Shown here piece by piece: positions 1 to 64,000 of a DNA stretch of 64,000 bases. Source of the DNA: an uncultured Oribacterium sp. (GTDB taxonomy: Bacteria; Bacillota; Clostridia; Lachnospirales; Lachnospiraceae). The stretch is taken from the NCBI GenBank assembly GCA_946413525.1, contig CAMKKZ010000004.1, positions 62,001 to 126,000 of the forward strand, given 5' to 3'. Below the pieces are notes generated by a model that worked only from the letters and a program-made list of their open reading frames with translations, ran no database searches and was not told where the DNA came from. Each line of letters starts with the position of its first letter. Position 1 is the stretch's first letter. A program made the translations under genes and the position numbers.

Positions 1-2
1 TC

Positions 3-1325
3 AGCGGCGTAGAGGCCGTCAATATGCTTCGTACTTATATTGACACAGCTTACGCAGGATACTACGGAACCACAAGGAGCAATCTGTTCATCGGCCAGAA
101 CGCGGCATGGGATGCCGATGAAATGGTCGCCCTGCTCCGCTGTGTAGTGGCGAATCCCCAGACATTGAACGGGACCGATTCCGTACAGGGCCTTTTCTCC
201 AGGGAAGACGACAACAACCAGCGCCGTGTGGACATGATGCGTTTCGCGGGTCATCTCTTTGGCGTGAGGGGTCTGGAATCCCGTCAGGATTATCTGTACT
301 TTGGCACGGATGGAAAGCTTCACGATGTCCGTCAGGAGAAGGAATCCTATGAAGCGATGGAGAAGATGAACGCCATGGCGAAGGAAGGCCTGCTGTCCAA
401 GTCCTTTATGGATATGTCCGCAGAGAACAGCGGCACCATGCTTGAGAATGACATGGGCTTCATGCATTACGATTACAATCAGACCCAGACGATCCTTAAT
501 GCCACAAAGCTGCAGGCAGATGAGGGTGAGAAGTACATGGCCGTGATTGTTCCTGTCGCGCTTTGGCAGGATGGCGAGAACGAGGGCGGAACCTATATGC
601 GCTTTACGGAATCCTGGAGAAGTGTCAAGACAGACGGCTGGGGAATTTCCAAGGCCGGCGCCGGCAGCGATACGAACAAGCTTAACGCGGCTCTGAGCCT
701 CATTGACTATGCCTTCAGCGAGAAGGGCCAGATCCTCATGAGCTATAGCACGGATGCCTTTATCAAGACGAATGCGGATGGCAGCTATGTGACCTTTACA
801 TTCAACGGCAAGGAAATGCCGGAAATCGCGGATGCCACTTATGAAGAGCTGTGGGAGAAGGCAAGCGGCAACTATACCAATTATGCCCGTCAGTTCCTTG
901 GCTCCACGCTGTCCTTCGCGAAGAGCCAGGCCTTCGAATATCAGTGCACCCATGAGGTGGGCAAGGAAGGCGCAGGCCATATTTCCGTAGCGATCGGCCT
1001 GGGCGTGATCAAGCACCCTGAGCTGGCAGTGACTGAGAATCCTTGGTATACCTCCATTCCTACCGTGCTTCCGACCACGACAGTGGAAAATGACCAGATC
1101 AACACTTATACTGAGCTGAGTGCCAATGGACGCTTCTCCCAGAATAAGGGCGGCGAGAACATTTTCGTGAACGAGATTGCCAATGGCTATGCCGAGCAGG
1201 GAATGGCGAACGCGGAGCAGTGCGCTTCCATGGTTACTGACAGTTGGGGCGGAAAGCAGTATCTTGCCCTGAAGCAGAATGCCTGGGATCGTCTTCTCAG
1301 CTACTACAACACCCTTAACGGTTAA
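3..1325 (+). CDS. Extracellular solute-binding protein, C-terminal part (gene cut by window edge)
   Basis: The frame is open from base 3, so the start lies outside the window; about 441 residues remain and end with TAA at 1323-1325. Stretches such as DGWGISKAGAGSDTNKLNAA and LIDYAFSEKGQILMSYSTDA resemble the C-terminal lobe of the large carbohydrate-binding proteins of ABC importers (SBP family 1), in which a helix-rich lobe closes over the sugar. Its place ahead of an MsmX-type ATPase, a GH28 and a GH105 gene suggests a pectic oligosaccharide ligand; this is inferred from context. The two permease genes normally found with such proteins are not downstream and probably lie upstream of the window. 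The signal peptide cannot be checked. Confidence 0.75.
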   Translation, partial: SGVEAVNMLRTYIDTAYAGYYGTTRSNLFIGQNAAWDADEMVALLRCVVANPQTLNGTDSVQGLFSREDDNNQRRVDMMRFAGHLFGVRGLESRQDYLYFGTDGKLHDVRQEKESYEAMEKMNAMAKEGLLSKSFMDMSAENSGTMLENDMGFMHYDYNQTQTILNATKLQADEGEKYMAVIVPVALWQDGENEGGTYMRFTESWRSVKTDGWGISKAGAGSDTNKLNAALSLIDYAFSEKGQILMSYSTDAFIKTNADGSYVTFTFNGKEMPEIADATYEELWEKASGNYTNYARQFLGSTLSFAKSQAFEYQCTHEVGKEGAGHISVAIGLGVIKHPELAVTENPWYTSIPTVLPTTTVENDQINTYTELSANGRFSQNKGGENIFVNEIANGYAEQGMANAEQCASMVTDSWGGKQYLALKQNAWDRLLSYYNTLNG

Positions 1326-1632
1326 GGCATCAGGCGGAAATTCAGAAATTCAATAATTCTGTTTAAGAGGATAAGCAGGATCAAAGATCCGGCCTGACAG
1401 ACAGAATAAGCAGGATCAAAGGTTCGGCTTGACTGGATAAGCAGAATCTAATTGATTCCGAAATTGAATTTGATAGAAATCTATGAATTGAAATAATCAA
1501 AATAATTGAATCAATTTAATCGGGGAAGCGCTTTCACGAAGCGTTTCCCCGAGAAGACGCGCCGCGGTGCGTCATACATATTTTGTGCTTTTATGTAAAC
1601 CATAAGGCAATGCGAATCACAGGGAGGTCGCA
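1326..1632 (+). other. Intergenic region with imperfect direct repeats and a hairpin
   Basis: No gene is seen in these 307 bases. Three imperfect copies of a unit like GGATAAGCAGGATCAAAG occur at about 1367-1450, followed by AT-rich sequence, the hairpin at 1521-1551, and the ribosome site GGGAGG just before the next gene. The layout suggests a partial transcription stop or an mRNA-stabilising element after the binding-protein gene. Confidence 0.5.
1521..1551 (+). terminator. Hairpin after the binding-protein gene, no T tract
   Basis: Arms of 13 bases beginning CGGGGAAGCGCTT pair, with one G-U, to AAGCGTTTCCCCG. No run of T follows, so full termination is unlikely. Attenuation, or protection of the upstream mRNA 3' end, is more likely, as is common where a binding protein is made in excess over the membrane parts. 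The left arm contains a CcpA cre-like core (AAGCGCTTTCA), an alternative explanation. Confidence 0.45.
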
Positions 1633-2226
1633 ATGTTTAAAAAGCAAATTGTTGTACAAAAATTCGTCTGCCTGTTCGCGCTCTTTTCTGCCGTAGTTGT
1701 CTTTATCTATTCTCTTGGTATTATGACAGACCTGTATGACAGTCTGTATTCCACCATGATGAATCCTGCTGACCTGACCCAGACCGATGTTCCAGGTTCA
1801 ATAATTTACTATGACATGCAGGGCTTCAATAACGCGCTTCTCCGTATATCGATAGGGCTGATACTGCTTGCCTGCCTTTTGTACATTACGAACACGCACA
1901 TCCGTCGGATATATTATATCGGTAATTTCGTGGCTTCCGGGCTTTTTGCCTTTGCTAATATTGCGACCGCGATATGGGCTCATGGACAGATTGTGAAATT
2001 CAGGGCGCAGTTCCTTCAAGTGGATTTCGCGGCTCTCAGGGAGCATGCGGACCTTTGGAATACTACCTATACAGAGTCTACATTCTGGTTTGACCTTCAT
2101 TACACTGTATTCCTGCTTACTGTCATTGCTTCCGTGCTGCTCATAGTGAATGCGCTGTGGAAGGTATCTCTGGTCAATGCGGAGAGGAAATTGCTTGAGG
2201 CTGGAAAGGAGGTCGCGGCATCATGA
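1633..2226 (+). CDS. Unknown four-helix membrane protein (pair 1, first)
   Basis: A 197-residue protein starting at ATG 1633 after GGGAGG. Four hydrophobic segments are visible, at about residues 11-31, 71-86, 93-114 and 151-175, with a short polar C-terminal tail. It lacks the EAA loop of ABC permeases and is too short to be one. It overlaps the next gene by 4 bases (ATGA), so the two are translationally coupled. It sits between the binding-protein gene and the transporter ATPase, so a role as a transporter accessory subunit is plausible but is only context. I do not recognise the family. Confidence 0.7.
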   Translation: MFKKQIVVQKFVCLFALFSAVVVFIYSLGIMTDLYDSLYSTMMNPADLTQTDVPGSIIYYDMQGFNNALLRISIGLILLACLLYITNTHIRRIYYIGNFVASGLFAFANIATAIWAHGQIVKFRAQFLQVDFAALREHADLWNTTYTESTFWFDLHYTVFLLTVIASVLLIVNALWKVSLVNAERKLLEAGKEVAAS

Positions 2227-2711
2227 GTGAGGACAGAAAGATTGAACTGGACCGCATGCGGTTCGAAAAGAACAAAACGTCCACCAATCTGACGTATCTT
2301 GCCATCCTGGCAGATGTGTTCTTTTTCATATGTATTTACCAGTCTGACGTGGGAACATGGTATTATAACATCATGATCGGGGCTTCCATTATATATAACC
2401 TGATTTTCATGCTTGCAGCATTCCTGAGCTCTGAGGGGGTCAAGAATTACATGGAAGGGTATAGCTGGCTGCTGGGGCTTCTTGGCATTATCCAGGTGGC
2501 CAGGATCTTTATCATCCCTGTCCAGGCGTTGGCAGCGACCGTTACGATCCAGGACCAGACAGTTCAGGTGATGGGGGGCTGGCAGTTTGCCCGCTGTGTC
2601 ATTTATCTGCTTTGCTCAGCTATCTGCTGCTTTTCGGCTTCAGCCATTGGCATCAGGAAGAGCCGGGCGCTGAACGCGCACCTCGCTTCCCTGGAAGCCG
2701 AAGGGAATTAA
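2223..2711 (+). CDS. Unknown four-helix membrane protein (pair 1, second)
   Basis: A 162-residue protein whose ATG overlaps the stop of the preceding gene. A charged N-terminus (about 20 residues) is followed by four hydrophobic segments at about 23-40, 46-69, 79-103 and 120-142. No EAA motif, catalytic motif or signal peptide is visible. It ends 12 bases before the ATPase gene. With the preceding protein it forms a coupled pair that resembles, in size and topology, the pair downstream of the ATPase at 3809-5052. Function unknown; a role with the importer is inferred from position. Confidence 0.7.
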   Translation: MSEDRKIELDRMRFEKNKTSTNLTYLAILADVFFFICIYQSDVGTWYYNIMIGASIIYNLIFMLAAFLSSEGVKNYMEGYSWLLGLLGIIQVARIFIIPVQALAATVTIQDQTVQVMGGWQFARCVIYLLCSAICCFSASAIGIRKSRALNAHLASLEAEGN

Positions 2712-2723
2712 GGAGGAACTCGT

Positions 2724-3806
2724 ATGTCAGAACTGAGTGTACAGCATATTGACAAGATTTATGATAATAAGGTGCAGGCCGTATTTGATTTCAATATGGA
2801 TGTGGCGGACGGCGAATTCATCGTCCTGGTCGGCCCGTCCGGATGTGGAAAGTCAACGACTCTGCGCATGATTGCCGGTCTTGAGGATATTTCCGCCGGA
2901 AAGCTCCTCCTGGATGGGAAAGATATTACGGCGACTCCCGCAAAGGACAGGGACATGGCGATGGTTTTCCAGAACTATGCCCTGTACGGCCATATGACGA
3001 TTTATGAGAATATGGCCTTTTCCCTGACGATGCGGAAGGAAAATCCGAACGTGATCCATAAGAAGGTGCTGGCGGCAGCGGAAATTCTGGGGCTTACCAG
3101 CCAGCTTAACAAGAAGCCATCGCAGCTTTCCGGCGGCCAGCGGCAGCGTGTCGCTATGGGACGTTCCATTGTCCGGAATCCAAAGGTTTTTCTCTTTGAC
3201 GAGCCTTTGAGTAACCTGGACGCGAAGCTGCGCGGCGCCACGAGACGGGAAATACTGCTTCTCCATAAGAGGCTTTCCGCTACGATGCTTTATGTTACAC
3301 ACGATCAAACCGAAGCCCTTACCCTGGCTGACCGGATCGTCTGTATGTCCATGGGGCATGTGCAGCAGATCGGCACGCCGCTTGAGCTTTATGATTCTCC
3401 GGCTAATCTTTTCGTCGCAAGCTTTATCGGCCTGCCTCCGATGAATTTTTATGATGTCAAGGTGCAGGAAGGAGAGCTTCTGGGCGAACAGTTCCGGGTG
3501 AAGCTGAATGAGGAAGAGAAGAGCCGGCTTCAGGGCTATGAGGGCAAGGAAATCACCCTCGGCATTCGGCCCGAGGATGTGGCTCCGGGAGATGAGGCGA
3601 ACATGACTGTGTTCTCCAATGAAAACCTTGGAATGAATACCCTGGTGCATGGACACCTTGGCGGGACCAAAAAGGCTACCGACAAAATATCCGCAAAGAT
3701 GCGCGGCTGGTGCAATTACAAGGCGGGCGACACGGTCGGCATTTCGTTCCATCGCAAGCATTTCTTTGACAAAGAAACGACCAATGCCATACGGAAGGAG
3801 GCCTGA
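2724..3806 (+). CDS. MsmX/UgpC-type sugar ABC transporter ATPase
   Basis: A 360-residue ATPase that would energise carbohydrate import. Walker A GPSGCGKS is at residues 37-44, the signature LSGGQ at about 135, Walker B ends in D159-E160, and the switch His of VTHDQTEA is near 193. The C-terminal 120 residues form the MalK-like OB-type regulatory domain (IRPEDVAPGD). Length is usual for the family. The start follows GGAGG at 2711-2716. Such ATPases often serve several sugar importers; here it is placed with a pectin-type binding protein. A second paralogue lies at 9164-10246. Confidence 0.93.
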   Translation: MSELSVQHIDKIYDNKVQAVFDFNMDVADGEFIVLVGPSGCGKSTTLRMIAGLEDISAGKLLLDGKDITATPAKDRDMAMVFQNYALYGHMTIYENMAFSLTMRKENPNVIHKKVLAAAEILGLTSQLNKKPSQLSGGQRQRVAMGRSIVRNPKVFLFDEPLSNLDAKLRGATRREILLLHKRLSATMLYVTHDQTEALTLADRIVCMSMGHVQQIGTPLELYDSPANLFVASFIGLPPMNFYDVKVQEGELLGEQFRVKLNEEEKSRLQGYEGKEITLGIRPEDVAPGDEANMTVFSNENLGMNTLVHGHLGGTKKATDKISAKMRGWCNYKAGDTVGISFHRKHFFDKETTNAIRKEA

Positions 3807-3808
3807 TT

Positions 3809-4402
3809 ATGAACGATACAAAGACTACGGCTGCTGTATCAAGCCAGGAAAAACCGTCTGTGCTGAAGGAATTCTGCCGGAAATGTATCGTTGGGCTTAA
3901 AAGGAGTCCGCAGACCATTCCGTTTTTGGTGCTTGTCCTTGCCTTTTTGTATTATTCACTGAACCTGACGAGTGTTTCCAATACAACGGCGCGTATTCAG
4001 GGGCAGGGCATGGGATTGTGCGGCTTTGCGACAATGCTGTTTTCCATCCTGTCATTTGTATGCTTCCTGAACGCGTTTCCTCACAGGAAAAAGCCCAATA
4101 TCTTCATGCTGATCCTTTTGTTCGCAATGCTTGGCATAGTGATTTATTGTGACGATTATTATATCGGCTCCATAGCGCTTGCGCTGACCAGGCCGGATAA
4201 TCCGATTCCGCTTGAACCGTCTACAATATATATTGCTTTGGCTTATAATGTTCTGAATACACATATCGGCATTATCATTGCGGCAATTGCCCTGACTGTC
4301 CTGATGCCTGTCTACAAGATATTCCTGAAAAAGATCAATACTTCCGTTCGTGTGGAGGATTTCGGGAAAATGGCAGAAATTGACATTTCCGGAGAGGATT
4401 GA
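3809..4402 (+). CDS. Unknown four-helix membrane protein (pair 2, first)
   Basis: A 197-residue protein starting two bases after the ATPase stop, with AGGAGG inside the ATPase gene's 3' end. A 35-residue polar N-terminus precedes hydrophobic segments at about 36-53, 69-90, 96-120 and 149-173. The C-terminus is charged. No permease loop or enzymatic motif is visible. It overlaps the following gene by four bases (ATGA). Tight packing implies co-translation with the ATPase. The family is not recognised; an accessory role in the importer is inference. Confidence 0.7.
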   Translation: MNDTKTTAAVSSQEKPSVLKEFCRKCIVGLKRSPQTIPFLVLVLAFLYYSLNLTSVSNTTARIQGQGMGLCGFATMLFSILSFVCFLNAFPHRKKPNIFMLILLFAMLGIVIYCDDYYIGSIALALTRPDNPIPLEPSTIYIALAYNVLNTHIGIIIAAIALTVLMPVYKIFLKKINTSVRVEDFGKMAEIDISGED

Positions 4403-5052
4403 AAATGGCCCGGAAAAGGAAGCATGGGCTTAATGCTGAGGAAAAGAAGGATGCTTCTTCGTATTACAGGCTGAACACAAAGGCAGTGGACGACCTGGTC
4501 AACGCGAATGAGGAGAATTCCCCGCCTGTCAGCGAGGCAGAGATTAATGCCTATCGGGGGAGGCTGGGAAGAATTCATCTATCGGAAACGGCAAAGGCCC
4601 TGCTGATCAAGGTATGGTTCGCGGGAAGCGTATGTTTCTTCATATACTGGGGGCTTGCATCGATTGTCGCGGACATCCTTGACCTTTTGGTAGTATTTGG
4701 AATTGTTCTGGGGATTGTTACGGATCTCCTGACAAATAATGCGCTGCGGTTTTTCGCGAAGACTGAGGGCAGCAATGACATCTGGATGATGTTTCCTCAA
4801 AAAAAATTTTTTACTTTTTTCCTCAATATCCTATATGCCTTGCTGCTGCTCTTTTTTGTCGTTCACTGGTACGGTATACTGAATTTGCTTCTTTCAGCAC
4901 TGAGCAGTAATGGCGGCAGTGCGGTACTTGGAGTTGAGCCCATCCTGTTCGGCATTTTTTATACAGCCTTTGATGTGCTTTTCGTTCGAATGCGGATTTT
5001 GCTTCGCGACATAATCAGGGATTCGCGCGAAGCTGTCCGCATGAAGCAGTAG
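4399..5052 (+). CDS. Unknown four-helix membrane protein (pair 2, second)
   Basis: A 217-residue protein with a long basic and polar N-terminus (about 60 residues, rich in Lys, Arg, Asn and Glu) followed by four hydrophobic segments at about 63-85, 87-110, 136-160 and 174-196, and a basic tail. It overlaps the preceding gene by four bases and ends with TAG 23 bases before the GH28 gene. No known domain is apparent. The pairing with its neighbour mirrors 1633-2711, suggesting the two pairs flank the ATPase as parts of one system. Confidence 0.7.
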   Translation: MKMARKRKHGLNAEEKKDASSYYRLNTKAVDDLVNANEENSPPVSEAEINAYRGRLGRIHLSETAKALLIKVWFAGSVCFFIYWGLASIVADILDLLVVFGIVLGIVTDLLTNNALRFFAKTEGSNDIWMMFPQKKFFTFFLNILYALLLLFFVVHWYGILNLLLSALSSNGGSAVLGVEPILFGIFYTAFDVLFVRMRILLRDIIRDSREAVRMKQ

Positions 5053-5075
5053 ACGGGTGAAAGGCTGCAGGGGAT

Positions 5076-6728
5076 ATGCAGGAAAGCACTTTTACTTCCA
5101 TTGAAAGGCGGAATGACCCGATGTTCAAGCTACTATTCGCAGGCTCCACATCTGCCTGTTTTGAACTTGAAAATGACCGGCCATATTTTGCGCCGGAAAC
5201 TTATACTATCTATTTGGATGGGAAAGAGGCGGGGAGGAAGGACAGCAATGTATTCTCGCTTTTTGGCCTTAAACCGGGAAAGGAATACACATTGGGTATT
5301 TCTCTCCCCAAAAAGGCACATGGAAATAATGATGGAGCGGATCAGGAGAACAGTGTAATCAGAGAATTACGCTTCAAGACAAAAGAAGAGGACTGTGCGT
5401 TGGATGTGCGGTCTTTCGGTGCTTGTGGCGATGGGAAAACAGATGACACGACAGCTATTCAGACGGCAATTCACTGCATGCCGCCGGGAAGCCGCTTATA
5501 TTTTCCGGCGGGAACCTATCTGACCCGTCCCCTGTTCCTGAAGAGTCACATCTGTCTTGAATTTTCTGAGGGCAGCGTGCTACTGGGCAGTACGGAACGC
5601 GAGTCTTATCCCATTGTCCCGGGCTTTGTAAAGAATCTGGATGGGGATGAAGTGCATTTCGGCGGCTTTGAGGGGCTTCCTATAACGATGTACCAGTCCC
5701 TTCTGACTGCGGAATATGCCGAAGATATTACGATTATCGGACCAGGCACCGTGGATGGGAATGCGCAGAACAGTGATTTCTGGACAGGATTTCATGAATT
5801 CCCTGCCGCGCGTCCGAGGCTGTTCTTCTTCAACCGCTGCAAAAATATTAATGTTCACGGTCTGAAAGCGCAGAATTCCCCGTCCTGGCAGTTTCACCCC
5901 TATTATTCCGAGGATTTATGCTTCTATGATATCCATATACATGCGCCGAAGGACAGCCCGAACACGGATGCGCTGGATCCGGAATCCTGTGACCGCGTGA
6001 ATATAATCGGCTGCCGTTTCGATGTGGGGGACGACTGCATTGCCATCAAGTCCGGCAAGATTGAGCTGGGACAGAAGTTCAACAAGCCTGCCGACCACCA
6101 TGTGATCAGGAACTGCCTGATGGAATTCGGTCATGGCGCGATAACCCTGGGAAGCGAAATTGGCGCCGGGGTGCGGAATCTGAGCGTGAGTCAGTGCTAT
6201 TTTCTTGGGACTGACAGGGGGCTGAGGATTAAGACGAGGCGCGGACGTGGCCGGAATTGTGTCATAGACAAGGTTGTCTTTGATAATATCCGCATGGAGA
6301 ACGTGCTGACTCCGGTCGTATTGAACATGTGGTATAACTGCTGCGATCCGGACAGGGAAAGTGAGTATGTATGGTCGAGGGATGCCCTGCCTGTGGACGA
6401 AAGGACGCCGCGGCTTGGTGCTTTCCATTTCCGAAACCTGGAGTGTACCGGGGCGGAGGTGGCTGCCGCCTATGTAGACGGCCTTCCGGAGTCGCCGGTG
6501 GATTCCGTGGAATTTGAAAATGTTTCCGTCAGCTTTTCGGATAACGCCCGTCCGGGAATTCCCGCAATGATGAATTTCGCCGAGAAAAGGTGCCGTCTGG
6601 GCTTCTATATGGACAATGTCCGCACCCTGAGATTCAAAAATGTGAAACTGAAGGGCGTTTCCGGCGAAAAGCTCATAGCCAGTCATTATGAGGAACTCGA
6701 GGAAGAGGATTTTGACGTTGAAGGCTGA
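5076..6728 (+). CDS. GH28 polygalacturonase-like glycoside hydrolase
   Basis: A 550-residue right-handed beta-helix enzyme of the GH28 family, expected to hydrolyse alpha-1,4-galacturonide or rhamnogalacturonan linkages. The four GH28 signatures are present: NTD at residues 296-298, GDDC with Asp319/Asp320, GHG around His353, and RIKT at 384-387. Residues 1-100 form a small N-terminal beta-type domain, followed by the pectate-lyase-like motif DVRSFGACGDGKTDDT. There is no signal peptide, so it should act in the cytoplasm on imported oligosaccharides. Start is uncertain: ATG 5076 has AGGGG only two bases away, whereas ATG 5121 (16th codon) has AAAGGCGG at a good distance. Confidence 0.92.
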   Translation: MQESTFTSIERRNDPMFKLLFAGSTSACFELENDRPYFAPETYTIYLDGKEAGRKDSNVFSLFGLKPGKEYTLGISLPKKAHGNNDGADQENSVIRELRFKTKEEDCALDVRSFGACGDGKTDDTTAIQTAIHCMPPGSRLYFPAGTYLTRPLFLKSHICLEFSEGSVLLGSTERESYPIVPGFVKNLDGDEVHFGGFEGLPITMYQSLLTAEYAEDITIIGPGTVDGNAQNSDFWTGFHEFPAARPRLFFFNRCKNINVHGLKAQNSPSWQFHPYYSEDLCFYDIHIHAPKDSPNTDALDPESCDRVNIIGCRFDVGDDCIAIKSGKIELGQKFNKPADHHVIRNCLMEFGHGAITLGSEIGAGVRNLSVSQCYFLGTDRGLRIKTRRGRGRNCVIDKVVFDNIRMENVLTPVVLNMWYNCCDPDRESEYVWSRDALPVDERTPRLGAFHFRNLECTGAEVAAAYVDGLPESPVDSVEFENVSVSFSDNARPGIPAMMNFAEKRCRLGFYMDNVRTLRFKNVKLKGVSGEKLIASHYEELEEEDFDVEG

Positions 6729-6808
6729 GAGTAGGGATCACATCTGTTTATCAGCAATCTAAACGGCCAGAAAACCATTTTGATAAAGGAGTGAGGAGGC
6801 GGAGCAGT

Positions 6809-7951
6809 GTGAGCGGCTTATATGAACAGATAGACGCGTATATTTCCAGGCTTGTGCGGGAATCCTCGCCGGAAAAGCCTTTATGGAATATTGAAAGCCT
6901 GCGGCAGGGCAAGGCGGCCAGTTGGAATTACATAGACGGCTGCATGCTTACGGCGCTGCTGGAGCTTTCGGAAATTACCGGGGAAGACAGATATGCGGCT
7001 TTCACGGAATCTTTTGTTTCGAGTTTCGTGGAAGAAGACGGAAGCATAAAGAGCTACGATCCCGGGAAATACAATTTGGATGATATTAATGAGGGGCGCG
7101 CCCTGTTCCCTCTTTACAAAAGGACCGGGAAGGAGAAATACCGTCTGGCTGCGGAAAAGCTCCACCAGCAGTTGGAAACACAGCCCCGCACCTTTGAAGG
7201 GAATTTTTGGCACAAGGCTATTTACCCCAATCAGGTATGGCTGGACGGCATTTATATGGCACAGGTTTTCTCCGCCATGTATGCCCTTAATTTTGGGAAC
7301 GGCGACTGTTCTGACGTGGTAAAGCAGATCCGCACGGTCAGGAACAGGATGTTTGATGGCAAAAAGAAGCTGTATTATCATGGATATGATGCCAGCAAAG
7401 AGGTTTTCTGGGCTTCTAAGGAAACGGGATGTTCCGCAAACTTCTGGTTAAGAAGTATTGGCTGGTTCGCCGTCGCACTGGCGGATCTCCTTGGAATCCT
7501 TCCGGAGGGGGAGGGAAAACAGTCCCTTCAGGGAATCTTTTCTGAACTGATGGAGGGCGTTTCAGGATATGCTGATTCGGAAACGGGTATGTACTGGCAG
7601 GTGCCTGACTATCCGGGACGAGAAGGGAATTATCTGGAAACGAGCGGAAGCAGCATGTTGGCTTATGCCATGCTGAAGGGCGCTCGACTGAAAGCCCTCC
7701 CTGCGGAATATGCCGAAAAGGGCAGAAAGACATTCGAAGGGATAGCGGATAAATACTTATCCTTTAAAGATGGCCTTTTGAATCTTGGCGGTATCTGTCT
7801 TGTAGCCGGTCTTGGACCGGCGGACAATCTCCGTAGGGATGGCAGCTATGAGTATTACATTTCGGAGCCGGTGGTGGAAAACGACGCAAAGGGTGTGGCG
7901 CCTTTCCTGCTGTGCTACACAGAGGTTATTCGGATGAATCGTTCGGCATAA
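6809..7951 (+). CDS. GH105 unsaturated rhamnogalacturonyl/glucuronyl hydrolase
   Basis: A 380-residue (alpha/alpha)6-barrel enzyme of the YteR/YesR family, which hydrates and releases the 4,5-unsaturated uronic acid from lyase-generated pectin fragments. The family motif YPNQVWLDGIYMAQ is present, with the probable catalytic Asp near residue 146; FWLRSIGWFAVALAD matches the second conserved helix region. No signal peptide, hence cytoplasmic. I chose GTG 6809 because GAGGAGG lies nine bases upstream; GTG 6791, which would add six residues, has AAAGGA directly abutting it. The released product feeds KduI/KduD encoded in the next operon. The 3' end overlaps the convergent AraC gene by 26 bases. 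Confidence 0.9.
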   Translation: MSGLYEQIDAYISRLVRESSPEKPLWNIESLRQGKAASWNYIDGCMLTALLELSEITGEDRYAAFTESFVSSFVEEDGSIKSYDPGKYNLDDINEGRALFPLYKRTGKEKYRLAAEKLHQQLETQPRTFEGNFWHKAIYPNQVWLDGIYMAQVFSAMYALNFGNGDCSDVVKQIRTVRNRMFDGKKKLYYHGYDASKEVFWASKETGCSANFWLRSIGWFAVALADLLGILPEGEGKQSLQGIFSELMEGVSGYADSETGMYWQVPDYPGREGNYLETSGSSMLAYAMLKGARLKALPAEYAEKGRKTFEGIADKYLSFKDGLLNLGGICLVAGLGPADNLRRDGSYEYYISEPVVENDAKGVAPFLLCYTEVIRMNRSA

Positions 7952-8801
7952 TCTTTACATTCATTTTGTCAAGATAAGGGTTTTCATCATTTTTTGCTCT
8001 GTATAAACGGAAATATTCGCTGGGTGATACGTCAAATTGTTTTTTGAAGCTGCGAGAGAAATACAGCGCGTCACGGAATCCGCATGATAGGGCGATAGAA
8101 GAAATGCTTTGATCATCCTGACCCATGGAGAGCATATTTGCTGCCGCGTTAAGCCGCCGGTCTGTCAGGTAACGATGGGGCGTCACGCCCATCTCGTTCT
8201 TGAAGAGCCTGCGCAGATAGTCGTAGCTGAAGGGCAGCGAGCGAAGATAATCATCCAGCGCGAAATCAGGATTTTGGTAGTTTTCTATAATTGTTTTTGA
8301 AATATCTTCGGTAACCCGTCCATGCCTTTTTTCATCCTGACAATTGTCGAGGTAGCAGGCGAGAAGTTGCCCATAGGCATTTAAAAGCGCCTGGGGCCGC
8401 CCGTCAAGGGCGGTGAAGTGGTAGTAAGCAGCACTGAAGGCATTCAGGAGGAAATGGTTCGCGTTGTCCCGCAACAAGGTGGGTTCTGTATAAGTCACAG
8501 TCGGCTCTCCAAGGTTGATATGTATGTTTGTAAAGCCGGTATCACTGGCATTGGAATGGGAAAGTCTGGGTGGGATTACTACGATTTCACCTTCCTTATA
8601 AGGCAGTTGGACTGTTTTGTTTGGTGCAGTCTTTCTTTCTTCCGATTTTTGCTTTATGGAAGCAGACTCATATCCGTATGTTTCTTCAAAGATGAATTGG
8701 CCTTTGCCCCCCGTGCAATACACCAGCTCCAGTGTGGAATGGGAATGTCGCGGGACATCATAGGTCACGGAATGTCTGCCGGCGTAGATTATTTCGTTCA
8801 T
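7926..8801 (-). CDS. AraC family transcriptional regulator
   Basis: A 291-residue regulator. The N-terminal half carries a cupin-like ligand domain (HSHSTLELVYCTGGKGQFIF, then a VVIPP turn typical of the AraC cupin). The C-terminal 100 residues hold two helix-turn-helix motifs, with the conserved second motif ISSIALSCGFRDALYFSRSF and the ending KKQFDVSPSEYFRLYR. The ATG follows AGGGGAGGC on the minus strand. It lies between the two pectin operons, converges on the GH105 gene, and is divergent from the kduI operon, so it is the likely uronate- or oligogalacturonide-responsive activator of one or both. The effector is not deducible from sequence. Confidence 0.92.
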   Translation of the reverse strand: MNEIIYAGRHSVTYDVPRHSHSTLELVYCTGGKGQFIFEETYGYESASIKQKSEERKTAPNKTVQLPYKEGEIVVIPPRLSHSNASDTGFTNIHINLGEPTVTYTEPTLLRDNANHFLLNAFSAAYYHFTALDGRPQALLNAYGQLLACYLDNCQDEKRHGRVTEDISKTIIENYQNPDFALDDYLRSLPFSYDYLRRLFKNEMGVTPHRYLTDRRLNAAANMLSMGQDDQSISSIALSCGFRDALYFSRSFKKQFDVSPSEYFRLYRAKNDENPYLDKMNVKIMPNDSSE

Positions 8802-9163
8802 TGGCTGTGCCTCCCCTGTTAAAGTGGTTTTCCGGCCGCTTTATTGTTGATAAACAGATACGGCATTGTTATTCATACGGAATCTTCTATCAAAGTGGAT
8901 TCGGACTGGATTTTTCCAGGCTTGAATATGAAAGCCACACCTTTCATATTTTCTTTTATACTTCATTTGTGCCGCTGTCCGGTCACAAATGAGTCGTCAA
9001 TACGTACGGCATAAAGTCAAAGTATAAAGGTCTGAATAATCCATAAATAATTTATAAGTATAATACATCTTTTGGGCAAAGTATAGTGGAAATAATTTTA
9101 TGCACGGAGCAGGCCATGCCCCGCCGGGCATGAAAGTTGATTAATGAGGGGACAGGTTTCAAA
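8802..9163. promoter_or_regulatory. Divergent regulatory region between araC-type gene and kdu/uxa operon
   Basis: This 362-base gap should hold the promoters of the AraC gene (minus) and of the ATPase-kduI operon (plus). A degenerate member of the 84-bp intergenic repeat family lies at 8927-9030. The best -10 candidate for the operon is TATAAT at 9059-9064; no good -35 was seen, as expected for an activator-dependent promoter. GAGGGGAC at 9146-9152 is the ribosome site for ATG 9164. Confidence 0.5.
8927..9030 (+). repeat. 84-bp intergenic repeat family, degenerate unit
   Basis: TATGAAAGCCACACCTTTCA, then CTTCATTTGTGCCGCTGTCC and GGCATAAAGTCAAAGTATAA, match the order of blocks in the copies at 30591 and 55588. 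Confidence 0.6.
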
Positions 9164-10246
9164 ATGGCATATTTAAAACTGCAAAACATAAACAAGATTT
9201 ATCCAAATGGTTTTCATGCCGTCCATGATTTCAATCTTGAAATGGAAAAGGGCGAGTTCATTGTGTTCGTTGGACCCTCGGGCTGCGGCAAATCCACGAC
9301 CTTGAGGATGATAGCCGGTCTCGAGGATATTAGCAATGGCGACTTTCTGATTGATGGGAAGCGCGCCAATGAAATGGGTCCCAGGGAAAGAGGAATCGCG
9401 ATGGTGTTCCAGAGTTACGCCCTGTACCCGCAGATGACGGTTTATGATAATATTGCCTTTGGCCTGACGCTGCAGGGGGCGGATGAGGAGTATATTGAAG
9501 AGCGTGTCAAAAATACAGCCCGCATCCTTGGACTTACGGATTATCTGGACCGCCTTCCCAGAGCATTATCCGGCGGCCAGCGGCAGCGTGTGGCTATAGG
9601 ACGCGCAATTATCCGAAAGGTTGGAATTTTCCTGATGGATGAGCCGCTCAGTAACCTTGACGCAAAGCAGCGTGTGACCATGCGCTCGGAAATCACGCAG
9701 ATTCACAGGGAAACGGGCACAACCACCATTTACGTTACGCATGACCAGACCGAGGCCATGACGATGGCGGACAGGATCGTGGTCATGAAGGATGGTTACG
9801 TCCAGCAGGTGGGCACACCCTATGATTTGTATTTCAACCCGGCAAATGTCTTCGTGGCAGGTTTCATTGGCGAGCCTCCGATGAACTTTACAAGGGGGAA
9901 AGTAAAAGAAGGCTGCATTGCCATGGGTGGCGAGCTTATGCTGAACTTGCAGCCGAAGCTCCAGGACAAGCTTTCGTCTTATGAAGGGAAAGAGATTGTC
10001 TTTGCTTACAGGCCAGAGGCAATTGTCCTGGGTAAGCAGGAAAATGCCTATAACATTGATGCCAAGGTTGAGCTTACGGAAATGCTCGGGGACAATACGA
10101 ATGTCTATGTGAAGATTGGCGAGGAGCAGGCCATCCTGAAGGTAGACCCTCACGATACGCCGGAAATGGACAGCATGTTCAGTTATTCCATCCCTTATGA
10201 TAATGTTTATCTTTTCGATGGCAAGACAGAGCTTGTGATTAAATAA
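9164..10246 (+). CDS. MsmX/UgpC-type sugar ABC transporter ATPase (second copy)
   Basis: A 360-residue ATPase, the same length as and collinear with the one at 2724-3806. Walker A GPSGCGKS is at residues 37-44, the signature LSGGQRQR and Walker B LMDEPLSNLDAK are intact, and the C-terminal regulatory domain is complete. The start MAYLKLQNINKIYPNG is the usual one; the upstream TTG at 9137 is not used, because the ribosome site lies after it. First gene of the operon running to uxaA. With no permease or binding-protein genes beside it, it may be a shared ATPase for several importers, as MsmX is in Bacillus. Confidence 0.93.
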   Translation: MAYLKLQNINKIYPNGFHAVHDFNLEMEKGEFIVFVGPSGCGKSTTLRMIAGLEDISNGDFLIDGKRANEMGPRERGIAMVFQSYALYPQMTVYDNIAFGLTLQGADEEYIEERVKNTARILGLTDYLDRLPRALSGGQRQRVAIGRAIIRKVGIFLMDEPLSNLDAKQRVTMRSEITQIHRETGTTTIYVTHDQTEAMTMADRIVVMKDGYVQQVGTPYDLYFNPANVFVAGFIGEPPMNFTRGKVKEGCIAMGGELMLNLQPKLQDKLSSYEGKEIVFAYRPEAIVLGKQENAYNIDAKVELTEMLGDNTNVYVKIGEEQAILKVDPHDTPEMDSMFSYSIPYDNVYLFDGKTELVIK

Positions 10247-10283
10247 ACGGCTATGGGCTGTTTTGTATAAGGGGGGAGTTTTT

Positions 10284-11126
10284 ATGGACATTCGCTATTC
10301 TACCGGGCCGAACGATGTCAAACGTTATACTACCGATGAACTGCGCAGGGAGTTCCTGATCGAGAATCTTTATCGTCCTGATGAGGTGGTTGCCGTTTAC
10401 AGCCATGTTGACCGTATGGTAACGCTGGGCTGTATGCCTGTTTCGGAGACGGTGCCGATTGACAAGGGCATTGATATCTGGGCCAATTTTGGGACAAAGT
10501 TTTTCCTTGAACGCAGGGAAATCGGGATTTTCAATATTGGAGGTCCCGGCAGCATTACCGTGGACGGAACCCTTTATGAACTGGGCTACAGGGATTGTCT
10601 TTATATCACGAAGGGACAGAAGGAGGTGCTCTTCAAGAGCAATGATAAGGACAAGCCCGCAAAATTCTATATGGTATCGGCACCAGCGCATACCAGCTAT
10701 GAGACCAGGCTCCTCAGGCTTGCGGACGCCAACAAGAAGCCCAGCGGGGATGAAGCCACCAGCAACAAGAGGGTAATAAACCAGTTCATTCATCCGGAGG
10801 TGCTGAAGACCTGCCAGCTCAGCATGGGAATGACCATGCTTGCTCCGGGCAGTGTATGGAACACGATGCCGTCCCACACCCATGAACGCCGTATGGAAAT
10901 CTATATGTATTTCGAGCTTCCGGAGGATGGGGTTGTTTTCCATATGATGGGTCAGGGGCAGGAGACCAGGCATATTGTCATGCAGAACGAGCAGGCGGTT
11001 ATTTCCCCGTCATGGTCCATCCATACCGGCGTGGGTACCACGAATTATACCTTCATCTGGGCTATGGGAGGAGAAAACCAGGAGTTCGATGATATGGACA
11101 CGATTCCCACGAATCAGTTGAGATAA
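10284..11126 (+). CDS. kduI: 5-dehydro-4-deoxy-D-glucuronate isomerase
   Basis: A 280-residue bicupin isomerase converting 4-deoxy-L-threo-5-hexosulose uronate to 3-deoxy-D-glycero-2,5-hexodiulosonate. The opening MDIRYSTGPNDVKRYTTDEL is the usual KduI N-terminus, and the metal-site region PSHTHERRMEIYMYFELPE carries the His-x-His...Glu ligands near residue 200. Length matches the family. ATG 10284 follows AAGGGGGGAG. It works with KduD immediately downstream on unsaturated uronate released by the GH105 enzyme. Confidence 0.97.
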   Translation: MDIRYSTGPNDVKRYTTDELRREFLIENLYRPDEVVAVYSHVDRMVTLGCMPVSETVPIDKGIDIWANFGTKFFLERREIGIFNIGGPGSITVDGTLYELGYRDCLYITKGQKEVLFKSNDKDKPAKFYMVSAPAHTSYETRLLRLADANKKPSGDEATSNKRVINQFIHPEVLKTCQLSMGMTMLAPGSVWNTMPSHTHERRMEIYMYFELPEDGVVFHMMGQGQETRHIVMQNEQAVISPSWSIHTGVGTTNYTFIWAMGGENQEFDDMDTIPTNQLR

Positions 11127-11175
11127 AGACAGATTGTTTATAACAGAGCTTAAGAGCAAGAAAGAGGTGGTTAAA

Positions 11176-11976
11176 ATGGATTTTTTGAAGAACTTTTCAC
11201 TGGAGGGCAAGGTTGCCTGGGTGACAGGGGCAAGTTACGGAATTGGCTTTGCCATTGCTTCCGCTTACGCTGCCTGCGGAGCCAAGATTGTTTTTAATGA
11301 CCTTACAGAGGAACACAGGGAGAAGGCCCTTGCGGCATACAAAGAAAAGGGCATAGAAGCCCGTGGCTATGTATGCGATGTCACCGATGAGGACGCTGTC
11401 AACGCTACCGTGAAAAAGATTGAAGAAGAGGTCGGCGTGGTGGACATTCTCGTGAATAATGCCGGCATTATCAAGAGAATCCCGATGCTTGAAATGAGCG
11501 CCGCGGACTTCCGCAAGGTGGTGGATGTGGACCTGAATGCGCCGTTCATCGTTTCAAAGGCTGTCATCCCCGGCATGATCAAGAAAGGGCACGGAAAGAT
11601 TATCAATATCTGCTCCATGATGAGCGAGCTGGGAAGGGAAACCGTCTCTGCCTATGCGGCAGCCAAGGGCGGCTTGAAAATGCTCACGAGAAATATCTGT
11701 TCGGAATATGGTGAGGCCAATATCCAGTGCAACGGTATTGGACCCGGATATATCGCAACGCCGCAGACCGCGCCGCTTCGTGAGAGGCAGCCGGACGGCA
11801 GCCGTCATCCCTTCGATCAGTTTATTATCGCAAAGACTCCCGCTGCCCGCTGGGGAACGACAGAGGATTTGATGGGACCGGCCGTGTTCCTTGCTTCAGA
11901 TGCCAGCAATTTTGTTAACGGCCATATCCTTTATGTTGACGGAGGCATTCTGGCCTATATCGGAAAGCAGCCGTAA
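11176..11976 (+). CDS. kduD: 2-dehydro-3-deoxy-D-gluconate 5-dehydrogenase (SDR family)
   Basis: A 266-residue short-chain dehydrogenase. The nucleotide motif TGASYGIG is near residue 19, NNAG near 95, and the catalytic YAAAK is preceded by the conserved Ser in ICSMMSE. It would reduce 3-deoxy-D-glycero-2,5-hexodiulosonate to 2-keto-3-deoxygluconate with NAD(P)H. ATG 11176 follows GAGGTGG; the TTG at 11134 is rejected because it precedes that site. The stop overlaps an ATG (TAATG) that opens the small ORF at 11976. A gluconate 5-dehydrogenase role is the main alternative, but the kduI neighbour favours KduD. Confidence 0.93.
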   Translation: MDFLKNFSLEGKVAWVTGASYGIGFAIASAYAACGAKIVFNDLTEEHREKALAAYKEKGIEARGYVCDVTDEDAVNATVKKIEEEVGVVDILVNNAGIIKRIPMLEMSAADFRKVVDVDLNAPFIVSKAVIPGMIKKGHGKIINICSMMSELGRETVSAYAAAKGGLKMLTRNICSEYGEANIQCNGIGPGYIATPQTAPLRERQPDGSRHPFDQFIIAKTPAARWGTTEDLMGPAVFLASDASNFVNGHILYVDGGILAYIGKQP

Positions 11977-12188
11977 TGTTCGAACGGCAGGCTTGTTTAG
12001 ATTCTGTTTTGCAGCCAAAGGAGGCCGGGCGATTTCGCGCGGCCTTTAAGGTATGTTATGATGTGACGCGGGCAGGCAAGAGGGCAGTATCTGTTTCGGG
12101 CAGGCCGGGGGATAGGGAAGCGGCAAAACACAAAGGAAGGAGGTCTGACGGTTCCGTGCCTTGTAACGGGACTTTCAAAGCAAAATAA
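11976..12188 (+). CDS. Possible small coupled ORF between kduD and kdgK
   Basis: A 70-codon frame whose ATG overlaps the kduD stop (TAATG) and whose TAA overlaps the kdgK ATG (TAATG). The predicted peptide is basic and polar with no recognisable domain, and its composition is unlike its neighbours. The double overlap and the lack of a ribosome site near kdgK suggest it may be translated to carry ribosomes to kdgK. Without comparative data it may equally be non-coding spacer. Confidence 0.3.
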   Translation: MFERQACLDSVLQPKEAGRFRAAFKVCYDVTRAGKRAVSVSGRPGDREAAKHKGRRSDGSVPCNGTFKAK

Positions 12189-13273
12189 TGAAGTATGGCA
12201 ATCTGATTTCCAGGGGCGCGGAAGAAGGAAGATTCATTACCTTTGGTGAGATCATGCTGCGCCTGACCCCACCGAATTATGAGAAGATCCGTGTAGCCAC
12301 AAATTTTGAAGCCAGTTACGGCGGGAGCGAGGCCAATATAGCGCTGGCCCTGGCCAATCTGGGCATTGACAGCACCTTTTTTACGGTTGTTCCGAATAAT
12401 TCCCTGGGGAAAAGCGCGATTCGGATGCTTCGGAGCAATGACGTCCATTGTTCTCCGGTAATTCTCAGCACTCCGGAGGAAACGCCGACGCACCGGCTTG
12501 GGACCTACTATCTTGAGACCGGGTACGGAATCCGTCCCAGCAAGGTGACCTATGACAGGAAACACAGCGCGATTACCGAATATGATTTTTCCACGGTGGA
12601 TCTTGACGAGCTTCTTGATGGCTTTACCTGGCTCCATTTGAGCGGCATTACCCCTGCTCTCTCCGCAAGCTGTGGAGAATTCATGCTGAACTGCCTGAAA
12701 AAGGCCAGGGAAAAGGGGCTTATAGTCAGCTTTGACGGTAATTTCCGTTCGACATTATGGACCTGGGAGGAAGCCAGGGACTTCTGCACGCTGTGCCTGC
12801 CTTATGTGGACGTATTGCTGGGAATTGAGCCCTATCATGTATGGCGGGATGAGGAAGATCACAGCAAGGGCGATGTGAAGGACGGTATCCCTCTTCAGCC
12901 CAGCTATGAGCAGCAGGACGAGGTGTTCCAGGCCTTTGTGCAAAGGTGGCCGAATTTAAAGTGTCTCGCCAGGCATGTACGCTACGCCCATTCCGGGAGC
13001 GAGAACAGTCTGATGGCCTATATGTGGTATGAGGGTCATACCTTCGAAAGCAGGCTTTTCACCTTCAACATCCTGGACAGAGTGGGGGGCGGGGACGCTT
13101 TTGCCAGCGGCCTGATCTATGCCATGATGAAAGGCTACAAGCCGATGGACATGGTGAATTTCGCGGTGGCCAGCAGCGTGATCAAGCATACGATACACGG
13201 TGACGGAAACATTACGGATGATGTGGAAGGCATCAGGAACCTGATGAACATGAACTATGATATCAAAAGGTGA
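12188..13273 (+). CDS. kdgK: 2-keto-3-deoxygluconate kinase, PfkB family
   Basis: A 361-residue ribokinase-type sugar kinase. The N-terminal substrate region reads FITFGEIMLRLTPP and YGGSEANIALALANLG; the C-terminal ATP/anion-hole motif is DRVGGGDAFASGLIYAM with the catalytic Asp. It would phosphorylate KDG to KDPG, joining the Kdu and Uxa branches. Length is slightly above the usual 310-340 residues. ATG 12188 has no ribosome site at the right distance; the nearest GGAAGGAGG lies about 45 bases upstream, and an in-frame stop lies at 12164, so initiation probably depends on coupling to the upstream ORF. Confidence 0.93.
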   Translation: MKYGNLISRGAEEGRFITFGEIMLRLTPPNYEKIRVATNFEASYGGSEANIALALANLGIDSTFFTVVPNNSLGKSAIRMLRSNDVHCSPVILSTPEETPTHRLGTYYLETGYGIRPSKVTYDRKHSAITEYDFSTVDLDELLDGFTWLHLSGITPALSASCGEFMLNCLKKAREKGLIVSFDGNFRSTLWTWEEARDFCTLCLPYVDVLLGIEPYHVWRDEEDHSKGDVKDGIPLQPSYEQQDEVFQAFVQRWPNLKCLARHVRYAHSGSENSLMAYMWYEGHTFESRLFTFNILDRVGGGDAFASGLIYAMMKGYKPMDMVNFAVASSVIKHTIHGDGNITDDVEGIRNLMNMNYDIKR

Positions 13274-13357
13274 GAACGCGTCAGCCGCCTCAGCCGGCAG
13301 GGAAGGCCTGTGGGCGGCGCGGAAAGGTGAGACGTGATTCTGCCGGAAAGGACAAAA

Positions 13358-14791
13358 ATGAAGCCATTTATGGATAAGGATTTCCTCCTGGAAACCGAAA
13401 CAGCCAAGCACGTGTTTCATGATTGGGCGGAGCATATGCCGCTTATCGATTATCATTGCCATATTCCTCCGAAGGAGATTTATGAGGACAGGCGCTTTGA
13501 CAATCTGGTGCAGGTCTGGCTGGGCGGCAAGAACCCTGACGGAAGCTTTTTCGGGGATCACTACAAGTGGAGGGTGATGCGTTCCAACGGCGTGCCGGAG
13601 GAATATGTTACCGGGGACAAGCCCGCTTATGAGCGTTTCCTGAAATTTGTGGAAGCCCTGCAGATGGCGATTGGCAATCCGATGTTCCATTGGTGTCATC
13701 TGGAGCTCAAGCAGTTTTTCGGCTTCGAAAAGCCGCTGACTCCGGAAACGGCGGAGGAGTGCTGGAACCATTGTAATGACAAGCTGCGGAATGACCCGGA
13801 TATGACGGTTCGCGGTATTATCAAAAAAGCGAATGTCGCCATGGTGGGCACTACGGACGACCCGGTTGACTCTCTTGAATGGCATGCCCGTATCCGTGAG
13901 GACAAGTCGATTGAGGTAAAGGTTTACCCTTCCTTCCGTCCTGACAAGGCGATCAATATCACAAAGCCGGGATTCAAGGAGTATATCGCGCTTCTGGCAA
14001 AGAGCGTGGGCAAGGATTCACTTCCTACGGCTGAAAGCGTTTGCGAGGCCCTTCTGGAGCGTCTGGATTTCTTCAAGTCCATGGGCTGCCGCGCCAGCGA
14101 CCACGGCCTTGATTATATCCCGTACCGTCCCGGAACGAAGGATCAGGTGGAAGCCGCGTATCAGAAGGCAATGAAGGGAGAGGAACTGAGCGTTGAAGAA
14201 GCGGAATATTATCAGACAGCCGTCCTTCTCTGCCTTGGCAAGGCGTATCACAAGCTTGACATTGCCATGCAGATCCATTATTCCTGCTACCGGAATGCCA
14301 ACGAAAGGATGTTCGCCCTGATGGGGCCGGATACCGGCTTTGACATGATCGCCCAGACCACCTGCGGTGTTCAGATTGCCCGTCTCCTGTCCGCTCTGGA
14401 TAAAGAGGGGTGCTGCCCGAAGACAATCCTGTATTCCCTGAACGGCGTGGACAATGACATGCTGGCCACGATGTGCGGATGCTTCCAGTCATCCGAGGTG
14501 CCGGGCAAGATTCAGCTTGGTTCCGCCTGGTGGTTCCTGGATACAAAGAGCGGCATGGAAGCCCAGATGCGCTCCCTTGCGAACCTTGGACTTCTGGGGA
14601 ATTTTGTCGGGATGCTGACCGATTCGCGCTCATTCTTAAGCTACGCGCGCCATGATTATTTCCGCCGCATTTTCTGCAACCTTCTTGGGAACTGGGTGGA
14701 AAGCGGGCAATATCCGAACAACGGCGAGGCGCTGAAGAAGATTGCGGAAGGCGTCAGCTACAGAAACGCGGCCAGGTATTTCGGTCTGTAA
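13358..14791 (+). CDS. uxaC: Glucuronate/galacturonate isomerase
   Basis: A 477-residue uronate isomerase of the amidohydrolase superfamily, converting D-galacturonate to D-tagaturonate (and glucuronate to fructuronate). The metal-binding motif IDYHCHIPPKEIYED is near the N-terminus; VYPSFRPDKAI and the C-terminal DSRSFLSYARHDYFRR are typical of UxaC. ATG 13358 follows GGAAAGGA; GTG 13334 precedes that site. First step of the Ashwell branch, followed directly by uxaB and uxaA. Confidence 0.97.
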   Translation: MKPFMDKDFLLETETAKHVFHDWAEHMPLIDYHCHIPPKEIYEDRRFDNLVQVWLGGKNPDGSFFGDHYKWRVMRSNGVPEEYVTGDKPAYERFLKFVEALQMAIGNPMFHWCHLELKQFFGFEKPLTPETAEECWNHCNDKLRNDPDMTVRGIIKKANVAMVGTTDDPVDSLEWHARIREDKSIEVKVYPSFRPDKAINITKPGFKEYIALLAKSVGKDSLPTAESVCEALLERLDFFKSMGCRASDHGLDYIPYRPGTKDQVEAAYQKAMKGEELSVEEAEYYQTAVLLCLGKAYHKLDIAMQIHYSCYRNANERMFALMGPDTGFDMIAQTTCGVQIARLLSALDKEGCCPKTILYSLNGVDNDMLATMCGCFQSSEVPGKIQLGSAWWFLDTKSGMEAQMRSLANLGLLGNFVGMLTDSRSFLSYARHDYFRRIFCNLLGNWVESGQYPNNGEALKKIAEGVSYRNAARYFGL

Positions 14792-14917
14792 GAATCAGGG
14801 AGTCAGGGGGCAGCCTGCGCTGCCCTTTGACGGGTATGTCATCGAACAATCGCGACATCCCGTCATCACGATAATAAATGTGTGCCGTCGGTCCTGAAGG
14901 GCCGAAGAGGGGTTATC
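14792..14917 (+). other. Spacer with two hairpins between uxaC and uxaB
   Basis: Two short inverted repeats are visible: GGGCAGCCTGCGCTGCCC around 14809-14826, and GACGGGTATGTC pairing imperfectly with GACATCCCGTC at about 14830-14866. Neither is followed by a T run. They may be mRNA processing or stability elements inside the operon. The ribosome site GAAGAGGGG follows at about 14904. Confidence 0.4.
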
Positions 14918-16399
14918 ATGGAAAAATTAAATTACAAGACGTTGGAAAGTGTCGGTTATGATGGTTATTTGCTGAAGGACGCCCCGGAGCGCGTGCTTCA
15001 GTTCGGGGAAGGGAATTTCCTTCGCGCTTTTGTGGACTATTTCATCGATGTCATGAATGAGCGCTGCGGTTTTAATGGTAAGGTGGTGCTCACCCAGCCC
15101 ATTGCCCCGGGACTTGCCCCGATGATCAATGAGCAGGAGGGACTCTATACGCTTTTCCTGCGCGGCAGGGAGAACGGGGAAACCATTAACCGGAAAAGGG
15201 TTATTTCATGCGTTTCACGCTGTCTGAATCCTTATGAGGATTTCGCGGCTTTGATGGACTGCGCGAAAAATCCCGACCTTCGTTTCATTGTCAGCAATAC
15301 GACGGAAGCCGGCATCGTTTTTGATCCTGCCTGCAAAGCGGACGACGCGCCTCCTTCAAGCTTCCCCGGCAAGCTGACCGCATTCCTCTACGCGCGCTGG
15401 AAAGAGGGGCTTCCCGGATTCATTATCCTTTCCTGCGAGCTGATCGACCATAATGGGGCGGAGCTCCTGAAATGCGTCAAGCAGTACATTGAAGCCTGGG
15501 GCCTTGATCCGGAATTTGCCGCATGGGTCGAGGAGGAGAACCTGTTCTGCTCCACCCTGGTGGACAGGATCGTTACCGGCTATCCCCGCAATGAGGCGGA
15601 GCAGATCTGCAAGGAGCTGGGCTATCAGGACAATATCATTGACACCGGCGAGGTTTTCGGCTTCTGGGTCATCGAGGGACCGCAGAGCATTAAGGATGAG
15701 TTCCCGTTTGAAAAGGCCGGGCTCCCGATCATCGTTGTGGACGACCATACGCCGTATAAGCAGCGGAAGGTGCGCATTCTGAACGGCGCGCATACGACGA
15801 TGGTGCTGGCAGCCTACCTGGCAGGGCAGAACATTGTGAGGGACTGCATGGCCGACGATGTGATCCGCGGTTTTATGAACCATACAATTTACAATGAAAT
15901 CATGCCGACGCTGGATCTGCCGAAAAAGGAGCTGGAGGACTTTGCCGCTGCCGTTATCGACCGTTTCAACAACCCCTTCATTGACCATGCTTTGCTGGCC
16001 ATATCCCTGAACTCCACCTCCAAGTGGAAGGCGAGGGTGATGCCGAGCCTTACGGAATATGTCAAGCGGGAAGGAAAGCTGCCCCGCTGCATTGTGCTCT
16101 CCCTTGCGGCCTATATCGCTTTTTATCACAACGCGAAGGAAAAGGGCGATGGCTGCCTGATCGGGAAACGCGGCGAAGACAGCTATTCGGTCAAGGATGA
16201 CGCCTGGGTCCTGGATTTCTATTATGAGCACAGGAATGACGGCGCGAAGGAGATCGTCAGCGCCGTAGTGAATAATGAGAAAATGTGGGATGGCGTTCTT
16301 TCCGGCATCAAGGGACTTGAGGAAGCCGTGCTTAAGGAATATGAGAAGATTGAGTCCGTTGGCGCTTACCAGGCCATGAAGGAAGCTCTTGAGGCCTGA
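14918..16399 (+). CDS. uxaB: Tagaturonate reductase
   Basis: A 493-residue NAD-dependent polyol dehydrogenase of the mannitol dehydrogenase family. The N-terminal VLQFGEGNFLRAFVDYFID and central RKVRILNGAHTTMV (with the conserved Lys/Asn/His region) are characteristic of UxaB rather than UxuB. It reduces D-tagaturonate to D-altronate. ATG 14918 is chosen because the ribosome site at about 14904 lies upstream of it and downstream of GTG 14882. Operon neighbours uxaC and uxaA supply substrate and consume product. Confidence 0.95.
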   Translation: MEKLNYKTLESVGYDGYLLKDAPERVLQFGEGNFLRAFVDYFIDVMNERCGFNGKVVLTQPIAPGLAPMINEQEGLYTLFLRGRENGETINRKRVISCVSRCLNPYEDFAALMDCAKNPDLRFIVSNTTEAGIVFDPACKADDAPPSSFPGKLTAFLYARWKEGLPGFIILSCELIDHNGAELLKCVKQYIEAWGLDPEFAAWVEEENLFCSTLVDRIVTGYPRNEAEQICKELGYQDNIIDTGEVFGFWVIEGPQSIKDEFPFEKAGLPIIVVDDHTPYKQRKVRILNGAHTTMVLAAYLAGQNIVRDCMADDVIRGFMNHTIYNEIMPTLDLPKKELEDFAAAVIDRFNNPFIDHALLAISLNSTSKWKARVMPSLTEYVKREGKLPRCIVLSLAAYIAFYHNAKEKGDGCLIGKRGEDSYSVKDDAWVLDFYYEHRNDGAKEIVSAVVNNEKMWDGVLSGIKGLEEAVLKEYEKIESVGAYQAMKEALEA

Positions 16400-16428
16400 C
16401 GCATAGTTTTAAAGGAGATAAGCAAACA

Positions 16429-17913
16429 TTGAAAATCATACGAATAAATCCTTTGGATAATGTCGCGGTAGCGCTGCAGGATATTCCGGAGGGGGAAAAG
16501 CTTTCCTTGGACGGCATTGGCGACATAGCCGTCCGGGAAAATATTACAAGGGGGCATAAGATTGCCATCCTTCCCGTAAAGGAGGGAGAGCCGGTCATTA
16601 AATACGGGGCGGCCATCGGCCTTGCCAAATCGGATATTGAACCCGGCCAATGGGTCCATGTCCATAATGTGCGTACGGGCCTGTCGGAGAATGCGGAATA
16701 CAGCTATAATCACAAGAGCTTCCCGCTCCCGAATCCGGCGCCCAAAAGCTTTGAGGGCTTCCGCAGGGAAGACGGACGCGCGGCGGTGCGGAATGAGCTT
16801 TGGATCATTCCCACGGTTGGCTGCGTCAATAATATCGCCGCTGCCATGGTCCGGGAAAACCAGGATCTGGTCAAGGGCAGCATAGAGGGGATCTATACCT
16901 TCCCGCATCCCTTCGGCTGCAGCCAGATGGGCGACGACCATGCGCAGACCAGGAAGCTCCTGGCCTCATTGGTCAGGCATCCGAACGCGGGCGGCGTGCT
17001 CGTCCTGGGACTGGGCTGTGAGAACCTGACGATGGATCAGTTCAAAGAGGAGCTGGGCGAATGGGACGACAGGCGTGTGAAGTTCCTGATCTGTCAGGAC
17101 GTGCCGGATGAGCTGGCGGCCGGCAAAGAGCTGCTCAAAGAGCTGGCGGATTATGCCGGGAAGTTTCATCGTGAGACGATTCCCGCGTCGGAGCTTGTGG
17201 TCGGGCTCAAGTGCGGCGGTTCCGACGGGCTCAGCGGCATTACGGCCAACCCGACCGTAGGACGTTTTTCTGACCGGCTGATCGCTCTGGGGGGCACGAC
17301 CGTGCTTACCGAGGTTCCGGAGATGTTCGGCGCGGAAGAACTGCTGTTTAACCGCTGCGAAACAAAGCAGGTGTTTGACAATGCCGTCTCTATGGTGGAG
17401 AGCTTCAAAAATTACTATGTGAGCCATGGTCAGGTGGTGTATGAGAACCCCAGTCCCGGCAACAAGGCCGGCGGAATCACGACGTTAGAGGACAAGTCCT
17501 GCGGATGCGTGCAGAAGGGCGGAAGCGCCCAGATCACCGATGTGCTCCGCTATGCCGACGCCGTTTCCAAGAAGGGCTTAAACCTGCTGAGCGCGCCCGG
17601 GAACGACCTTGTCGCGTCCACGGCGCTGACGGCTGCCGGGGCGCACATTATCCTCTTTACCACTGGGCGCGGAACGCCTTTTGGGGCTCCGGCACCTACC
17701 GTAAAGATTTCGACCAATACGGCGCTTTTTGAGAAAAAGGGCAACTGGATTGATTTTAACGCGGGAACCGTGGCGCAGGGGCTGGAAAGCCTGGATCAGG
17801 CAGGGGACAGACTTCTGGATTATGTAATCGGCGTGGCCAGCGGGGAAAAGACTCTGGCCGAGAAACGCGGTGCCAGGGAAATTTCCATCTTTAAGGATGG
17901 CGTTGTGCTTTAA
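16429..17913 (+). CDS. uxaA: Altronate dehydratase
   Basis: A 494-residue Fe-dependent dehydratase converting D-altronate to KDG. The N-terminal SAF domain (about residues 1-90, DNVAVALQDIPEGEKL) is followed by the catalytic domain with EGFRREDGRAAVRNE-type sequence, GCSQMGDDH and the Cys-rich EDKSCGCVQKGG. It starts at TTG 16429, ten bases after AAAGGAGA; no ATG fits that site. Last gene of the operon. Confidence 0.96.
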   Translation: MKIIRINPLDNVAVALQDIPEGEKLSLDGIGDIAVRENITRGHKIAILPVKEGEPVIKYGAAIGLAKSDIEPGQWVHVHNVRTGLSENAEYSYNHKSFPLPNPAPKSFEGFRREDGRAAVRNELWIIPTVGCVNNIAAAMVRENQDLVKGSIEGIYTFPHPFGCSQMGDDHAQTRKLLASLVRHPNAGGVLVLGLGCENLTMDQFKEELGEWDDRRVKFLICQDVPDELAAGKELLKELADYAGKFHRETIPASELVVGLKCGGSDGLSGITANPTVGRFSDRLIALGGTTVLTEVPEMFGAEELLFNRCETKQVFDNAVSMVESFKNYYVSHGQVVYENPSPGNKAGGITTLEDKSCGCVQKGGSAQITDVLRYADAVSKKGLNLLSAPGNDLVASTALTAAGAHIILFTTGRGTPFGAPAPTVKISTNTALFEKKGNWIDFNAGTVAQGLESLDQAGDRLLDYVIGVASGEKTLAEKRGAREISIFKDGVVL

Positions 17914-17929
17914 GCCGCCCTGTTAGATA

Positions 17930-17970
17930 ATGGACGTTGATGCCTGTGGCATCGAGTCAAAATAAGAAAG
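17930..17970 (+). repeat. Fragment of the 84-bp intergenic repeat family
   Basis: GATGCCTGTGGCATCGAGTC followed by AAAATAAGAAAG matches the right part of the repeat found at 30506-30674 and 55505-55672. Confidence 0.5.
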
Positions 17971-17978
17971 ATGCTTTT

Positions 17979-18010
17979 ATGGAGGAGCTGCGCATGGCTC
18001 CTCCATATTT
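17979..18010 (+). terminator. Weak terminator after uxaA
   Basis: A perfect 10-base stem ATGGAGGAGC / GCTCCTCCAT with an 8-base loop at 17979-18006, followed by ATTTAAAA rather than a clean T run. It is 65 bases after uxaA and just before the inverted-repeat element at 18019, so it is the most likely operon end. Confidence 0.5.
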
Positions 18011-18018
18011 AAAATGGA

Positions 18019-18182
18019 GTAACTATTCAGCACCCTATTCGCAGTCGCCTTTGGCGACTGCTCATGTGGGCGTTCAGAGGCGCTTCGCGCCTTGTCCGCC
18101 CTCCGGATTTCAGAGAATTCCAAATGAAAAGCAAGCTTTCCATTTGGAATTCTCTGAAATCCGGAGGGTGCTGAATTGTTAC
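18019..18182 (+). mobile_element. MITE-like element, copy 1 (GTAACTATTCAG ends)
   Basis: A 164-base element with 18-base terminal inverted repeats: GTAACTATTCAGCACCCT at 18019-18036 and its complement with one mismatch at 18165-18182. Internal palindromes include GCAGTCGCCTTTGGCGACTG and a long stem built on CCGGATTTCAGAGAATTCC. No coding capacity. Related copies lie at 21499, 27301 (inverted) and, truncated, at 56420. It separates the uxa operon from the MATE gene. Confidence 0.75.
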
Positions 18183-18338
18183 AAAATGGAAGTTTTTCTG
18201 CGGCATTCCCTGTGGGATGAGCCAAATACGATATTAACTATGCCAGATGCATAGTCAATACCTGGGAATAAACTATGCTTAACGTATAAAACAGATCTTT
18301 TTTTGCAACGGTATCGAAACCGGGGAAAATATGATAAT

Positions 18339-19718
18339 ATGAAAGCGGACTTAACGAAAAAAGACGAGATATATCTTGAAAAAAGCCTGAACGGGTCCAT
18401 GTGGATGGTCATTCTCTCCATTGGCACGCCGCTGGCCCTGTACCAGGGCCTCACCATCCTTTTTACGCTGCTGGACACGATGATGGCGGCACACATTAGC
18501 GGAGAGTCGGTATCCGCCGTTGCCTATCTCGCGCAATTGAATCTTCTCCTGTCTTCGATTGGAGGAGGGCTTGCGGTTGGGTCCGGCATTTTGATCAGCC
18601 TGGCATATGGCGAAGGGAAGCTTGAGATGGTGCGGCGCCGGGTCAGCACTCTTTATGCCATTTGCCTTTGCACAGGACTTGTCATGCTGGCGGTCATCCT
18701 GCCCTTTTCGCGGCAGTTTTTGCGTATGGCGCGAACGCCGGAGGAACTGATCAATGCAGGTGTCCGCTATTTCGCGGTGCAGCTCTTCGTCATGGTAGTG
18801 GAGTTCATGAATAATGTTTATATCGCGGTGGAGCGGGCAAGAGGGAACGCGAGGAGAATCTTCATCCTGAACATGGCGATGATCATCGCAAAATTGTCCC
18901 TGACCGCGATTTTCATATATGTCCTGAACGGAGGTCTTGTATCCATTGCGCTGGCCTCGCTGCTTTCTCAGGGGATGCTCTTTTGCTTTGCCGTAAGGAA
19001 CAGCCTGGCAGGTGACAATGCCTTCAGTTTTTCCTGGAGGGCGGTGAGCCTGCGGCGGTCCGTTACCTTTCCGATGCTGGCTTATTCTATCCCGGTCATT
19101 GCGGAGAAAGCCCTGTTTGCTTTTGGAAAGACCATCGTAAACTCCATGTGCACGATTTACGGCCCGTTGATGGTCGGCGCCATGGGTGTTTCGAACAATC
19201 TTGGGGGCATTACCACGAACCCTCAGAACGGGTATCAGCAGGGCGCCTCTGCCATTATCAGCCAGAATTTGGGCGCCGGAAAGTACAAAAGGGTTCTTGA
19301 CGCTTTTTACGTTACCCTGATCGTCAATACGGTATTTGGCGGCCTGATGTCGGCCCTGGAGCTTTGGCATCTGGATTTTCTGGCCCGCTTTTTCGACAGC
19401 GGGGACAGCGCCTTCCATGAGATGATCAAGCTGGTTTATCGCTGGGAAGCGCTGGGCGCGGTGCCGCTAGGGGTAAATGCATCGGTTCTCGCGCTGCTTT
19501 ACGGGCTTGGAAAGACGAGGCTTACGCTGCTCATCAACCTTGCCCGGGTCTTTGTTTTCCGAATACCGGTATTCTGGTTCCTGCAGCATTATACGAAGCT
19601 GGGAGAGGCCAGTGTGGGCATAGTCATGATGGTCAGCAATGTTTCCGTCGGACTTCTGGCCGGGGGCGTAGCATTTTTTGCCATTCGGGACTTTAAACGG
19701 AAATATGGCCTGTCATAA
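18339..19718 (+). CDS. MATE family efflux transporter
   Basis: A 459-residue polytopic protein with about 12 hydrophobic segments in two similar halves. LALYQGLTILFTLLDTMMAA and, in the second half, GAMGVSNNLGGITTNPQNGY with the following GASAIISQNLGAGKYKR match the family signatures. It would export small cations, drugs or metabolites using Na+ or H+. ATG 18339 is used; the TTG at 18303 extends into AT-rich leader. The ribosome site is weak (GGGGA 12 bases upstream). The substrate cannot be told from sequence. Confidence 0.9.
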   Translation: MKADLTKKDEIYLEKSLNGSMWMVILSIGTPLALYQGLTILFTLLDTMMAAHISGESVSAVAYLAQLNLLLSSIGGGLAVGSGILISLAYGEGKLEMVRRRVSTLYAICLCTGLVMLAVILPFSRQFLRMARTPEELINAGVRYFAVQLFVMVVEFMNNVYIAVERARGNARRIFILNMAMIIAKLSLTAIFIYVLNGGLVSIALASLLSQGMLFCFAVRNSLAGDNAFSFSWRAVSLRRSVTFPMLAYSIPVIAEKALFAFGKTIVNSMCTIYGPLMVGAMGVSNNLGGITTNPQNGYQQGASAIISQNLGAGKYKRVLDAFYVTLIVNTVFGGLMSALELWHLDFLARFFDSGDSAFHEMIKLVYRWEALGAVPLGVNASVLALLYGLGKTRLTLLINLARVFVFRIPVFWFLQHYTKLGEASVGIVMMVSNVSVGLLAGGVAFFAIRDFKRKYGLS

Positions 19719-19831
19719 AAAGGGTGAGGCCAGAAACCGCTATAATAAAGAAGCCATATAGCCTGCGATGCCGCGGCTGTTTGTCGGCAATTAAAAAGGC
19801 TCAAAGATCACTTTAATAAAGGAGATTGGAA

Positions 19832-20446
19832 ATGGGGATTGGTGATTTTGTCGGAAGCGGAGACGCGCGTCTGGACAGCCAGCTTCTGTTCACGGCGGAG
19901 ATTGACAAAATGACGGAGGTGCTTCGGCGCACGCTGCTGATCAATGGGAGCCGGAGGGAGAATGACGCGGAGCATTCCTGGCATATTGCGGTCATGGCCT
20001 TGCTGTTTTCCGAATATGCCTTGGAGCCGGTGGATATTGGCCGCGTTGTTCAGATGTGCGTGGTTCATGATCTGGTGGAAATCGTTGCGGGGGATACCTT
20101 TGCTTACGACGAGGAGGGGAACAGGGATAAGGAAGAGAGGGAGAGGAAGGCGGCGGATCAGCTCTTTTCAAAGCTCCAGCCGGATCAGGCGGCCATGATC
20201 CGAAGCTTATGGGAGGAGTTTGACAGGATGGAAACGGCTGACGCGAAATATGCTGCCTGCATGGACCGCCTGCAGCCCTTTCTCCACAATACCCTGACCA
20301 ATGGGCATACCTGGGTGGAAGGGGGGACCGACTGCTCGATGGTGGAAAAACGCATGGACATCCTGAGGGAATTCATGCCGAAGGTTTACGAATGGATGCG
20401 GCTTAATCTGCGAAACGGAGTCGAAAAAGGGTGGCTGCGTCCATGA
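19832..20446 (+). CDS. HD-domain hydrolase, YfbR-like (probable nucleotidase)
   Basis: A 204-residue HD-superfamily metal phosphohydrolase. The metal ligands are visible in RRENDAEHSWHIAVMA (His), VHDLVEIVAGDTFAYD (the HD pair) and a later Asp; this arrangement is that of the HD_3 group, whose members include YfbR 5'-deoxynucleotidase. ATG 19832 sits seven bases after AAAGGAG; TTG 19826 is too close. Upstream of deoD, so a purine nucleotide salvage link is plausible. Confidence 0.85.
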   Translation: MGIGDFVGSGDARLDSQLLFTAEIDKMTEVLRRTLLINGSRRENDAEHSWHIAVMALLFSEYALEPVDIGRVVQMCVVHDLVEIVAGDTFAYDEEGNRDKEERERKAADQLFSKLQPDQAAMIRSLWEEFDRMETADAKYAACMDRLQPFLHNTLTNGHTWVEGGTDCSMVEKRMDILREFMPKVYEWMRLNLRNGVEKGWLRP

Positions 20447-20565
20447 ACAATAAGGGCGGGCGTACGGCCATTAAAATGGTCAAAAAGCCATTTTGATAGA
20501 GGAATGATGGGCGAAAGATCAATCTTTTGGCTCTGGAGCATAAATTGAAAAAGGAGGAAAGAACT

Positions 20566-21273
20566 ATGTCAACACCTCATAATGCGGCGGAAAAAGGGGA
20601 TATCGCGAAGACGGTATTGATGCCGGGGGATCCTTTGCGGGCGAAATATATAGCGGAAACGTATCTGGAGGATCCTGTATGCTTTAACACGGTCAGGAAT
20701 ATGTTCGGCTACACGGGGACTTATAAGGGCGAACGTATTTCCGTCATGGGGGGAGGCATGGGCATCCCTTCTATAGGCATCTATTCGTATGAGCTTTATC
20801 ATTTTTATGATGTCGATAACATTATCCGTATCGGCTCTGCGGGCGGGCTGCAGGAAGATGTAAATCTAAAGGATGTCGTGATTGCGATGGGCGCGTGCAC
20901 GGATTCAAACTATGCTTACCAGTTCGGGCTGCCGGGGAATTACGCTCCGATTGCAAATTATGGGCTTTTGGAAAAAGCGGTTTTGGTGGCTCGGAAAAAA
21001 GGTTCCTCGGTCAAAGTGGGAAATGTGCTTTCCGCTGACGTTTTTTATAACCAGTATCCGGATGTGAATAAGAAGTGGGCATCCATGGGGGTCCTTTGCG
21101 TAGAGATGGAAGCGGCGGGACTCTATATGAACGCGGCGGCTGCCCATAAGAACGCGCTGGCGATCCTCACGATTTCGGATCACCTTTTCAAGAAAGGGGA
21201 GCTGACTGCGGAAGAAAGGCAGACGGGTTTTCATGAGATGATGGAGATCGCGCTGGAGGCCGGGTGCCGTTAA
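20566..21273 (+). CDS. deoD: Purine nucleoside phosphorylase, DeoD type
   Basis: A 235-residue hexameric-type phosphorylase that cleaves purine (deoxy)nucleosides with phosphate. It shows the phosphate-binding start VLMPGDPLRAKYIAETYL, the GGGMGIPSIGIYSYEL loop, RIGSAGGLQ, and VEMEAAGLY with the ribose-binding Glu-Met-Glu. Length is standard. ATG 20566 follows AAGGAGG; the TTG at 20527 precedes it. Confidence 0.96.
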   Translation: MSTPHNAAEKGDIAKTVLMPGDPLRAKYIAETYLEDPVCFNTVRNMFGYTGTYKGERISVMGGGMGIPSIGIYSYELYHFYDVDNIIRIGSAGGLQEDVNLKDVVIAMGACTDSNYAYQFGLPGNYAPIANYGLLEKAVLVARKKGSSVKVGNVLSADVFYNQYPDVNKKWASMGVLCVEMEAAGLYMNAAAAHKNALAILTISDHLFKKGELTAEERQTGFHEMMEIALEAGCR

Positions 21274-21331
21274 GCTTTCATTTCAATCCTGACTATGGGC
21301 ATGCAGTTCGTGAGCGCATTCATGTTATATA

Positions 21332-21403
21332 AATAAGCGTATCCATGAGTATACTAATAAGTGTATTCATGAGCGAGTTAATAAGTGCATTCATGAGTGT
21401 ATT
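21332..21403 (+). repeat. Three 24-bp tandem repeats
   Basis: Units begin AATAAGCGTATCCATGAG at 21332, AATAAGTGTATTCATGAG at 21356 and AATAAGTGCATTCATGAG at 21380. A partial fourth (GCGCATTCATG) lies just upstream. They precede the probable promoter of the giant glycosyltransferase gene. Confidence 0.75.
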
Positions 21404-21498
21404 GAAGAGATACCTTTTTTTGTGTTATACTTTGAGATGTCGTTTTACGTTCAAGGCTTGACTTGATGCCACAGGCATTGACGTTGTTATTTTAGAAA

Positions 21499-21656
21499 AA
21501 CTATTCAGCACCCTGTTCGCAGCGGCCTTTGGCGGCCATATGCGCGCGTTCGGAGGCGCCTGGTGCCTTCTCCGCCCTCTGGATTTCGGAGAATTCCAAA
21601 GTAAAAGTAATCTTTTTATTTGGAATTCTCCGAAATCCGGAGGGTGCTGAATGCTA
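21499..21656 (+). mobile_element. MITE-like element, copy 2
   Basis: Same layout as copy 1: left end AACTATTCAGCACCCT, right end AGGGTGCTGAAT, with the long stem CCGAAATCCGGAGGG / CCCTCTGGATTTCGG inside. Its right end lies about 30 bases before the chosen start of the giant glycosyltransferase gene, and that gene's frame runs in from TTG 21620 inside the element. Confidence 0.7.
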
Positions 21657-21685
21657 GCATTTTAGAAATAGAAAGTCTGATCAAT

Positions 21686-24600
21686 ATGCACTCTGCTGAT
21701 TATTTTGACAATTTGATTCAAAGAATCCGTTTTCCCGGCGAGGATGGCGGTGGGAAGTCCATGGCTAATGTGCTTTATCTGTCGGGGGATATGGAGACCG
21801 GGATTCCGGAATCCTTGTCCCGGCGGGTTCGGAAGGTTTCCATCCACGCCGTGGGAAGGTATGACTTCATTTTGATTCCCTGCCTCACGAAACGGCTTTT
21901 GGAACGCTTTTCAGGGGAAATGGCGGAAATGTGCGAGATGCTTTTCAGGAAGAATCTCGTGGAAGGGGGCAGGCTTATCATTGGGATGGAGAACGGTTCA
22001 TCCATCATGAACCTCGCCGGAGCCGACAAGGATCCGGAGATTTATTATGCCTCTTTCCAGGACATTAACAAAATGAGGGTCAGGCTTTCCGGGGGAACGA
22101 TTGAGTGGAAAGACAGGCTTTGCTACCCACTTCCGGACTTGCAGTCCATGGAGCTGCTTTGCCCTGAGGGTGGGGATATATGGTTCCTGGCATCGGAATA
22201 TATGAGGAGGTCTTCCGCTCAGGGGGAATCCTTTATGGACAAGGCTTCGGACGGGGTATTGCGGGAGGCGTTTTTCTCCTCTGATGTCACGGAGGCCCTG
22301 TTTCGGGAGGGGAAAATGTCGGAGCATGCGCCGGCATACCTTTATGTGCTTGAAAGAGGGAAGGATACCGGGGGTGACAAGGGGCTTTCGGATGGAAATG
22401 CGGGCCAGTCCTCGGCAGATATCGGCTTCCTGCGTATGGAGCGGCTGGAAACGCAGCAAGCAATGGAAAATTCATCGGTGGTCAGCATTCGGCCGGATGA
22501 AATCAATGAAGAGAATTATATGAGCCTGCGCCGCCAGGTGGAGGAAAACGAGATTGTAATCCGAGGCCTTCTTAACGAAATCCACGAGGAAGACATTGTT
22601 CTGAAAAAGGAGCGGGAGGAGGAGCGGCTTACGCGGGTTCACGTAAGCAATCTGGAAAATGTCATGCGTATCCACGAGCGGGATATTGCCGATTTCCAGA
22701 AAAAACGTGAATATTTCAAAAAGAATCACAGTAAGCTCGCGGAATGGAATGATGACAGGGCAGCCGATTTCAAACGAATTTTGCCGGATCATTCCCGCAA
22801 GCGCAAACTTTTGCTTTATATTCGCCGTACTGTCCTGCATCCTTTCAAGATGATCCCCAGGTTCTTTTCCGAGAAGGAGCGGAACCTTATCCGGGGAGAT
22901 TTCCTCATTGGCAGTGAATACCTTGAAAAAGGGAAGCTTCATTTTGAAAAGGCTGAGGAGCCATTGGTCAGCATTATCGTGGCCGCGGCCAACGAGGTCA
23001 GATATACATATCGCCTTCTTTGCGCCATACTGGAGCATACGGATCAGGAGGAGACCCCGTATGAGCTTATCCTGGCAGATGATTCTTCTTCGGACGCCAC
23101 CAGAGAAATTGAGAAGTATGCGGATAATATCATTATCATGCGCAATACGGAACGTGGGGGCTTTTTCAGCAATGTGAACCAGGCGGCAGAGGCGGCTCGG
23201 GGGAAATATATTGCTGTGCTTCATCAGCATACCGCGATTCAGGATGAGTGGCTGACAGGCCTCCTCCGTCTTCCGGAGACACAGCCGGATGTCGGGATGG
23301 TGGGCCCGATGTTGTGCTGGCCGGATGATCGCGTATATTCGGCAGGGGGGATAGTATGGGCTGATGGCAGTTCGGAAATCTATGGCAGGAATTGCAATGC
23401 ATTGGAGCCGGAATATAATTACGTGAGGGATGTGGACTTCCTTTCCGCACCGGCTTTTCTTGTCAGAACCTCGTTATGGAAAAGAAGCGGGGGATTTGAC
23501 CTCGGTCTTCCCTACGAGGACCTTGAGCCTGCTGTCAAGTCGGTTTGTCTGGAATCAGGGCAGCCGGATCCTGTTTCGACAGGGGAAGAGTTCCCGGTTG
23601 AGACGGAAGACGCTGGAAAGCCGGGGTCTTCGGAAGAACCGGGAAGTGATGGAGTGCCGGGATTTTCGGAAGAGCCGGCAGACGTTGAAGGGTCGGGGCT
23701 TCTGGAAGAACAAGAAGCTGATAGTGGTCCGGAGCTTTCCGGAGGGCTGGACACCGAAGGACTGATGGAGCTTTCAGAAAAGCAAGGGACCGTTGAAGGG
23801 TCGGGGCTTTCGGAAGAGCCGGCAGATGATGGATTGTCAATTCATTCGGAAGAGTTGGCGCATGCTGGAAAGCCAGTGCTTTTGAAGAAGCCGGAGCTTC
23901 CGAAATCGACAGGAGATACAGAAGACACGGAAGCAGTAAAGAGACTGGAGAATTCGGAAGTGGCTGGGACATTGGAGGATGCGTCGCTTTCGGAGAGTTT
24001 GGAGTCTGCAGGGGAGGCCGCGGAAGATTTCACGGGAGCCGCCCAGGCTGAGGAGACGGAAGAATCCGCGGAGAGTGCCGAGGTAACAAGAGAAGAAGCC
24101 GCAGCGGAAGTCTTGGCTGCGGGAGAGGAAAAAGCCGCGGAGGGAGCTCAGGCTGCGGGAGAGGTTCAGACTGAGGGAGCGAAAGAAGCCGCAGAGGGGG
24201 CTCAGTCCGAAGAGGAAGAAAAAACCATAGGTGTAGTTGGGGACTCGGAAGCTGAGGAAGATGTAGAATATCCCGTCAATGTGGAAGACGCGGAAGACGT
24301 GGAAAAGGAAGAAAATCCGGAGAATTCGAAGAACATTCGGACTACTGCGGAAATGGCATTGGATATTCCGGAAGCATCATTGACGATACCGGAGGAGAAG
24401 CTGGACTTAACGGACGGGAATACGGAGGCAAGCTCCTCATCGGAAACGGCTGCAGAAACATTATCGCCTGATACAGAATCCCGTGTTCAGGATGAATTTG
24501 AGGGCAGGGCAGGGGAGAAATCGGCATTTTCCTCGGAGGAAAAAGCGGAGAATGCGGATGCCGGAGTGCCTGTGCATTCTCGGACGGAAGAAACAGCGGC

Positions 24601-27301
24601 CGGAAAGGATTCAGGTCAGGGGGACGGAAACCCGGAGGAGACGGAACTGTCGATTCTGCTTAGGGAAATGGTTGCTGCCGTCAAAAAGCGGGAAGAAGAA
24701 GGGGTGGATTTGGATTATTATGAACCATTCCCGATGACACCCGCGAGAAGGTCTTCTTTCTATGAAGAAGATGAGCAGGAAGAAAATCAGGCAGAAAAAC
24801 AGGAATCGGAAGCGGACATCCCAAGGCCGGTCTGGTCCTGGCCTGAAGAGGAGAATGCGGAAAAATCGGAAGGAAAGCAATCCGGCGAGTCGGTTGATGT
24901 GGCTGTAGAGAGCGCGGCTGCCGAAGCGGAAAATGAGCCGGAAGGAAAAGAGGCTGCCGAGGCGATAGAGGAGCCGGAGGAGAAGATGGCTTCCGAAGCG
25001 GAAGAGGAGCCGGAGGAGAAGATGGCTTCCGAAGCGGAAGGGGAGCCGGAAGAGATTCTGACTACCGAATCGGAAGGGAATTCGGGCGAATTTTTGACCG
25101 ATGAACCGGAAGGAGATTCGAAGGGGAAGGTGACTTCCGAAGTGGAAGGAAAGCCGGAGGAAGGTCTGATCGCCGAAGCGGAATTGGAGCCGACGGAAAG
25201 TCTGACCTCTGAATTAGAATTGGAGCCAACGGAAAGTCTGACTTCTGAATTGGAGTCGGAAGGAAGTCTGAATACTGAACTGGCAGGAAAGCCGGAGGAA
25301 AACCTGACTTCTGAATTGGAATTGGAGCCGGAGGATAGTCCGGACGGCGAATCAGAATTAGTGCTGAAAGAAAGCCCGGTTGCCGGATCAGAAGCGGAGC
25401 CCAACGGGAATCTGCTTGTTGAGACAACAGGGGCTTTGGAAGAGGAGGCGACGGAAGAAGTCCTGCCTGACGAGCTTGTGGAAGAGGCAAAGGACGCCGT
25501 TTTGCCAGAAGATGCGAAGGGAGATCCGCAGGAAAGGATTGCTGCAGAGGTGGCAAAGACTGGCGCGTCAGAGCTGGCAAGGACCGACGCGGCGGAGGCA
25601 ACTGCAGAGGTAGTAAAGGCCGATGCGGAAGAGGCAACTGCAGAGGTAGTAAAGGCCGACGCGGCGGAGGCATCTGCAGAGGTAGTAAAGGCCGACGCGG
25701 CGGAGGCAACTGCAGAGGTAGTAAAGGCCGACGTGGCGGAGGCATCTGCAGAGGTAGTAAAGGCCGACGCGGCAGAGGCAACAGCAGAGCTGGCAAAGAC
25801 CGACGCGGCAGGAGTCGAAGGGACAGAGTCAGCAAGAGCTGATGCGGCAGAGGAGAGAAAGGAAATCACATTTCCTGAGGATGAAGGGAAAAAATTCACA
25901 TGCCAGATGGCCGATTTCTGCTTTAAAATACGTTCTCTCGGCGCCAGGGTTTGTTATGAGCCAAAGTCAAAGGTGTATTTTGACGGTGCTTCGGATTTGG
26001 ATGGTACGGGGAAGGCATTTTCTGATAAATGGCAGGAATCTCTGGTCGGCCAATGCGTCCCAGGCAAGGAAAGGAATCCTTTCCGGGCCAGGGAAAGGGG
26101 GAAAACAGCCAGGTATATTCTGATGGTTGACCATGCCGTTCCCACCTGGGACAAGGACGCCGGTTCAAGGTTGGATTATCAGTACATCCGGCTCTTCCTG
26201 TCAAGGGGGTATAAGGTGAAGTTCCTTCCGGATAATTTTGTCCGGGACAATCCGTATACCTATGTCCTGGAGGAACAGGGGGTCGAGGTTCTTTATGGCA
26301 ATAATTACTGTGCCGGCATCTGGGAATGGATCGAGCGGAATAAGGAGGAGATTCAGATCGCGTACCTGAATCGTCCTCACGTTGCGGCAAGATACATTGA
26401 TTATCTCACGACACATACGGGAATCCGTTGCATTTTCTTCGGGCACGACGTTCATTCTCTCCGCATGATGCGGGAGTATGAAGTCACGGGAGATAAAAGC
26501 CTGCTTGATGACATTGCCTATTGGCATAATCTGGAATTTGGGATCATGCGGAAGGCTTATGCCAGCTATTATCCTTCCACTTTTGAAGAGGAATACATTC
26601 ATTCCCAGGATCCTGCTATCCCCGCGAAAGCAATCACTGCGTATGTGTATGACGCTGCAGTGGAGAGGAATCTGGAATATGAAGGGAGGCGGAACCTTCT
26701 GTTTGTCGGTGGTTTCGGACATCCGCCCAACAAGGACGCGCTGCTTTGGTTTGTAGGAGAGATCCTCCCCAGGGTACGCAGTGCGCTTCCGGACATAAAG
26801 CTCCTGGTGGCGGGGTCCAGACCCGATGAGGAGGTTCTGGCACTCAACAAAAGAGACGATGTCGAGATTCTCGGGTACGTCACGGATGAGCGCCTGCATG
26901 AGCTTTACCAATCCACCAGGCTTGTCGTGGTTCCCCTGCGTTATGGCGCGGGGGTCAAGGGAAAGGTGATCGACGCGCTGCATGAAGGCGCGGTCATTGT
27001 GACGACAGGTTGCGGCGCCGAGGGGATTCCGGAGGCAGAAGCGGTCATGCTGATTCAAAATGACGCGGATGGGTTTGCCCGGGAGATTATCAGCCTGTAT
27101 CCGGATATTGAATTCCTGAAAATGGTATCGGACAGGGCGATACAATTTATCGAGCATTATTATTCGCCTGAGGCTGCCTGGGAAAAAATCAGGCGGGATT
27201 TCGATGTACCGGCTCCGTCAGAGCGGGAAGAACAGGCTGCCGGGACAGGGGATAATGAGGCGGAAACGAATGTAAACATAAACATGAACATGAATTTGTA
27301 A
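21686..27301 (+). CDS. Giant bifunctional glycosyltransferase (GT2-GT4) split by a repeat insert
   Basis: About 1871 residues. In order: a degenerate methyltransferase-like region (nt 21770-22400, GGRLIIGMEN and SSDVTEALFREGK), a coiled coil (nt 22520-22740), a GT2 domain from nt 22960 (PLVSIIVAAANEVRYTYRLL, LADDSSSDATREIEKY, the nucleotide-sugar Asp region), and a C-terminal GT4 domain (nt 26110-27200, LLFVGGFGHPPNKDALLWF, VVPLRYGAGVKGKVIDAL with the Glu-x7-Glu-like EGAVIVTTGCGAEG). The GT2 fold is interrupted after LPYED (nt 23520) by about 790 acidic repetitive residues and resumes at ADFCFKIRSLGARVCYEPKS (nt 25908). It would build surface polysaccharide at the cytoplasmic face. Start uncertain: ATG 21686 is the first in-frame ATG but has a poor ribosome site; the frame extends to TTG 21620 inside a MITE-like element. 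Confidence 0.85.
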   Translation: MHSADYFDNLIQRIRFPGEDGGGKSMANVLYLSGDMETGIPESLSRRVRKVSIHAVGRYDFILIPCLTKRLLERFSGEMAEMCEMLFRKNLVEGGRLIIGMENGSSIMNLAGADKDPEIYYASFQDINKMRVRLSGGTIEWKDRLCYPLPDLQSMELLCPEGGDIWFLASEYMRRSSAQGESFMDKASDGVLREAFFSSDVTEALFREGKMSEHAPAYLYVLERGKDTGGDKGLSDGNAGQSSADIGFLRMERLETQQAMENSSVVSIRPDEINEENYMSLRRQVEENEIVIRGLLNEIHEEDIVLKKEREEERLTRVHVSNLENVMRIHERDIADFQKKREYFKKNHSKLAEWNDDRAADFKRILPDHSRKRKLLLYIRRTVLHPFKMIPRFFSEKERNLIRGDFLIGSEYLEKGKLHFEKAEEPLVSIIVAAANEVRYTYRLLCAILEHTDQEETPYELILADDSSSDATREIEKYADNIIIMRNTERGGFFSNVNQAAEAARGKYIAVLHQHTAIQDEWLTGLLRLPETQPDVGMVGPMLCWPDDRVYSAGGIVWADGSSEIYGRNCNALEPEYNYVRDVDFLSAPAFLVRTSLWKRSGGFDLGLPYEDLEPAVKSVCLESGQPDPVSTGEEFPVETEDAGKPGSSEEPGSDGVPGFSEEPADVEGSGLLEEQEADSGPELSGGLDTEGLMELSEKQGTVEGSGLSEEPADDGLSIHSEELAHAGKPVLLKKPELPKSTGDTEDTEAVKRLENSEVAGTLEDASLSESLESAGEAAEDFTGAAQAEETEESAESAEVTREEAAAEVLAAGEEKAAEGAQAAGEVQTEGAKEAAEGAQSEEEEKTIGVVGDSEAEEDVEYPVNVEDAEDVEKEENPENSKNIRTTAEMALDIPEASLTIPEEKLDLTDGNTEASSSSETAAETLSPDTESRVQDEFEGRAGEKSAFSSEEKAENADAGVPVHSRTEETAAGKDSGQGDGNPEETELSILLREMVAAVKKREEEGVDLDYYEPFPMTPARRSSFYEEDEQEENQAEKQESEADIPRPVWSWPEEENAEKSEGKQSGESVDVAVESAAAEAENEPEGKEAAEAIEEPEEKMASEAEEEPEEKMASEAEGEPEEILTTESEGNSGEFLTDEPEGDSKGKVTSEVEGKPEEGLIAEAELEPTESLTSELELEPTESLTSELESEGSLNTELAGKPEENLTSELELEPEDSPDGESELVLKESPVAGSEAEPNGNLLVETTGALEEEATEEVLPDELVEEAKDAVLPEDAKGDPQERIAAEVAKTGASELARTDAAEATAEVVKADAEEATAEVVKADAAEASAEVVKADAAEATAEVVKADVAEASAEVVKADAAEATAELAKTDAAGVEGTESARADAAEERKEITFPEDEGKKFTCQMADFCFKIRSLGARVCYEPKSKVYFDGASDLDGTGKAFSDKWQESLVGQCVPGKERNPFRARERGKTARYILMVDHAVPTWDKDAGSRLDYQYIRLFLSRGYKVKFLPDNFVRDNPYTYVLEEQGVEVLYGNNYCAGIWEWIERNKEEIQIAYLNRPHVAARYIDYLTTHTGIRCIFFGHDVHSLRMMREYEVTGDKSLLDDIAYWHNLEFGIMRKAYASYYPSTFEEEYIHSQDPAIPAKAITAYVYDAAVERNLEYEGRRNLLFVGGFGHPPNKDALLWFVGEILPRVRSALPDIKLLVAGSRPDEEVLALNKRDDVEILGYVTDERLHELYQSTRLVVVPLRYGAGVKGKVIDALHEGAVIVTTGCGAEGIPEAEAVMLIQNDADGFAREIISLYPDIEFLKMVSDRAIQFIEHYYSPEAAWEKIRRDFDVPAPSEREEQAAGTGDNEAETNVNINMNMNL
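23520..25890 (+). repeat. Coding minisatellite inside the GT2 domain, 12-residue periodicity
   Basis: Several blocks of 36-base units can be read. Examples: SEEPADVEGSGL-like units at nt 23630-23880; EAEEEPEEKMAS units near 24970-25060; SELELEPTESLT units near 25180-25260; and six near-perfect units of AAEATAEVVKAD at 25589-25804. All blocks keep the frame and are rich in Glu, Ala and Ser. The six-unit block alternates ACT/TCT codons, hinting at a 72-base higher-order unit. Confidence 0.85.
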
Positions 27302-27498
27302 ACGATTCGGCACCCTCAGGATTTCATAGAATTCCAAATGAAAAAATTTGATTTACATTTTGAATTCGGAATTCGGAATTTCGATTTTTGAATTTTGAAT
27401 TCGGAATTTCTTGAAATCCAGAGGGCGGAGGAAGCGAAGGGCGCCTCTGAACGATTACCAGAAGTCGTCAAGGGAGGCTGTGGACAGGGTACTGAATG
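27301..27498 (-). mobile_element. MITE-like element, copy 3 (inverted, internally expanded)
   Basis: Starting at the glycosyltransferase stop codon, the ends GATTCGGCACCCT and AGGGTACTGAAT and the internal GGATTTCATAGAATTCC, CAGAGGGCGGAGG and GCGCCTCTGAACG match the reverse complement of copy 1. The centre is expanded by short GAATTCGGAATT repeats. It forms the leader of the next gene. Confidence 0.65.
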
Positions 27499-27529
27499 GC
27501 TGTGTTTATTTCAGGGAGAGCGGGACGCT

Positions 27530-28129
27530 ATGGCAAATGTGATTTCAATCGATAATCATGGAAATGGTCGGGAGGACGCGCTTAAGGAGGTGGAGCAATT
27601 TGCGGCGGAAAAGCATCTTTCCAGAAAAGAGGCTTTGAAGGCGAGGCTGCTTACCGAAGAAGTGCTTGGAATGGTTGAAGGTATTTCAGGCCAATTCACT
27701 TCGTCCTTTTGGATTACCGGGGACGAGCAATCTTATTGTATCCACCTGGATACGGAAACAAAGATGAATGTGTGGAAACGGGATGAGTTCCTGGATGTGT
27801 CATCCAGCGGTAAAAACGCTTCTGCCAAGGGAATACTCGGAAAGATCCGGGATATTTTTGAGATAGGGCTTTTGGGAGGTGAGTATGCGGGGGATATGAG
27901 TCAGCCAGGTCTTGCCCCGTATTATGCCATGGGAAGCGTGCCGGATGATACTGACGCGTTTTGGTCCCTGAATAATTATCGGAAAAATGTTGGAGACAGG
28001 CGTGCGGAGGATGCTGGGGATGCCTGGGATGAGTTGGAAAAATCCGTCATTGCCCTTGTCGCAGAGGATGTACAGGTGGGCATACGGGGGAACAAGGTAT
28101 ATCTCGCTGCTTCCCGGAAATGTGAATAG
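27530..28129 (+). CDS. Unknown protein in glycan cluster, weak GHKL-ATPase resemblance
   Basis: A 199-residue soluble acidic protein. ATG 27530 follows GGGAGAG; the frame also extends upstream into the MITE-like element. The segment SRKEALKARLLTEEVLGMV is reminiscent of the N-box helix of histidine-kinase-like ATPases, and the C-terminal WDELEKSVIALVAEDVQVG recurs in proteins I associate with this order, but no G-box is clear. No membrane segment or signal peptide. It overlaps the start of gmhB by 8 bases. Function unknown; a regulatory role is only a guess. Confidence 0.55.
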   Translation: MANVISIDNHGNGREDALKEVEQFAAEKHLSRKEALKARLLTEEVLGMVEGISGQFTSSFWITGDEQSYCIHLDTETKMNVWKRDEFLDVSSSGKNASAKGILGKIRDIFEIGLLGGEYAGDMSQPGLAPYYAMGSVPDDTDAFWSLNNYRKNVGDRRAEDAGDAWDELEKSVIALVAEDVQVGIRGNKVYLAASRKCE

Positions 28130-29024
28130 ACTGGTTTTCCTTGACAGGGACGGCACGCTGAATGAGGAGGTTGGCTATCTTCATGAGGAATCGAAGCTCT
28201 GTATCCTGCCAGGGGTACCGGAGGCCTTGCGAAAATTATGTGCCGCAGGCTTCCAGCTTGTGGTCGTCACGAACCAGGCCGGAATCGGGCGGGGCTATTA
28301 CCCTGAGGAAGACTGCAGGAAGGTGAATGCCGCGCTGGCGCGGGAGCTGGGACGGTCGGGGGCGGAGCTGTCCGCGTTTTATTACTGTCCGCATCATCCG
28401 GAGAATGGCATTGGTATGTATAAAAAAGAATGCCTTTGCAGGAAGCCGGGTATCGGCCTTTTCCTTCAGGCGGAAGCGGACTTTCTCGGATGGCCGGGGG
28501 CTTTCACCGCGGGGGCGTCGGATTTGGAAAATCATTTCGTGGCGAAGATGATGCCTGCGGGGGCTTTCGTTGCGAACGTATCGGATTGGGAAAATCATTC
28601 CATGGCGGAGCCAACGCCTGCGGGGGCTTTCACTGTGGGCGCGTCGGATTGGGAAAATCATTCCATGGCGGAGCCAGCGCCTGCGGTGGTTTTTACCACA
28701 GGCGCGTCGGATTGGGAAAAGACAGAGGGATATCAGAGTTTGATGAGGCTCAGCGCCGACGAGGCCGCTTGTCTTCAGGAGGAAAACCGCAGGGATCAAA
28801 GGTATAAAGCATTTCTGCGGCATTGTTATATGATTGGCGACAAGCTGAACGATACGAGGGCAGGTCATGCTTTTGGCATAAGGAGCATTCTGGTGGGCAG
28901 CGGATATGGAAGGGAAGAGCGGGAAAAGGCGCGACCGGGGGATTTTGACGAATTTTTTGAGACGCTGGGGGAGGCGGCAGAATGGATAGTGAGAGAAGAG
29001 CGGAACAGCAGCTTGACAGATTGA
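28122..29024 (+). CDS. gmhB: GmhB-like heptose-bisphosphate phosphatase with repeat insert
   Basis: A 300-residue HAD-IIIA phosphatase (usual length about 175-190). Motif I FLDRDGTLNEEVGYL, TNQAGIGRGYY, the zinc-loop residues CPHH...CLCRKPG and motif IV MIGDKLNDTRAG are all intact. It removes the 7-phosphate of D-glycero-D-manno-heptose 1,7-bisphosphate. Between GLFLQAEADF and YMIGDK lie about 100 extra residues made of 21-residue repeats. The GTG start at 28122 overlaps the previous stop and has only a weak GGAAA upstream. gmhA follows, overlapping by 43 bases. Confidence 0.85.
   Translation: MNRLVFLDRDGTLNEEVGYLHEESKLCILPGVPEALRKLCAAGFQLVVVTNQAGIGRGYYPEEDCRKVNAALARELGRSGAELSAFYYCPHHPENGIGMYKKECLCRKPGIGLFLQAEADFLGWPGAFTAGASDLENHFVAKMMPAGAFVANVSDWENHSMAEPTPAGAFTVGASDWENHSMAEPAPAVVFTTGASDWEKTEGYQSLMRLSADEAACLQEENRRDQRYKAFLRHCYMIGDKLNDTRAGHAFGIRSILVGSGYGREEREKARPGDFDEFFETLGEAAEWIVREERNSSLTD
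28497..28720 (+). repeat. 63-bp tandem repeats inside gmhB
   Basis: Three full 63-base units start at 28497, 28560 and 28623, and a partial fourth at 28686. Each begins with GGGGCTTTC-like sequence and contains TCGGATTGGGAAAATCATTC. Translation gives 21-residue units with the core SDWENHSMAEP. Units 2 and 3 are nearly identical, indicating recent duplication. Confidence 0.85.
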
Positions 29025-29635
29025 TGGAAAGGTACCCTGTCCTGGCTCCGGCGCGTGGACAGATATGGGATGCCTATCTTTTGATGGAGCGGTGTTACAG
29101 GAACGGGGGCAAGATTCTTTTCTTCGGAAACGGAGGATCCTGCGCGGACGCAGAGCATATCGTTGGCGAACTGATGAAGGGATTTTGCAAAAAACGTCCT
29201 ATAACGGAGGATCTTTTCAGGAAGATCACGGCCCTGGATCCTGAAAAGGGTGAACGTCTAGCCAGAAACCTGCAGATGGGTTTGCCGGCCATTTCCCTGG
29301 CTTCGGAAACCGCGCTTTGTACGGCGTACGCGAATGACCAGGATCCGGAAATGATTTATGCCCAACAGGTGCTTTCGTACGGGAAGCCCGGAGATGTCGC
29401 GTTCGGCATCAGCACATCCGGCAATTCGACAAATGTCCTGCATGCCTTTACCGTGGCGAGGGCCTGCGGACTGTCCTCCATCGCGCTTACGGGCAGGGAT
29501 GGCGGGGAATCCGCTAAAAGGGCGGATGTCGCCATTATTGTCCCGGAGCAGGAAACGTACAAGATACAGGAGCTCCACCTTCCGGTCTACCATGCGCTGT
29601 GTCTCATGCTGGAGGATGCCTTTTTTGAGGCATGA
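28982..29635 (+). CDS. gmhA: Phosphoheptose isomerase (SIS domain)
   Basis: A 217-residue SIS-domain isomerase converting sedoheptulose 7-phosphate to D-glycero-D-manno-heptose 7-phosphate. FFGNGGSCADAEHIVGELMK is the GmhA substrate loop; GISTSGNSTNVLHA and VPEQETYKIQELHLPVYHA follow as in the family. It starts 43 bases inside the gmhB 3' end and overlaps the next gene by four bases. With gmhB it points to heptose in a surface glycan, as in S-layer glycans of Gram-positives. The kinase and nucleotidyltransferase of that pathway (HddA, HddC) are not in the window. Confidence 0.93.
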   Translation: MDSERRAEQQLDRLMERYPVLAPARGQIWDAYLLMERCYRNGGKILFFGNGGSCADAEHIVGELMKGFCKKRPITEDLFRKITALDPEKGERLARNLQMGLPAISLASETALCTAYANDQDPEMIYAQQVLSYGKPGDVAFGISTSGNSTNVLHAFTVARACGLSSIALTGRDGGESAKRADVAIIVPEQETYKIQELHLPVYHALCLMLEDAFFEA

Positions 29636-30447
29636 GAGGGGGCAGGATAAATGTGAGCAATACAGGACATGTTTTTTCAGTGGCCGCGTATGGCGAGTCG
29701 CCTTATCTGGAAGCGCTCCTTCAATCGCTAAGGAAGCAGGAGAGTCCTTCTCATGTCATTGTCTGCACTTCTACACCCAATGGGCATATCAAGGGGCTGA
29801 CGGAGAAATATGGCATACCGCTTTTCGTCAGGAAAGGGGTACCGGGACTGCGGGACGACTGGAATTTTGCTTATGAAGAGGGGAGGCGCCTGGGCAGGCT
29901 TGTTACCATCGCGCATCAGGACGACCTGTATTATCCAGCTTATTCAAGGACAGTCCTGAGGGCTTTTCGCAGGTATCCGGACATGTCCCTGTTCTGCAGC
30001 AGGTATGATACGGTGAACGCGGAGGGAAAGCCGGTTTATGGAATGGCTGAGGGCGTAAAGCGTTTGCTGCGTTTCCGGTTGAGGAGGCGCGCCGCGTCGG
30101 ACAGGACGGATGTGAAGCTGAGCGCCCTGCGATGGGGCAATGGCATCGGCTGCCCGACCTGTACCTATCAGGCCGCGCTCTGCGGCAGTCCGTTGTTTCA
30201 GAATAATTATCGTTTTGTCATTGATTGGGATACGCTGCTGCGGCTGGCCAGGCTGCCGGGGCGTTTTGTTTGTGTGGAGAAAGCCCTGATGGCTTACCGG
30301 GTGCATCCGGGGGCGGAGACGGCGAAACAGATTCATAGCAGGAACCGGGAACGGGAGGAGCGGGAAATATTCCGGAAGCTTCATGGCAGGCGTATGGCTG
30401 ACACGCTAATGTTATTTTACCGGCTTGCTTATGGGGCTTACTCCTGA
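29632..30447 (+). CDS. Family 2 glycosyltransferase
   Basis: A 271-residue cytoplasmic GT-A enzyme. HVFSVAAYGESPYLEALLQS is the N-terminal nucleotide-binding strand, and TIAHQDDLYYPAYS supplies the metal-binding Asp-Asp in place of DxD. The later part (NGIGCPTCTYQAAL, DWDTLLRLARLPG) fits the acceptor half of small GT2 proteins. ATG 29632 overlaps the gmhA stop (ATGA); GTG 29653 would be an alternative. Donor and acceptor cannot be told; context suggests heptose or mannose transfer. Confidence 0.82.
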   Translation: MRGGRINVSNTGHVFSVAAYGESPYLEALLQSLRKQESPSHVIVCTSTPNGHIKGLTEKYGIPLFVRKGVPGLRDDWNFAYEEGRRLGRLVTIAHQDDLYYPAYSRTVLRAFRRYPDMSLFCSRYDTVNAEGKPVYGMAEGVKRLLRFRLRRRAASDRTDVKLSALRWGNGIGCPTCTYQAALCGSPLFQNNYRFVIDWDTLLRLARLPGRFVCVEKALMAYRVHPGAETAKQIHSRNREREEREIFRKLHGRRMADTLMLFYRLAYGAYS

Positions 30448-30505
30448 AAATTGTTTTGAAGATTTGTCTTTTGGGACTTCTTAATAAAATCGAGCGGGTA
30501 TTAAG

Positions 30506-30674
30506 GGCAAGCCTTTCATGCTTCATTTGCGTGGCTTTTGCGTTACTAAAGAGACTTCGATGCCTGTGGCATCAAGTCAAGTATGAAAGGCAAGCCTTTC
30601 ATACTTCATTTGTGCCGCTGGCGCAACACAAATGGGACTCAACGCCTGCGGCATTAAGTCATAGTATGAAGGGA
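30506..30674 (+). repeat. 84-bp intergenic repeat family, two tandem units
   Basis: Two units, about 30506-30590 and 30591-30674, each running from GCAAGCCTTTCATRCTTCAT through a GGCATYAAGTC segment to GTATGAAAGG. Palindromes CTTTCATAC / GTATGAAAG bracket each unit. No gene is seen in the gap 30448-30721 that it fills. Confidence 0.75.
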
Positions 30675-30721
30675 GACAGGGTTCGGATTTAGGGCAGGAG
30701 AGTGGGAGGCTGACGGAAAGA

Positions 30722-32065
30722 ATGCACATTATTTTGTTATCCGGGGGCTCGGGGAAGCGTTTGTGGCCCCTTTCAAATGAGGTCAGGTCAAAGCAGTTTC
30801 TGAAGATTTTTCGAAGGGCGGACGGAAGTCATGAGTCCATGCTTCAAAGGATGTACCGCATGATCAGGGAGACGGATCCAGGGGCTACAGTGACGATTGC
30901 CACATCCGGCAACCAGGTTTCCGCAATTCGTGCCCAGTTGGGGGAGGAGGTCGGAATTTCCGTGGAACCCTGCCGCAGGGATACTTTTCCGGCCATCGCG
31001 CTGGCAGCGGCCTTTCTGCATGAGAAGCAGGGTGTAGCAGAGGATGAGGCGGTGCTGGTGTGCCCCGTGGATCCATATGTAGAGACGGATTATTTTGAAA
31101 TGCTTGGCCGGCTGTGCCTTGAAGCGGAGGGGCAGAAAGCCAGGCTTGTGCTGATGGGAATTACACCGACGCAGCCCAGTGAAAAGTATGGCTATATTAT
31201 CCCCAGGAGAGGCACAGAGGATGAATCCGGCGCCTTTGTGGAATGTTTCCGGGAGAAGCCTGACATCCCGGCGGCAGAGGAATATATACGGCAGGGGGCT
31301 CTTTGGAATGCCGGAATCTTTGCCTTCCGCCTCGCTTATATGCTGGAGAAGACGGAGCAGCTTTTGGGAACGGCAAATTATGAGGCGCTTTTCCGCGATT
31401 ATGCGTCTCTTCCGAAAATCTCTTTTGACTATGCAGTGGCGGAAAAAGAGGAGAGCATACGGGTGCTTCGTTTTTCCGGTACCTGGGAGGATCTGGGTAC
31501 CTGGAATACGCTGACCAGGGCCATGGTGGATCCGGTTTCCGGCAACGCGGTGGCCGCGGAATGTGAAAATACCCATGTCATTAACGAACTGCAGATCCCG
31601 CTGATCGCCTTGGGGGTAAAGAACCTTGCCATCGCGGCCACTCCGGACGGCATCCTGGTATCTGACAAGGAGGCGGGGAGCCATCTGAAGGAGTATGTCG
31701 TTGACCGCCGGCCGATGTATGAGATGAGGGAGTGGGGGGAGTACAGAGTGCTGGATTACCGCGTCCAGGGGGATGGATGTAATTCCCTGACAAAGGCCCT
31801 TCGTATTTTCCCTGGAAAGCATATTTCGTACCAGCGGCATCGCTTCCGTTCGGAAATTTGGACCGTAACCGAGGGGGAGGGCAGGATCATTCTGGAGGAT
31901 GAAGTGCGTACGCTGAAGAGGGGGGATACGGCTCATATCCGTCCCATGACAAGGCATGCCCTGCTTGCCGATTCGGAGCTCCATATCATTGAAGTCCAGG
32001 TGGGCAGCGAGCTGACGGAGGAGGATGTGGAGAGGCTTGACTTTGATTGGAGCCGCTTTGAATAG
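30722..32065 (+). CDS. manC: Mannose-1-phosphate guanylyltransferase / cupin phosphomannose isomerase
   Basis: A 447-residue two-domain enzyme making GDP-mannose. The N-terminal nucleotidyltransferase has LLSGGSGKRLWPLSNEVRSK, the FREKPD metal/sugar motif and NAGIFAF. A left-handed helix linker follows, then a C-terminal cupin (HRFRSEIWTVTEGEGRIIL) of the type II phosphomannose isomerase fold. ATG 30722 has GGGAGGC somewhat distant (about 14 bases) and GGAAAG immediately adjacent. It may instead act on heptose 1-phosphate given the neighbouring gmhA/gmhB; the sequence alone does not decide. Confidence 0.88.
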   Translation: MHIILLSGGSGKRLWPLSNEVRSKQFLKIFRRADGSHESMLQRMYRMIRETDPGATVTIATSGNQVSAIRAQLGEEVGISVEPCRRDTFPAIALAAAFLHEKQGVAEDEAVLVCPVDPYVETDYFEMLGRLCLEAEGQKARLVLMGITPTQPSEKYGYIIPRRGTEDESGAFVECFREKPDIPAAEEYIRQGALWNAGIFAFRLAYMLEKTEQLLGTANYEALFRDYASLPKISFDYAVAEKEESIRVLRFSGTWEDLGTWNTLTRAMVDPVSGNAVAAECENTHVINELQIPLIALGVKNLAIAATPDGILVSDKEAGSHLKEYVVDRRPMYEMREWGEYRVLDYRVQGDGCNSLTKALRIFPGKHISYQRHRFRSEIWTVTEGEGRIILEDEVRTLKRGDTAHIRPMTRHALLADSELHIIEVQVGSELTEEDVERLDFDWSRFE

Positions 32066-34442
32066 CCGCCGGGCTCGTGGGATTGTCTTTGAAGCCGCCC
32101 TTTTCATGTTGTCTTTTGCGGCATTTTGTGTTTTCATGGTGGTTTCCGGCAATCTGGAAAGGTTTATGGAAGGGAAAAATCTGCTTGCCCTTCTCGAGCT
32201 CCTGCTTGTGTGCGTGCTGCTTTTTTCCGGTGTTTTCCTGTGGGGGCGCGATGATGTGAGGAAGCGGATATTTACGGTGGGGCTGGTGACGCTTTCGGAG
32301 CTCTATCTTCACAGGATGATCTTGCCCTTTTTTTTGAGTGGGCTTTATTTTCTTTTATGCGCCGTTCCTTTTCTTATGCTTTTCGGACTTTTTGGACAGG
32401 ATCCGGTTGGCTTTTTGAGAAAAGGGATGCGCGATATGGCTGTTCTGTTTTCCAGATCGAGGAGCGGGAATTTGCCTTTGCGGGCCGTTGAGCGGATTTG
32501 CTCTACAAGCAGTTCGCCGTACCGGAATTCAGAACGGGAAAAATCCACTCTGACAGGTGGACGGGTTTCTTTGTGGGGAGCATCTTTTTCCCCTTTGTAT
32601 CTGTCCATTCCTTTTCTCCTGATTCAGTTGAACAGGATGAATATTGCGGCGGATTATGACTCGTTAAGGTATGGGCTCCGTTCTGATTTCATCCTCTTTC
32701 CGGGGAACGGCCTGTGGGAAAAGGCGGCATCTTTTTTTACATCCTCCGGTCAGATCAACGCGGTTTATCTGTATCCGAAGGGGTTGGAGCTTCTGACACT
32801 TCCCCTTGCCAGCTTCCATAGTTTTGCCCTGCTGTTCATGTTCCAGTTCTGGACCATGCTTTCCTGCATGGCATTGGTCTATCTCATTGTATTTCAGGTC
32901 ATTGGCATCCGGAGGAACGCGGCCTGGGCCGCCGCTATTCTGCCCATGCTCTCTTCTGTTGGGAATATGTCCATTACGGCCAAAACAGACATGATGACGC
33001 TCTGCCTGCAGCTTTTGATGATCCTGCTTTTCCTGAAGGGGGATCCTGTGCGCGGCACGGCCGCCGCCATCCTGAGTCTGTCCTTCAAACCGACCGCGGT
33101 GGTATTCAGCGGCATGGCCTGTGGGACGCTGCTTTTTTTGATAATGTGGACCTGGCTTTGCCGCAGGCTTTTCCGCGGGGAATCGGATTCTGGTTCCGGG
33201 ATGAAGCCTGAAAGAAAAGACTTTCCTGCGCTTTTGTTCTCTCTATTCTTTACGGGGCTCATCACGTTCCGAACCTATTATATTACCGGGCTCCCTTTAT
33301 CCACTACCTTTACGGCATTTTTCAAGCTTCTGGGAATTCGGGAAAAATGGCCCTTTAATTTCAAGGCTTATCTTGATTACGGCAGCAGCCAGGGAGTCAT
33401 GGCAGGAATGGCTTCTTTTTTCAGACGGATACTTCTTTTCCTTTTTTGTCCGGTGGGGGAGGATATGGCGCATGTGGCCATTGCCTGGGGCGGAGTGTTG
33501 GTGCCGCTGCTTCTTTGGAGAAGCTTTGGCGTGACAGGAAAAGTCCTGAGGGGAAGGATGCGTGCGCAGGGAGAGGGAGCGGGTGAAGCAGCTCTGGGGC
33601 ATGACGACAATCTGCTTTTGCAGGATGGCGGCAGGCAGGCAGCAGGATTTCTGGAACGGGAGGAGATGTCGGTGGCCGCGCTTGTCGTTTTGTTTCTTGC
33701 CATGACGGCGGGATCCATGCTGACCTTTTACTTTCTTTGGCAGGTGGACGGGAATTATTACATCCTCTGGAATTCCCTGCTTCTTATCCTGGCATGTACG
33801 GCTCTGGATACAGCGGAATTTTTTCAAAAACCGCGGATGCTGCTGCTTTTTTCTTGCGCCCTGCTTACTACGATCATTACGAGCTGGGCCGGGGCCACGG
33901 GCTTTACGGAGATCGATTTTCTGAACCGGGGGTATTACGATAATGAAGCGAAGATGCGGGAGCTTGCGATGGAAAAAGGGACGTATGACGCCTATCTGCT
34001 TTTTTCAAGGGATCCTTCGACGGGCGTACTTGCCTTTGCCGATACGCCGGAATGTTACATGATCCCCTGCCGGATCCAGAGCATCAGTGACGTGGAGGGG
34101 AGCGGTGGAAGTCCGGGGCTTTATGACGATCTGATTTATTTTGAGTGGTTTTTGAAATGGGCCGGAACGGATTATATCTATATAGAGAAGGGTTTTCTGC
34201 CCAGACCGGAGGAGGAGCGGGCGCGGGAGATGCTGCTTTCCCTTGCGGAAGACGGGATTCTGCTTGAGCCGAGGACGGACAGGGGCGACGGAAGGGGCGC
34301 AGAAGGCTCCGGGGAATCCCCATACCTGGTTTTTTCCCTGGACCAGGAGAGGCTGCAGATTGTCTGGGATGAGAAGACGCCCCCGCCAGCATCGGAAGAA
34401 AGCATACGCAGGGCGCTGGACGCGCTGGAAGATTTTGTATGA
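32025..34442 (+). CDS. Polytopic membrane protein, GT39/ArnT-like glycosyltransferase (putative)
   Basis: An 805-residue protein with at least a dozen hydrophobic segments, a long extracytoplasmic C-terminal domain, and repeated aromatic-rich stretches. The layout matches lipid-linked-sugar-dependent (GT-C) transferases and polymer-assembly proteins; a first-loop Asp (NIAADYDSLRYGL) resembles the catalytic Asp placement of that class, but no diagnostic signature was recognised. It overlaps manC by 41 bases. ATG 32025 directly abuts GGAGGAGG; TTG 32037 is spaced better and is an alternative start. The last codons (LEDFV) lie in a tandemly duplicated segment. Confidence 0.65.
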   Translation: MWRGLTLIGAALNSRRARGIVFEAALFMLSFAAFCVFMVVSGNLERFMEGKNLLALLELLLVCVLLFSGVFLWGRDDVRKRIFTVGLVTLSELYLHRMILPFFLSGLYFLLCAVPFLMLFGLFGQDPVGFLRKGMRDMAVLFSRSRSGNLPLRAVERICSTSSSPYRNSEREKSTLTGGRVSLWGASFSPLYLSIPFLLIQLNRMNIAADYDSLRYGLRSDFILFPGNGLWEKAASFFTSSGQINAVYLYPKGLELLTLPLASFHSFALLFMFQFWTMLSCMALVYLIVFQVIGIRRNAAWAAAILPMLSSVGNMSITAKTDMMTLCLQLLMILLFLKGDPVRGTAAAILSLSFKPTAVVFSGMACGTLLFLIMWTWLCRRLFRGESDSGSGMKPERKDFPALLFSLFFTGLITFRTYYITGLPLSTTFTAFFKLLGIREKWPFNFKAYLDYGSSQGVMAGMASFFRRILLFLFCPVGEDMAHVAIAWGGVLVPLLLWRSFGVTGKVLRGRMRAQGEGAGEAALGHDDNLLLQDGGRQAAGFLEREEMSVAALVVLFLAMTAGSMLTFYFLWQVDGNYYILWNSLLLILACTALDTAEFFQKPRMLLLFSCALLTTIITSWAGATGFTEIDFLNRGYYDNEAKMRELAMEKGTYDAYLLFSRDPSTGVLAFADTPECYMIPCRIQSISDVEGSGGSPGLYDDLIYFEWFLKWAGTDYIYIEKGFLPRPEEERAREMLLSLAEDGILLEPRTDRGDGRGAEGSGESPYLVFSLDQERLQIVWDEKTPPPASEESIRRALDALEDFV

Positions 34443-34586
34443 AGGCGACGCTGTATATTCTGCGGGCAATGGGCAGAATTCGCTCCGGATGTGCTGGAAG
34501 CTTTTGTATGGAGGCGGCGCTTATATTCTCTTGGCAACGGGCAGAATTCGCTCCGGATGTGTATTGGAAGCTTTTGTATGAAGGTG
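34425..34586 (+). repeat. Tandem duplication of the 3' end of the preceding gene
   Basis: Units of 69-70 bases start at 34425 and 34494, with a partial third at 34564. Each begins CTGGAAGMTTTTGTATG and contains GGGCAGAATTCGCTCCGGAT. Unit 1 includes the final codons and stop of the upstream gene, so the gene's end and downstream flank were copied twice. Confidence 0.85.
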
Positions 34587-34596
34587 GCAGCTTCGT

Positions 34597-35292
34597 ATGA
34601 AAAAGAAAAGTGACGAAAGAAACAGCATTATCGATTACGTCATTACGAATATCCGCAGCGGGGTGTGGAAACCGGGCGAGAAGATCACAAGTGAGAACCA
34701 GATCAGCAAGGAGCTTCATGTCAGCCGGATGATGGTGCGTTCAGCCCTGCAGCCGCTCTTCGCGCTGGGCATGCTGCGGAGCGAACAGGGACGGGGAACC
34801 TATCTGGTCTCAAAGGATACAAGCATGTTCCTGAACACAGAAGCGCTCCTTGAATACCGTCTCCCGGAAAGCGAGGATTACCGGCGGATAGTGGAATTCA
34901 TGCAATTCCGGTGCATGGTTGAGCCGCCGTCCGCAGGCATGGTGGCGGAGCATGCTTCCGATGGCTTTACGGAGCGCATCGGAAAGTATCTGGGCCTTAT
35001 GGAAAAGGCAGCGTCAATCAAGGATTCGCCGGCTTTTGTTTACGCGGATCATGCTTTTCATATGGCAATATGCAGGGAAACGAAAAATGAGCTCTTGATT
35101 TCGGTCATGGCGCACGTTTTCAAACAGAATGAGGATCATGCCTTTCGTCTGAACCGTATGGTCGGTTATTATTCAGGACTCTATTATCACCGGCTGCTGT
35201 TCGAGGCCTTTCAGGAAAAGGATGGCAGAAAGGCCATGAGGCTGATGGATGAGCACCTCAGGCACAGCCTTCGAGATATGATGGGGGTCTGA
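34597..35292 (+). CDS. FadR/GntR family transcriptional regulator
   Basis: A 231-residue regulator. The N-terminal winged helix (ENQISKELHVSRMMVRSALQ, then LRSEQGRGTYL) is GntR-type; the C-terminal 150 residues are an all-helical FCD domain (HAFHMAICRETKNELL, with metal-type His residues). ATG 34597 lies ten bases after GAAGGTGG. FCD regulators often sense hexuronates or other organic acids, so a link to the pectin locus 17 kb upstream is possible but unproven. No obvious target gene lies beside it. Confidence 0.88.
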   Translation: MKKKSDERNSIIDYVITNIRSGVWKPGEKITSENQISKELHVSRMMVRSALQPLFALGMLRSEQGRGTYLVSKDTSMFLNTEALLEYRLPESEDYRRIVEFMQFRCMVEPPSAGMVAEHASDGFTERIGKYLGLMEKAASIKDSPAFVYADHAFHMAICRETKNELLISVMAHVFKQNEDHAFRLNRMVGYYSGLYYHRLLFEAFQEKDGRKAMRLMDEHLRHSLRDMMGV

Positions 35293-35355
35293 CGTGGTTC
35301 AAAGGAACGGATGATCTTCTTTTTTCCGAATTTCAGAATATAATTATAGAAAACC

Positions 35356-35397
35356 AGATCAATATTATTCCGGTTTCGGAATAATATTGATCTTATT
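35356..35397 (+). terminator. Perfect palindrome, probable terminator of the FadR-type gene
   Basis: AGATCAATATTATTCCG pairs perfectly with CGGAATAATATTGATCT around a GTTT loop (35356-35393), followed by TATTTAT. The stem is AT-rich and the tail poor in uninterrupted T, so an operator or insertion-derived hairpin is also possible. Confidence 0.5.
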
Positions 35398-35499
35398 TAT
35401 AGTAAACGAATTTAATATCTGCACTATAATCACTAAAAGCAACACCACACAAAGCCTATTAAACATATCAAAGTACAATTTCTAAATTCGTTTACTATA
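35398..35499. mobile_element. 102-bp element with 17-bp perfect terminal inverted repeats
   Basis: TATAGTAAACGAATTTA at 35398-35414 is exactly complementary to TAAATTCGTTTACTATA at 35483-35499. The 68-base interior is non-coding. This is MITE-like and has ends unlike the GTAACTATTCAG family. Confidence 0.6.
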
Positions 35500-35520
35500 C
35501 TATAATAAAGGGAAGAAAGA

Positions 35521-35721
35521 CCAGACTTTTGTGTGCGCCAGGGAGCTAGCAGATGTAACTGACCGGGAGATTGGCCTGTGCGGATATTTTGTCATTATCA
35601 AGTCTAAAAAATGAGTGCAAGAGATGCGCTACTGCTTTATAAGAGCAGGGATGGGTCCGAAAAACTCTTCCGGGGAGATAAGTCCTATCTCGCTTTGAGG
35701 GTTTTGTTTACACAGAAGTAA
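35521..35721 (+). pseudogene. Remnant of an IS1634-like (IS4 superfamily) transposase
   Basis: One frame reads ELADVTDREIGLCGYFVIIK up to a TGA near 35612; a second frame from 35611 reads MSARDALLLYKSRDGSEKLF, then RGDKSYLALR. Together these match the region around the conserved YKxRDxSEKLF box of IS1634-type DDE transposases as I recall them. A frameshift separates the halves and both termini are missing, so this is a dead fragment. Confidence 0.65.
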
Positions 35722-35900
35722 AATAAACAAAACTTGTAAATGGACAAAACGGTTTTGATCATAATTCGTTGGAGAAGCAGAGGATAAAGAGGAGAAATAA
35801 ACAATAAAGTGAAATCCCGTGAAAGCTGGTGAAGCAGACAGGGGATTCCTTTTTTGTTTAAGAAAAAAAGTTCAACTGTTATAATAGACATGACATATAG

Positions 35901-36332
35901 TTGTCGTGTTTGGCTTGGTATGATATATATACGGAGGTTGAACCATATTACTTAGTGTTTCGATGGTCGAGCTGGTATCTGTGGGGGTGGTGTTTGAAAA
36001 GGAAGGACTTTAGGCTTTTCAAGCTGAACCGCATGGATGGAGTGCAGAAAACGGATAAGAGCTTTGAATGCAGGGGCATGAATTATATTGCCGTGCGTGG
36101 AACCGGTGATTCAAATCAGGAGGATGGAGAATACAAGCAGTCTATCGGTTCTTATGATGATGAGCCGGATACAGTCGCTATGATGCATGAATTCATGGAA
36201 CAGCAGGGTTATGAGCTTGATATTACGGACAAACGCCTTCATCATGAGATTTATCTGAGTGATGCCAGGTAGGCTGCTCCGGAGAAGCTGAAAACAGTGA
36301 TCAGGCATCCGAACAAGGAAAAGGGGAGCTGA
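35901..36332 (+). pseudogene. Fused remnant: WYL-regulator tail plus GyrI-like domain with in-frame TAG
   Basis: The frame reads VEPYYLVFRWSSWYLWGWCL and KRKDFRLFKLNRM, the end of a WYL-domain regulator, then jumps to MNYIAVRGTGDSNQEDGEYK, a GyrI-like small-molecule-binding domain lacking its middle. A TAG at 36270-36272 interrupts it; in the same frame AAPEKLKTVIRHP continues to TGA 36330-36332, as GyrI-like proteins normally end. Two deletions and a nonsense change explain it. The intact radical SAM gene starts four bases later, a pairing common for these families. Confidence 0.75.
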
Positions 36333-36336
36333 TAAA

Positions 36337-37215
36337 ATGCATTTTGTTGACGCAAAGGGGATTCTGACCGGAAGCGGAGGATACTTTGGAATGAACATAT
36401 ATAGGGGATGTACTCATGGCTGCATTTACTGTGACAGTAGGAGCAGGTGTTATCATTTCACGCATCCCTTTGAAGATATCGAGGTAAAGCAGAATGCACC
36501 GGGTCTTCTGGAAAAGGCACTGAAGTCCAAAAGGAAAAAGTGCATGATCGGAACGGGTGCGATGTCGGATCCGTACATGCATTGTGAAGAAGAGTTGCGG
36601 CTGACAAGGCGATGTCTTGAGATTATTCTGGATAATGGTTTTGGAGTAGCTATTCAGACTAAATCTGACCGTATACTTCGGGATATCGATTTGTTATCTG
36701 AGATTAACCGGTCTGCAAAATGTGTGGTGCAGATGACTCTTACTACTTACGATGATGACCTGTGCCGGATATTGGAGCCGAGTGTCTGCAATACAAAGCG
36801 ACGGATCGAGGTGTTAGAAGAAATGCGTAAGAAGGGTATACCAACGATTGTTTGGCTAACGCCGATTCTGCCTTTTATCAATGATACAGAAGATAATGTT
36901 ACGGCGATTCTGAATGAGTGCGTCAGGGTTGGTGTAAAGGGCGTTATCGATTTTGGTATGGGGCTGACGCTTCGTGAAGGTGATCGTGAATATTATTATT
37001 CAGCGCTTGATAAGCATTTTCCTGGAATGAAAGAACGATATATCAAACGATATGGGAATGCTTATGAATTACCAAGTCCGAATGCAAAAGAATTGTTGGA
37101 GATATTTCAGAGAATCTGTAATAATAATGGAATCCTGTCAACGCCGGATGATTGTTTCCGATTTATGCAGGAACTGCCGGATAAGTATCCGCAGATGAGT
37201 ATATTTGATCTGTAA
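36337..37215 (+). CDS. SPL-family radical SAM protein
   Basis: A 292-residue radical SAM enzyme. GCTHGCIYCDSRS provides the CxxxCxxC cluster motif near residue 28 (GMNIYRGCTHGC). CMIGTGAMSDPYMHCEEEL and IQTKSDRILRDIDLL follow as in spore-photoproduct-lyase-like proteins. ATG 36337 lies after AAGGGGAG. The SPL-like group outside sporulation genes has no settled role; the true spore photoproduct lyase is longer. It precedes a YoaP-like acetyltransferase, suggesting a small transferred cassette of stress or small-molecule functions. Confidence 0.85.
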   Translation: MHFVDAKGILTGSGGYFGMNIYRGCTHGCIYCDSRSRCYHFTHPFEDIEVKQNAPGLLEKALKSKRKKCMIGTGAMSDPYMHCEEELRLTRRCLEIILDNGFGVAIQTKSDRILRDIDLLSEINRSAKCVVQMTLTTYDDDLCRILEPSVCNTKRRIEVLEEMRKKGIPTIVWLTPILPFINDTEDNVTAILNECVRVGVKGVIDFGMGLTLREGDREYYYSALDKHFPGMKERYIKRYGNAYELPSPNAKELLEIFQRICNNNGILSTPDDCFRFMQELPDKYPQMSIFDL

Positions 37216-37234
37216 AGCGAAGGAGGCTGATCAT

Positions 37235-37981
37235 ATGGAGTACATCAGGGTAACAAAGGATAATTTGGAAGAGGAACACATTTGCTGTGCGATTTCGAAC
37301 AACAAGGATGTACAGGTATCTTCAAAGAAGGCTTGGCTTGCTGATAGGTTTGATGAAGGACTTGTTTTTCTGAAGAGCGTGGAACGCGGCAAGTGCTTTA
37401 TTGAATATATCCCGGCAGAAAATGCCTGGATTCCGATCGAAGCGGATGGGTATATGTATATTGACTGCCTGTGGGTGTCCGGGTCTTTCAAAGGACATGG
37501 ATATTCCACAGATCTGCTTTCTGCCTGTATTGAGGACAGTAAAGAAAAAGGCAAGAAGGGTCTTTGTATTTTATGTGCAGCAAAGAAGAAGCCATTTCTG
37601 GCTGATCCAAAGTTTCTTAAGTACAAGGGCTTTGCCACATCTGATGAGGCGGATAACGGAATTCAGCTATGGTATTTACCTTTTGACGAGAAGGCGGGCA
37701 CACCACGATTCAAAGATTGCGCCAAGCATCCGCATATAAAAGAGAAAGGCTATGTTTTGTATTACTCGAGCCAATGCCCTTTTAATGCAAAGTATGTTCC
37801 AGTCTTGAAGCAGACTGCTGAGGAAAATGGTATTCCGTTCCGTGCGATTCATATAGAGAGCAGGGATGAAGCTCAGAATGCTCCGACTCCAATCACGAAT
37901 TATGCTCTGTTTCATGATGGACAATATGTTACAAATGAGCAGATGAACGATAAGAAGTTCTTAAAGCTGGTCAATGGATAG
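37235..37981 (+). CDS. YoaP-like GNAT acetyltransferase
   Basis: A 248-residue protein. The N-terminal half is a GNAT fold (YIDCLWVSGSFKGHGYSTDL supplies the acetyl-CoA loop), and the C-terminal half from about residue 165 (YVLYYSSQCPFNAKYVPVLK) is the thioredoxin-like YoaP domain with a single Cys in place of CxxC. ATG 37235 follows AAGGAGGC; the preceding TTG lies inside the radical SAM gene. Substrate unknown. Base composition is lower in G+C than the flanking clusters, fitting transfer as part of this islet. Confidence 0.85.
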   Translation: MEYIRVTKDNLEEEHICCAISNNKDVQVSSKKAWLADRFDEGLVFLKSVERGKCFIEYIPAENAWIPIEADGYMYIDCLWVSGSFKGHGYSTDLLSACIEDSKEKGKKGLCILCAAKKKPFLADPKFLKYKGFATSDEADNGIQLWYLPFDEKAGTPRFKDCAKHPHIKEKGYVLYYSSQCPFNAKYVPVLKQTAEENGIPFRAIHIESRDEAQNAPTPITNYALFHDGQYVTNEQMNDKKFLKLVNG

Positions 37982-37993
37982 GAGGAAAATGGT

Positions 37994-38257
37994 GTGGCAT
38001 CAACGAAAGAATATATGGATTTTGTCTTGGAGCAGATGTCAGCACTTGATGAAGTTGGCTTCCAGGCGATGATGGGAGAATATATCCTTTATTATCGCAG
38101 CAGAGTGTTCGGCGGCATTTATGATGATAAGCTTCTGGTTAAGCCTGTTCCGGCGGCGGTGAAGCTGAACCCACGGCGCATATCGTTTAAACTCTTGTAT
38201 ACTTCGGAAGCTCAGAATGAAGCATGGCGGCTAAAACAAAACGCAGGTTTAGAATAG
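37994..38257 (+). pseudogene. TfoX/Sxy N-terminal domain protein, truncated
   Basis: From GTG 37994 (GGAGG eight bases upstream) the frame reads YMDFVLEQMSALDEVGFQAM and IYDDKLLVKPVPAAVKLNP, a good match to the first 60 residues of TfoX_N proteins. The usual ending with the conserved L-P-Y-E-G and V-D-N region is replaced by unrelated sequence and a TAG after 87 residues, where 105-115 is normal. A deletion or frameshift near 38170 is the likely cause. It may still make a short product. Confidence 0.6.
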
Positions 38258-38266
38258 TCAAGAATT

Positions 38267-38294
38267 TTGACAGGGGCTTAAGGACGACTAAAAT
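38267..38294 (+). promoter_or_regulatory. Promoter candidate for the AAA/DUF4143 gene
   Basis: TTGACA at 38267-38272 and TAAAAT at 38289-38294, with 16 bases between; TATAAT at 38294-38299 is an alternative with a long spacer. A direct repeat TTTAGAATAGTC lies on either side (about 38248 and 38303). Confidence 0.5.
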
Positions 38295-38335
38295 ATAATC
38301 TGGATTTAGAATAGTCGATATTAAGGGGGCACGCT

Positions 38336-39567
38336 ATGGCATACATTGAAAGAGCAATTACTTCTATCCTGAAAAGCAGAGTTTCATCCAGTAAATGTCT
38401 GCTTCTTACCGGAGCAAGGCAGGTGGGGAAATCTACAATTATAAAACATGTATTTCCGGAATATAACAGAGCGGACTTTGATGATCGTCTGACGAGGCTG
38501 CAGGCCAGGGAAGAGCCGAAGCTGTTTTTTATGAATAATCCAAGGCCGCTGTTTATTGATGAGGTACAGAAAGAGAATAGCATTCTTGAAGAGATTTAAT
38601 TGATTGTAGACAACTCCGATACAAGAGGTAATTTTATCTTGTCAGGTTCCGGAAAACTTGAATTTATGAAAGGAATGAGTGAATCTCTTGCGGGCAGGGT
38701 ATCTGTCATGGAACTTGCGGGATTGTCAATGCGAGAAATTAAAGGGGTCAATTTCAATCGCCATTTTATTCCGACCGAAAACTACCTTGAGGAAAGAGAG
38801 AAATGCATTAAGTCTTATTTCGACATTTGGAATATTATTCATAAAGGTTCTTATCCGGAAGTTTATGATGTGGAAAGGGAGTGGCAGGATTTTTATTCTT
38901 CCTATGTTGCGACTTATCTGGAAAGAGATATTAATGAGCTGATCGCTGCAGACAGTCTGACATTCACAAAGTTCATGACATCCGTGGCTGCCAGAAGCGG
39001 GGAAATGCTTAATTATGCCAGTATGGCCGGTGAGGTTGGCGTCAGTGAACCAACGATAAAAAATTGGATTTCCGTTTTGGAACGTACGGGCATTATATAC
39101 ATACTGCAGGCATACAGCGCAAGCGCTTTAAACAGAGCAATCAGGGCTCCGAAAATATATTTTAGAGATACGGGACTTGCCTGCTATCTGACGAGGTGGC
39201 TGACTCCGGAAGCATTGAAGAATTCGGCAGTAGCGGGAAGCATGTTTGAAACATTTGTGGTATCAGAAATACTGAAGACCTACAGCAATGAAGGAAAAGA
39301 TTACAAATTCTGTATCTTTTATTACAGGGGCAAGGACAAGAGGGCATCCGGTGAGAATGAGATCGATCTGATTATCGAAGAAAACGGGATTCTGTACCCC
39401 GTGGAAATCAAAATGACAGGGAATCCCAAAGCGGCTATGGGAGGAACGAATCAGGTTCTCGATAAAATCCCGGATAAGAAGCGTGGTATGGGAGTGATTC
39501 TGTGTCTGATTGAAAAAAAATATATCTCAGCGAGAATCTGATAGCTTTGCCGGTGGAATATATATAG
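38336..39567 (+). pseudogene. AAA ATPase with DUF4143 domain, broken by TAA and a frameshift
   Basis: The frame opens with Walker A LLTGARQVGKST (about residue 22) and Walker B PLFIDEVQ, typical of the AAA_14/DUF4143 proteins linked to mobile DNA and some toxin-antitoxin-like loci. TAA at 38597-38599 replaces a codon in the usual EEI-x-LLVDN stretch; the same frame continues with VDNSDTRGNFILSGSGKLEF through the whole DUF4143 domain. Near the end an A8 run at about 39509-39517 shifts the frame: the shifted frame reads IYLSENLIALPVEYI, the normal family ending, to TAG 39567. Two lesions make this a pseudogene, barring sequencing error. Confidence 0.8.
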
Positions 39568-39809
39568 ATTTATATCATGCTGTTTGCAAGCGCAGCGCAA
39601 AAGAGGGAGAAATTTCCGATATAATCTGCTTAACGGATTGCCGGATTGCTGAATTTTGTATATAATCGCGGTAAAATCCACATTTTCCGAAGCAGAGATA
39701 GGTCAAATAGGTATTTGAAAAATCCGCAACCGGATAGAATGATTTTTCGTTGCTTTGTTTTTTAAAAAGTGGGCTGTCGTTTTGTGATAAATGGGAGGGA
39801 GCTTCGAGT

Positions 39810-41027
39810 ATGAAAAATCGGTTCTGCATGAAAAGGCTTTTTTTTGTCCTGCTGCTTGGGCTGTCCATATGCTGTGCCCTTTCCGGCTGTCATGGACCGC
39901 AGTATACGGAGGAGGAAAAAGAGGAACTGGAGAAACGAGGCGAGGCCCTGATGCGGGCATGGCTGGATGAGCATGTGGAAGATGTCGGAGCGCTCACCGC
40001 GGAAGCCGATGTCTATAGGTATCCGAGCGGACCGCATTTACTGACGGACTTTGTCGCGGGAAGCTTTGCGGAGGGCGGGAAGGTCAGGGACTATCTTGTC
40101 AATACCAAAACATCTGCAGTCTATCTGATACATGACGGCACGCTGCTGTCCGGGGTGTGCCTTGATTATGCTTTTGAAAAGCTGGGGCTTGAAAGTCTTC
40201 GCGGGGATTGCCGGGTTATCGACCATGCGGCGGTCCTGTGGCTTCCGGATCGGGGGAACAGCTACATGGGCGTGGAGAATGTTGAGAACGGAGTCTGGAT
40301 GCCGGGAGAGCTGGTCCTGTCCCTGGAAAAGGCGGAGGAAGGAGCCGGAGGTGAAGATGGAAATGAGGAAGAACTTGAGCTTCTTGAAGCCTTCGTCCGT
40401 TCGCCCGACAAGAGGGAAGCAATCGAGTATGGAGGCACTATCCTGGTGCCGGAGGAGGTTAATCTGGAGAAATTCGGCATGGCGTACTGGTTGAAACAGA
40501 AGGAGGAAAATGGCATCGTCTTTGAAAATTTTTATCTTTCAGACGCCTTTGAGAATATCTCGACATACAGGCGCCGGGCAAGCTATGAACGATACTGCTT
40601 CCGGGAAATAGAGGATCCGGACATTCGCATATTTATGAGGGACATTTATTGGGTGGAGAAAAACGGCAAAAACGGAATTGAAGTCGTCGAGGGAAAGGAA
40701 AGCGATCTTTCCGACCTCAAGTTTAAAAAGACGGAAAGCGGTTATCTGGTCACTTTTACGGACTATGACCACATATTTGATTTTTCCATTTATGCCGATG
40801 AAGGATCGGATTTCCTGAAGCATGAGTACCACAGCCATGAGGATCGGGAAGCCTACCTGAGCCCCGGCTCCACGATCGGAGGGGACAAATATTTTGAAAA
40901 GGACTTGTACTGGAAAAAAGCCAAAGAGGGCGGATATGTCCTGGCAAATGAGGATGGAACCAGAAAACTGTTCTTTGGGGGAGAGGAACTGATCCCCAGA
41001 GACGAAAGGCAGCAGGAAGCTTCATGA
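39810..41027 (+). CDS. Unknown lipoprotein
   Basis: A 405-residue secreted protein. Residues 1-28 form a lipoprotein signal peptide ending in lipobox LSGC, so it should be anchored to the outer face of the membrane. The mature part is acidic, with a Glu-rich linker near residue 195 and no repeats; no known domain is recognised. ATG 39810 follows GGGAGGGAG. It is isolated, with 240 AT-rich bases lacking features upstream and 465 downstream, so it is probably a single transcription unit. Function unknown. Confidence 0.8.
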   Translation: MKNRFCMKRLFFVLLLGLSICCALSGCHGPQYTEEEKEELEKRGEALMRAWLDEHVEDVGALTAEADVYRYPSGPHLLTDFVAGSFAEGGKVRDYLVNTKTSAVYLIHDGTLLSGVCLDYAFEKLGLESLRGDCRVIDHAAVLWLPDRGNSYMGVENVENGVWMPGELVLSLEKAEEGAGGEDGNEEELELLEAFVRSPDKREAIEYGGTILVPEEVNLEKFGMAYWLKQKEENGIVFENFYLSDAFENISTYRRRASYERYCFREIEDPDIRIFMRDIYWVEKNGKNGIEVVEGKESDLSDLKFKKTESGYLVTFTDYDHIFDFSIYADEGSDFLKHEYHSHEDREAYLSPGSTIGGDKYFEKDLYWKKAKEGGYVLANEDGTRKLFFGGEELIPRDERQQEAS

Positions 41028-41492
41028 AATGACAATCAGATAATAGGACAATAATTCGTTAAACAGGCGTTAAAACGAATGCAAAAATTGTGACAATGCA
41101 TAATAAAAGGGGTATTATTCAATTGAAAAATCTAAATATAATCCAATTGTTTTGTGAAAATAAACATGATAAAATAATAATCCATTTAAGAAATTATCAT
41201 TTTCAATATACTTTCGAGCATTTTTCCTGGAGAAGTCAGTGAGGTAAAGTGAAGGTATAGGAACGTCTGCCGAAGCGACAGAGCTTTTGTTTGCATGGGA
41301 AAGGAAACGGATATTACTAAAAACGCGCTATTGAGTAATATTCTCCTCCTTTTCTTTTTTGCATAGATACATCGGCGTGTCAATCGTAGTGATCAATTTG
41401 CCCAGATTGTTCTAATTGTTCCAATTGCCTTGATCTGGGTGCCTGAAAAACCGTTTCTGACTATTGGTGATTTTTAAGAAAGGAAAACGCCT
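41028..41492. other. AT-rich intergenic region
   Basis: No supported gene in 465 bases. A small inverted repeat ATATTACT...AGTAATAT lies near 41310-41342, followed by a pyrimidine-rich stretch (possible weak terminator), and CCCAGAT...ATCTGGG brackets about 41400-41440, just upstream of the adhesin gene. The promoter for that gene should lie here but was not located with confidence. Confidence 0.4.
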
Positions 41493-43949
41493 ATGAAGAA
41501 TATGAAAAAAGGAAAGAAAAAGAATTGGGGCAGGGTTGCGCTCCTGACCGCCCTCCTCATGTTCGGCACTTCCATGCTGACTGCTTTTGCGGAGGATGCG
41601 GCGGGGGAAGATCCCGGGGAGGATTCTGCTGTCCAGACTGTCATTGAGCAGTTGGAAAGCATTGACTCCCTGCAGTAGATGCAGGATAAGAGAGGCGAGT
41701 TTGCGCTTACATTGGAAGAAGCCAACGCGATGATAAACAATGGTGACAGCACTGCCGCTATTGAAAAGACTATAGCCTATGAATCCTACGTACGGGAAAT
41801 GCAAAATCAGAGGTTGGCAGCCAGGACCGCCTATGAAGATCTGACGGAAGAGCAGAAGAATGGCGTAGATCCGGAGCTTGTGGCGAAGCTGTATGATGAG
41901 TTGGAAACAACATACGATTTCACAACAGAATTCACGATCGTAAAGAGCACAAATGAATATTCATATCAGATTATTGCTGAAAAAAATAAGCCTAATTCTT
42001 ATGAACTGAGTCAGTGTTTTACCGGGGAAATGCCTTTCATTGCGATTCTGGCAGATTCAAGCGGTGACGCGACAAAATGGCATTTGGATAAGCCATATGA
42101 TCCGGAAGGCGGCAACAGCTATGACCTTGCGTATTGCTGTGATGTGGAATGGAGTCCAAAGGATTCACAGCATTACAAGCGGATGAACCTGGAGGACAGT
42201 GATTACTATGGAAAGACAGCCGCTAAGAAAATCAGAGCAATCGTTCAGTCTTCCTATCCTTTTGTCAGCCTGGAAGAAATGAAAGCAAATCTCAAAAATG
42301 ACCTGGATGAGGATTTCGTGGATTCCCTGACGAGAGGGGACATCATCGCAAGCGTACAGGCCGCTATATGGGCTTATGCCAATAATGGTTTGGAAGAAGG
42401 GAAAGGAAATATCATTGACTTCAGAGGAACTTATGATATGAAGAACAGTACCTCTGTAAGGCCTATGCACGATTTTCGGAACGAGCTTTGGGATTATTGG
42501 AGCGTAAAACCAAAAAGCTACAGAAGAGGGACTTTGCCGACGCTGGTCTATGAAAATGCCTCCGCTTCCAAGCGGGTCAACACGCTTACACATTATCTTT
42601 GCGGTCTTCCCGGGGTTGAGGCACCGGAGGATCAGTTCGTAATATCGGACGCAAAGATCACTAGGGCCAGGCTGCTCACGACCTCAAAAGAAAACGAATA
42701 TGAGATTGGGATGTATGTCCTTCTGAATGGAGGGGCTGAAACAGATGATCTGACGATCAAGGTCACATGCACACAGAAAGACGGAACCATTACATCCCGG
42801 GGATCTTTCGTTGCCAAAGGAATGAAAACCCAGGTGAATTACCGCGCGAAATATGGGGATACAGTTCGTGTCGAGGTTGAAGGCACGCAGGAACTGCCTA
42901 GGGGCGTATATTTTTATTGGCCCGAGGGGGATAGTCGTGATAGCTCTCAGGCGCTGGTCGGCGTTGCTCAGGGAAAGACCAGGGTGCGCGCGGAAGAAAG
43001 CTTTTTGTTTGATGAGGACATCACGAAGGGGATTCGGATTCATAAAAGCGCAAAGACAGGCGACAAAAATACGGATCTGCCGTTAGAAGGGCTTTATTTC
43101 GATATTTATCAGATCCCGGAGGGTGAGTCTGCTTCTACCGGATCGGAGCCCACGGCGGAGGAAATCGAAAAATTTGCCGTAGAAGGAAATCTTGCAGGTA
43201 CCGTAACGACCGATAATACCGGATACGCAAAGCTTCAACTGGATAACAATGGAAAATATCTCGTGGTGGAACGAGCGGATGAAACGAAAATAAAGGCTCC
43301 GGCGGATCCGTTTTATTTCATGATTCCTTCGCCTGAAATTGACGAGGAAGGACATCCTCTGGTTGATGATGACGGGATTACGATCATGAATGACATTGTA
43401 TCCGTCTATCCGAAAAACGAACCTGTCCCGCCGCCAGATACACCGCCTGTGATTCCTCCCCCACCGAAGGATGTAACCGGAGGTTTCTCAATCATAAAGC
43501 TGGATTCCGTTACGGAAGAAGCCCTGGAGGGCGCGGAGTTTGAGCTTTACCGTCTTGCTACGGAAGCGGATGATGAGGGAACAAGGAGGACGGTGACAAT
43601 CGATGAAGCTTCCTATTCAGTGGTTTCAATGGGCACAACTCTCACTACGGACGCGGATGGGAAGGCATCGGTGACGGATCTTCTGTGCGGCACCTATTTC
43701 CTGGAGGAGACAAAGGCTCCGGAGGGCTATGAACTGCTTGAAGAGTTTGTCAAGGTTGAAGCTGTTTCTGACGCGTTGAAGGCTGATCCGGTTCCGTTTG
43801 AAATCTATAATAACGAAGGATCCTTCCTTCCTTCGACAGGTGGCATGGGTACCGGGATTTTCAGAGTTTTGGGATGCATGCTGCTACTTCTGGCAGGACT
43901 GGCTGTATTGGAGAAACGATTTTCCCTGCGGGCTATTCGTCAGGACTGA
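41493..43949 (+). pseudogene. Thioester-domain LPXTG surface adhesin with in-frame TAG
   Basis: The frame starts with a basic N-terminus and hydrophobic signal peptide (ALLTALLMFGTSMLTAFA), then meets TAG at 41676-41678 after IEQLESIDSLQ. The same frame continues from the next codon (ATG) for 756 residues. The continuation carries a thioester domain (Cys in AYCCD at about 42135, Gln in VQAAIW at 42357), a proline-rich linker, a SpaA-like domain (GFSIIKLDSVTEEALEGAEF) and a sorting signal LPSTGG (43827-43844) with a membrane helix and basic tail. It would bind host or plant surfaces covalently if exported. The stop separates the export signal from the adhesin, so the gene is broken unless TAG is read through. 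Confidence 0.85.
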
Positions 43950-44043
43950 TCATCATGATTATCAGGATGATTTAGAGGAAATTGCTATTCAAAGATAAAA
44001 ATGCTGAGTACGTTCAGCTAAAAGGAATCGTGGAATAACAAGA

Positions 44044-44085
44044 CTCCCGGTTATCGGTATAAAGCCGATGGCCGGGAGATTTACG
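44044..44085 (+). terminator. Terminator after the adhesin gene
   Basis: CTCCCGGTTATCGG pairs with CCGATGGCCGGGAG (two G-U pairs) around TATAAAG at 44044-44078, followed by ATTTACGTATTT. Confidence 0.7.
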
Positions 44086-44178
44086 TATTTGGCTGAAATG
44101 ATTGGTTGTAATCATCGGGTTTGTTAATATTATTGAAAGCATAGAAAATATATTGTATTATAGTAATATAAAGTAGTA

Positions 44179-44317
44179 AGCCGTTTTGCCCCGCGCGCGG
44201 TCCACTATGTCAGAACTCTGAGCGGCCAAATCCCACTCTGATAGATGAGCCGTTTTGCCTCGCAGGCGGTACGCTATGTCAGAATTCAGAGTGGCCCAGG
44301 TCTGCTCTGATAGATGA
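44179..44317 (+). repeat. Two 69-bp direct repeats upstream of the Rrf2 gene
   Basis: Copies at 44179-44247 and 44248-44317, each starting AGCCGTTTTGCC and containing CTATGTCAGAA and CTCTGATAGATGAG. Each copy also has a CTCTGA/TCAGAG inverted pair. The second ends at the Rrf2 ribosome site, so they are candidate operators for autoregulation, or simple duplications. Confidence 0.7.
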
Positions 44318-44328
44318 GGTGAAGTACA

Positions 44329-44766
44329 ATGAAGATTTCCACAAAGGGCCGTTACGCGCTTCGGATGCTGATTGATCTTGCTGAGCATCGGGGCAAAGGT
44401 TTTATTTCCTTAAAGGAAATTTCCGAACGTCAAAAGATTTCAAAAAAATATCTGGAGCAGATCATTCCTATTTTTAACAAAACAGACGTCCTGCGGGCAA
44501 ATCGCGGTTCACAGGGCGGATACATGCTTGCAAAGGATCCGGATCAATATACCGTTGGAGAGATACTGCGCATTACAGAGGGGTCGCTTTCCCCGGTGGA
44601 TTGCGTGGATCAGGGTTCCGCTCTTTGTGAACGCAGCGTGGACTGCCCCACCCTTCCGATCTGGACAGGGCTTGCCCGGCTTATTAATGAATATCTTGAT
44701 GGCATTACCCTGCAGGATATACTGGATCAGCGGCATGATCAATATGTGAATGACTATGTTATATAG
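44329..44766 (+). CDS. Rrf2 family transcriptional regulator (IscR/CymR-like)
   Basis: A 145-residue regulator. MKISTKGRYALRMLIDLAEH and the helix-turn-helix ISLKEISERQKISKKYLEQI are typical of Rrf2 proteins, and ANRGSQGGYMLAKDP is the wing. Three cysteines (DCVDQGSALCERSVDC) lie at about 92, 100 and 106, as in Fe-S-binding IscR-type members; CymR proteins do not use such a cluster. It converges with cysK, so control of cysteine or Fe-S metabolism is plausible. Confidence 0.92.
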   Translation: MKISTKGRYALRMLIDLAEHRGKGFISLKEISERQKISKKYLEQIIPIFNKTDVLRANRGSQGGYMLAKDPDQYTVGEILRITEGSLSPVDCVDQGSALCERSVDCPTLPIWTGLARLINEYLDGITLQDILDQRHDQYVNDYVI

Positions 44767-44771
44767 TCAGT

Positions 44772-44824
44772 TAAAATGCGGCAATACCTGGGCGCATTGC
44801 GCAGGCATTGCCGCATTTTATTCG
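44772..44824. terminator. Bidirectional terminator between rrf2-type gene and cysK
   Basis: Arms TAAAATGCGGCAATACCTG (44772-44790) and CAGGCATTGCCGCATTTTA (44802-44820) pair with one mismatch around an 11-base loop, with T-rich sequence on one side and A-rich on the other. Confidence 0.85.
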
Positions 44825-45012
44825 TGAGGCCTCTCTTGTTGTTTGAGAAATTTCAATTATTCACGAGTCTTCGATTAATCTGCCAGGCTTTAAATATTTG
44901 TGGACTTAATTTGTGAGGCCTCTGTTGTTATTTGATGAATTTATGATTATTCACGAGGCTTCGATTATCTGTGAGGCTTCGATTATCTGTGAGGCTTCAA
45001 TTATTTGCGGAT
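44822..45012. repeat. Direct and short tandem repeats downstream of cysK
   Basis: Two related units of about 60 bases, starting GTGAGGCCTCT at 44824 and 44914, each ending in TTATTCACGAG and CTTCGATTA. After the second, a unit like TGAGGCTTCGATTATCTG is repeated in tandem about three times (44957-45010). No spacers of the CRISPR type and no gene. Confidence 0.7.
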
Positions 45013-45030
45013 TCAAATCGCGGGATGGAT

Positions 45031-45960
45031 TCATTCGGCAAACATGGGGGTGGAAAGGTAGCGTTCACCGGTGTCGGGGAGAAGAGCCACGATGAATTTC
45101 CCCTTGTTTTCAGGGCGTTTCGCAATTTCGGATGCCGCGAAGACTGCCGCCCCGGAGGATATTCCAACAAGGATTCCTTCTTTTCTGGCGAGGGTTTTGC
45201 CTGTCGCGAAGGCATCTTCGTTTGTGACGGTGATTATTTCATCGTAGATTCCGGTATTCAGAGTATCGGGAACAAAGCCAGCCCCGATCCCCTGGATTTT
45301 GTGCGGCCCCGGGGTGCCTTTGCTGAGTACGGGGGAGCCTGCCGGCTCTACGGCAATTATTTTGACATTCGGATTTTTGCTTTTGAGGTATTCCCCTATG
45401 CCAGTGATTGTTCCGCCGGTACCTACGCCGGCCACAAAGATATCGACCTTTCCGTCGGTGTCCTCCCATATCTCGGGTCCGGTCGTAGCGCGATGGGCGG
45501 CCGGGTTGGCCATGTTCGTAAACTGGCTTGGAATGAAGCTGTTCGGCGTATTCGCCGCAAGTTCATTAGCTTTTTCAATCGCCCCCTTCATCCCTTTCGA
45601 ACCGTCGGTTAATACTACTTCCGCGCCATAGGCCTTGAGGAGGTTCCGGCGCTCAATGCTCATGGTCTCGGGCATTGTCAGGATGACGCGGTATCCTCTT
45701 GACGCGGCAACAGCGGATAATCCTATTCCGGTATTTCCGCTTGTCGGTTCAATGATGACGGAATCTTTTTTCAGGACTCCTCTTGCCTCCGCGTCATCTA
45801 TCATTGCTTTTGCTATTCTGTCCTTCACGCTTCCGGCCGGGTTGAAATATTCCAGCTTCCCATAAATTTCGGCATCCAGCCCATTTTGTTTTGTGTAGTT
45901 CCCGAGCTTTAAAAGCGGGGTTTTTCCAATGAGATCCGTAATACTGTTGTAAGTTTTCAT
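45031..45960 (-). CDS. cysK: Cysteine synthase A
   Basis: A 309-residue PLP enzyme making L-cysteine from O-acetylserine and sulfide. The PLP lysine is in [11 protein letters not shown] near residue 41, the substrate loop is [12 protein letters not shown], and [14 protein letters not shown] binds the phosphate. The C-terminal [11 protein letters not shown] and [12 protein letters not shown] are as in CysK. The ATG follows GAGGAGG on the minus strand. It converges on the Rrf2 regulator gene. Confidence 0.96.
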
Positions 45961-46427
45961 GATAATAATCCTCCTCTTTCTCTTTTGTTATGCTTTTTCG
46001 CATCTGTTAAGCTAATATGCATTTGTTATGCTTATATGCATGAGAAGCTTTTAATAGCTGCCTGGCCTGGCTGAATGAATGCTCATCGGATTTCTTCGCG
46101 GTATGGTTTATGCTGTGAAGGAATTTTCTTTGCAAACCAAGGTTTTTCATGGGCGAAAAATGATTCGATATAAAAGCCCTAATATCCTATCTGATAATGG
46201 GGTAATGTACCATCTTTTTTTAATTTTGTCAAGCCTGCTGTTTAACGGAAGGGGAGAGTAGGCTGTTGTTTGTTGAGGTGAGAAATTTGTTGTCCGTCTG
46301 AGCTGAAAAACGAATTGAAAACGTTGCTGTGCATTTCAAGCTGAAAAAGCTTGAACATATCTTATTGCTGCATTAAACTTATCCCATGGAGTTTGTTATG
46401 GGCGCTCTTATAGGGGATGGGTTTGAA
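45961..46427. other. Divergent promoter region of cysK and the NUDIX gene
   Basis: No supported gene in 467 bases. Short repeats AAGCATAACAAA-like (about 45990-46045, read on the minus strand) precede cysK. ATATCCTATCTGATAATGG at about 46182 loosely resembles a dyad regulator site. A 60-codon frame at 46079-46261 lacks a ribosome site and was not called. Confidence 0.45.
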
Positions 46428-46988
46428 ATGGAGATTGTAGATGTTTGTAATGAGGATGGTCTGCCAACCGGGGAAACCGTAAGCAGGGATATCGCCCACA
46501 GGGACGGGATTCTTCACAGGACGGCGCATGTGTGGGTGGTAAGAAAAGGGATCGATGGTTACGATATTCTGCTTCAGAAACGAAGCATGGAGAAGGAATC
46601 ATTTCCCGGATTATACGACACTTCCTCCGCAGGTCATATTATGGCGGGAGACGAGCCGGCCCTTTCCGCGGCCAGGGAGCTGAAGGAGGAGCTGGGAATA
46701 ACGGCGAGTTTGGATGAGCTTTCTTTTGCGGGAACGTTCCGCATCAGATATGTGGAGGAATTTCATGGGAAGCCGTTTCATGATAATGAGGTGACATATG
46801 TTTATGTTTACAGCAAGCCGGTGGACGTAAAATCCCTGCTCCTCCAGAAGGGGGAGGTTGATGAGGCTGCGTGGTTTGATCTGGAGGAGGTATACAGGGA
46901 AATACAGGTCAGCAGGGAAAGGTTCTGTGTCCCGATGGAAGGCCTGCGGGTGCTGAGAAGTTATCTTGGACTTGAAAGCAGCCGCTGA
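46428..46988 (+). CDS. NUDIX hydrolase, IDI-like
   Basis: A 186-residue NUDIX protein. The opening MEIVDVCNEDGLPTGETVSR and the following HRDGILHRTAHVWVV are typical of the isopentenyl-isomerase-like NUDIX group; the NUDIX box GHIMAGDEPALSAARELKEE-LGI is complete with its metal-binding Glu residues. ATG 46428 is chosen because AGGGGATGGG lies at the right distance and the family starts here; in-frame ATGs at 46386 and 46398 would add 14 or 10 residues. Substrate unknown, likely a nucleoside-diphosphate compound. Confidence 0.9.
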   Translation: MEIVDVCNEDGLPTGETVSRDIAHRDGILHRTAHVWVVRKGIDGYDILLQKRSMEKESFPGLYDTSSAGHIMAGDEPALSAARELKEELGITASLDELSFAGTFRIRYVEEFHGKPFHDNEVTYVYVYSKPVDVKSLLLQKGEVDEAAWFDLEEVYREIQVSRERFCVPMEGLRVLRSYLGLESSR

Positions 46989-47210
46989 TGGTCAGCCGCG
47001 GGAGCTGTCCGATCAGAGGAACTTCAATCAGGGAAAACCGATAGCAGGAAATCCAATCACAGCCGATCCGATCATATGAATCCGATCACGGGTGATTCGG
47101 GTACAGGGGTTTCTATTGTAGGAAATTAGAGTACAGGAGATTCGGTCAGAGGGGATCCGATTCGAGCGCGGGAATTCGGAGTACGGGAGGTTCAAACGCA
47201 GGGGATCCGG
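46989..47210. repeat. Degenerate short-repeat spacer
   Basis: The 222 bases between two convergent genes consist of about ten loosely related units of 18-22 bases around GATCCGATCACAGG or GAGTACAGGAGATTCGG. No gene or terminator stands out. Confidence 0.5.
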
Positions 47211-48251
47211 TCACAGGAGGCGGATCAGCCTGTCCACATCCTCGCTTTGTGTTGCCCAGCTTGTTGCAATACGCAGAATGACGTGGGAATCATCGGTCTT
47301 CTCCCAAAAATCCATTTCCACCTCATTGGACAGCCTAGCATATTGTTCTTTGTCAAGGCAGACGAAAATCTGGTTTGTAGGGGATGGGAATGCGAGGGAA
47401 TAGCCTTTTTCCCGGAGGGCTTTTCGGATTCTGTCAGCGGCCTCGATGGCTGTCTTTCCTATCTTGTAATACAAATCATCGGTGAACAAGGTGTCAAATT
47501 GTATGCCGGCTATCCTTCCTTTGGCCAGAAGGGCGCCGTGCTGCTTGATGATGGTAAAAAGATGTGGGATGAAGTCATGCTTCGGGACAACGATGGCTTC
47601 ACCGAACAAAGCTCCACATTTGGTGCCGCCGATATAGAAGGCATCGCAAAGGGAGGCTATGTCGGGAAGGCTGACATCATTTTCAGGGCAGCCGAAGGCA
47701 TAGCAAAGTCTGGCCCCGTCCAAATACAACGGGATATGGTTCGAGCGGCATACTTCGCTGATTTCGCGAAGCTCTTTCAGGGAATATAAAGTTCCGCATT
47801 CCGTGGGGTGTGAGATATAAACCATTCCCGGCATGACCATATGTTCACGGTTGCTGTCCTGCCAGTATTTTTCAAGGCATTCCCGGATTATTTTCGCTGA
47901 GAGTTTGCCTTCATGCTGAGGCAGAGCCAGCACCTTGTGACCGCCGTATTCAATGGCACCCGCTTCATGAACGCTGATATGTCCGCTCTCGGCGGCAATC
48001 ACGCCCTGGTAAGGGCGGAGTATGGAATCAATCATGACGGCATTTGTCTGTGTGCCGCCCGCAAGGAAAAAGATGTCTGCCAAAGGCGTATGGCAGGCTT
48101 CACGGATTCGGTTCCTTGCTGATTCGGAAAAGTTATCCACGCCGTATCCGGGAGTTTTTTCCATGTTTGTTTCCGTCAGCCGACGGAGGATCAGGGGGTG
48201 TGCCCCTTCCATATAATCTGTGGCAAAAGACAGTTTTTGGCCTTGGCTCAT
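47211..48251 (-). CDS. Low-specificity threonine aldolase-like PLP enzyme
   Basis: A 346-residue PLP-dependent enzyme of the beta-eliminating lyase fold. LYLDGARLCYAFGC holds the PLP-contacting Asp-Gly-Ala-Arg; YIGGTKCGALFGEA holds the PLP Lys. SHPTECGTLYSLKELREI is also as in the family. It would split threonine or allo-threonine to glycine and acetaldehyde. The ATG follows AGGAGGAG on the minus strand. It is a single gene, convergent with the NUDIX gene. Confidence 0.92.
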   Translation of the reverse strand: MSQGQKLSFATDYMEGAHPLILRRLTETNMEKTPGYGVDNFSESARNRIREACHTPLADIFFLAGGTQTNAVMIDSILRPYQGVIAAESGHISVHEAGAIEYGGHKVLALPQHEGKLSAKIIRECLEKYWQDSNREHMVMPGMVYISHPTECGTLYSLKELREISEVCRSNHIPLYLDGARLCYAFGCPENDVSLPDIASLCDAFYIGGTKCGALFGEAIVVPKHDFIPHLFTIIKQHGALLAKGRIAGIQFDTLFTDDLYYKIGKTAIEAADRIRKALREKGYSLAFPSPTNQIFVCLDKEQYARLSNEVEMDFWEKTDDSHVILRIATSWATQSEDVDRLIRLL

Positions 48252-48431
48252 TTGCGTTCTCCTCCTTGTTTTATGATATGCCTATCAGTTTTGATCGTTT
48301 TATTATGGGTATGCGCGTCATTCCTGTCAAGCCACGATTTCCAACTAACTTTTTGAGGCATAGTTGATGCCGTATGATAATGATTTTTCGTCCATTTGTA
48401 TTTTCATTTGAAAGGCCGGAGGTGACTGGGC

Positions 48432-51059
48432 ATGGATGGGTTGGTGCCACAGGCCCGGGGGGCGTCTGCAGGCGGAGGCTTTCAGGAACGCGCTGGCAGG
48501 GCAGGGATGGAACATTTGCGATGCGTTGTGGAACGCATTACCTATCAAAATACGGAGAATGGATTCTCTGTCCTTAAATGCCGCGCAAAGGGTTACAGGG
48601 AGCTGGTCACTGTGGTAGGGTCTATGCCGGATGTCCATGTCGGCAGCGTCCTTTACCTAGGAGGAGCCTGGAAGATTGACGGGAAATACGGGCGCCAGTT
48701 CTCCATGGAAATCTTTGAGGAAGTCCTTCCGGCCACCGCGTACGGGATTGAAAAATATCTGGGAAGCGGGCTGGTCAAGGGCGTGGGTCCGAAATTTGCG
48801 GGAAGAATCGTCAAGAAATTCGGCGCGGATACGTTGAACATTATCGAGGAGGATCCGGACCGCCTGCTGGAGGTTGAAGGGATAGGAAAGGTTCGCGTGG
48901 AAAGGATCCGGAAAAGCTGGCAGGAGCAGAAAGAGATCAAGAATATCATGCTCTTCCTTCAGGGGCATGATGTTTCCACGAGCCATGCCACAAAAATCTT
49001 CAAAACTTATGGGAATGAAAGCATCAAGGTGGTGCAGGAGAACCCTTACCGCCTGGCTGACGATATCTGGGGCATTGGCTTTCGGACTGCTGATACCATT
49101 GCGGAAAAGATGGGTTTTGGGCATGAGAAATATGTCCGGCTGAGGAGCGGCATCCTCTACACTTTGAACAGGCTGGCGGAAGACGGGCACTGCTACGCCA
49201 CCCGCGAAATGCTTCTGAAAACCGGGGCTGAGCTGCTTTCAGTGGAGGATTATGTTCTTTCTATGACATTGGATGAGATGATCCGCGTGAATGATGTGAT
49301 TACCGAGCTCATCCCCTCGTCGGATAATGAGGGATTTGAAACTGTGGCTTCGCTTGTGCCAGAAACATCAGCAACACTCTCGCTCTCAGCCGGAAAGGAA
49401 GCCGCGCTTATACCCGCGCCTGCGGATGGGAAAGAAGCTGCGCTGGCACCTGCATCTACGGATGGGAAAGCGGCTGCGCTGGCACCTGCATCTACGGATG
49501 GGAAAGAAGCTGCGCTGGCACCTGCATCTATGGATGGGAAAGCGGCTGCAATAGCGCCTGCGGATGTGGATGTGGCCACATTTACACCTATAGCCGGAAG
49601 AGCAGATATATTAGCACGCGAAAAAGCCATTTATTTGCCACCGTTTTTCTTTTCGGAGGCCGGCACGGCCAGACGGCTTTTCGCGATCTGCCGTAGTCCG
49701 GGAGGGGTTTATGTGGACATGGAGGGGCTTTTGGAAAGGATAAGCCTGCGAACCGGCATGCATTACGATGAAGTCCAATTGGAAGCCATAAGGACCGCCG
49801 TTCGGAGCAAGGCACTGGTACTGACTGGGGGTCCCGGCACGGGGAAGACTACGACTACGTTGGGAATCATTACGGCGTTCCGCGAGGCCGGAGCGAAAAT
49901 CCTGCTGGCTGCCCCTACGGGACGCGCGGCAAAACGGCTTTCCGAGGCGACCGGCATGGAAGCGAAAACCATCCACCGCCTTCTGGAAGCGAAGCCGCCG
50001 GAGGGGTATCAGAAAAATGACGAGAACCCTTTGGAAGGGGATGTGCTGATCGTTGACGAGTGCTCTATGATCGACATTATGCTCATGTACAATCTTCTGA
50101 AGGCGGTTCCGAATGCCATGACCTTGATTTTGGTGGGGGACACGGATCAGCTTCCAAGCGTCGGCCCCGGGAATGTTCTCCGGGACATCATCGCGTCCGG
50201 CATCATTCCGGTAATCCGGCTGACGAGGATCTTCCGTCAGGCTCAGGAGAGCCGCATTATCATGAACGCCCATCGTATCAATAGCGGGAGGATGCCGGAC
50301 ATCTCTAATGGGGCAAAAAGTGACTTTTTCTTTATGGACATGGAGCAGCAAGCGAAGAGGAAGGGGCTGGATTCCGGGGATGGGGCGGTGCTGGCAGAAG
50401 AGGCGGCGAAGACCATTACCGAACTGGTGTCTGTCAAGCTTCCGAGATATTACAAGGTGCCCGTTTCGGAGGTTCAGGTGCTTTCGCCCATGCAGCGCGG
50501 GGTGGTCGGAGCCGCGAATTTAAACCAGGTTCTGCAGCAGGTATTGAACCCGGGCGGCGAGGGGCTCCGACGGGGCGGAATCCTTTTCAAGGCCGGGGAC
50601 AAGGTAATGCAGATTCGTAACAATTACGACAAGGAGGTTTTTAACGGGGATATCGGGGTGGTCGGCTCTGTGGATACGGAAGAAAGGGAGCTGACCGTGA
50701 ACTTTGACGGAAAGATGGTTTCTTACGATATTTCGGAATTGGACGAGCTGACACTGGCCTATGCCACGACGATTCACAAATCCCAGGGGTCGGAATACCC
50801 TGTCGTCGTGATCCCTGTTCTGATGAGCCATTATGTCATGCTGCAGCGCAATCTTGTTTACACGGGAATTACCCGGGCGAAAAAAGTCCTGGTTTTGGTG
50901 GGGACAAAGAAGGCTCTTTCCTGTGCTATCGGGAATGTCTCTGCCGGAAAGCGGAATACGATGCTGAAGGAAAGGCTTGTAAGGTCGACCATCGGGAATG
51001 TTTCTGCCGGAAAGCGGAATACGGTGCTGAAGGAAGGGGCTGGAAAGCCGACATTATGA
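48432..51059 (+). CDS. recD2: RecD2-type SF1B DNA helicase with internal and terminal repeats
   Basis: An 875-residue 5'-3' helicase. The N-terminal OB and helix-hairpin-helix regions (YGIEKYLGSGLVKGVGPKFA, VEGIGKVRVERI) are followed by the ATPase core: Walker A LTGGPGTGKTTT near nt 49820, Walker B DECSMIDIMLM, VGDTDQLPSVGPGNVL, and the C-terminal TIHKSQGSEYPVVVIP and YTGITRAKK. Two oddities: about 65 Ala-rich residues of 12-residue repeats before the ATPase core (nt 49392-49571), and a 63-base tandem duplication at the C-terminus (50928-51053). ATG 48432 has a strong GGAGGTG; ATG 48507 matches the usual family start, with weaker GCAGGG. Confidence 0.93.
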   Translation: MDGLVPQARGASAGGGFQERAGRAGMEHLRCVVERITYQNTENGFSVLKCRAKGYRELVTVVGSMPDVHVGSVLYLGGAWKIDGKYGRQFSMEIFEEVLPATAYGIEKYLGSGLVKGVGPKFAGRIVKKFGADTLNIIEEDPDRLLEVEGIGKVRVERIRKSWQEQKEIKNIMLFLQGHDVSTSHATKIFKTYGNESIKVVQENPYRLADDIWGIGFRTADTIAEKMGFGHEKYVRLRSGILYTLNRLAEDGHCYATREMLLKTGAELLSVEDYVLSMTLDEMIRVNDVITELIPSSDNEGFETVASLVPETSATLSLSAGKEAALIPAPADGKEAALAPASTDGKAAALAPASTDGKEAALAPASMDGKAAAIAPADVDVATFTPIAGRADILAREKAIYLPPFFFSEAGTARRLFAICRSPGGVYVDMEGLLERISLRTGMHYDEVQLEAIRTAVRSKALVLTGGPGTGKTTTTLGIITAFREAGAKILLAAPTGRAAKRLSEATGMEAKTIHRLLEAKPPEGYQKNDENPLEGDVLIVDECSMIDIMLMYNLLKAVPNAMTLILVGDTDQLPSVGPGNVLRDIIASGIIPVIRLTRIFRQAQESRIIMNAHRINSGRMPDISNGAKSDFFFMDMEQQAKRKGLDSGDGAVLAEEAAKTITELVSVKLPRYYKVPVSEVQVLSPMQRGVVGAANLNQVLQQVLNPGGEGLRRGGILFKAGDKVMQIRNNYDKEVFNGDIGVVGSVDTEERELTVNFDGKMVSYDISELDELTLAYATTIHKSQGSEYPVVVIPVLMSHYVMLQRNLVYTGITRAKKVLVLVGTKKALSCAIGNVSAGKRNTMLKERLVRSTIGNVSAGKRNTVLKEGAGKPTL
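49392..49571 (+). repeat. Five 36-bp tandem repeats inside recD2
   Basis: Units start at 49392, 49428, 49464, 49500 and 49536; the consensus begins GGGAAAGAAGCTGCGCTGGC and encodes GKEAALAPASTD. Units alternate GKEAAL and GKAAAL, suggesting duplication of a 72-base pair. Confidence 0.9.
50928..51053 (+). repeat. 63-bp duplication at the 3' end of recD2
   Basis: Two units (50928-50990, 50991-51053) starting ATCGGGAATGT and encoding IGNVSAGKRNTMLKE-like sequence. RecD2 proteins normally end shortly after one such segment. Confidence 0.85.
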
Positions 51060-51069
51060 TAAAAATAAT

Positions 51070-51118
51070 CTCAGGCCTGCGGACGAAGATGCTTCCTCGC
51101 CGCAGGCCTGAGTTTTTT
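51070..51118 (+). terminator. Rho-independent terminator of recD2
   Basis: CTCAGGCCTGCGG (51070-51082) pairs perfectly with CCGCAGGCCTGAG (51100-51112), followed by six T. Confidence 0.95.
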
Positions 51119-51211
51119 GTCACTACGTTTTCAGATGTATGGAGCAGACCCCGGCCACTTGAGGCTGGACATTGGACCTTGGAGGCATGTCGTGAATCGT
51201 GTCCGGAATTT

Positions 51212-53419
51212 TTATCCGGCTGCGCAGATCCTGTTGATCCAGTCGATGAAGGTGCCGGTGGAGCTTCCTTCGTTGCTGCCATGGCCCATATCCCAGACCA
51301 GGTGATAATCTATGTCAAGCCCGAGAGCCTGAGCTGCCAGCAGTATGTTGTATCCAATGGAGAAGGAGGTGTGCTGATCGGCCGTTCCGCTCCTGTCCCT
51401 CCAGAAGGCGGCAGGGTCAACGGCCTTAAGGCTGCCGGTGCCCAGCAGGATCTCGGTGGCATTCAGAAGATCTGTCTGCGTCCGGATCAGCTCCGCGCTT
51501 TCCCCGGTTAACGCTTCATCAATATAATTATCTACCTGTTCCGCGTCAAAGCCATCGAGGGCGGAGAGCTCTTCGTAATTGTCCTGAAGGATTTTCGCAA
51601 CACTGGCGGAGAAATGCACGGTATCCGCGTCCGGGGAGCCGAAGGCATTGTTTTCCGCGGATTTGTCCATGGCGTCAAAACCGGGGATGGCTTTGTTCCG
51701 GTTGTTGACAAGGCCTGTGCCAATCATGAACCCGGCCATATCCGTGACATGCCACAGGCCGTCTTCGCCTTTTTGAAGCCAGTCTTCGGAATCGGGATAA
51801 GCTGTTTCGGGATCCACATCCCCTGCGGCCACGGCCGCGTTCAATGCGTCGGAGATGTTCTGAAGGATTGCGTCATAATAAGTTCCTGAGCGAAGGCCGT
51901 CCAGCGTCAGGACATTGCCTTCGGCATCCCTTACGCCGAGGCTGTTAAGATAATCTATGAAAGCATCTGCTTCCAGTTCCTGCAGGCGGCGTTCGAATTG
52001 CGTCATGCTCCCTCTGTAGCTGCCTCCCTGGTCCGCAAGATCCACCCACCACCAGGCATAGGCCAGGTCCGCGTTCTCTATATCCGCGATCGGGCAGTAG
52101 AGCTGGGCTCCATAGATATTATCGGGGTAGGCGCTGCTGTAAGAACCGTCTTCGCGCTTTTCCACCCCGAGCGTTCCGCTCTCATACATATATTCGTAAT
52201 ATTCGGGCATATTGCCGGAAGCGCCGAGGATCGAACTCATCTGTCCTCCGCCGGAGGTTCCGATGGAGATAATCCTTTCCTTGTCTCCGGGAATCACGTC
52301 AGAGTTGGCGCGGAGCGCGATGATGCCGGACTTGAGATCCGCCATCTGCGTGGGGGCTTTTCCGGTATGCAGCGTGCCGTCTTCATTAACGGCATCGCGG
52401 CTGCGGGCGCCGGCCGTCACATAAATCATACCTTCTGAAAGGTATGAAGTGTCAGCGGAACGGGGGGAGCTGGAACGCCATCCGCCGCACTCGTTCAGGT
52501 ATACAATCGGCGCGGTATCCGCTGTGTAGCTTCCTACGGAAGCTTCGTGGTCAATGCCGGTGACATTACCGTTTTCATCCGTGCTCAGATAGGCCGCGGG
52601 GACGTAGACGAGCATGGTCTGGTTCGAAAGGTTGGTGATCATGGCATTCATGTACACGCCCTGATATACCGTGCCCTGGTTTCCGCCGAAGCCGCCCATT
52701 CCTCCGTGTCCCATCATGCCGTCAGGGCGCATCGAGCCATCAGGCTTCATCCTGCTGTCGGGACTCATTGTGCCGTCGGGGGTCGTCGCGCCGTTGGGAT
52801 TCATTGTGCCGTCGGGGGTCGTCGCGCCATTGTCTATACTTTCTTCATTGTTAGCCCCTACGTTAATTTTTGTTTCTCCGGAGGTGACGGGTTCTCCGTT
52901 TTCATCAATAAAAGCCAGCGTATAGTAATCTCCATCCTCGCTTGCAATCCATTTGTATACGCCGGATTCAATGCCGGCGGAATAGTCAAGGTAGATGGCG
53001 GAATCTATATTGCTGTTGTCAATGGATGCGGCATATCTTGCCGCGTCCTCATACGGAAGGGGGGATACGGGCTTTTCCGAATCGGAAGGTACTGCGTTGT
53101 CACCCGAGGGTTCGGAAGAATCGGCATCCTGTTCGGCACGATTATCCGTGCTGTCACCCTGTTTAGTGCCGTCATTTGCGCTGCCTTCCTGATCATCGCT
53201 GTCTTTCGTGTCGCCTTCCTGCTTGGAGCTTTCTTTCATGTTGTTTTCCTGTTCCGCGTCCTTTTCTGTGCTGATTTCCGCATTATCAATGCCTGTGCTT
53301 TCGTTTTTGACCGTCTCGGTTTTTGCTTCCTGATCTTCCGCTGGCGCGGTATTTCCGGCTCCGCTGCATGCGCTGAGCAGCATGCATGTGGCAAGAAGCA
53401 GAGCAATGTCTTTCTTCAT
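51212..53419 (-). CDS. Secreted alpha/beta hydrolase lipoprotein, tannase/feruloyl-esterase-like
   Basis: A 735-residue lipoprotein (signal peptide with lipobox LSAC). Residues 25-130 are an acidic Ser/Asp/Glu-rich linker; a Pro-Asp-Gly-rich repeat (NGATTPDGTM twice, about residues 200-250) follows. The catalytic domain has IVYLNECGGWRSSSPRSADT, the nucleophile elbow GTSGGGQMSS, and a C-terminal GHGSNEGSSTGTFIDW with the probable catalytic His. This arrangement resembles bacterial tannase/feruloyl-esterase-type hydrolases, which remove phenolic acids from plant material. Whether the substrate is a gallate or a ferulate ester cannot be told. It may complement the pectin locus. Confidence 0.75.
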   Translation of the reverse strand: MKKDIALLLATCMLLSACSGAGNTAPAEDQEAKTETVKNESTGIDNAEISTEKDAEQENNMKESSKQEGDTKDSDDQEGSANDGTKQGDSTDNRAEQDADSSEPSGDNAVPSDSEKPVSPLPYEDAARYAASIDNSNIDSAIYLDYSAGIESGVYKWIASEDGDYYTLAFIDENGEPVTSGETKINVGANNEESIDNGATTPDGTMNPNGATTPDGTMSPDSRMKPDGSMRPDGMMGHGGMGGFGGNQGTVYQGVYMNAMITNLSNQTMLVYVPAAYLSTDENGNVTGIDHEASVGSYTADTAPIVYLNECGGWRSSSPRSADTSYLSEGMIYVTAGARSRDAVNEDGTLHTGKAPTQMADLKSGIIALRANSDVIPGDKERIISIGTSGGGQMSSILGASGNMPEYYEYMYESGTLGVEKREDGSYSSAYPDNIYGAQLYCPIADIENADLAYAWWWVDLADQGGSYRGSMTQFERRLQELEADAFIDYLNSLGVRDAEGNVLTLDGLRSGTYYDAILQNISDALNAAVAAGDVDPETAYPDSEDWLQKGEDGLWHVTDMAGFMIGTGLVNNRNKAIPGFDAMDKSAENNAFGSPDADTVHFSASVAKILQDNYEELSALDGFDAEQVDNYIDEALTGESAELIRTQTDLLNATEILLGTGSLKAVDPAAFWRDRSGTADQHTSFSIGYNILLAAQALGLDIDYHLVWDMGHGSNEGSSTGTFIDWINRICAAG

Positions 53420-53646
53420 ATTATTTACTATCCTTTCGCTATAGATGGGGTTGGAATGTCCGTGCCCGTCAATCAGACTATCACTGAAATCCTATCACAA
53501 AAGGCGGACGGATGCATGAATATAATTTTGAATTTTCAAGGATTTTCAAAAAAGTAATTGATTATTGACAAGAGAATTCATTTACATTAAAATTTCAAAC
53601 TGTTGCCTAGAATTTTGAAAGGAAAACAGGCATGGAGGGAATGTAT

Positions 53647-54483
53647 ATGAAAAAGATTATTGCAATGGTAATGGCTGTTGTCATGCTGGCTGCGCTTGCC
53701 GGCTGCGGATCTTCTGCTTCCGGAAATGGGGCGGGCGCCGTGACGGAAACATCGGGCAGCGAGGCGGCATCTCAGGACGGCGGTGCCGCGGATTCCGCTG
53801 TGGCGGGAAAGACCTACAAAATCGCGATCGATCAGGCTTTCGCGCCGTTCTCTATCCAGCAGGATGATGGGAGCTATAAGGGCATCGATGTAGAGATCAT
53901 CCAGGCAATCGCGGATGCGGAAGGCTTTTCGGTAGACATCCAGCCGATGGATTTTTCCGCCATTATCCCGGCACTGGTCTCAAACACGATTGACGGAGGC
54001 CTGGGTTGCATGAGCATTACGGAAGAGAGAAAACAGTCCGTTGATTTCTCGGATCCGTATTATGAGGACGGCCTTGCCCTGGTGACGAAGGAAGACGCGG
54101 GCATCAGCGACCTGGCCGGTCTTTCCGGGAAGACGGTGGCGGCCAAGGAAGGGACGCAGGGCTTCCTGTGGGCGGAAGAGCATAAGGATGAGTACGGCTT
54201 TGAGATTTCAACGCTGCCGGATTCCGCGTCAACGGCAATGGCTGTGAAGAACGGGCAGGCGGACGCGCTGCTTGAGGATTTCCCGGTTATTTCGTATCAG
54301 ATTAAGATTGGCGAGCATGAGGGCCTGAAGGTTGCCGTTGAAGCGGTTAACGAGCCGGGCGGAATTGGCTTTGCGGTCAATAAGGGGCAGAACGCGGACT
54401 TGATGAAGGCCTTTAATGACGGTCTTGCGAAGATCAAGGCTGACGGCACCTATGACAAGATTCTTGCCGGTTACGAGGGGTAA
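53647..54483 (+). CDS. Polar amino-acid ABC transporter substrate-binding lipoprotein
   Basis: A 278-residue SBP family 3 protein. The signal peptide ends in LAGC at about residue 20. FAPFSIQQDDGSYKGIDVEI is the ligand-binding start, CMSITEERKQSVDFSDPYYE the central motif, and KNGQADALLEDFPV the second-lobe motif. It would deliver a polar amino acid (His, Gln, Arg or cystine class) to the permease and ATPase downstream. ATG 53647 (GGAGGG upstream) gives a standard signal peptide; ATG 53632 would add five residues and has GAAAGGA. Confidence 0.93.
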   Translation: MKKIIAMVMAVVMLAALAGCGSSASGNGAGAVTETSGSEAASQDGGAADSAVAGKTYKIAIDQAFAPFSIQQDDGSYKGIDVEIIQAIADAEGFSVDIQPMDFSAIIPALVSNTIDGGLGCMSITEERKQSVDFSDPYYEDGLALVTKEDAGISDLAGLSGKTVAAKEGTQGFLWAEEHKDEYGFEISTLPDSASTAMAVKNGQADALLEDFPVISYQIKIGEHEGLKVAVEAVNEPGGIGFAVNKGQNADLMKAFNDGLAKIKADGTYDKILAGYEG

Positions 54484-54835
54484 GACGGTAAGTCCGGCAG
54501 TCGGTTCGACATGTCCGAAAGACGCCTTGAAATGTCAGAATTCTGTGTGTGCAAAAAGCGCTTTGATTGCCGGGAAGCGGCAGCATGATCTTGCGTTTCC
54601 AATGAAATGACAGAAAATGACAGAATTTGACATGGGGAAAACGCTTTAATGCCAAAGTGCTTTGATATCTGAGAGTCGCCGGCATTATGCGGTGTTTCCG
54701 GTGAGGAAAGCTCCGAATGGTGAGGCGGCGAAGACTCCGAATGGTGAAGCGGCGAAGACAAGGAAGTAACGGGAAGGGGGGCTTGAGAGCTTCCCTTCTC
54801 GTTCTTTAAAGGGATTTCCCCGGAAAGGATTATTC
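54484..54835 (+). other. Spacer in the amino-acid importer operon
   Basis: No gene in 352 bases between the binding-protein and permease genes. It contains two tandem 24-base units (CTCCGAATGGTGARGCGGCG plus AAGA, about 54709-54757) and the hairpin at 54769-54802. The arrangement may lower expression of the membrane parts relative to the binding protein. Confidence 0.55.
54769..54802 (+). terminator. Hairpin between binding-protein and permease genes
   Basis: ACGGGAAGGGGGGC pairs with GCTTCCCTTCTCGT (three G-U pairs) around TTGAGA, followed by TCTTTAAAG. It probably acts as an attenuator. Confidence 0.5.
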
Positions 54836-55489
54836 ATGATAGCTTATTTTTCAATGTTCGGGCAGTATTTGCCAAGGCTCCTGGAGGGACTCCGGCTTAC
54901 GATGGTCATTGCCATATGCGGCATATTGATCGCGGTGGTTCTCGGCATTATTATCTGCATCCTTTCCATTAGCGGGAAGTCTGTCCTGGTGAAAGCCGCG
55001 AACCTGTATATCACGATCATCAGAGGTATTCCGCTGATGATCCTTGCCCTGTTCCTGTATTTCGGCGTCATCAAGAACGCGCTTCCGCTGCTGGTTTCGG
55101 CTTCGCTGATCCTTGGTCTGAATGCCAGTGCGTATATGGCGGAAATTTTCCGTGCCGGCATCCAGGCCATTGATTATGGGCAAATGGAGGCGGCCCGTTC
55201 CCTGGGTCTGAGCTATATGCAGACGATGAGGAAGATCATTCTACCCCAGGCGGTGAAGATCATGATTCCTTCTCTTATGAATCAGTTTATCACGTCCCTT
55301 AAGGACACGGCGATTCTTTCGGCCATTTCCGTGAATGAGCTGACCATGTGCGCCAAGACAATCATCGCAAGGAATTATAAGGCATTCGAGATTTACAGCT
55401 ATGCCGCCATCATTTATATTATCATCATTACGGCTTTAACACTGCTCAGCAGGCGGGTGGAGCAGAGGCTTTCGTATGACAAGAGATGA
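54836..55489 (+). CDS. Polar amino-acid ABC transporter permease (HisM/GlnP type)
   Basis: A 217-residue integral membrane protein with about five hydrophobic segments. The EAA loop that contacts the ATPase is EAARSLGLSYMQTMRKIILP, and RGIPLMILALFLYFG is the usual second-helix motif. ATG 54836 follows GGAAAGGA. A single permease gene implies a homodimer, as in GlnP-type systems. Confidence 0.95.
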   Translation: MIAYFSMFGQYLPRLLEGLRLTMVIAICGILIAVVLGIIICILSISGKSVLVKAANLYITIIRGIPLMILALFLYFGVIKNALPLLVSASLILGLNASAYMAEIFRAGIQAIDYGQMEAARSLGLSYMQTMRKIILPQAVKIMIPSLMNQFITSLKDTAILSAISVNELTMCAKTIIARNYKAFEIYSYAAIIYIIIITALTLLSRRVEQRLSYDKR

Positions 55490-55504
55490 CGGGAAACGCA
55501 GCCA

Positions 55505-55679
55505 TCCGGCGGCTGTCGCCTTGCATATGCCGCGAGGCTCATCTCAAATGGGACGTCAATGCCAGCGGCATCAAGTCAAAGTATGAAAAGCAAGCTTTTC
55601 ATGCTTCATTTGTGCCGCTGGCGCGACACAAATGGGACTCAACGCCTGCGGCATTAAGTCAAAGTATGAAAGGGGAGTG
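55505..55679 (+). repeat. 84-bp intergenic repeat family, one partial and one full unit
   Basis: A partial unit ends at about 55587 (GGCATCAAGTCAAAGTATGA), and a full unit spans about 55588-55672, ending in GTATGAAAGG. The ribosome site AAAGGGGAG of the ATPase gene is formed by its right end. Confidence 0.75.
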
Positions 55680-55683
55680 ATGT

Positions 55684-56412
55684 ATGGGACATATAATTGA
55701 AGTCAGGCATCTTCATAAGGTATTCGGCGAGCTGGAGGTGCTCCGGGATATTTCCTTCACGGTTTCGGAGGGGGAGGTAGTCTGCGTGATCGGGCCTTCC
55801 GGCTCCGGGAAGTCTACGCTGCTTCGCTGTCTGAACCGGCTGGAGGAAACGCAGGGAGGGGAAATCGAGGTGCTGGGGCATAAGCTTTCGGAGGTGAAGG
55901 ACATTAACCGCTACCGGGAGGATATCGGCATGGTTTTCCAGCAGTTCAACCTTTTTCCGAATTACTCCGTGCTTGAAAATCTGACGCTCGCGCCGGTCAT
56001 GCTGAAAAAGATGTCAAAGGAAGCGGCGGTGGCAAAGGCTGAGGAGCTTCTTGCCGTCGTGGGGCTTTCGGAAAAGAGGGATGTGTTCCCCGTGACATTA
56101 TCCGGCGGGCAGAAGCAGAGGGTGGCGATTGCCAGGGCTCTGGCCATGAACCCGAAGGTCATGCTTTTCGACGAACCGACTTCGGCGCTGGATCCGGAAA
56201 TGGTTGGGGAGGTGCTGGACGTGATGAAAGGCCTGGCCCAGGAGGGGATGACCATGGTCGTGGTCACACATGAAATGGGCTTTGCCAGGGAGGTGGCGGA
56301 CCGGGTGGTCTTTATGGAGGATGGCTTCATAGTGGAGGAATCGAGTCCGGCGGAAATGTTCCAGAATCCGAAATCAGACCGCTGCAGGGAGTTCCTGAAG
56401 AGCGTGCTTTAA
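55684..56412 (+). CDS. Polar amino-acid ABC transporter ATPase (GlnQ type)
   Basis: A 242-residue ATPase with Walker [10 protein letters not shown] at about residue 35, Q-loop [17 protein letters not shown], signature [15 protein letters not shown], Walker [15 protein letters not shown] and H-loop [14 protein letters not shown]. Standard length. It completes the importer with the binding protein and permease upstream. ATG 55684 follows a ribosome site lying in the repeat element. Confidence 0.96.
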
Positions 56413-56419
56413 GGAGGGG

Positions 56420-56466
56420 AGGAGCAGCCGCCAAAGGCGCTTGCGAACAGGGCGCTGATTCGTTAC
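56420..56466 (-). mobile_element. MITE-like element, copy 4 (truncated end)
   Basis: GAGCAGCCGCCAAAGGCGC...GCTGATTCGTTAC matches the outer 45 bases of the element at 18019, in reverse orientation. The remainder is absent. Confidence 0.55.
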
Positions 56467-56528
56467 GTTTTTTGAAACGGGACTTTTGATACAGGATATA
56501 TGAAAATCCGGGAAGGAGCGGGAAAAGT

Positions 56529-57143
56529 ATGTCGGGATTTCGTCATTTTGTTGTGACTATTACACGTCTTTCCGGCGCGAAAGGGCATGAGGTCGGGAAG
56601 GAGCTTTCCCGGCGGCTAGGCGTCCGGTTTTATGACCGGGAGCTTCTGGAAAAGGCGGCGGAAAGAACCGGTGTTGCTTCCGAATATATAGGGTTGAGGG
56701 ACGAATCGGTGCAGCGACGTTTCCTGGCTCCGCTGTTTGTCATTGAGAACGCGAACGACACTCTGGAGGACAAGCTTTTTCAGCAGGCCGCGCAGGTGAT
56801 CCGCGATCTCTATACGAAGGAATCCTGCGTGCTTGTAGGCCGGCTTTCGGATTATATCCTGCGGAACGAGAAGGATGTGATTAATGTCTATATCTACGGT
56901 CCGGAGGATTACCGGGTGGATAATATCATGCGTCAGAATGGGATTTCGAGGCGGGAGGCACGGCGCATTATCCGGGAAAAGGACGCGAACAGGGAGAGTT
57001 ATTACAAGTTTTATTCCATGAACCAGTGGAACCAGCAGAAAGGAAAGGATATCTGTCTGGATTCGGAAAGCTTTGGCGTGGAGGGATGTGTCAATATCCT
57101 GGAAGCCGCCGTGAAAAGCCGTTTCTTTGAGGCAGAGAGTTAA
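56529..57143 (+). CDS. Cytidylate-kinase-like protein
   Basis: A 204-residue protein of the cytidylate kinase-like family. The first strand and loop read VTITRLSGAKGHEVGKELSR, where the family usually has a GSGG-type P-loop; FYDRELLEKAAERTG and RRIIREKDANRESYYKFY (lid Arg residues) are well conserved. ATG 56529 follows GGAAGGAGCGGG. Members of this group are not proven CMP kinases; the loop change GAKGH raises the chance of altered nucleotide use. Confidence 0.85.
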   Translation: MSGFRHFVVTITRLSGAKGHEVGKELSRRLGVRFYDRELLEKAAERTGVASEYIGLRDESVQRRFLAPLFVIENANDTLEDKLFQQAAQVIRDLYTKESCVLVGRLSDYILRNEKDVINVYIYGPEDYRVDNIMRQNGISRREARRIIREKDANRESYYKFYSMNQWNQQKGKDICLDSESFGVEGCVNILEAAVKSRFFEAES

Positions 57144-57388
57144 AAACGGCTGGTGTTTGCCCGCCGTGATTTTTTCTCCTATCAGAGTGGGAGTGATCAC
57201 TTTGCTTTTGTGACCTTTTGTGACAAGATGATACGGTACCGTGATCGATACGGTTTCTTTGTTTCTCTGTAAGAGTGGATTATAGTCGCTCTGATTCTAT
57301 GACATGACGAAATTGCATTGGGGCCAGGTCGGCTTGATAAAGGCAAAGGGATTCCGCAATGTGCAGGATATCTGTCGGGGGTGGCATT

Positions 57389-58120
57389 ATGATGAGCAGT
57401 GGAAGTTTTGAGGCAATGGAGAAGGTGAGTGTGAACGGTGTGACCCTGCATTATGCCGTGGCTGGGGAGGGGTATCCTGTCGTGCTTCTGCACGGGAATG
57501 GGGAGGACCATCATCTTCTCGATACAGAGACGGAGCAGCTTGTGCAGGCGGGGTACAGGGTTTACGCGCTTGATTCACGGGGGCATGGGAAAAATGAGCC
57601 GATGTCAGAATATCATTATGAAGACATGGCAGAGGATGTGTATCATTTCATAAAAAAGCTTGGGATTCGGAAGCCGGCTTTGTATGGGCACAGTGATGGC
57701 GGGATTATCGCACTGCTGTTGGAAATCCGCCATCCCGGGACTCTGGGAATCATGGCCATCAGCGGAACGAACCTGTCGCCGGAGGGGATCGACCGGGATC
57801 TTGTCAGGGAGTGGGAGGAGGAAAATAAGGAGTGGAAGGATCCGTTGGTCACACTTATGCTGACAGAGCCCCATATCAGCCCGGAATCGCTGAGGACAAT
57901 TTCTATCCCGGTATTGGTCACAGCCGGCGAGTTCGATCTCGTCCTTCGTTCCGAAACGGAAGCGATTGCCAAAAACATACCGAATGCCACTCTGCGCATC
58001 CTGGAAGGCGAGGATCATGGAAGCTATATTGACGGATCCGAAATCATGGGACAGATGCTGATTGATTTTTTTGGAGGGTTTATCCGCATCATGAGTTCGT
58101 CAAAGCCGCATGAAACTTGA
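57389..58120 (+). CDS. Alpha/beta hydrolase
   Basis: A 243-residue cytoplasmic hydrolase. The oxyanion turn is VVLLHGNGED, the nucleophile elbow ALYGHSDGGIIAL with the catalytic Ser near residue 100, an acid follows in AGEFDLV, and His is in GEDHGSY. ATG 57389 follows GGGGGTGG; the upstream ATG 57359 lacks a ribosome site. Substrate unknown. It is a single gene. Confidence 0.88.
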   Translation: MMSSGSFEAMEKVSVNGVTLHYAVAGEGYPVVLLHGNGEDHHLLDTETEQLVQAGYRVYALDSRGHGKNEPMSEYHYEDMAEDVYHFIKKLGIRKPALYGHSDGGIIALLLEIRHPGTLGIMAISGTNLSPEGIDRDLVREWEEENKEWKDPLVTLMLTEPHISPESLRTISIPVLVTAGEFDLVLRSETEAIAKNIPNATLRILEGEDHGSYIDGSEIMGQMLIDFFGGFIRIMSSSKPHET

Positions 58121-58200
58121 ATATAGGGCTTGGCATGACAGGAAGGAAATTTGCGGATAAACACTACGAAAACTATGTCTGAAAGCGTGGTTTTGATTAA

Positions 58201-58325
58201 GGAAACGCTGATTTAAGCGTTTCCGGCGTCGAAAATGCATCGCGCAGCGGCAAATTTCCTTTGCATTTTCGTGTGAATCATCAGAAATGTCGATTCAATC
58301 AGCATTTCTTTAAAGAAATTTTGGG
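58201..58325. other. Cluster of hairpins upstream of the esterase gene
   Basis: GGAAACGCT / AGCGTTTCC (58201-58224), CGAAAATGCA / TGCATTTTCG (about 58229-58272) and AGAAATG / CATTTCT (about 58284-58311) form three successive stems. A related motif GAAATGCTGATTAAGCAGC-ATTTC is at about 63894-63918. No T runs follow, so this may be a small repeat element or structured leader. Confidence 0.45.
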
Positions 58326-58334
58326 AGGTACAAA

Positions 58335-59633
58335 ATGAAAAAGAAAGTTCTGCCGATTCTATTGATGCTGTCAATGGGACTCTCATTAACAGCATATGCC
58401 GGAAAGCCAACAGATGCCGCAGCCGGAACAGAGAAATCGATTGAGAAAGAAAAGAAAGACGTTAAAAAGAAAGAGAAGAAAAAGAAAGAGACTGAGAAAA
58501 AAGAGTCTGAGAAGAAACGGTTCGAGAAGGAAGAGACTGAGAAAGAAGAGACAGAACAGGAAGATGCGGAAAAGAAAGAGACTGGGAAAGAAGAGATGGA
58601 AAGGGTTGAGGCAGATGGAGCCTCCAAATCTGCGCATCTTCTGGCTCATGGATATGAGATGATGGAAGGTCTGACGGTGCCTGTGGGGATTTCAAATGAA
58701 GATTTGGATGCAGAGGACGCAGAACCCAAAAATGCCGAAAAATTGTCTATTGATGGCGCTAGGGGAAAAGAGAAACTGAATCTGTATGTTTTCCGTCCCG
58801 CGAATTACAAGGATGGTGAGAAAACACCGCTTATTTATTTTATTCACGGTGGTGGTTATCAGTTTGGCAATACCAGCATGGATGAGGATAGGATACAACG
58901 AGTGGCGGATGGCTGCAATGCCACGGTTGTTTCTGTTGACTATACGCTTTCCAAGGACCCGGATTACAAATATCCCATGGAGCTTGAAGATGTATACGCG
59001 GGCTTGCTTTATGTATATGAACATGCGGATGAATTAAATGTGGACAAGGATAATATGGTCATTGAGGGTGAAAGCGCTGGTGGAGGGCTGACGGCACGTC
59101 TGGCTCTTTATAACCGGGACAAGGGAAAGGTTCCCCTGAAAGGGCAGATCCTGATTTATCCTATGCTCGATTACCGTACCGGTGGCAAAGAGGATATTTA
59201 CAACAATGAATATGCCGGTGAATTTGTCTGGACAAAGGAGAATAATGTTTCAGGATGGGCGGATTTGATTGCGGGACAGGAGAAGGAGCTTAGTGAGGAG
59301 GAAATGATCTATTTTTCACCGGCAACCGCAACGGTCGAACAACTGAAAGGACTGCCGGAGACATTCATCATCGTCGGCAGCCTTGACCTTTTCTGCGATG
59401 AAGACATGGATTATGCCCAGAAGCTGATGCAGGCCGGTGTTTTTACGGAGCTTTATGTAGAACCCGGAGTTCCTCATGCCTATGAGTATTTGGAGGGAAC
59501 ACCTCAGTCATCCCGTTTATATGAGTTTAGAGACAATGCTGCTGCGCGGATGTTTGGAAGTAATGATTATCCAAAAGCTTCTGATGAACAGACTAAATTT
59601 GAAGATATATTAAAAAATTTCCAGACTCAGTAA
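58335..59633 (+). CDS. Secreted esterase/lipase of the HSL-like family with Lys/Glu linker
   Basis: A 432-residue protein. A Sec signal peptide (residues 1-23, ending AYA) precedes a 75-residue Lys/Glu-rich linker with imperfect short repeats (KKETEKKESEKK). The alpha/beta hydrolase domain has the oxyanion FIHGGGYQFG, nucleophile elbow GESAGGGL, a Tyr/Asp-rich core, and catalytic His in GVPHAYEY; HGGG plus GxSAGG places it with hormone-sensitive-lipase-like carboxylesterases. It probably acts at the cell surface on acetyl or acyl esters, perhaps of plant polysaccharides. ATG 58335 follows GGGAGG. Confidence 0.87.
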   Translation: MKKKVLPILLMLSMGLSLTAYAGKPTDAAAGTEKSIEKEKKDVKKKEKKKKETEKKESEKKRFEKEETEKEETEQEDAEKKETGKEEMERVEADGASKSAHLLAHGYEMMEGLTVPVGISNEDLDAEDAEPKNAEKLSIDGARGKEKLNLYVFRPANYKDGEKTPLIYFIHGGGYQFGNTSMDEDRIQRVADGCNATVVSVDYTLSKDPDYKYPMELEDVYAGLLYVYEHADELNVDKDNMVIEGESAGGGLTARLALYNRDKGKVPLKGQILIYPMLDYRTGGKEDIYNNEYAGEFVWTKENNVSGWADLIAGQEKELSEEEMIYFSPATATVEQLKGLPETFIIVGSLDLFCDEDMDYAQKLMQAGVFTELYVEPGVPHAYEYLEGTPQSSRLYEFRDNAAARMFGSNDYPKASDEQTKFEDILKNFQTQ

Positions 59634-59713
59634 GCAGCCAGTATTTTCTTCGGAAGGCTGATGATATGAGGGGATGAGCGATTTCTTCGCTGCATTCTAA
59701 AACATTTTGTTAT

Positions 59714-59828
59714 ATATATGATTCATCGGTCAAAAGTCTCGATGCATACAGTATAAAGTATTTATCTCATGGTTTTAACTGCTGGATATGGTATAGCAAA
59801 GGACTTTTGACTGGCGAATCATATATCC
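59714..59828. repeat. 115-bp inverted repeat
   Basis: ATATATGATTC plus ATCGG plus TCAAAAGTC (59714-59738) is complementary, with three changes in the middle five bases, to 59804-59828. The interior is AT-rich and non-coding. It is MITE-like. Confidence 0.6.
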
Positions 59829-59855
59829 AGACATCAAAAGTGAAAAAATAACCAG

Positions 59856-59889
59856 ATACCCCGGAGGATTTTCGCCGGGGTATTTTTTA
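59856..59889 (+). terminator. Terminator after the esterase gene
   Basis: ATACCCCGG pairs with CCGGGGTAT (59856-59883) around a 10-base loop, followed by a T-rich tail. Confidence 0.85.
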
Positions 59890-59932
59890 TTGCGAAGTCG
59901 CCGGAGATGCTTCCTGTCTTTTCTTCTTTTAT

Positions 59933-60299
59933 ACGATGTATTCTGCCCATTAAAATTACGATAGTAGCTGTCTTTTGTATTTTTGGCTTTGCGCGATGTA
60001 TCTTTGCCTCTGGACTAACAGCCGTGGTAATCCGAATGCTGGAATATCTTTTTCTGTTGCAGGGGTGCAGGGAAAGAGAATATGACGATAAATTTTTTCC
60101 AGTACCCCAATTTTTCGTAAAGGCAATCCGAATTAGATAATAGCAGCAAAAAGAGCAGGGCATTGAATGAAATGTTCCTTTGAAAGGCTCCGCTACTGTG
60201 GGGCAATGCCGCAGAGAACTGCGGGCTTCCCCAATAGCGTGTAAGTAAACAAAATAAACAGGACAAAGCAAATTAACCAAACAAACGGAACAAAAAAGA
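59933..60299. repeat. 367-bp direct repeat, left copy
   Basis: Nearly identical to 61660-62026; differences cluster at about 59953-60000 and 60151-60185. It starts ACGATGTATTCTGCCCATTA and ends AAACAAACGGAACAAAAAA. The two copies flank the PD-(D/E)XK gene. Confidence 0.9.
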
Positions 60300-60301
60300 G
60301 T

Positions 60302-60434
60302 TACTACTCAGGTAGCCGATTGCACTTGCTGCGAGCGGCGTACAAAAAAGCAGAAAAATCAGCAAAAGAAGCATGGGAATGCTCATAAGTGCAGCGTCTT
60401 TTGCCGTAACTGCTCAGGGAACCTGAGCAGTTAC
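60302..60434. mobile_element. Small element with GTTACTACTCAGG / CCTGAGCAGTTAC ends
   Basis: The left end GTTACTACTCAGGTAGCCG recurs at 63970. The right end is part of a perfect 13-base hairpin GTAACTGCTCAGG-GAA-CCTGAGCAGTTAC (60406-60434). The ends resemble the GTAACTATTCAG ends of the MITE-like family. Confidence 0.55.
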
Positions 60435-60458
60435 CTGAAAACTTCTCATCTCCCGGCT

Positions 60459-61475
60459 TTATGCCGGAACTGAACCAATCACGTATTCGTTGGCTTTTTC
60501 CTGCGAGAGACCATATTTTGTCATTAATCGTTCTGCAATTTCTCGATCACTTTTTCCGTCATCCCGCATGGTTTCTATAGTACCGAGAATTTTTCCCGTA
60601 GAAAGACCCTGGGAAAGACCCTGGGAAAGACCTTGGGAAAGACCTTCTCTCATCTGCTCATTCCCATAGGTGACCCAGTCCATGCGGTCGAATTTCTCCT
60701 GAATCAGCATGTTCTGCACCTCCTTATCCTGTGCCATGGCTAACGCCTCTGCCCGGATATCAAGAAGCTTGACGTTTTTCTCCGCCTCTTCGCTCACCTT
60801 GACATCATTCACATCCGCAATCATTGACAGCCATAACTGCAGCTCATCTGGTTTGTCATCTTCTGCCTCCGCATTTCTCTCCTGAGTGAACTGTTCCAGG
60901 CACTTGTCGAGCTGGACGTAAATCATCTTCGCTTTTGTCGGATAGGAAAGACCCGTGTCGGCCGTCATTCTGATAAAACGGTGAATGTATTTATCGCAGG
61001 CTTTATCATATTCCTTAAATGCCTTCGGACTCTCTGCCATCAATACGATAATGACAGCTTCCTTCACTGCTGTGTAATCCAGGTCACTTTTTGTCTGGCC
61101 TTCGGTTACAGAATACTGAAGAAGCAACATCTCTGAAGCGTATAGTTCTACCCTGGTAAATATAAAATCTTGTTTCACTTTCTGTATCTCTACATCGGAA
61201 ATGCGCCGGTCTTTCAGCCATGAGGGAATGTCCGTTATCATGCTCTTGGAATGAAGGGACTGTTTAATGCTCTCATTTCCGGCGCTGGAGGCCACATCGA
61301 TGGTATCGTCTTTCGAGATGCCCCGCATCAAAAAGTTCAGGCGATCCGGGTGTACATCCGGGTTGAAAATTCTCTTTGCTATGATGTCCGAATGAAGCGG
61401 GGGCAGGGCGGCGCCGGAGAGGATCGCTCGGATCTGCTCCTGCTCCTTAACCGGCAATCCTTCAAGGTTCCTCAT
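60459..61475 (-). CDS. PD-(D/E)XK nuclease-family transposase (Rpn-like)
   Basis: A 338-residue protein of the PD-(D/E)XK transposase-like group common in Lachnospiraceae, proposed to be DNA nucleases promoting recombination. Recognisable stretches are ITDIPSWLKDRRISDVEIQK, FIFTRVELYASEMLLLQYSV, MTADTGLSYPTKAKMIYVQL and DKEVQNMLIQEKFDRMDWVT. The C-terminus has GLSQ repeated tandemly (12-base units), then a helical tail. The ATG follows AGGAGGTGA on the minus strand. Flanking 367-bp direct repeats and a hairpin next to its stop support mobility or local recombination. Confidence 0.85.
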   Translation of the reverse strand: MRNLEGLPVKEQEQIRAILSGAALPPLHSDIIAKRIFNPDVHPDRLNFLMRGISKDDTIDVASSAGNESIKQSLHSKSMITDIPSWLKDRRISDVEIQKVKQDFIFTRVELYASEMLLLQYSVTEGQTKSDLDYTAVKEAVIIVLMAESPKAFKEYDKACDKYIHRFIRMTADTGLSYPTKAKMIYVQLDKCLEQFTQERNAEAEDDKPDELQLWLSMIADVNDVKVSEEAEKNVKLLDIRAEALAMAQDKEVQNMLIQEKFDRMDWVTYGNEQMREGLSQGLSQGLSQGLSTGKILGTIETMRDDGKSDREIAERLMTKYGLSQEKANEYVIGSVPA

Positions 61476-62085
61476 TGGCTGTAATCACCTCCTGATTAAT
61501 TTTATAGTTTAATTCTAACACAAGAAAGGATTCGTATCCATGGTAATTTTTGCTGCCGAATGAGCATTCTTTTTTTCCCTTACGTTATGTATTCTGCAAA
61601 GAGGCATTCCATGTCAAGGCCAGGGGGATTTTCCCGCATGCCAGGGATTTTTTTCTCGTACGATGTTATTCTGCCCATTAAAACCACGATAGTAGCTGTC
61701 TTTTGTATTTTTGGTTTTGCCCGATGTATCTTTGCCTCTGGACTAACAGCCGTGGTAATCCGAATGCTGGAATATCTTTTTCTGTTGCAGGGGTGCAGGG
61801 AAAGAGAATATGACGATAAATTTTTTCCAGTACCCCAATTTTTCGTAAAGGCAATCCGAATTAGATAATAGCAGCAAAAAGAGCAGGACAGCGAAGGAAA
61901 TCTTCATCTGAAAGGCTCCGCTGCTGTGGGGCAATGCCGCAGAGAACTGCGGGCTTCCCCAATAGCGTGTAAGGAAACAAAATAAACAGGACAAAGCAAA
62001 TTAACCAAACAAACGGAACAAAAAAACAGAAATTACAGGAAAGCACGGGCTTGAGAAAGATGCCTGAAACTGAAAGGAGAAGATT
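61476..62085. other. Intergenic region with right direct repeat
   Basis: This 610-base gap contains the promoter side of the nuclease gene, the right 367-bp repeat (61660-62026) and the leader of the next gene (GAAAGGAGAAG ribosome site at about 62073). No other gene is supported. Confidence 0.6.
61660..62026. repeat. 367-bp direct repeat, right copy
   Basis: Nearly identical to 59933-60299, in the same orientation. Contains GGGGCAATGCCGCAGAG and GAACTGCGGGCTTCCCC, which can fold into a stem. Recombination between the copies would delete the nuclease gene. Confidence 0.9.
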
Positions 62086-63579
62086 ATGAAAAAGCAGTTT
62101 ACAGTTGTGAGCGTTGCGGCGGCTATGGCACTTGCGGCAGGCATTACCGCATTCGCGGCACCCGGTATGGGGGCAGGCTTTGGGAACAGGAATTTTTCCA
62201 ATTCTTCCATGGGAAATGCGTCTATGGGCAATGTTTCCATGATGGATAATGGAAGAGGAGATGCAGACAGAGGGGGTGCAGGCAGAGAGGACGCAGGCAG
62301 AGCAAATGATGCCGCCGTGGGAAATGCGGCAGCCGGCAGGGATTTAATGGATATGGGCAGATCGATTGATACAGGCAAGGCTGTTGATGATCAGAAGGAT
62401 GCCGGAAATACAAAGGCTGCTGATGATAAAAGGGATGTTGAAAACGCAAAGACTGATGAAAAGAGGGATATCGGAAGCGCAAAGGGTTTTGATGACAAAA
62501 ATTCTGATGATGCAAAAGCGGTTGATAATGAGAAGAATTCCAATCAGGACAAAATCCCGGATGGAGACATGAAGGGTATTGGATCAGGAATGTTGAATCG
62601 TGGACAGGAAGGTCTTGGGCAGATGCAGGCGCCTCCTGCGAGCGGACAGAATGACAGCCAGGGTGGTTCCGGTCAGATGCAGGCAGCTCCTGCAGGCGCG
62701 CAGAACGGCGGTCAGGGCGGCTTTGGCCAGATGCAGGCACCCCCGATGGATGCGCAAAACGGTGGTCAGGGTGGAATGAATCAGATGCATGCACCTGGCA
62801 GAAAGACGGATGAGGAAGCATTAAGCGAGAAAAATGAAAAGCCAGAGCTTCCGGAGGGCGTTTCCGCCCCGGAGGACATTTCTGTCCAGAAGGAAAGTGT
62901 CGGGGCTGATGATGATGATGAGTCTGACAGCAGTGATGCCCAAAAGGAACTTCCTCCGATGGCAGAGGAAAAGGGGGGCTTTGGGGCAGGAATGATGAAT
63001 AGCGGCCAAGGCGGCAACGGCCAGATGCAGCTTCCTCCTATGGATGGGCAGAATGGCGACCAGAATGGCAGCCCGAACGGCGGTCAGGACGGCTTTGGCC
63101 AGATGCAGCTTCCTCCTATGGACGGCCAGAATGGTGGTCAGAACGGAATGGGTCAGATGCAGGCCCCTCCGATGGACGTGCAGAATGGCGGGCAAGGTGG
63201 TTTTGGCCAGATGCAGGCACCCCCTGTGGATGCGCAGAACGGTGGCCAGAGCGGCAACGGCCTGATGCAGTCTCCTGAAAGGAAGACGGATGAGGAAGCA
63301 TTGAGCGAGAATAACGAAAAGCCGGAGCTTCCTGAGGGCGTTTCCGCCCCGGAGGACATTCCGGCTCGGGAAGAGGGAGATGACAATGCGACAGGGGATT
63401 CCATTCAGAGACCCATTATCCCCGGCTTTGGTCAGGCTGCCGCGGGAGAAGGCTTCGGCCCCGGATTTCGGATTGGAAGGAAAGCGGATCAGGAAGCAAT
63501 GAAAGAAGGCAATGCCCGTCCTGAGCTTCCGGCAGGCGTTACGGAAAGCGCAGCGGAAGAGGATGCTGCGGCGAAATAA
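62086..63579 (+). CDS. Secreted low-complexity repeat protein
   Basis: A 497-residue protein with a Sec signal peptide (residues 1-25, ITAFA-A). Residues 60-165 are Asp/Lys-rich with short AKAVDDQKDAGN-like units. Most of the rest is tandem units of about 18 residues with the core QNGGQGGFGQMQAPPMDA, broken by three copies of a 27-residue unit starting RKTDEEALSEKNEKPELPEG; the third copy (RKADQEAMKEGNARPELPAG) forms the C-terminus. There is no lipobox, sorting signal or membrane anchor, so it is probably released or held by the wall. Function unknown; repeat number is probably unstable. Confidence 0.8.
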   Translation: MKKQFTVVSVAAAMALAAGITAFAAPGMGAGFGNRNFSNSSMGNASMGNVSMMDNGRGDADRGGAGREDAGRANDAAVGNAAAGRDLMDMGRSIDTGKAVDDQKDAGNTKAADDKRDVENAKTDEKRDIGSAKGFDDKNSDDAKAVDNEKNSNQDKIPDGDMKGIGSGMLNRGQEGLGQMQAPPASGQNDSQGGSGQMQAAPAGAQNGGQGGFGQMQAPPMDAQNGGQGGMNQMHAPGRKTDEEALSEKNEKPELPEGVSAPEDISVQKESVGADDDDESDSSDAQKELPPMAEEKGGFGAGMMNSGQGGNGQMQLPPMDGQNGDQNGSPNGGQDGFGQMQLPPMDGQNGGQNGMGQMQAPPMDVQNGGQGGFGQMQAPPVDAQNGGQSGNGLMQSPERKTDEEALSENNEKPELPEGVSAPEDIPAREEGDDNATGDSIQRPIIPGFGQAAAGEGFGPGFRIGRKADQEAMKEGNARPELPAGVTESAAEEDAAAK

Positions 63580-64000
63580 TGCGGATGACCATGGGACAAT
63601 CGTTGCAATAATGGGTTGGTCATGAGCAAATAAGGATATAAGTATGAAAGGATCTTTCATACTTGTCATGGGACCCTGCCCCACAAATGAAGCATGAAAG
63701 ATTCCTTTCATACTTCATTTGTGCCGCTGTCGCAACACAAATAGGACTCAATGCCTGCGGCATCAAGTCAAAGCATGGCCACAATAATGATGGAAAATGT
63801 GCCAACCAGGCAAATGTTTTCAGCCCTGCAAACACCGGATTATCGTTTCCGGCTTTTGCGGGGCTGAAAAGCTGCTGCGTTTTAAAATGCTGAGAAATGC
63901 TGATTAAGCAGCATTTCATGTTAATAACTCATTTTGATACTGAACTTGCCGTTCATGGTTTCTGAAAACGTTACTACTCAGGTAGCCGCTTGCACTTGCT
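63580..64000. other. Terminal intergenic region with repeat copies
   Basis: No gene is seen in the last 421 bases. It contains an 84-bp-family repeat (about 63640-63778), a palindrome around GAAATGCTGATTAAGCAGC at 63894-63918, and the left end of the GTTACTACTCAGG element at 63970, which runs off the window. Confidence 0.6.
63640..63778 (+). repeat. 84-bp intergenic repeat family, one partial and one full unit
   Basis: The full unit runs from about 63693 (CCTTTCATACTTCATTTGTG) to the GGCATCAAGTCAAAGCATGG end; a degenerate left unit precedes it. Confidence 0.7.

Follow-up and report, generated by a model that had tools for sequence, protein, structure and literature searches.

According to our analysis, the long in-frame repeat inserts found in three conserved enzymes of an uncultured Oribacterium sp. 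are most probably coding minisatellites, lying mostly in tolerant regions and each built from its own local sequence, a reading to which we assign a probability of roughly four in five. The window, i.e., the whole stretch of 64,000 nucleotides that was analyzed, carries such inserts in a GT2-GT4 bifunctional glycosyltransferase, a GmhB-like phosphatase, and a RecD2 helicase (Table 1). The phenomenon is a known one, which extends across the sampled genome and is somewhat intense here, and a machine dedicated to keeping the reading frame is not needed.

In the mechanism that we propose, stretches of local DNA, as a rule some tens of base pairs in length, would be duplicated in tandem, in genes and intergenic regions alike, with slippage or unequal exchange as the probable molecular step. 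Inside genes, only whole-codon duplications would survive, selection acting as the filter, and they would do so mostly where extra length is presumably tolerated, namely, in loops, linkers, and termini. Repeated rounds followed by point mutation would give rise to long inserts, and the duplication of two units at once would generate a 72-bp alternation, which fits the arrangement of the RecD2 units. The insert sequences would differ from gene to gene because each would have grown from its own local sequence.

Repeat arrays in three enzymes of the window

The GT2-GT4 open reading frame (ORF) matches PF00535 at residues 451 to 558 and PF00534 at residues 1684 to 1840, and its match to PF13641 (residues 450 to 636, profile positions 3 to 189 of 230) stops where the insert starts, right behind the YED of the GT2 motif YED[T/S]DLAF. 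Open frames of its relatives measure 1226 to 1253 aa versus 1893 aa in the window, and the number of residues between the border columns of the insert is 0 in all 28 aligned ORF rows, which represent 15 same-genus genomes and a paralogue in the own genome (G000:C6). The protein is present in 15 of the 16 same-genus relatives; G009, which is 73% complete, gave a weak GT2 hit only. As a protein, the insert found no other match across its whole own genome. The in-frame 36-bp arrays that the earlier note had described in this enzyme are real, since TRF detects them at four sites; the autocorrelation across the insert as a whole has maxima at 36, 72, and 108, and the part from 24180 to 24915 has no 36-bp period. 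Annotators should be aware that repeat growth, and not a domain, can underlie a glycosyltransferase insert of about 795 codons.

Table 1. Open reading frames, inserts, and repeat arrays of the three enzymes (window positions)
Feature	Position	Strand	Details
GT2-GT4 bifunctional glycosyltransferase ORF	21620..27301	+	1893 aa; PF00535, PF13641, PF00534
GT in-frame insert, about 795 codons	23522..25906	+	residues about 635-1429; alignment-read borders, approximate
36-bp array, 2.0 copies (GT)	24092-24164	+	TRF score 95
36-bp array, 4.5 copies (GT)	24916-25076	+	TRF score 194
36-bp array, 2-2.5 copies (GT)	25152-25251	+	TRF scores 112 and 128
36-bp array, 6.5 copies (GT)	25579-25814	+	TRF score 370; 89% matches
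GmhB-like HAD phosphatase ORF	27987..29024	+	Pfam Hydrolase_like PF13242
63-bp array, 3.6 copies (GmhB), loop before CYMIGDK	28495..28720	+	TRF score 228
RecD2 helicase ORF	48432..51059	+	875 aa; Pfam HHH_RecD2, OB_YrrC, AAA_19, SH3_13, UvrD_C_2
RecD2 linker insert, HHH region to AAA domain	49323..49610	+	residues about 298-393; borders approximate
36/72-bp array (RecD2 linker)	49423..49561	+	TRF 219 (period 36), 243 (period 72)
63-bp tandem duplication, RecD2 C-terminus	50928-50990 / 50991-51053	+	54/63 identical

The best solved-structure match of the GmhB-like ORF is the D,D-heptose 1,7-bisphosphate phosphatase 3l8e (E 5.2e-28), and we take its true start to lie near 28110, the point where similarity begins. 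It was matched in 6 of the 16 same-genus relatives, the two matches in G015 being longer proteins with a partial match only. The loop before CYMIGDK varies in length among the aligned relatives and is longest in the window copy; its repeated part, a genuine in-frame 63-bp array according to TRF, has no clear counterpart in these relatives.

The window RecD2 matches 3e1s (E 3.5e-75), and the titles of its best matches (the best 80 listed) name uncultured Lachnospiraceae, Bacillota, and other Clostridia, several of them sampled from the gut of ruminants. Its linker is short, in most cases, or unrelated in the 24 other rows of the RecD2 alignment (the best 25 listed), and the RecD2 of L005 has a long linker at that place with no visible repeat. 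Here too, the linker array and the C-terminal pair of 63-bp units proved real and in frame. Units 1 and 3 of the linker array are identical over 36 bp and neighboring units share 94%, so the 72-bp alternation claimed for both GT and RecD2 is clear in RecD2 (lag-2 identity of 1.00, from one comparison, versus 0.94) but weak in the GT array at 25579-25814 (0.917 versus 0.894). The description of the repeats as Ala/Glu-rich likewise holds for the GT insert but not for GmhB, nor for the RecD2 linker, which is Ala-rich with Lys and Pro.

The C-terminal pair, which is absent from the TRF list at a score of 40, has 54 of 63 positions identical versus at most 33 when the gene was codon-shuffled 300 times. 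Its first copy corresponds in the alignment to the tail conserved among relatives, e.g., AVRNVTVSKRNTMLKERL. The repeat is plainly a duplicate of this native tail, and it offers the clearest view of the mechanism, in which local sequence is doubled on the spot. We also observed that the window RecD2 (50928-51059) stops shortly after the duplicated tail and that a number of relatives run on into a conserved extension with NDGKQTPMRGAPxGHPxF or similar at its end.

In all three alignments, the repeats of the inserts are missing at the same sites in relatives. The GmhB loop and the RecD2 linker are also variable in length among relatives, in line with tolerant regions; the GT insert, in contrast, lies inside the GT2 motif region, which is not an obvious linker and speaks against our explanation. 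Compatible with the minisatellite reading is a further one, in which the enzymes with inserts would be redundant, and relaxed constraint would leave these copies free to drift. Besides the insert-free second GT2-GT4, which has a 1245-aa frame, the own genome carries a second RecD2 (G000:C2:183781-186000, 759-aa frame), and, judging from its position directly behind YED, the GT insert may have inactivated the GT2 domain. However, the GT frame is open across 1893 codons, GmhB is without a second match in its own genome, and the window RecD2 keeps a long list of invariant columns in common with 13 relatives; redundancy is retained here as a tentative possibility.

Base or codon composition does not explain the arrays, because codon-shuffled genes of the own sample (386 kb, one shuffle) gave no array with a TRF score of at least 90 and 5 of at least 50; an order-2 Markov copy of 464 kb (one copy) gave 0 and 1, respectively. 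The units in the window stand head to tail within ORFs and are longer than 10 bp, as is characteristic of coding minisatellites. A phase-variation (contingency) locus was considered as well and rejected: periods of 36, 63, and 72 bp are all multiples of three, and changes in unit number would leave the reading frame unswitched.

Reading frame of in-gene and intergenic arrays

The survey covered 564 kb of the 4.02-Mb, 70-contig assembly, comprising the window, 16 contig-start stretches, and 9 other stretches, with genes called by our own hexamer-scored ORF finder and not by a standard program. Arrays with a TRF score of at least 90 were deemed strong, periods below 9 bp were left out, and arrays that were neither in a gene nor less than 20% coding were excluded from both counts (4 of those scoring at least 90 in the first 464 kb). 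According to this survey, the repeat phenomenon is genome-wide within the sampled 564 kb, as the earlier note had supposed.

The period was divisible by three in 50 of 50 strong in-gene arrays, whose units range from 12 to 351 bp and two of which (L035 and L294) belong to dispersed families and possibly lie in spurious ORFs. Among strong intergenic arrays, the corresponding figure was 14 of 38, a share that matches chance expectation. Without arrays resembling another, the counts became 38/38 in genes versus 8/23 in intergenic regions (Fisher 7e-9). Whole-codon units in genes and unconstrained ones outside are the pattern of coding minisatellites. Since the intergenic arrays stand at chance while every in-gene array is in frame, selection is the simplest explanation for the intact frame; duplication itself looks frame-blind, with selection filtering the survivors inside genes. 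The idea of a shared process that itself keeps the frame is not supported by the same counts. Some of the intergenic arrays may represent what used to be genes, disrupted by frame-shifting repeats. A single genome thus provides a natural control, in which one kind of duplication is on view both under the frame filter and free of it.

Distribution of the 36-bp and 63-bp periods

A period of 36 bp is the commonest one in genes, accounting for 12 of the 50 arrays and occurring in 9 genes, with periods of 27, 30, 33, 39, 42, and 45 bp found in 1, 5, 2, 2, 2, and 1 genes, respectively; the resulting excess (Poisson P 4e-4) is post hoc, the test having been prompted by the window itself. Outside the window, 36 bp occurs in 7 genes versus 0 to 5 for the six neighboring periods (P 0.0045). 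These counts, together with the autocorrelation peaks of the GT insert, would fit a dedicated expansion process that advances by a fixed step of 36 bp (or 63 bp) and keeps the reading frame. We deem such a process very improbable, since multiples of three are not preferred among intergenic arrays, of which only 1 of 38 has a period of 36 bp, and since a fresh 100 kb fetched afterwards held 0 arrays of 36 bp among 6 in genes and 1 among 5 in intergenic regions. Moreover, 36 bp was found in 2 of the 16 in-gene arrays pooled from relatives, versus 3 at 39 bp, and among gene-period entries at 30 to 39 bp the share at 36 bp (9 of 18) gives P 0.02. A 63-bp period occurs in 2 of the 50 strong in-gene arrays, the RecD2 tail pair standing outside this count, so that a common 63-bp process was rejected and the recurrence of this period in GmhB and RecD2 is put down to coincidence.

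Of the proposal that unrelated genes share a 36-bp period, what stands is that this period is the commonest in genes, but it did not recur in genes of the hold-out sequence. The size range of 32 to 40 bp is not special to genes, because 8 of the 23 unclustered intergenic arrays fall there. Possibly, 36 bp is a whole-codon value in this general size range, with a small excess left unexplained; its gene count may exceed what a smooth size distribution predicts, which would speak against our explanation, the preference being weak and post hoc.

Array load in comparison with same-genus genomes

Strong in-gene arrays number 18.4 per 100 kb of coding sequence in the window, which was picked for its repeats, 11.4 in the contig-start stretches, and 6.3 in the interior ones. 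Of the 20 own stretches read first, 16 lie at contig starts, which are array-denser; the rate of that first whole sample, 11.4, overstates the load, and our headline comparison is that of the interior stretches. In relatives, the rates were 0.9 (G005), 0.6 (G006), 1.8 (G001), 1.8 (G013), 1.2 (G016), 1.2 (G015), and 4.9 (G008), which pooled over the seven same-genus samples gives 16 arrays in 1.2 Mb of coding sequence, i.e., 1.33 per 100 kb. The own interior rate is 4.8 times the pooled one (P 4e-4), in an imperfect match, the samples being mostly interior for G005, G006, G016, G015, and G008 but comprising numerous short contigs in full for G001 and G013 (in G013, 7 contigs below 2000 bases, 10,053 bases in all, were dropped before counting). 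It is indistinguishable from the rate in G008, which is based on 4 arrays (P 0.78). The individual inserts are ordinary, and it is their number in this genome that is high.

The lineage might be a tandem-duplication mutator, in which a change in replication or repair would make duplication more frequent throughout the genome, as the 4.8-fold in-gene density and the likewise high intergenic density (35.6 arrays per 100 kb in interior stretches) would lead one to expect. Yet weaker selection against extra length would yield the same counts, some of the intergenic arrays are dispersed families, and G008 cannot be told apart from the genome studied. MutS, MutL, and SbcD, the repair genes checked, are present with open frames, and their loss was rejected as a cause. 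On balance, we consider a mutator unlikely. Quite unlikely, in our opinion, is a genome-wide burst of tandem duplication combined with a real 12-residue preference, which would now be lengthening loops in housekeeping enzymes, GmhB and RecD2 among them, and would perhaps be tied to the spread of the palindromic repeats private to this species. If the load is ongoing, this species would be a place to watch enzymes gaining long repetitive inserts.

Position in proteins and selection on the repeat units

Strong arrays occur in 34 genes, 6 in the window and 28 outside, of which 19 were scanned with Pfam and the array residues set against the best printed stretch per Pfam family. In 11 of the 19 proteins every strong array lies outside the domain stretches, for instance, on the N-terminal side of TerD, M13 peptidase, and GH18 domains, on the C-terminal side of a CheB-CheR-kinase protein, or between CheC and FliN domains. 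The position of the window inserts, inside or between enzyme domains, is therefore not the rule. Against our explanation, arrays overlap a domain stretch in 4 of the 19. In a SF1 helicase (L046:9894-13373), array residues 796-822 lie inside AAA_12 (750-972), at a site where the stretch is shorter in a G013 relative (29% identity); in L049:1714-5856 and L039:5568-8756 the overlapped domains are themselves repeats, and in L049:7791-8813 a short Yae1_N match coincides with the array. The remaining proteins are ambiguous (L041 and L047) or have no Pfam match (two).

Between neighboring units, the pooled, transition-corrected omega-like ratio is 0.36 (43 arrays; bootstrap 0.27-0.47). The pooled units are under purifying selection, which counts against our explanation, so that some repeat peptides are kept and not all are neutral filler. 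Individual arrays vary: the ratio is 1.05 in the GT array at 25579-25814 and 1.31 in that of GmhB (12 and 11 single-change codons), 0.36 in the GT array at 24916 (11 single-change codons), 0 in the one at 25181 on 2 changes, and 0.19 in the RecD2 linker on 3 changes. On tiny counts, divergence looks near-neutral in GmhB and in the largest array of the GT, in favor of our explanation.

Elsewhere in the window, a 497-aa ORF without Pfam match (62086-63579) contains two separate, mutually related 54-bp arrays, whose units diverge mostly by synonymous changes (omega-like ratios of 0.16 and 0.07).

Independent origin of the inserts and dispersed repeat families

When 120 own arrays with TRF scores of at least 60 were compared by blastn (E <= 1e-4), 11 of the 12 strong in-gene 36-bp arrays had no similar array and 1 resembled a neighbor in its own gene only. 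Together with the GT insert, which is unmatched in the genome, this bears out the view that the repeat sequences differ from gene to gene and are not one mobile sequence. These comparisons support inserts that would have arisen independently of one another.

A mobile element inserting in frame into genes, like the Rickettsia palindromic elements (RPEs), would account for inserts in unrelated conserved enzymes that are missing from relatives, and the genome does hold two dispersed palindromic families without a match in relatives. However, no sequence common to the inserts was detectable by blastn or by the GT insert search of the genome, and the arrays of these families are intergenic or partly coding, except for one predicted-ORF array each (L035:15678-17072 and L294:9743-10990). 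We therefore reject such an element, to which we give hardly any credence.

The first family is an 83-bp palindromic repeat, dispersed and often in tandem pairs (window 30498-30670, 8953-9019, 55579-55661, and 63682-63770), whose unit folds into hairpins. It has at least 79 matches in the own genome (40 of 278 candidates scored), many of them representing two strands or parts of one place, and none in the 16 other genomes of the genus. The second, of about 69 bp with inverted repeats (window 44179-44318), gave 22 hits in 464 kb of the own sample and none in those of the seven sampled relatives; around it, 14 of the arrays surveyed in the 564 kb form a single cluster. Other mutually similar arrays include six of 12 or 24 bp coding EEG[RK] repeats (among them L043:625-1776, L045:10348-10770, and L049:7791-8813), which may resemble the tails of Rpn/PD-(D/E)XK transposase-like proteins. 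Related 228-bp arrays are found in two large proteins (L039:6807-7894 and L045:1-414), the former matching MBG_3 and LRR_5.

Comparison with known systems

According to passages of PMC10969869, RPEs insert in frame into unrelated genes, a feature that the inserts described here share. RPEs, however, form families whose members are related to one another and measure about 150 bp, whereas the window inserts are mutually unrelated and tandemly repeated, and homologous copies in different genes, as expected of RPEs or in-frame MITEs, were not found among the 36-bp arrays by blastn.

The earlier note knew of no named system for this kind of expansion. Minisatellites in coding regions, their origin by slippage and recombination, and selection against frame-breaking repeats are nevertheless described in parts of PMC3899988, and a passage of PMC3324548 calls minisatellites underrepresented in prokaryotes. 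Our literature search, a small part of which named the family, found no published case in Lachnospiraceae, which is no proof of absence.

With respect to frame selection, the arrays agree with what has been described, in that in-gene periods are whole-codon only and those of intergenic arrays about one third so. The principle is stated in the relevant passages of PMC3899988 for tri- and hexanucleotide repeats, whereas the units here measure 12 to 351 bp; the same source remarks that frame-shifting repeats can benefit prokaryotes, from which the pattern observed here differs. With coding minisatellites, or VNTRs, the arrays have in common tandem units above 10 bp within ORFs, whole-codon lengths, low-complexity peptides, and absence from relatives. 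Such repeats are typical of cell-surface proteins in the portions of PMC3899988 and PMC3324548 that deal with them, while in the genome studied here some of them lie inside enzymes.
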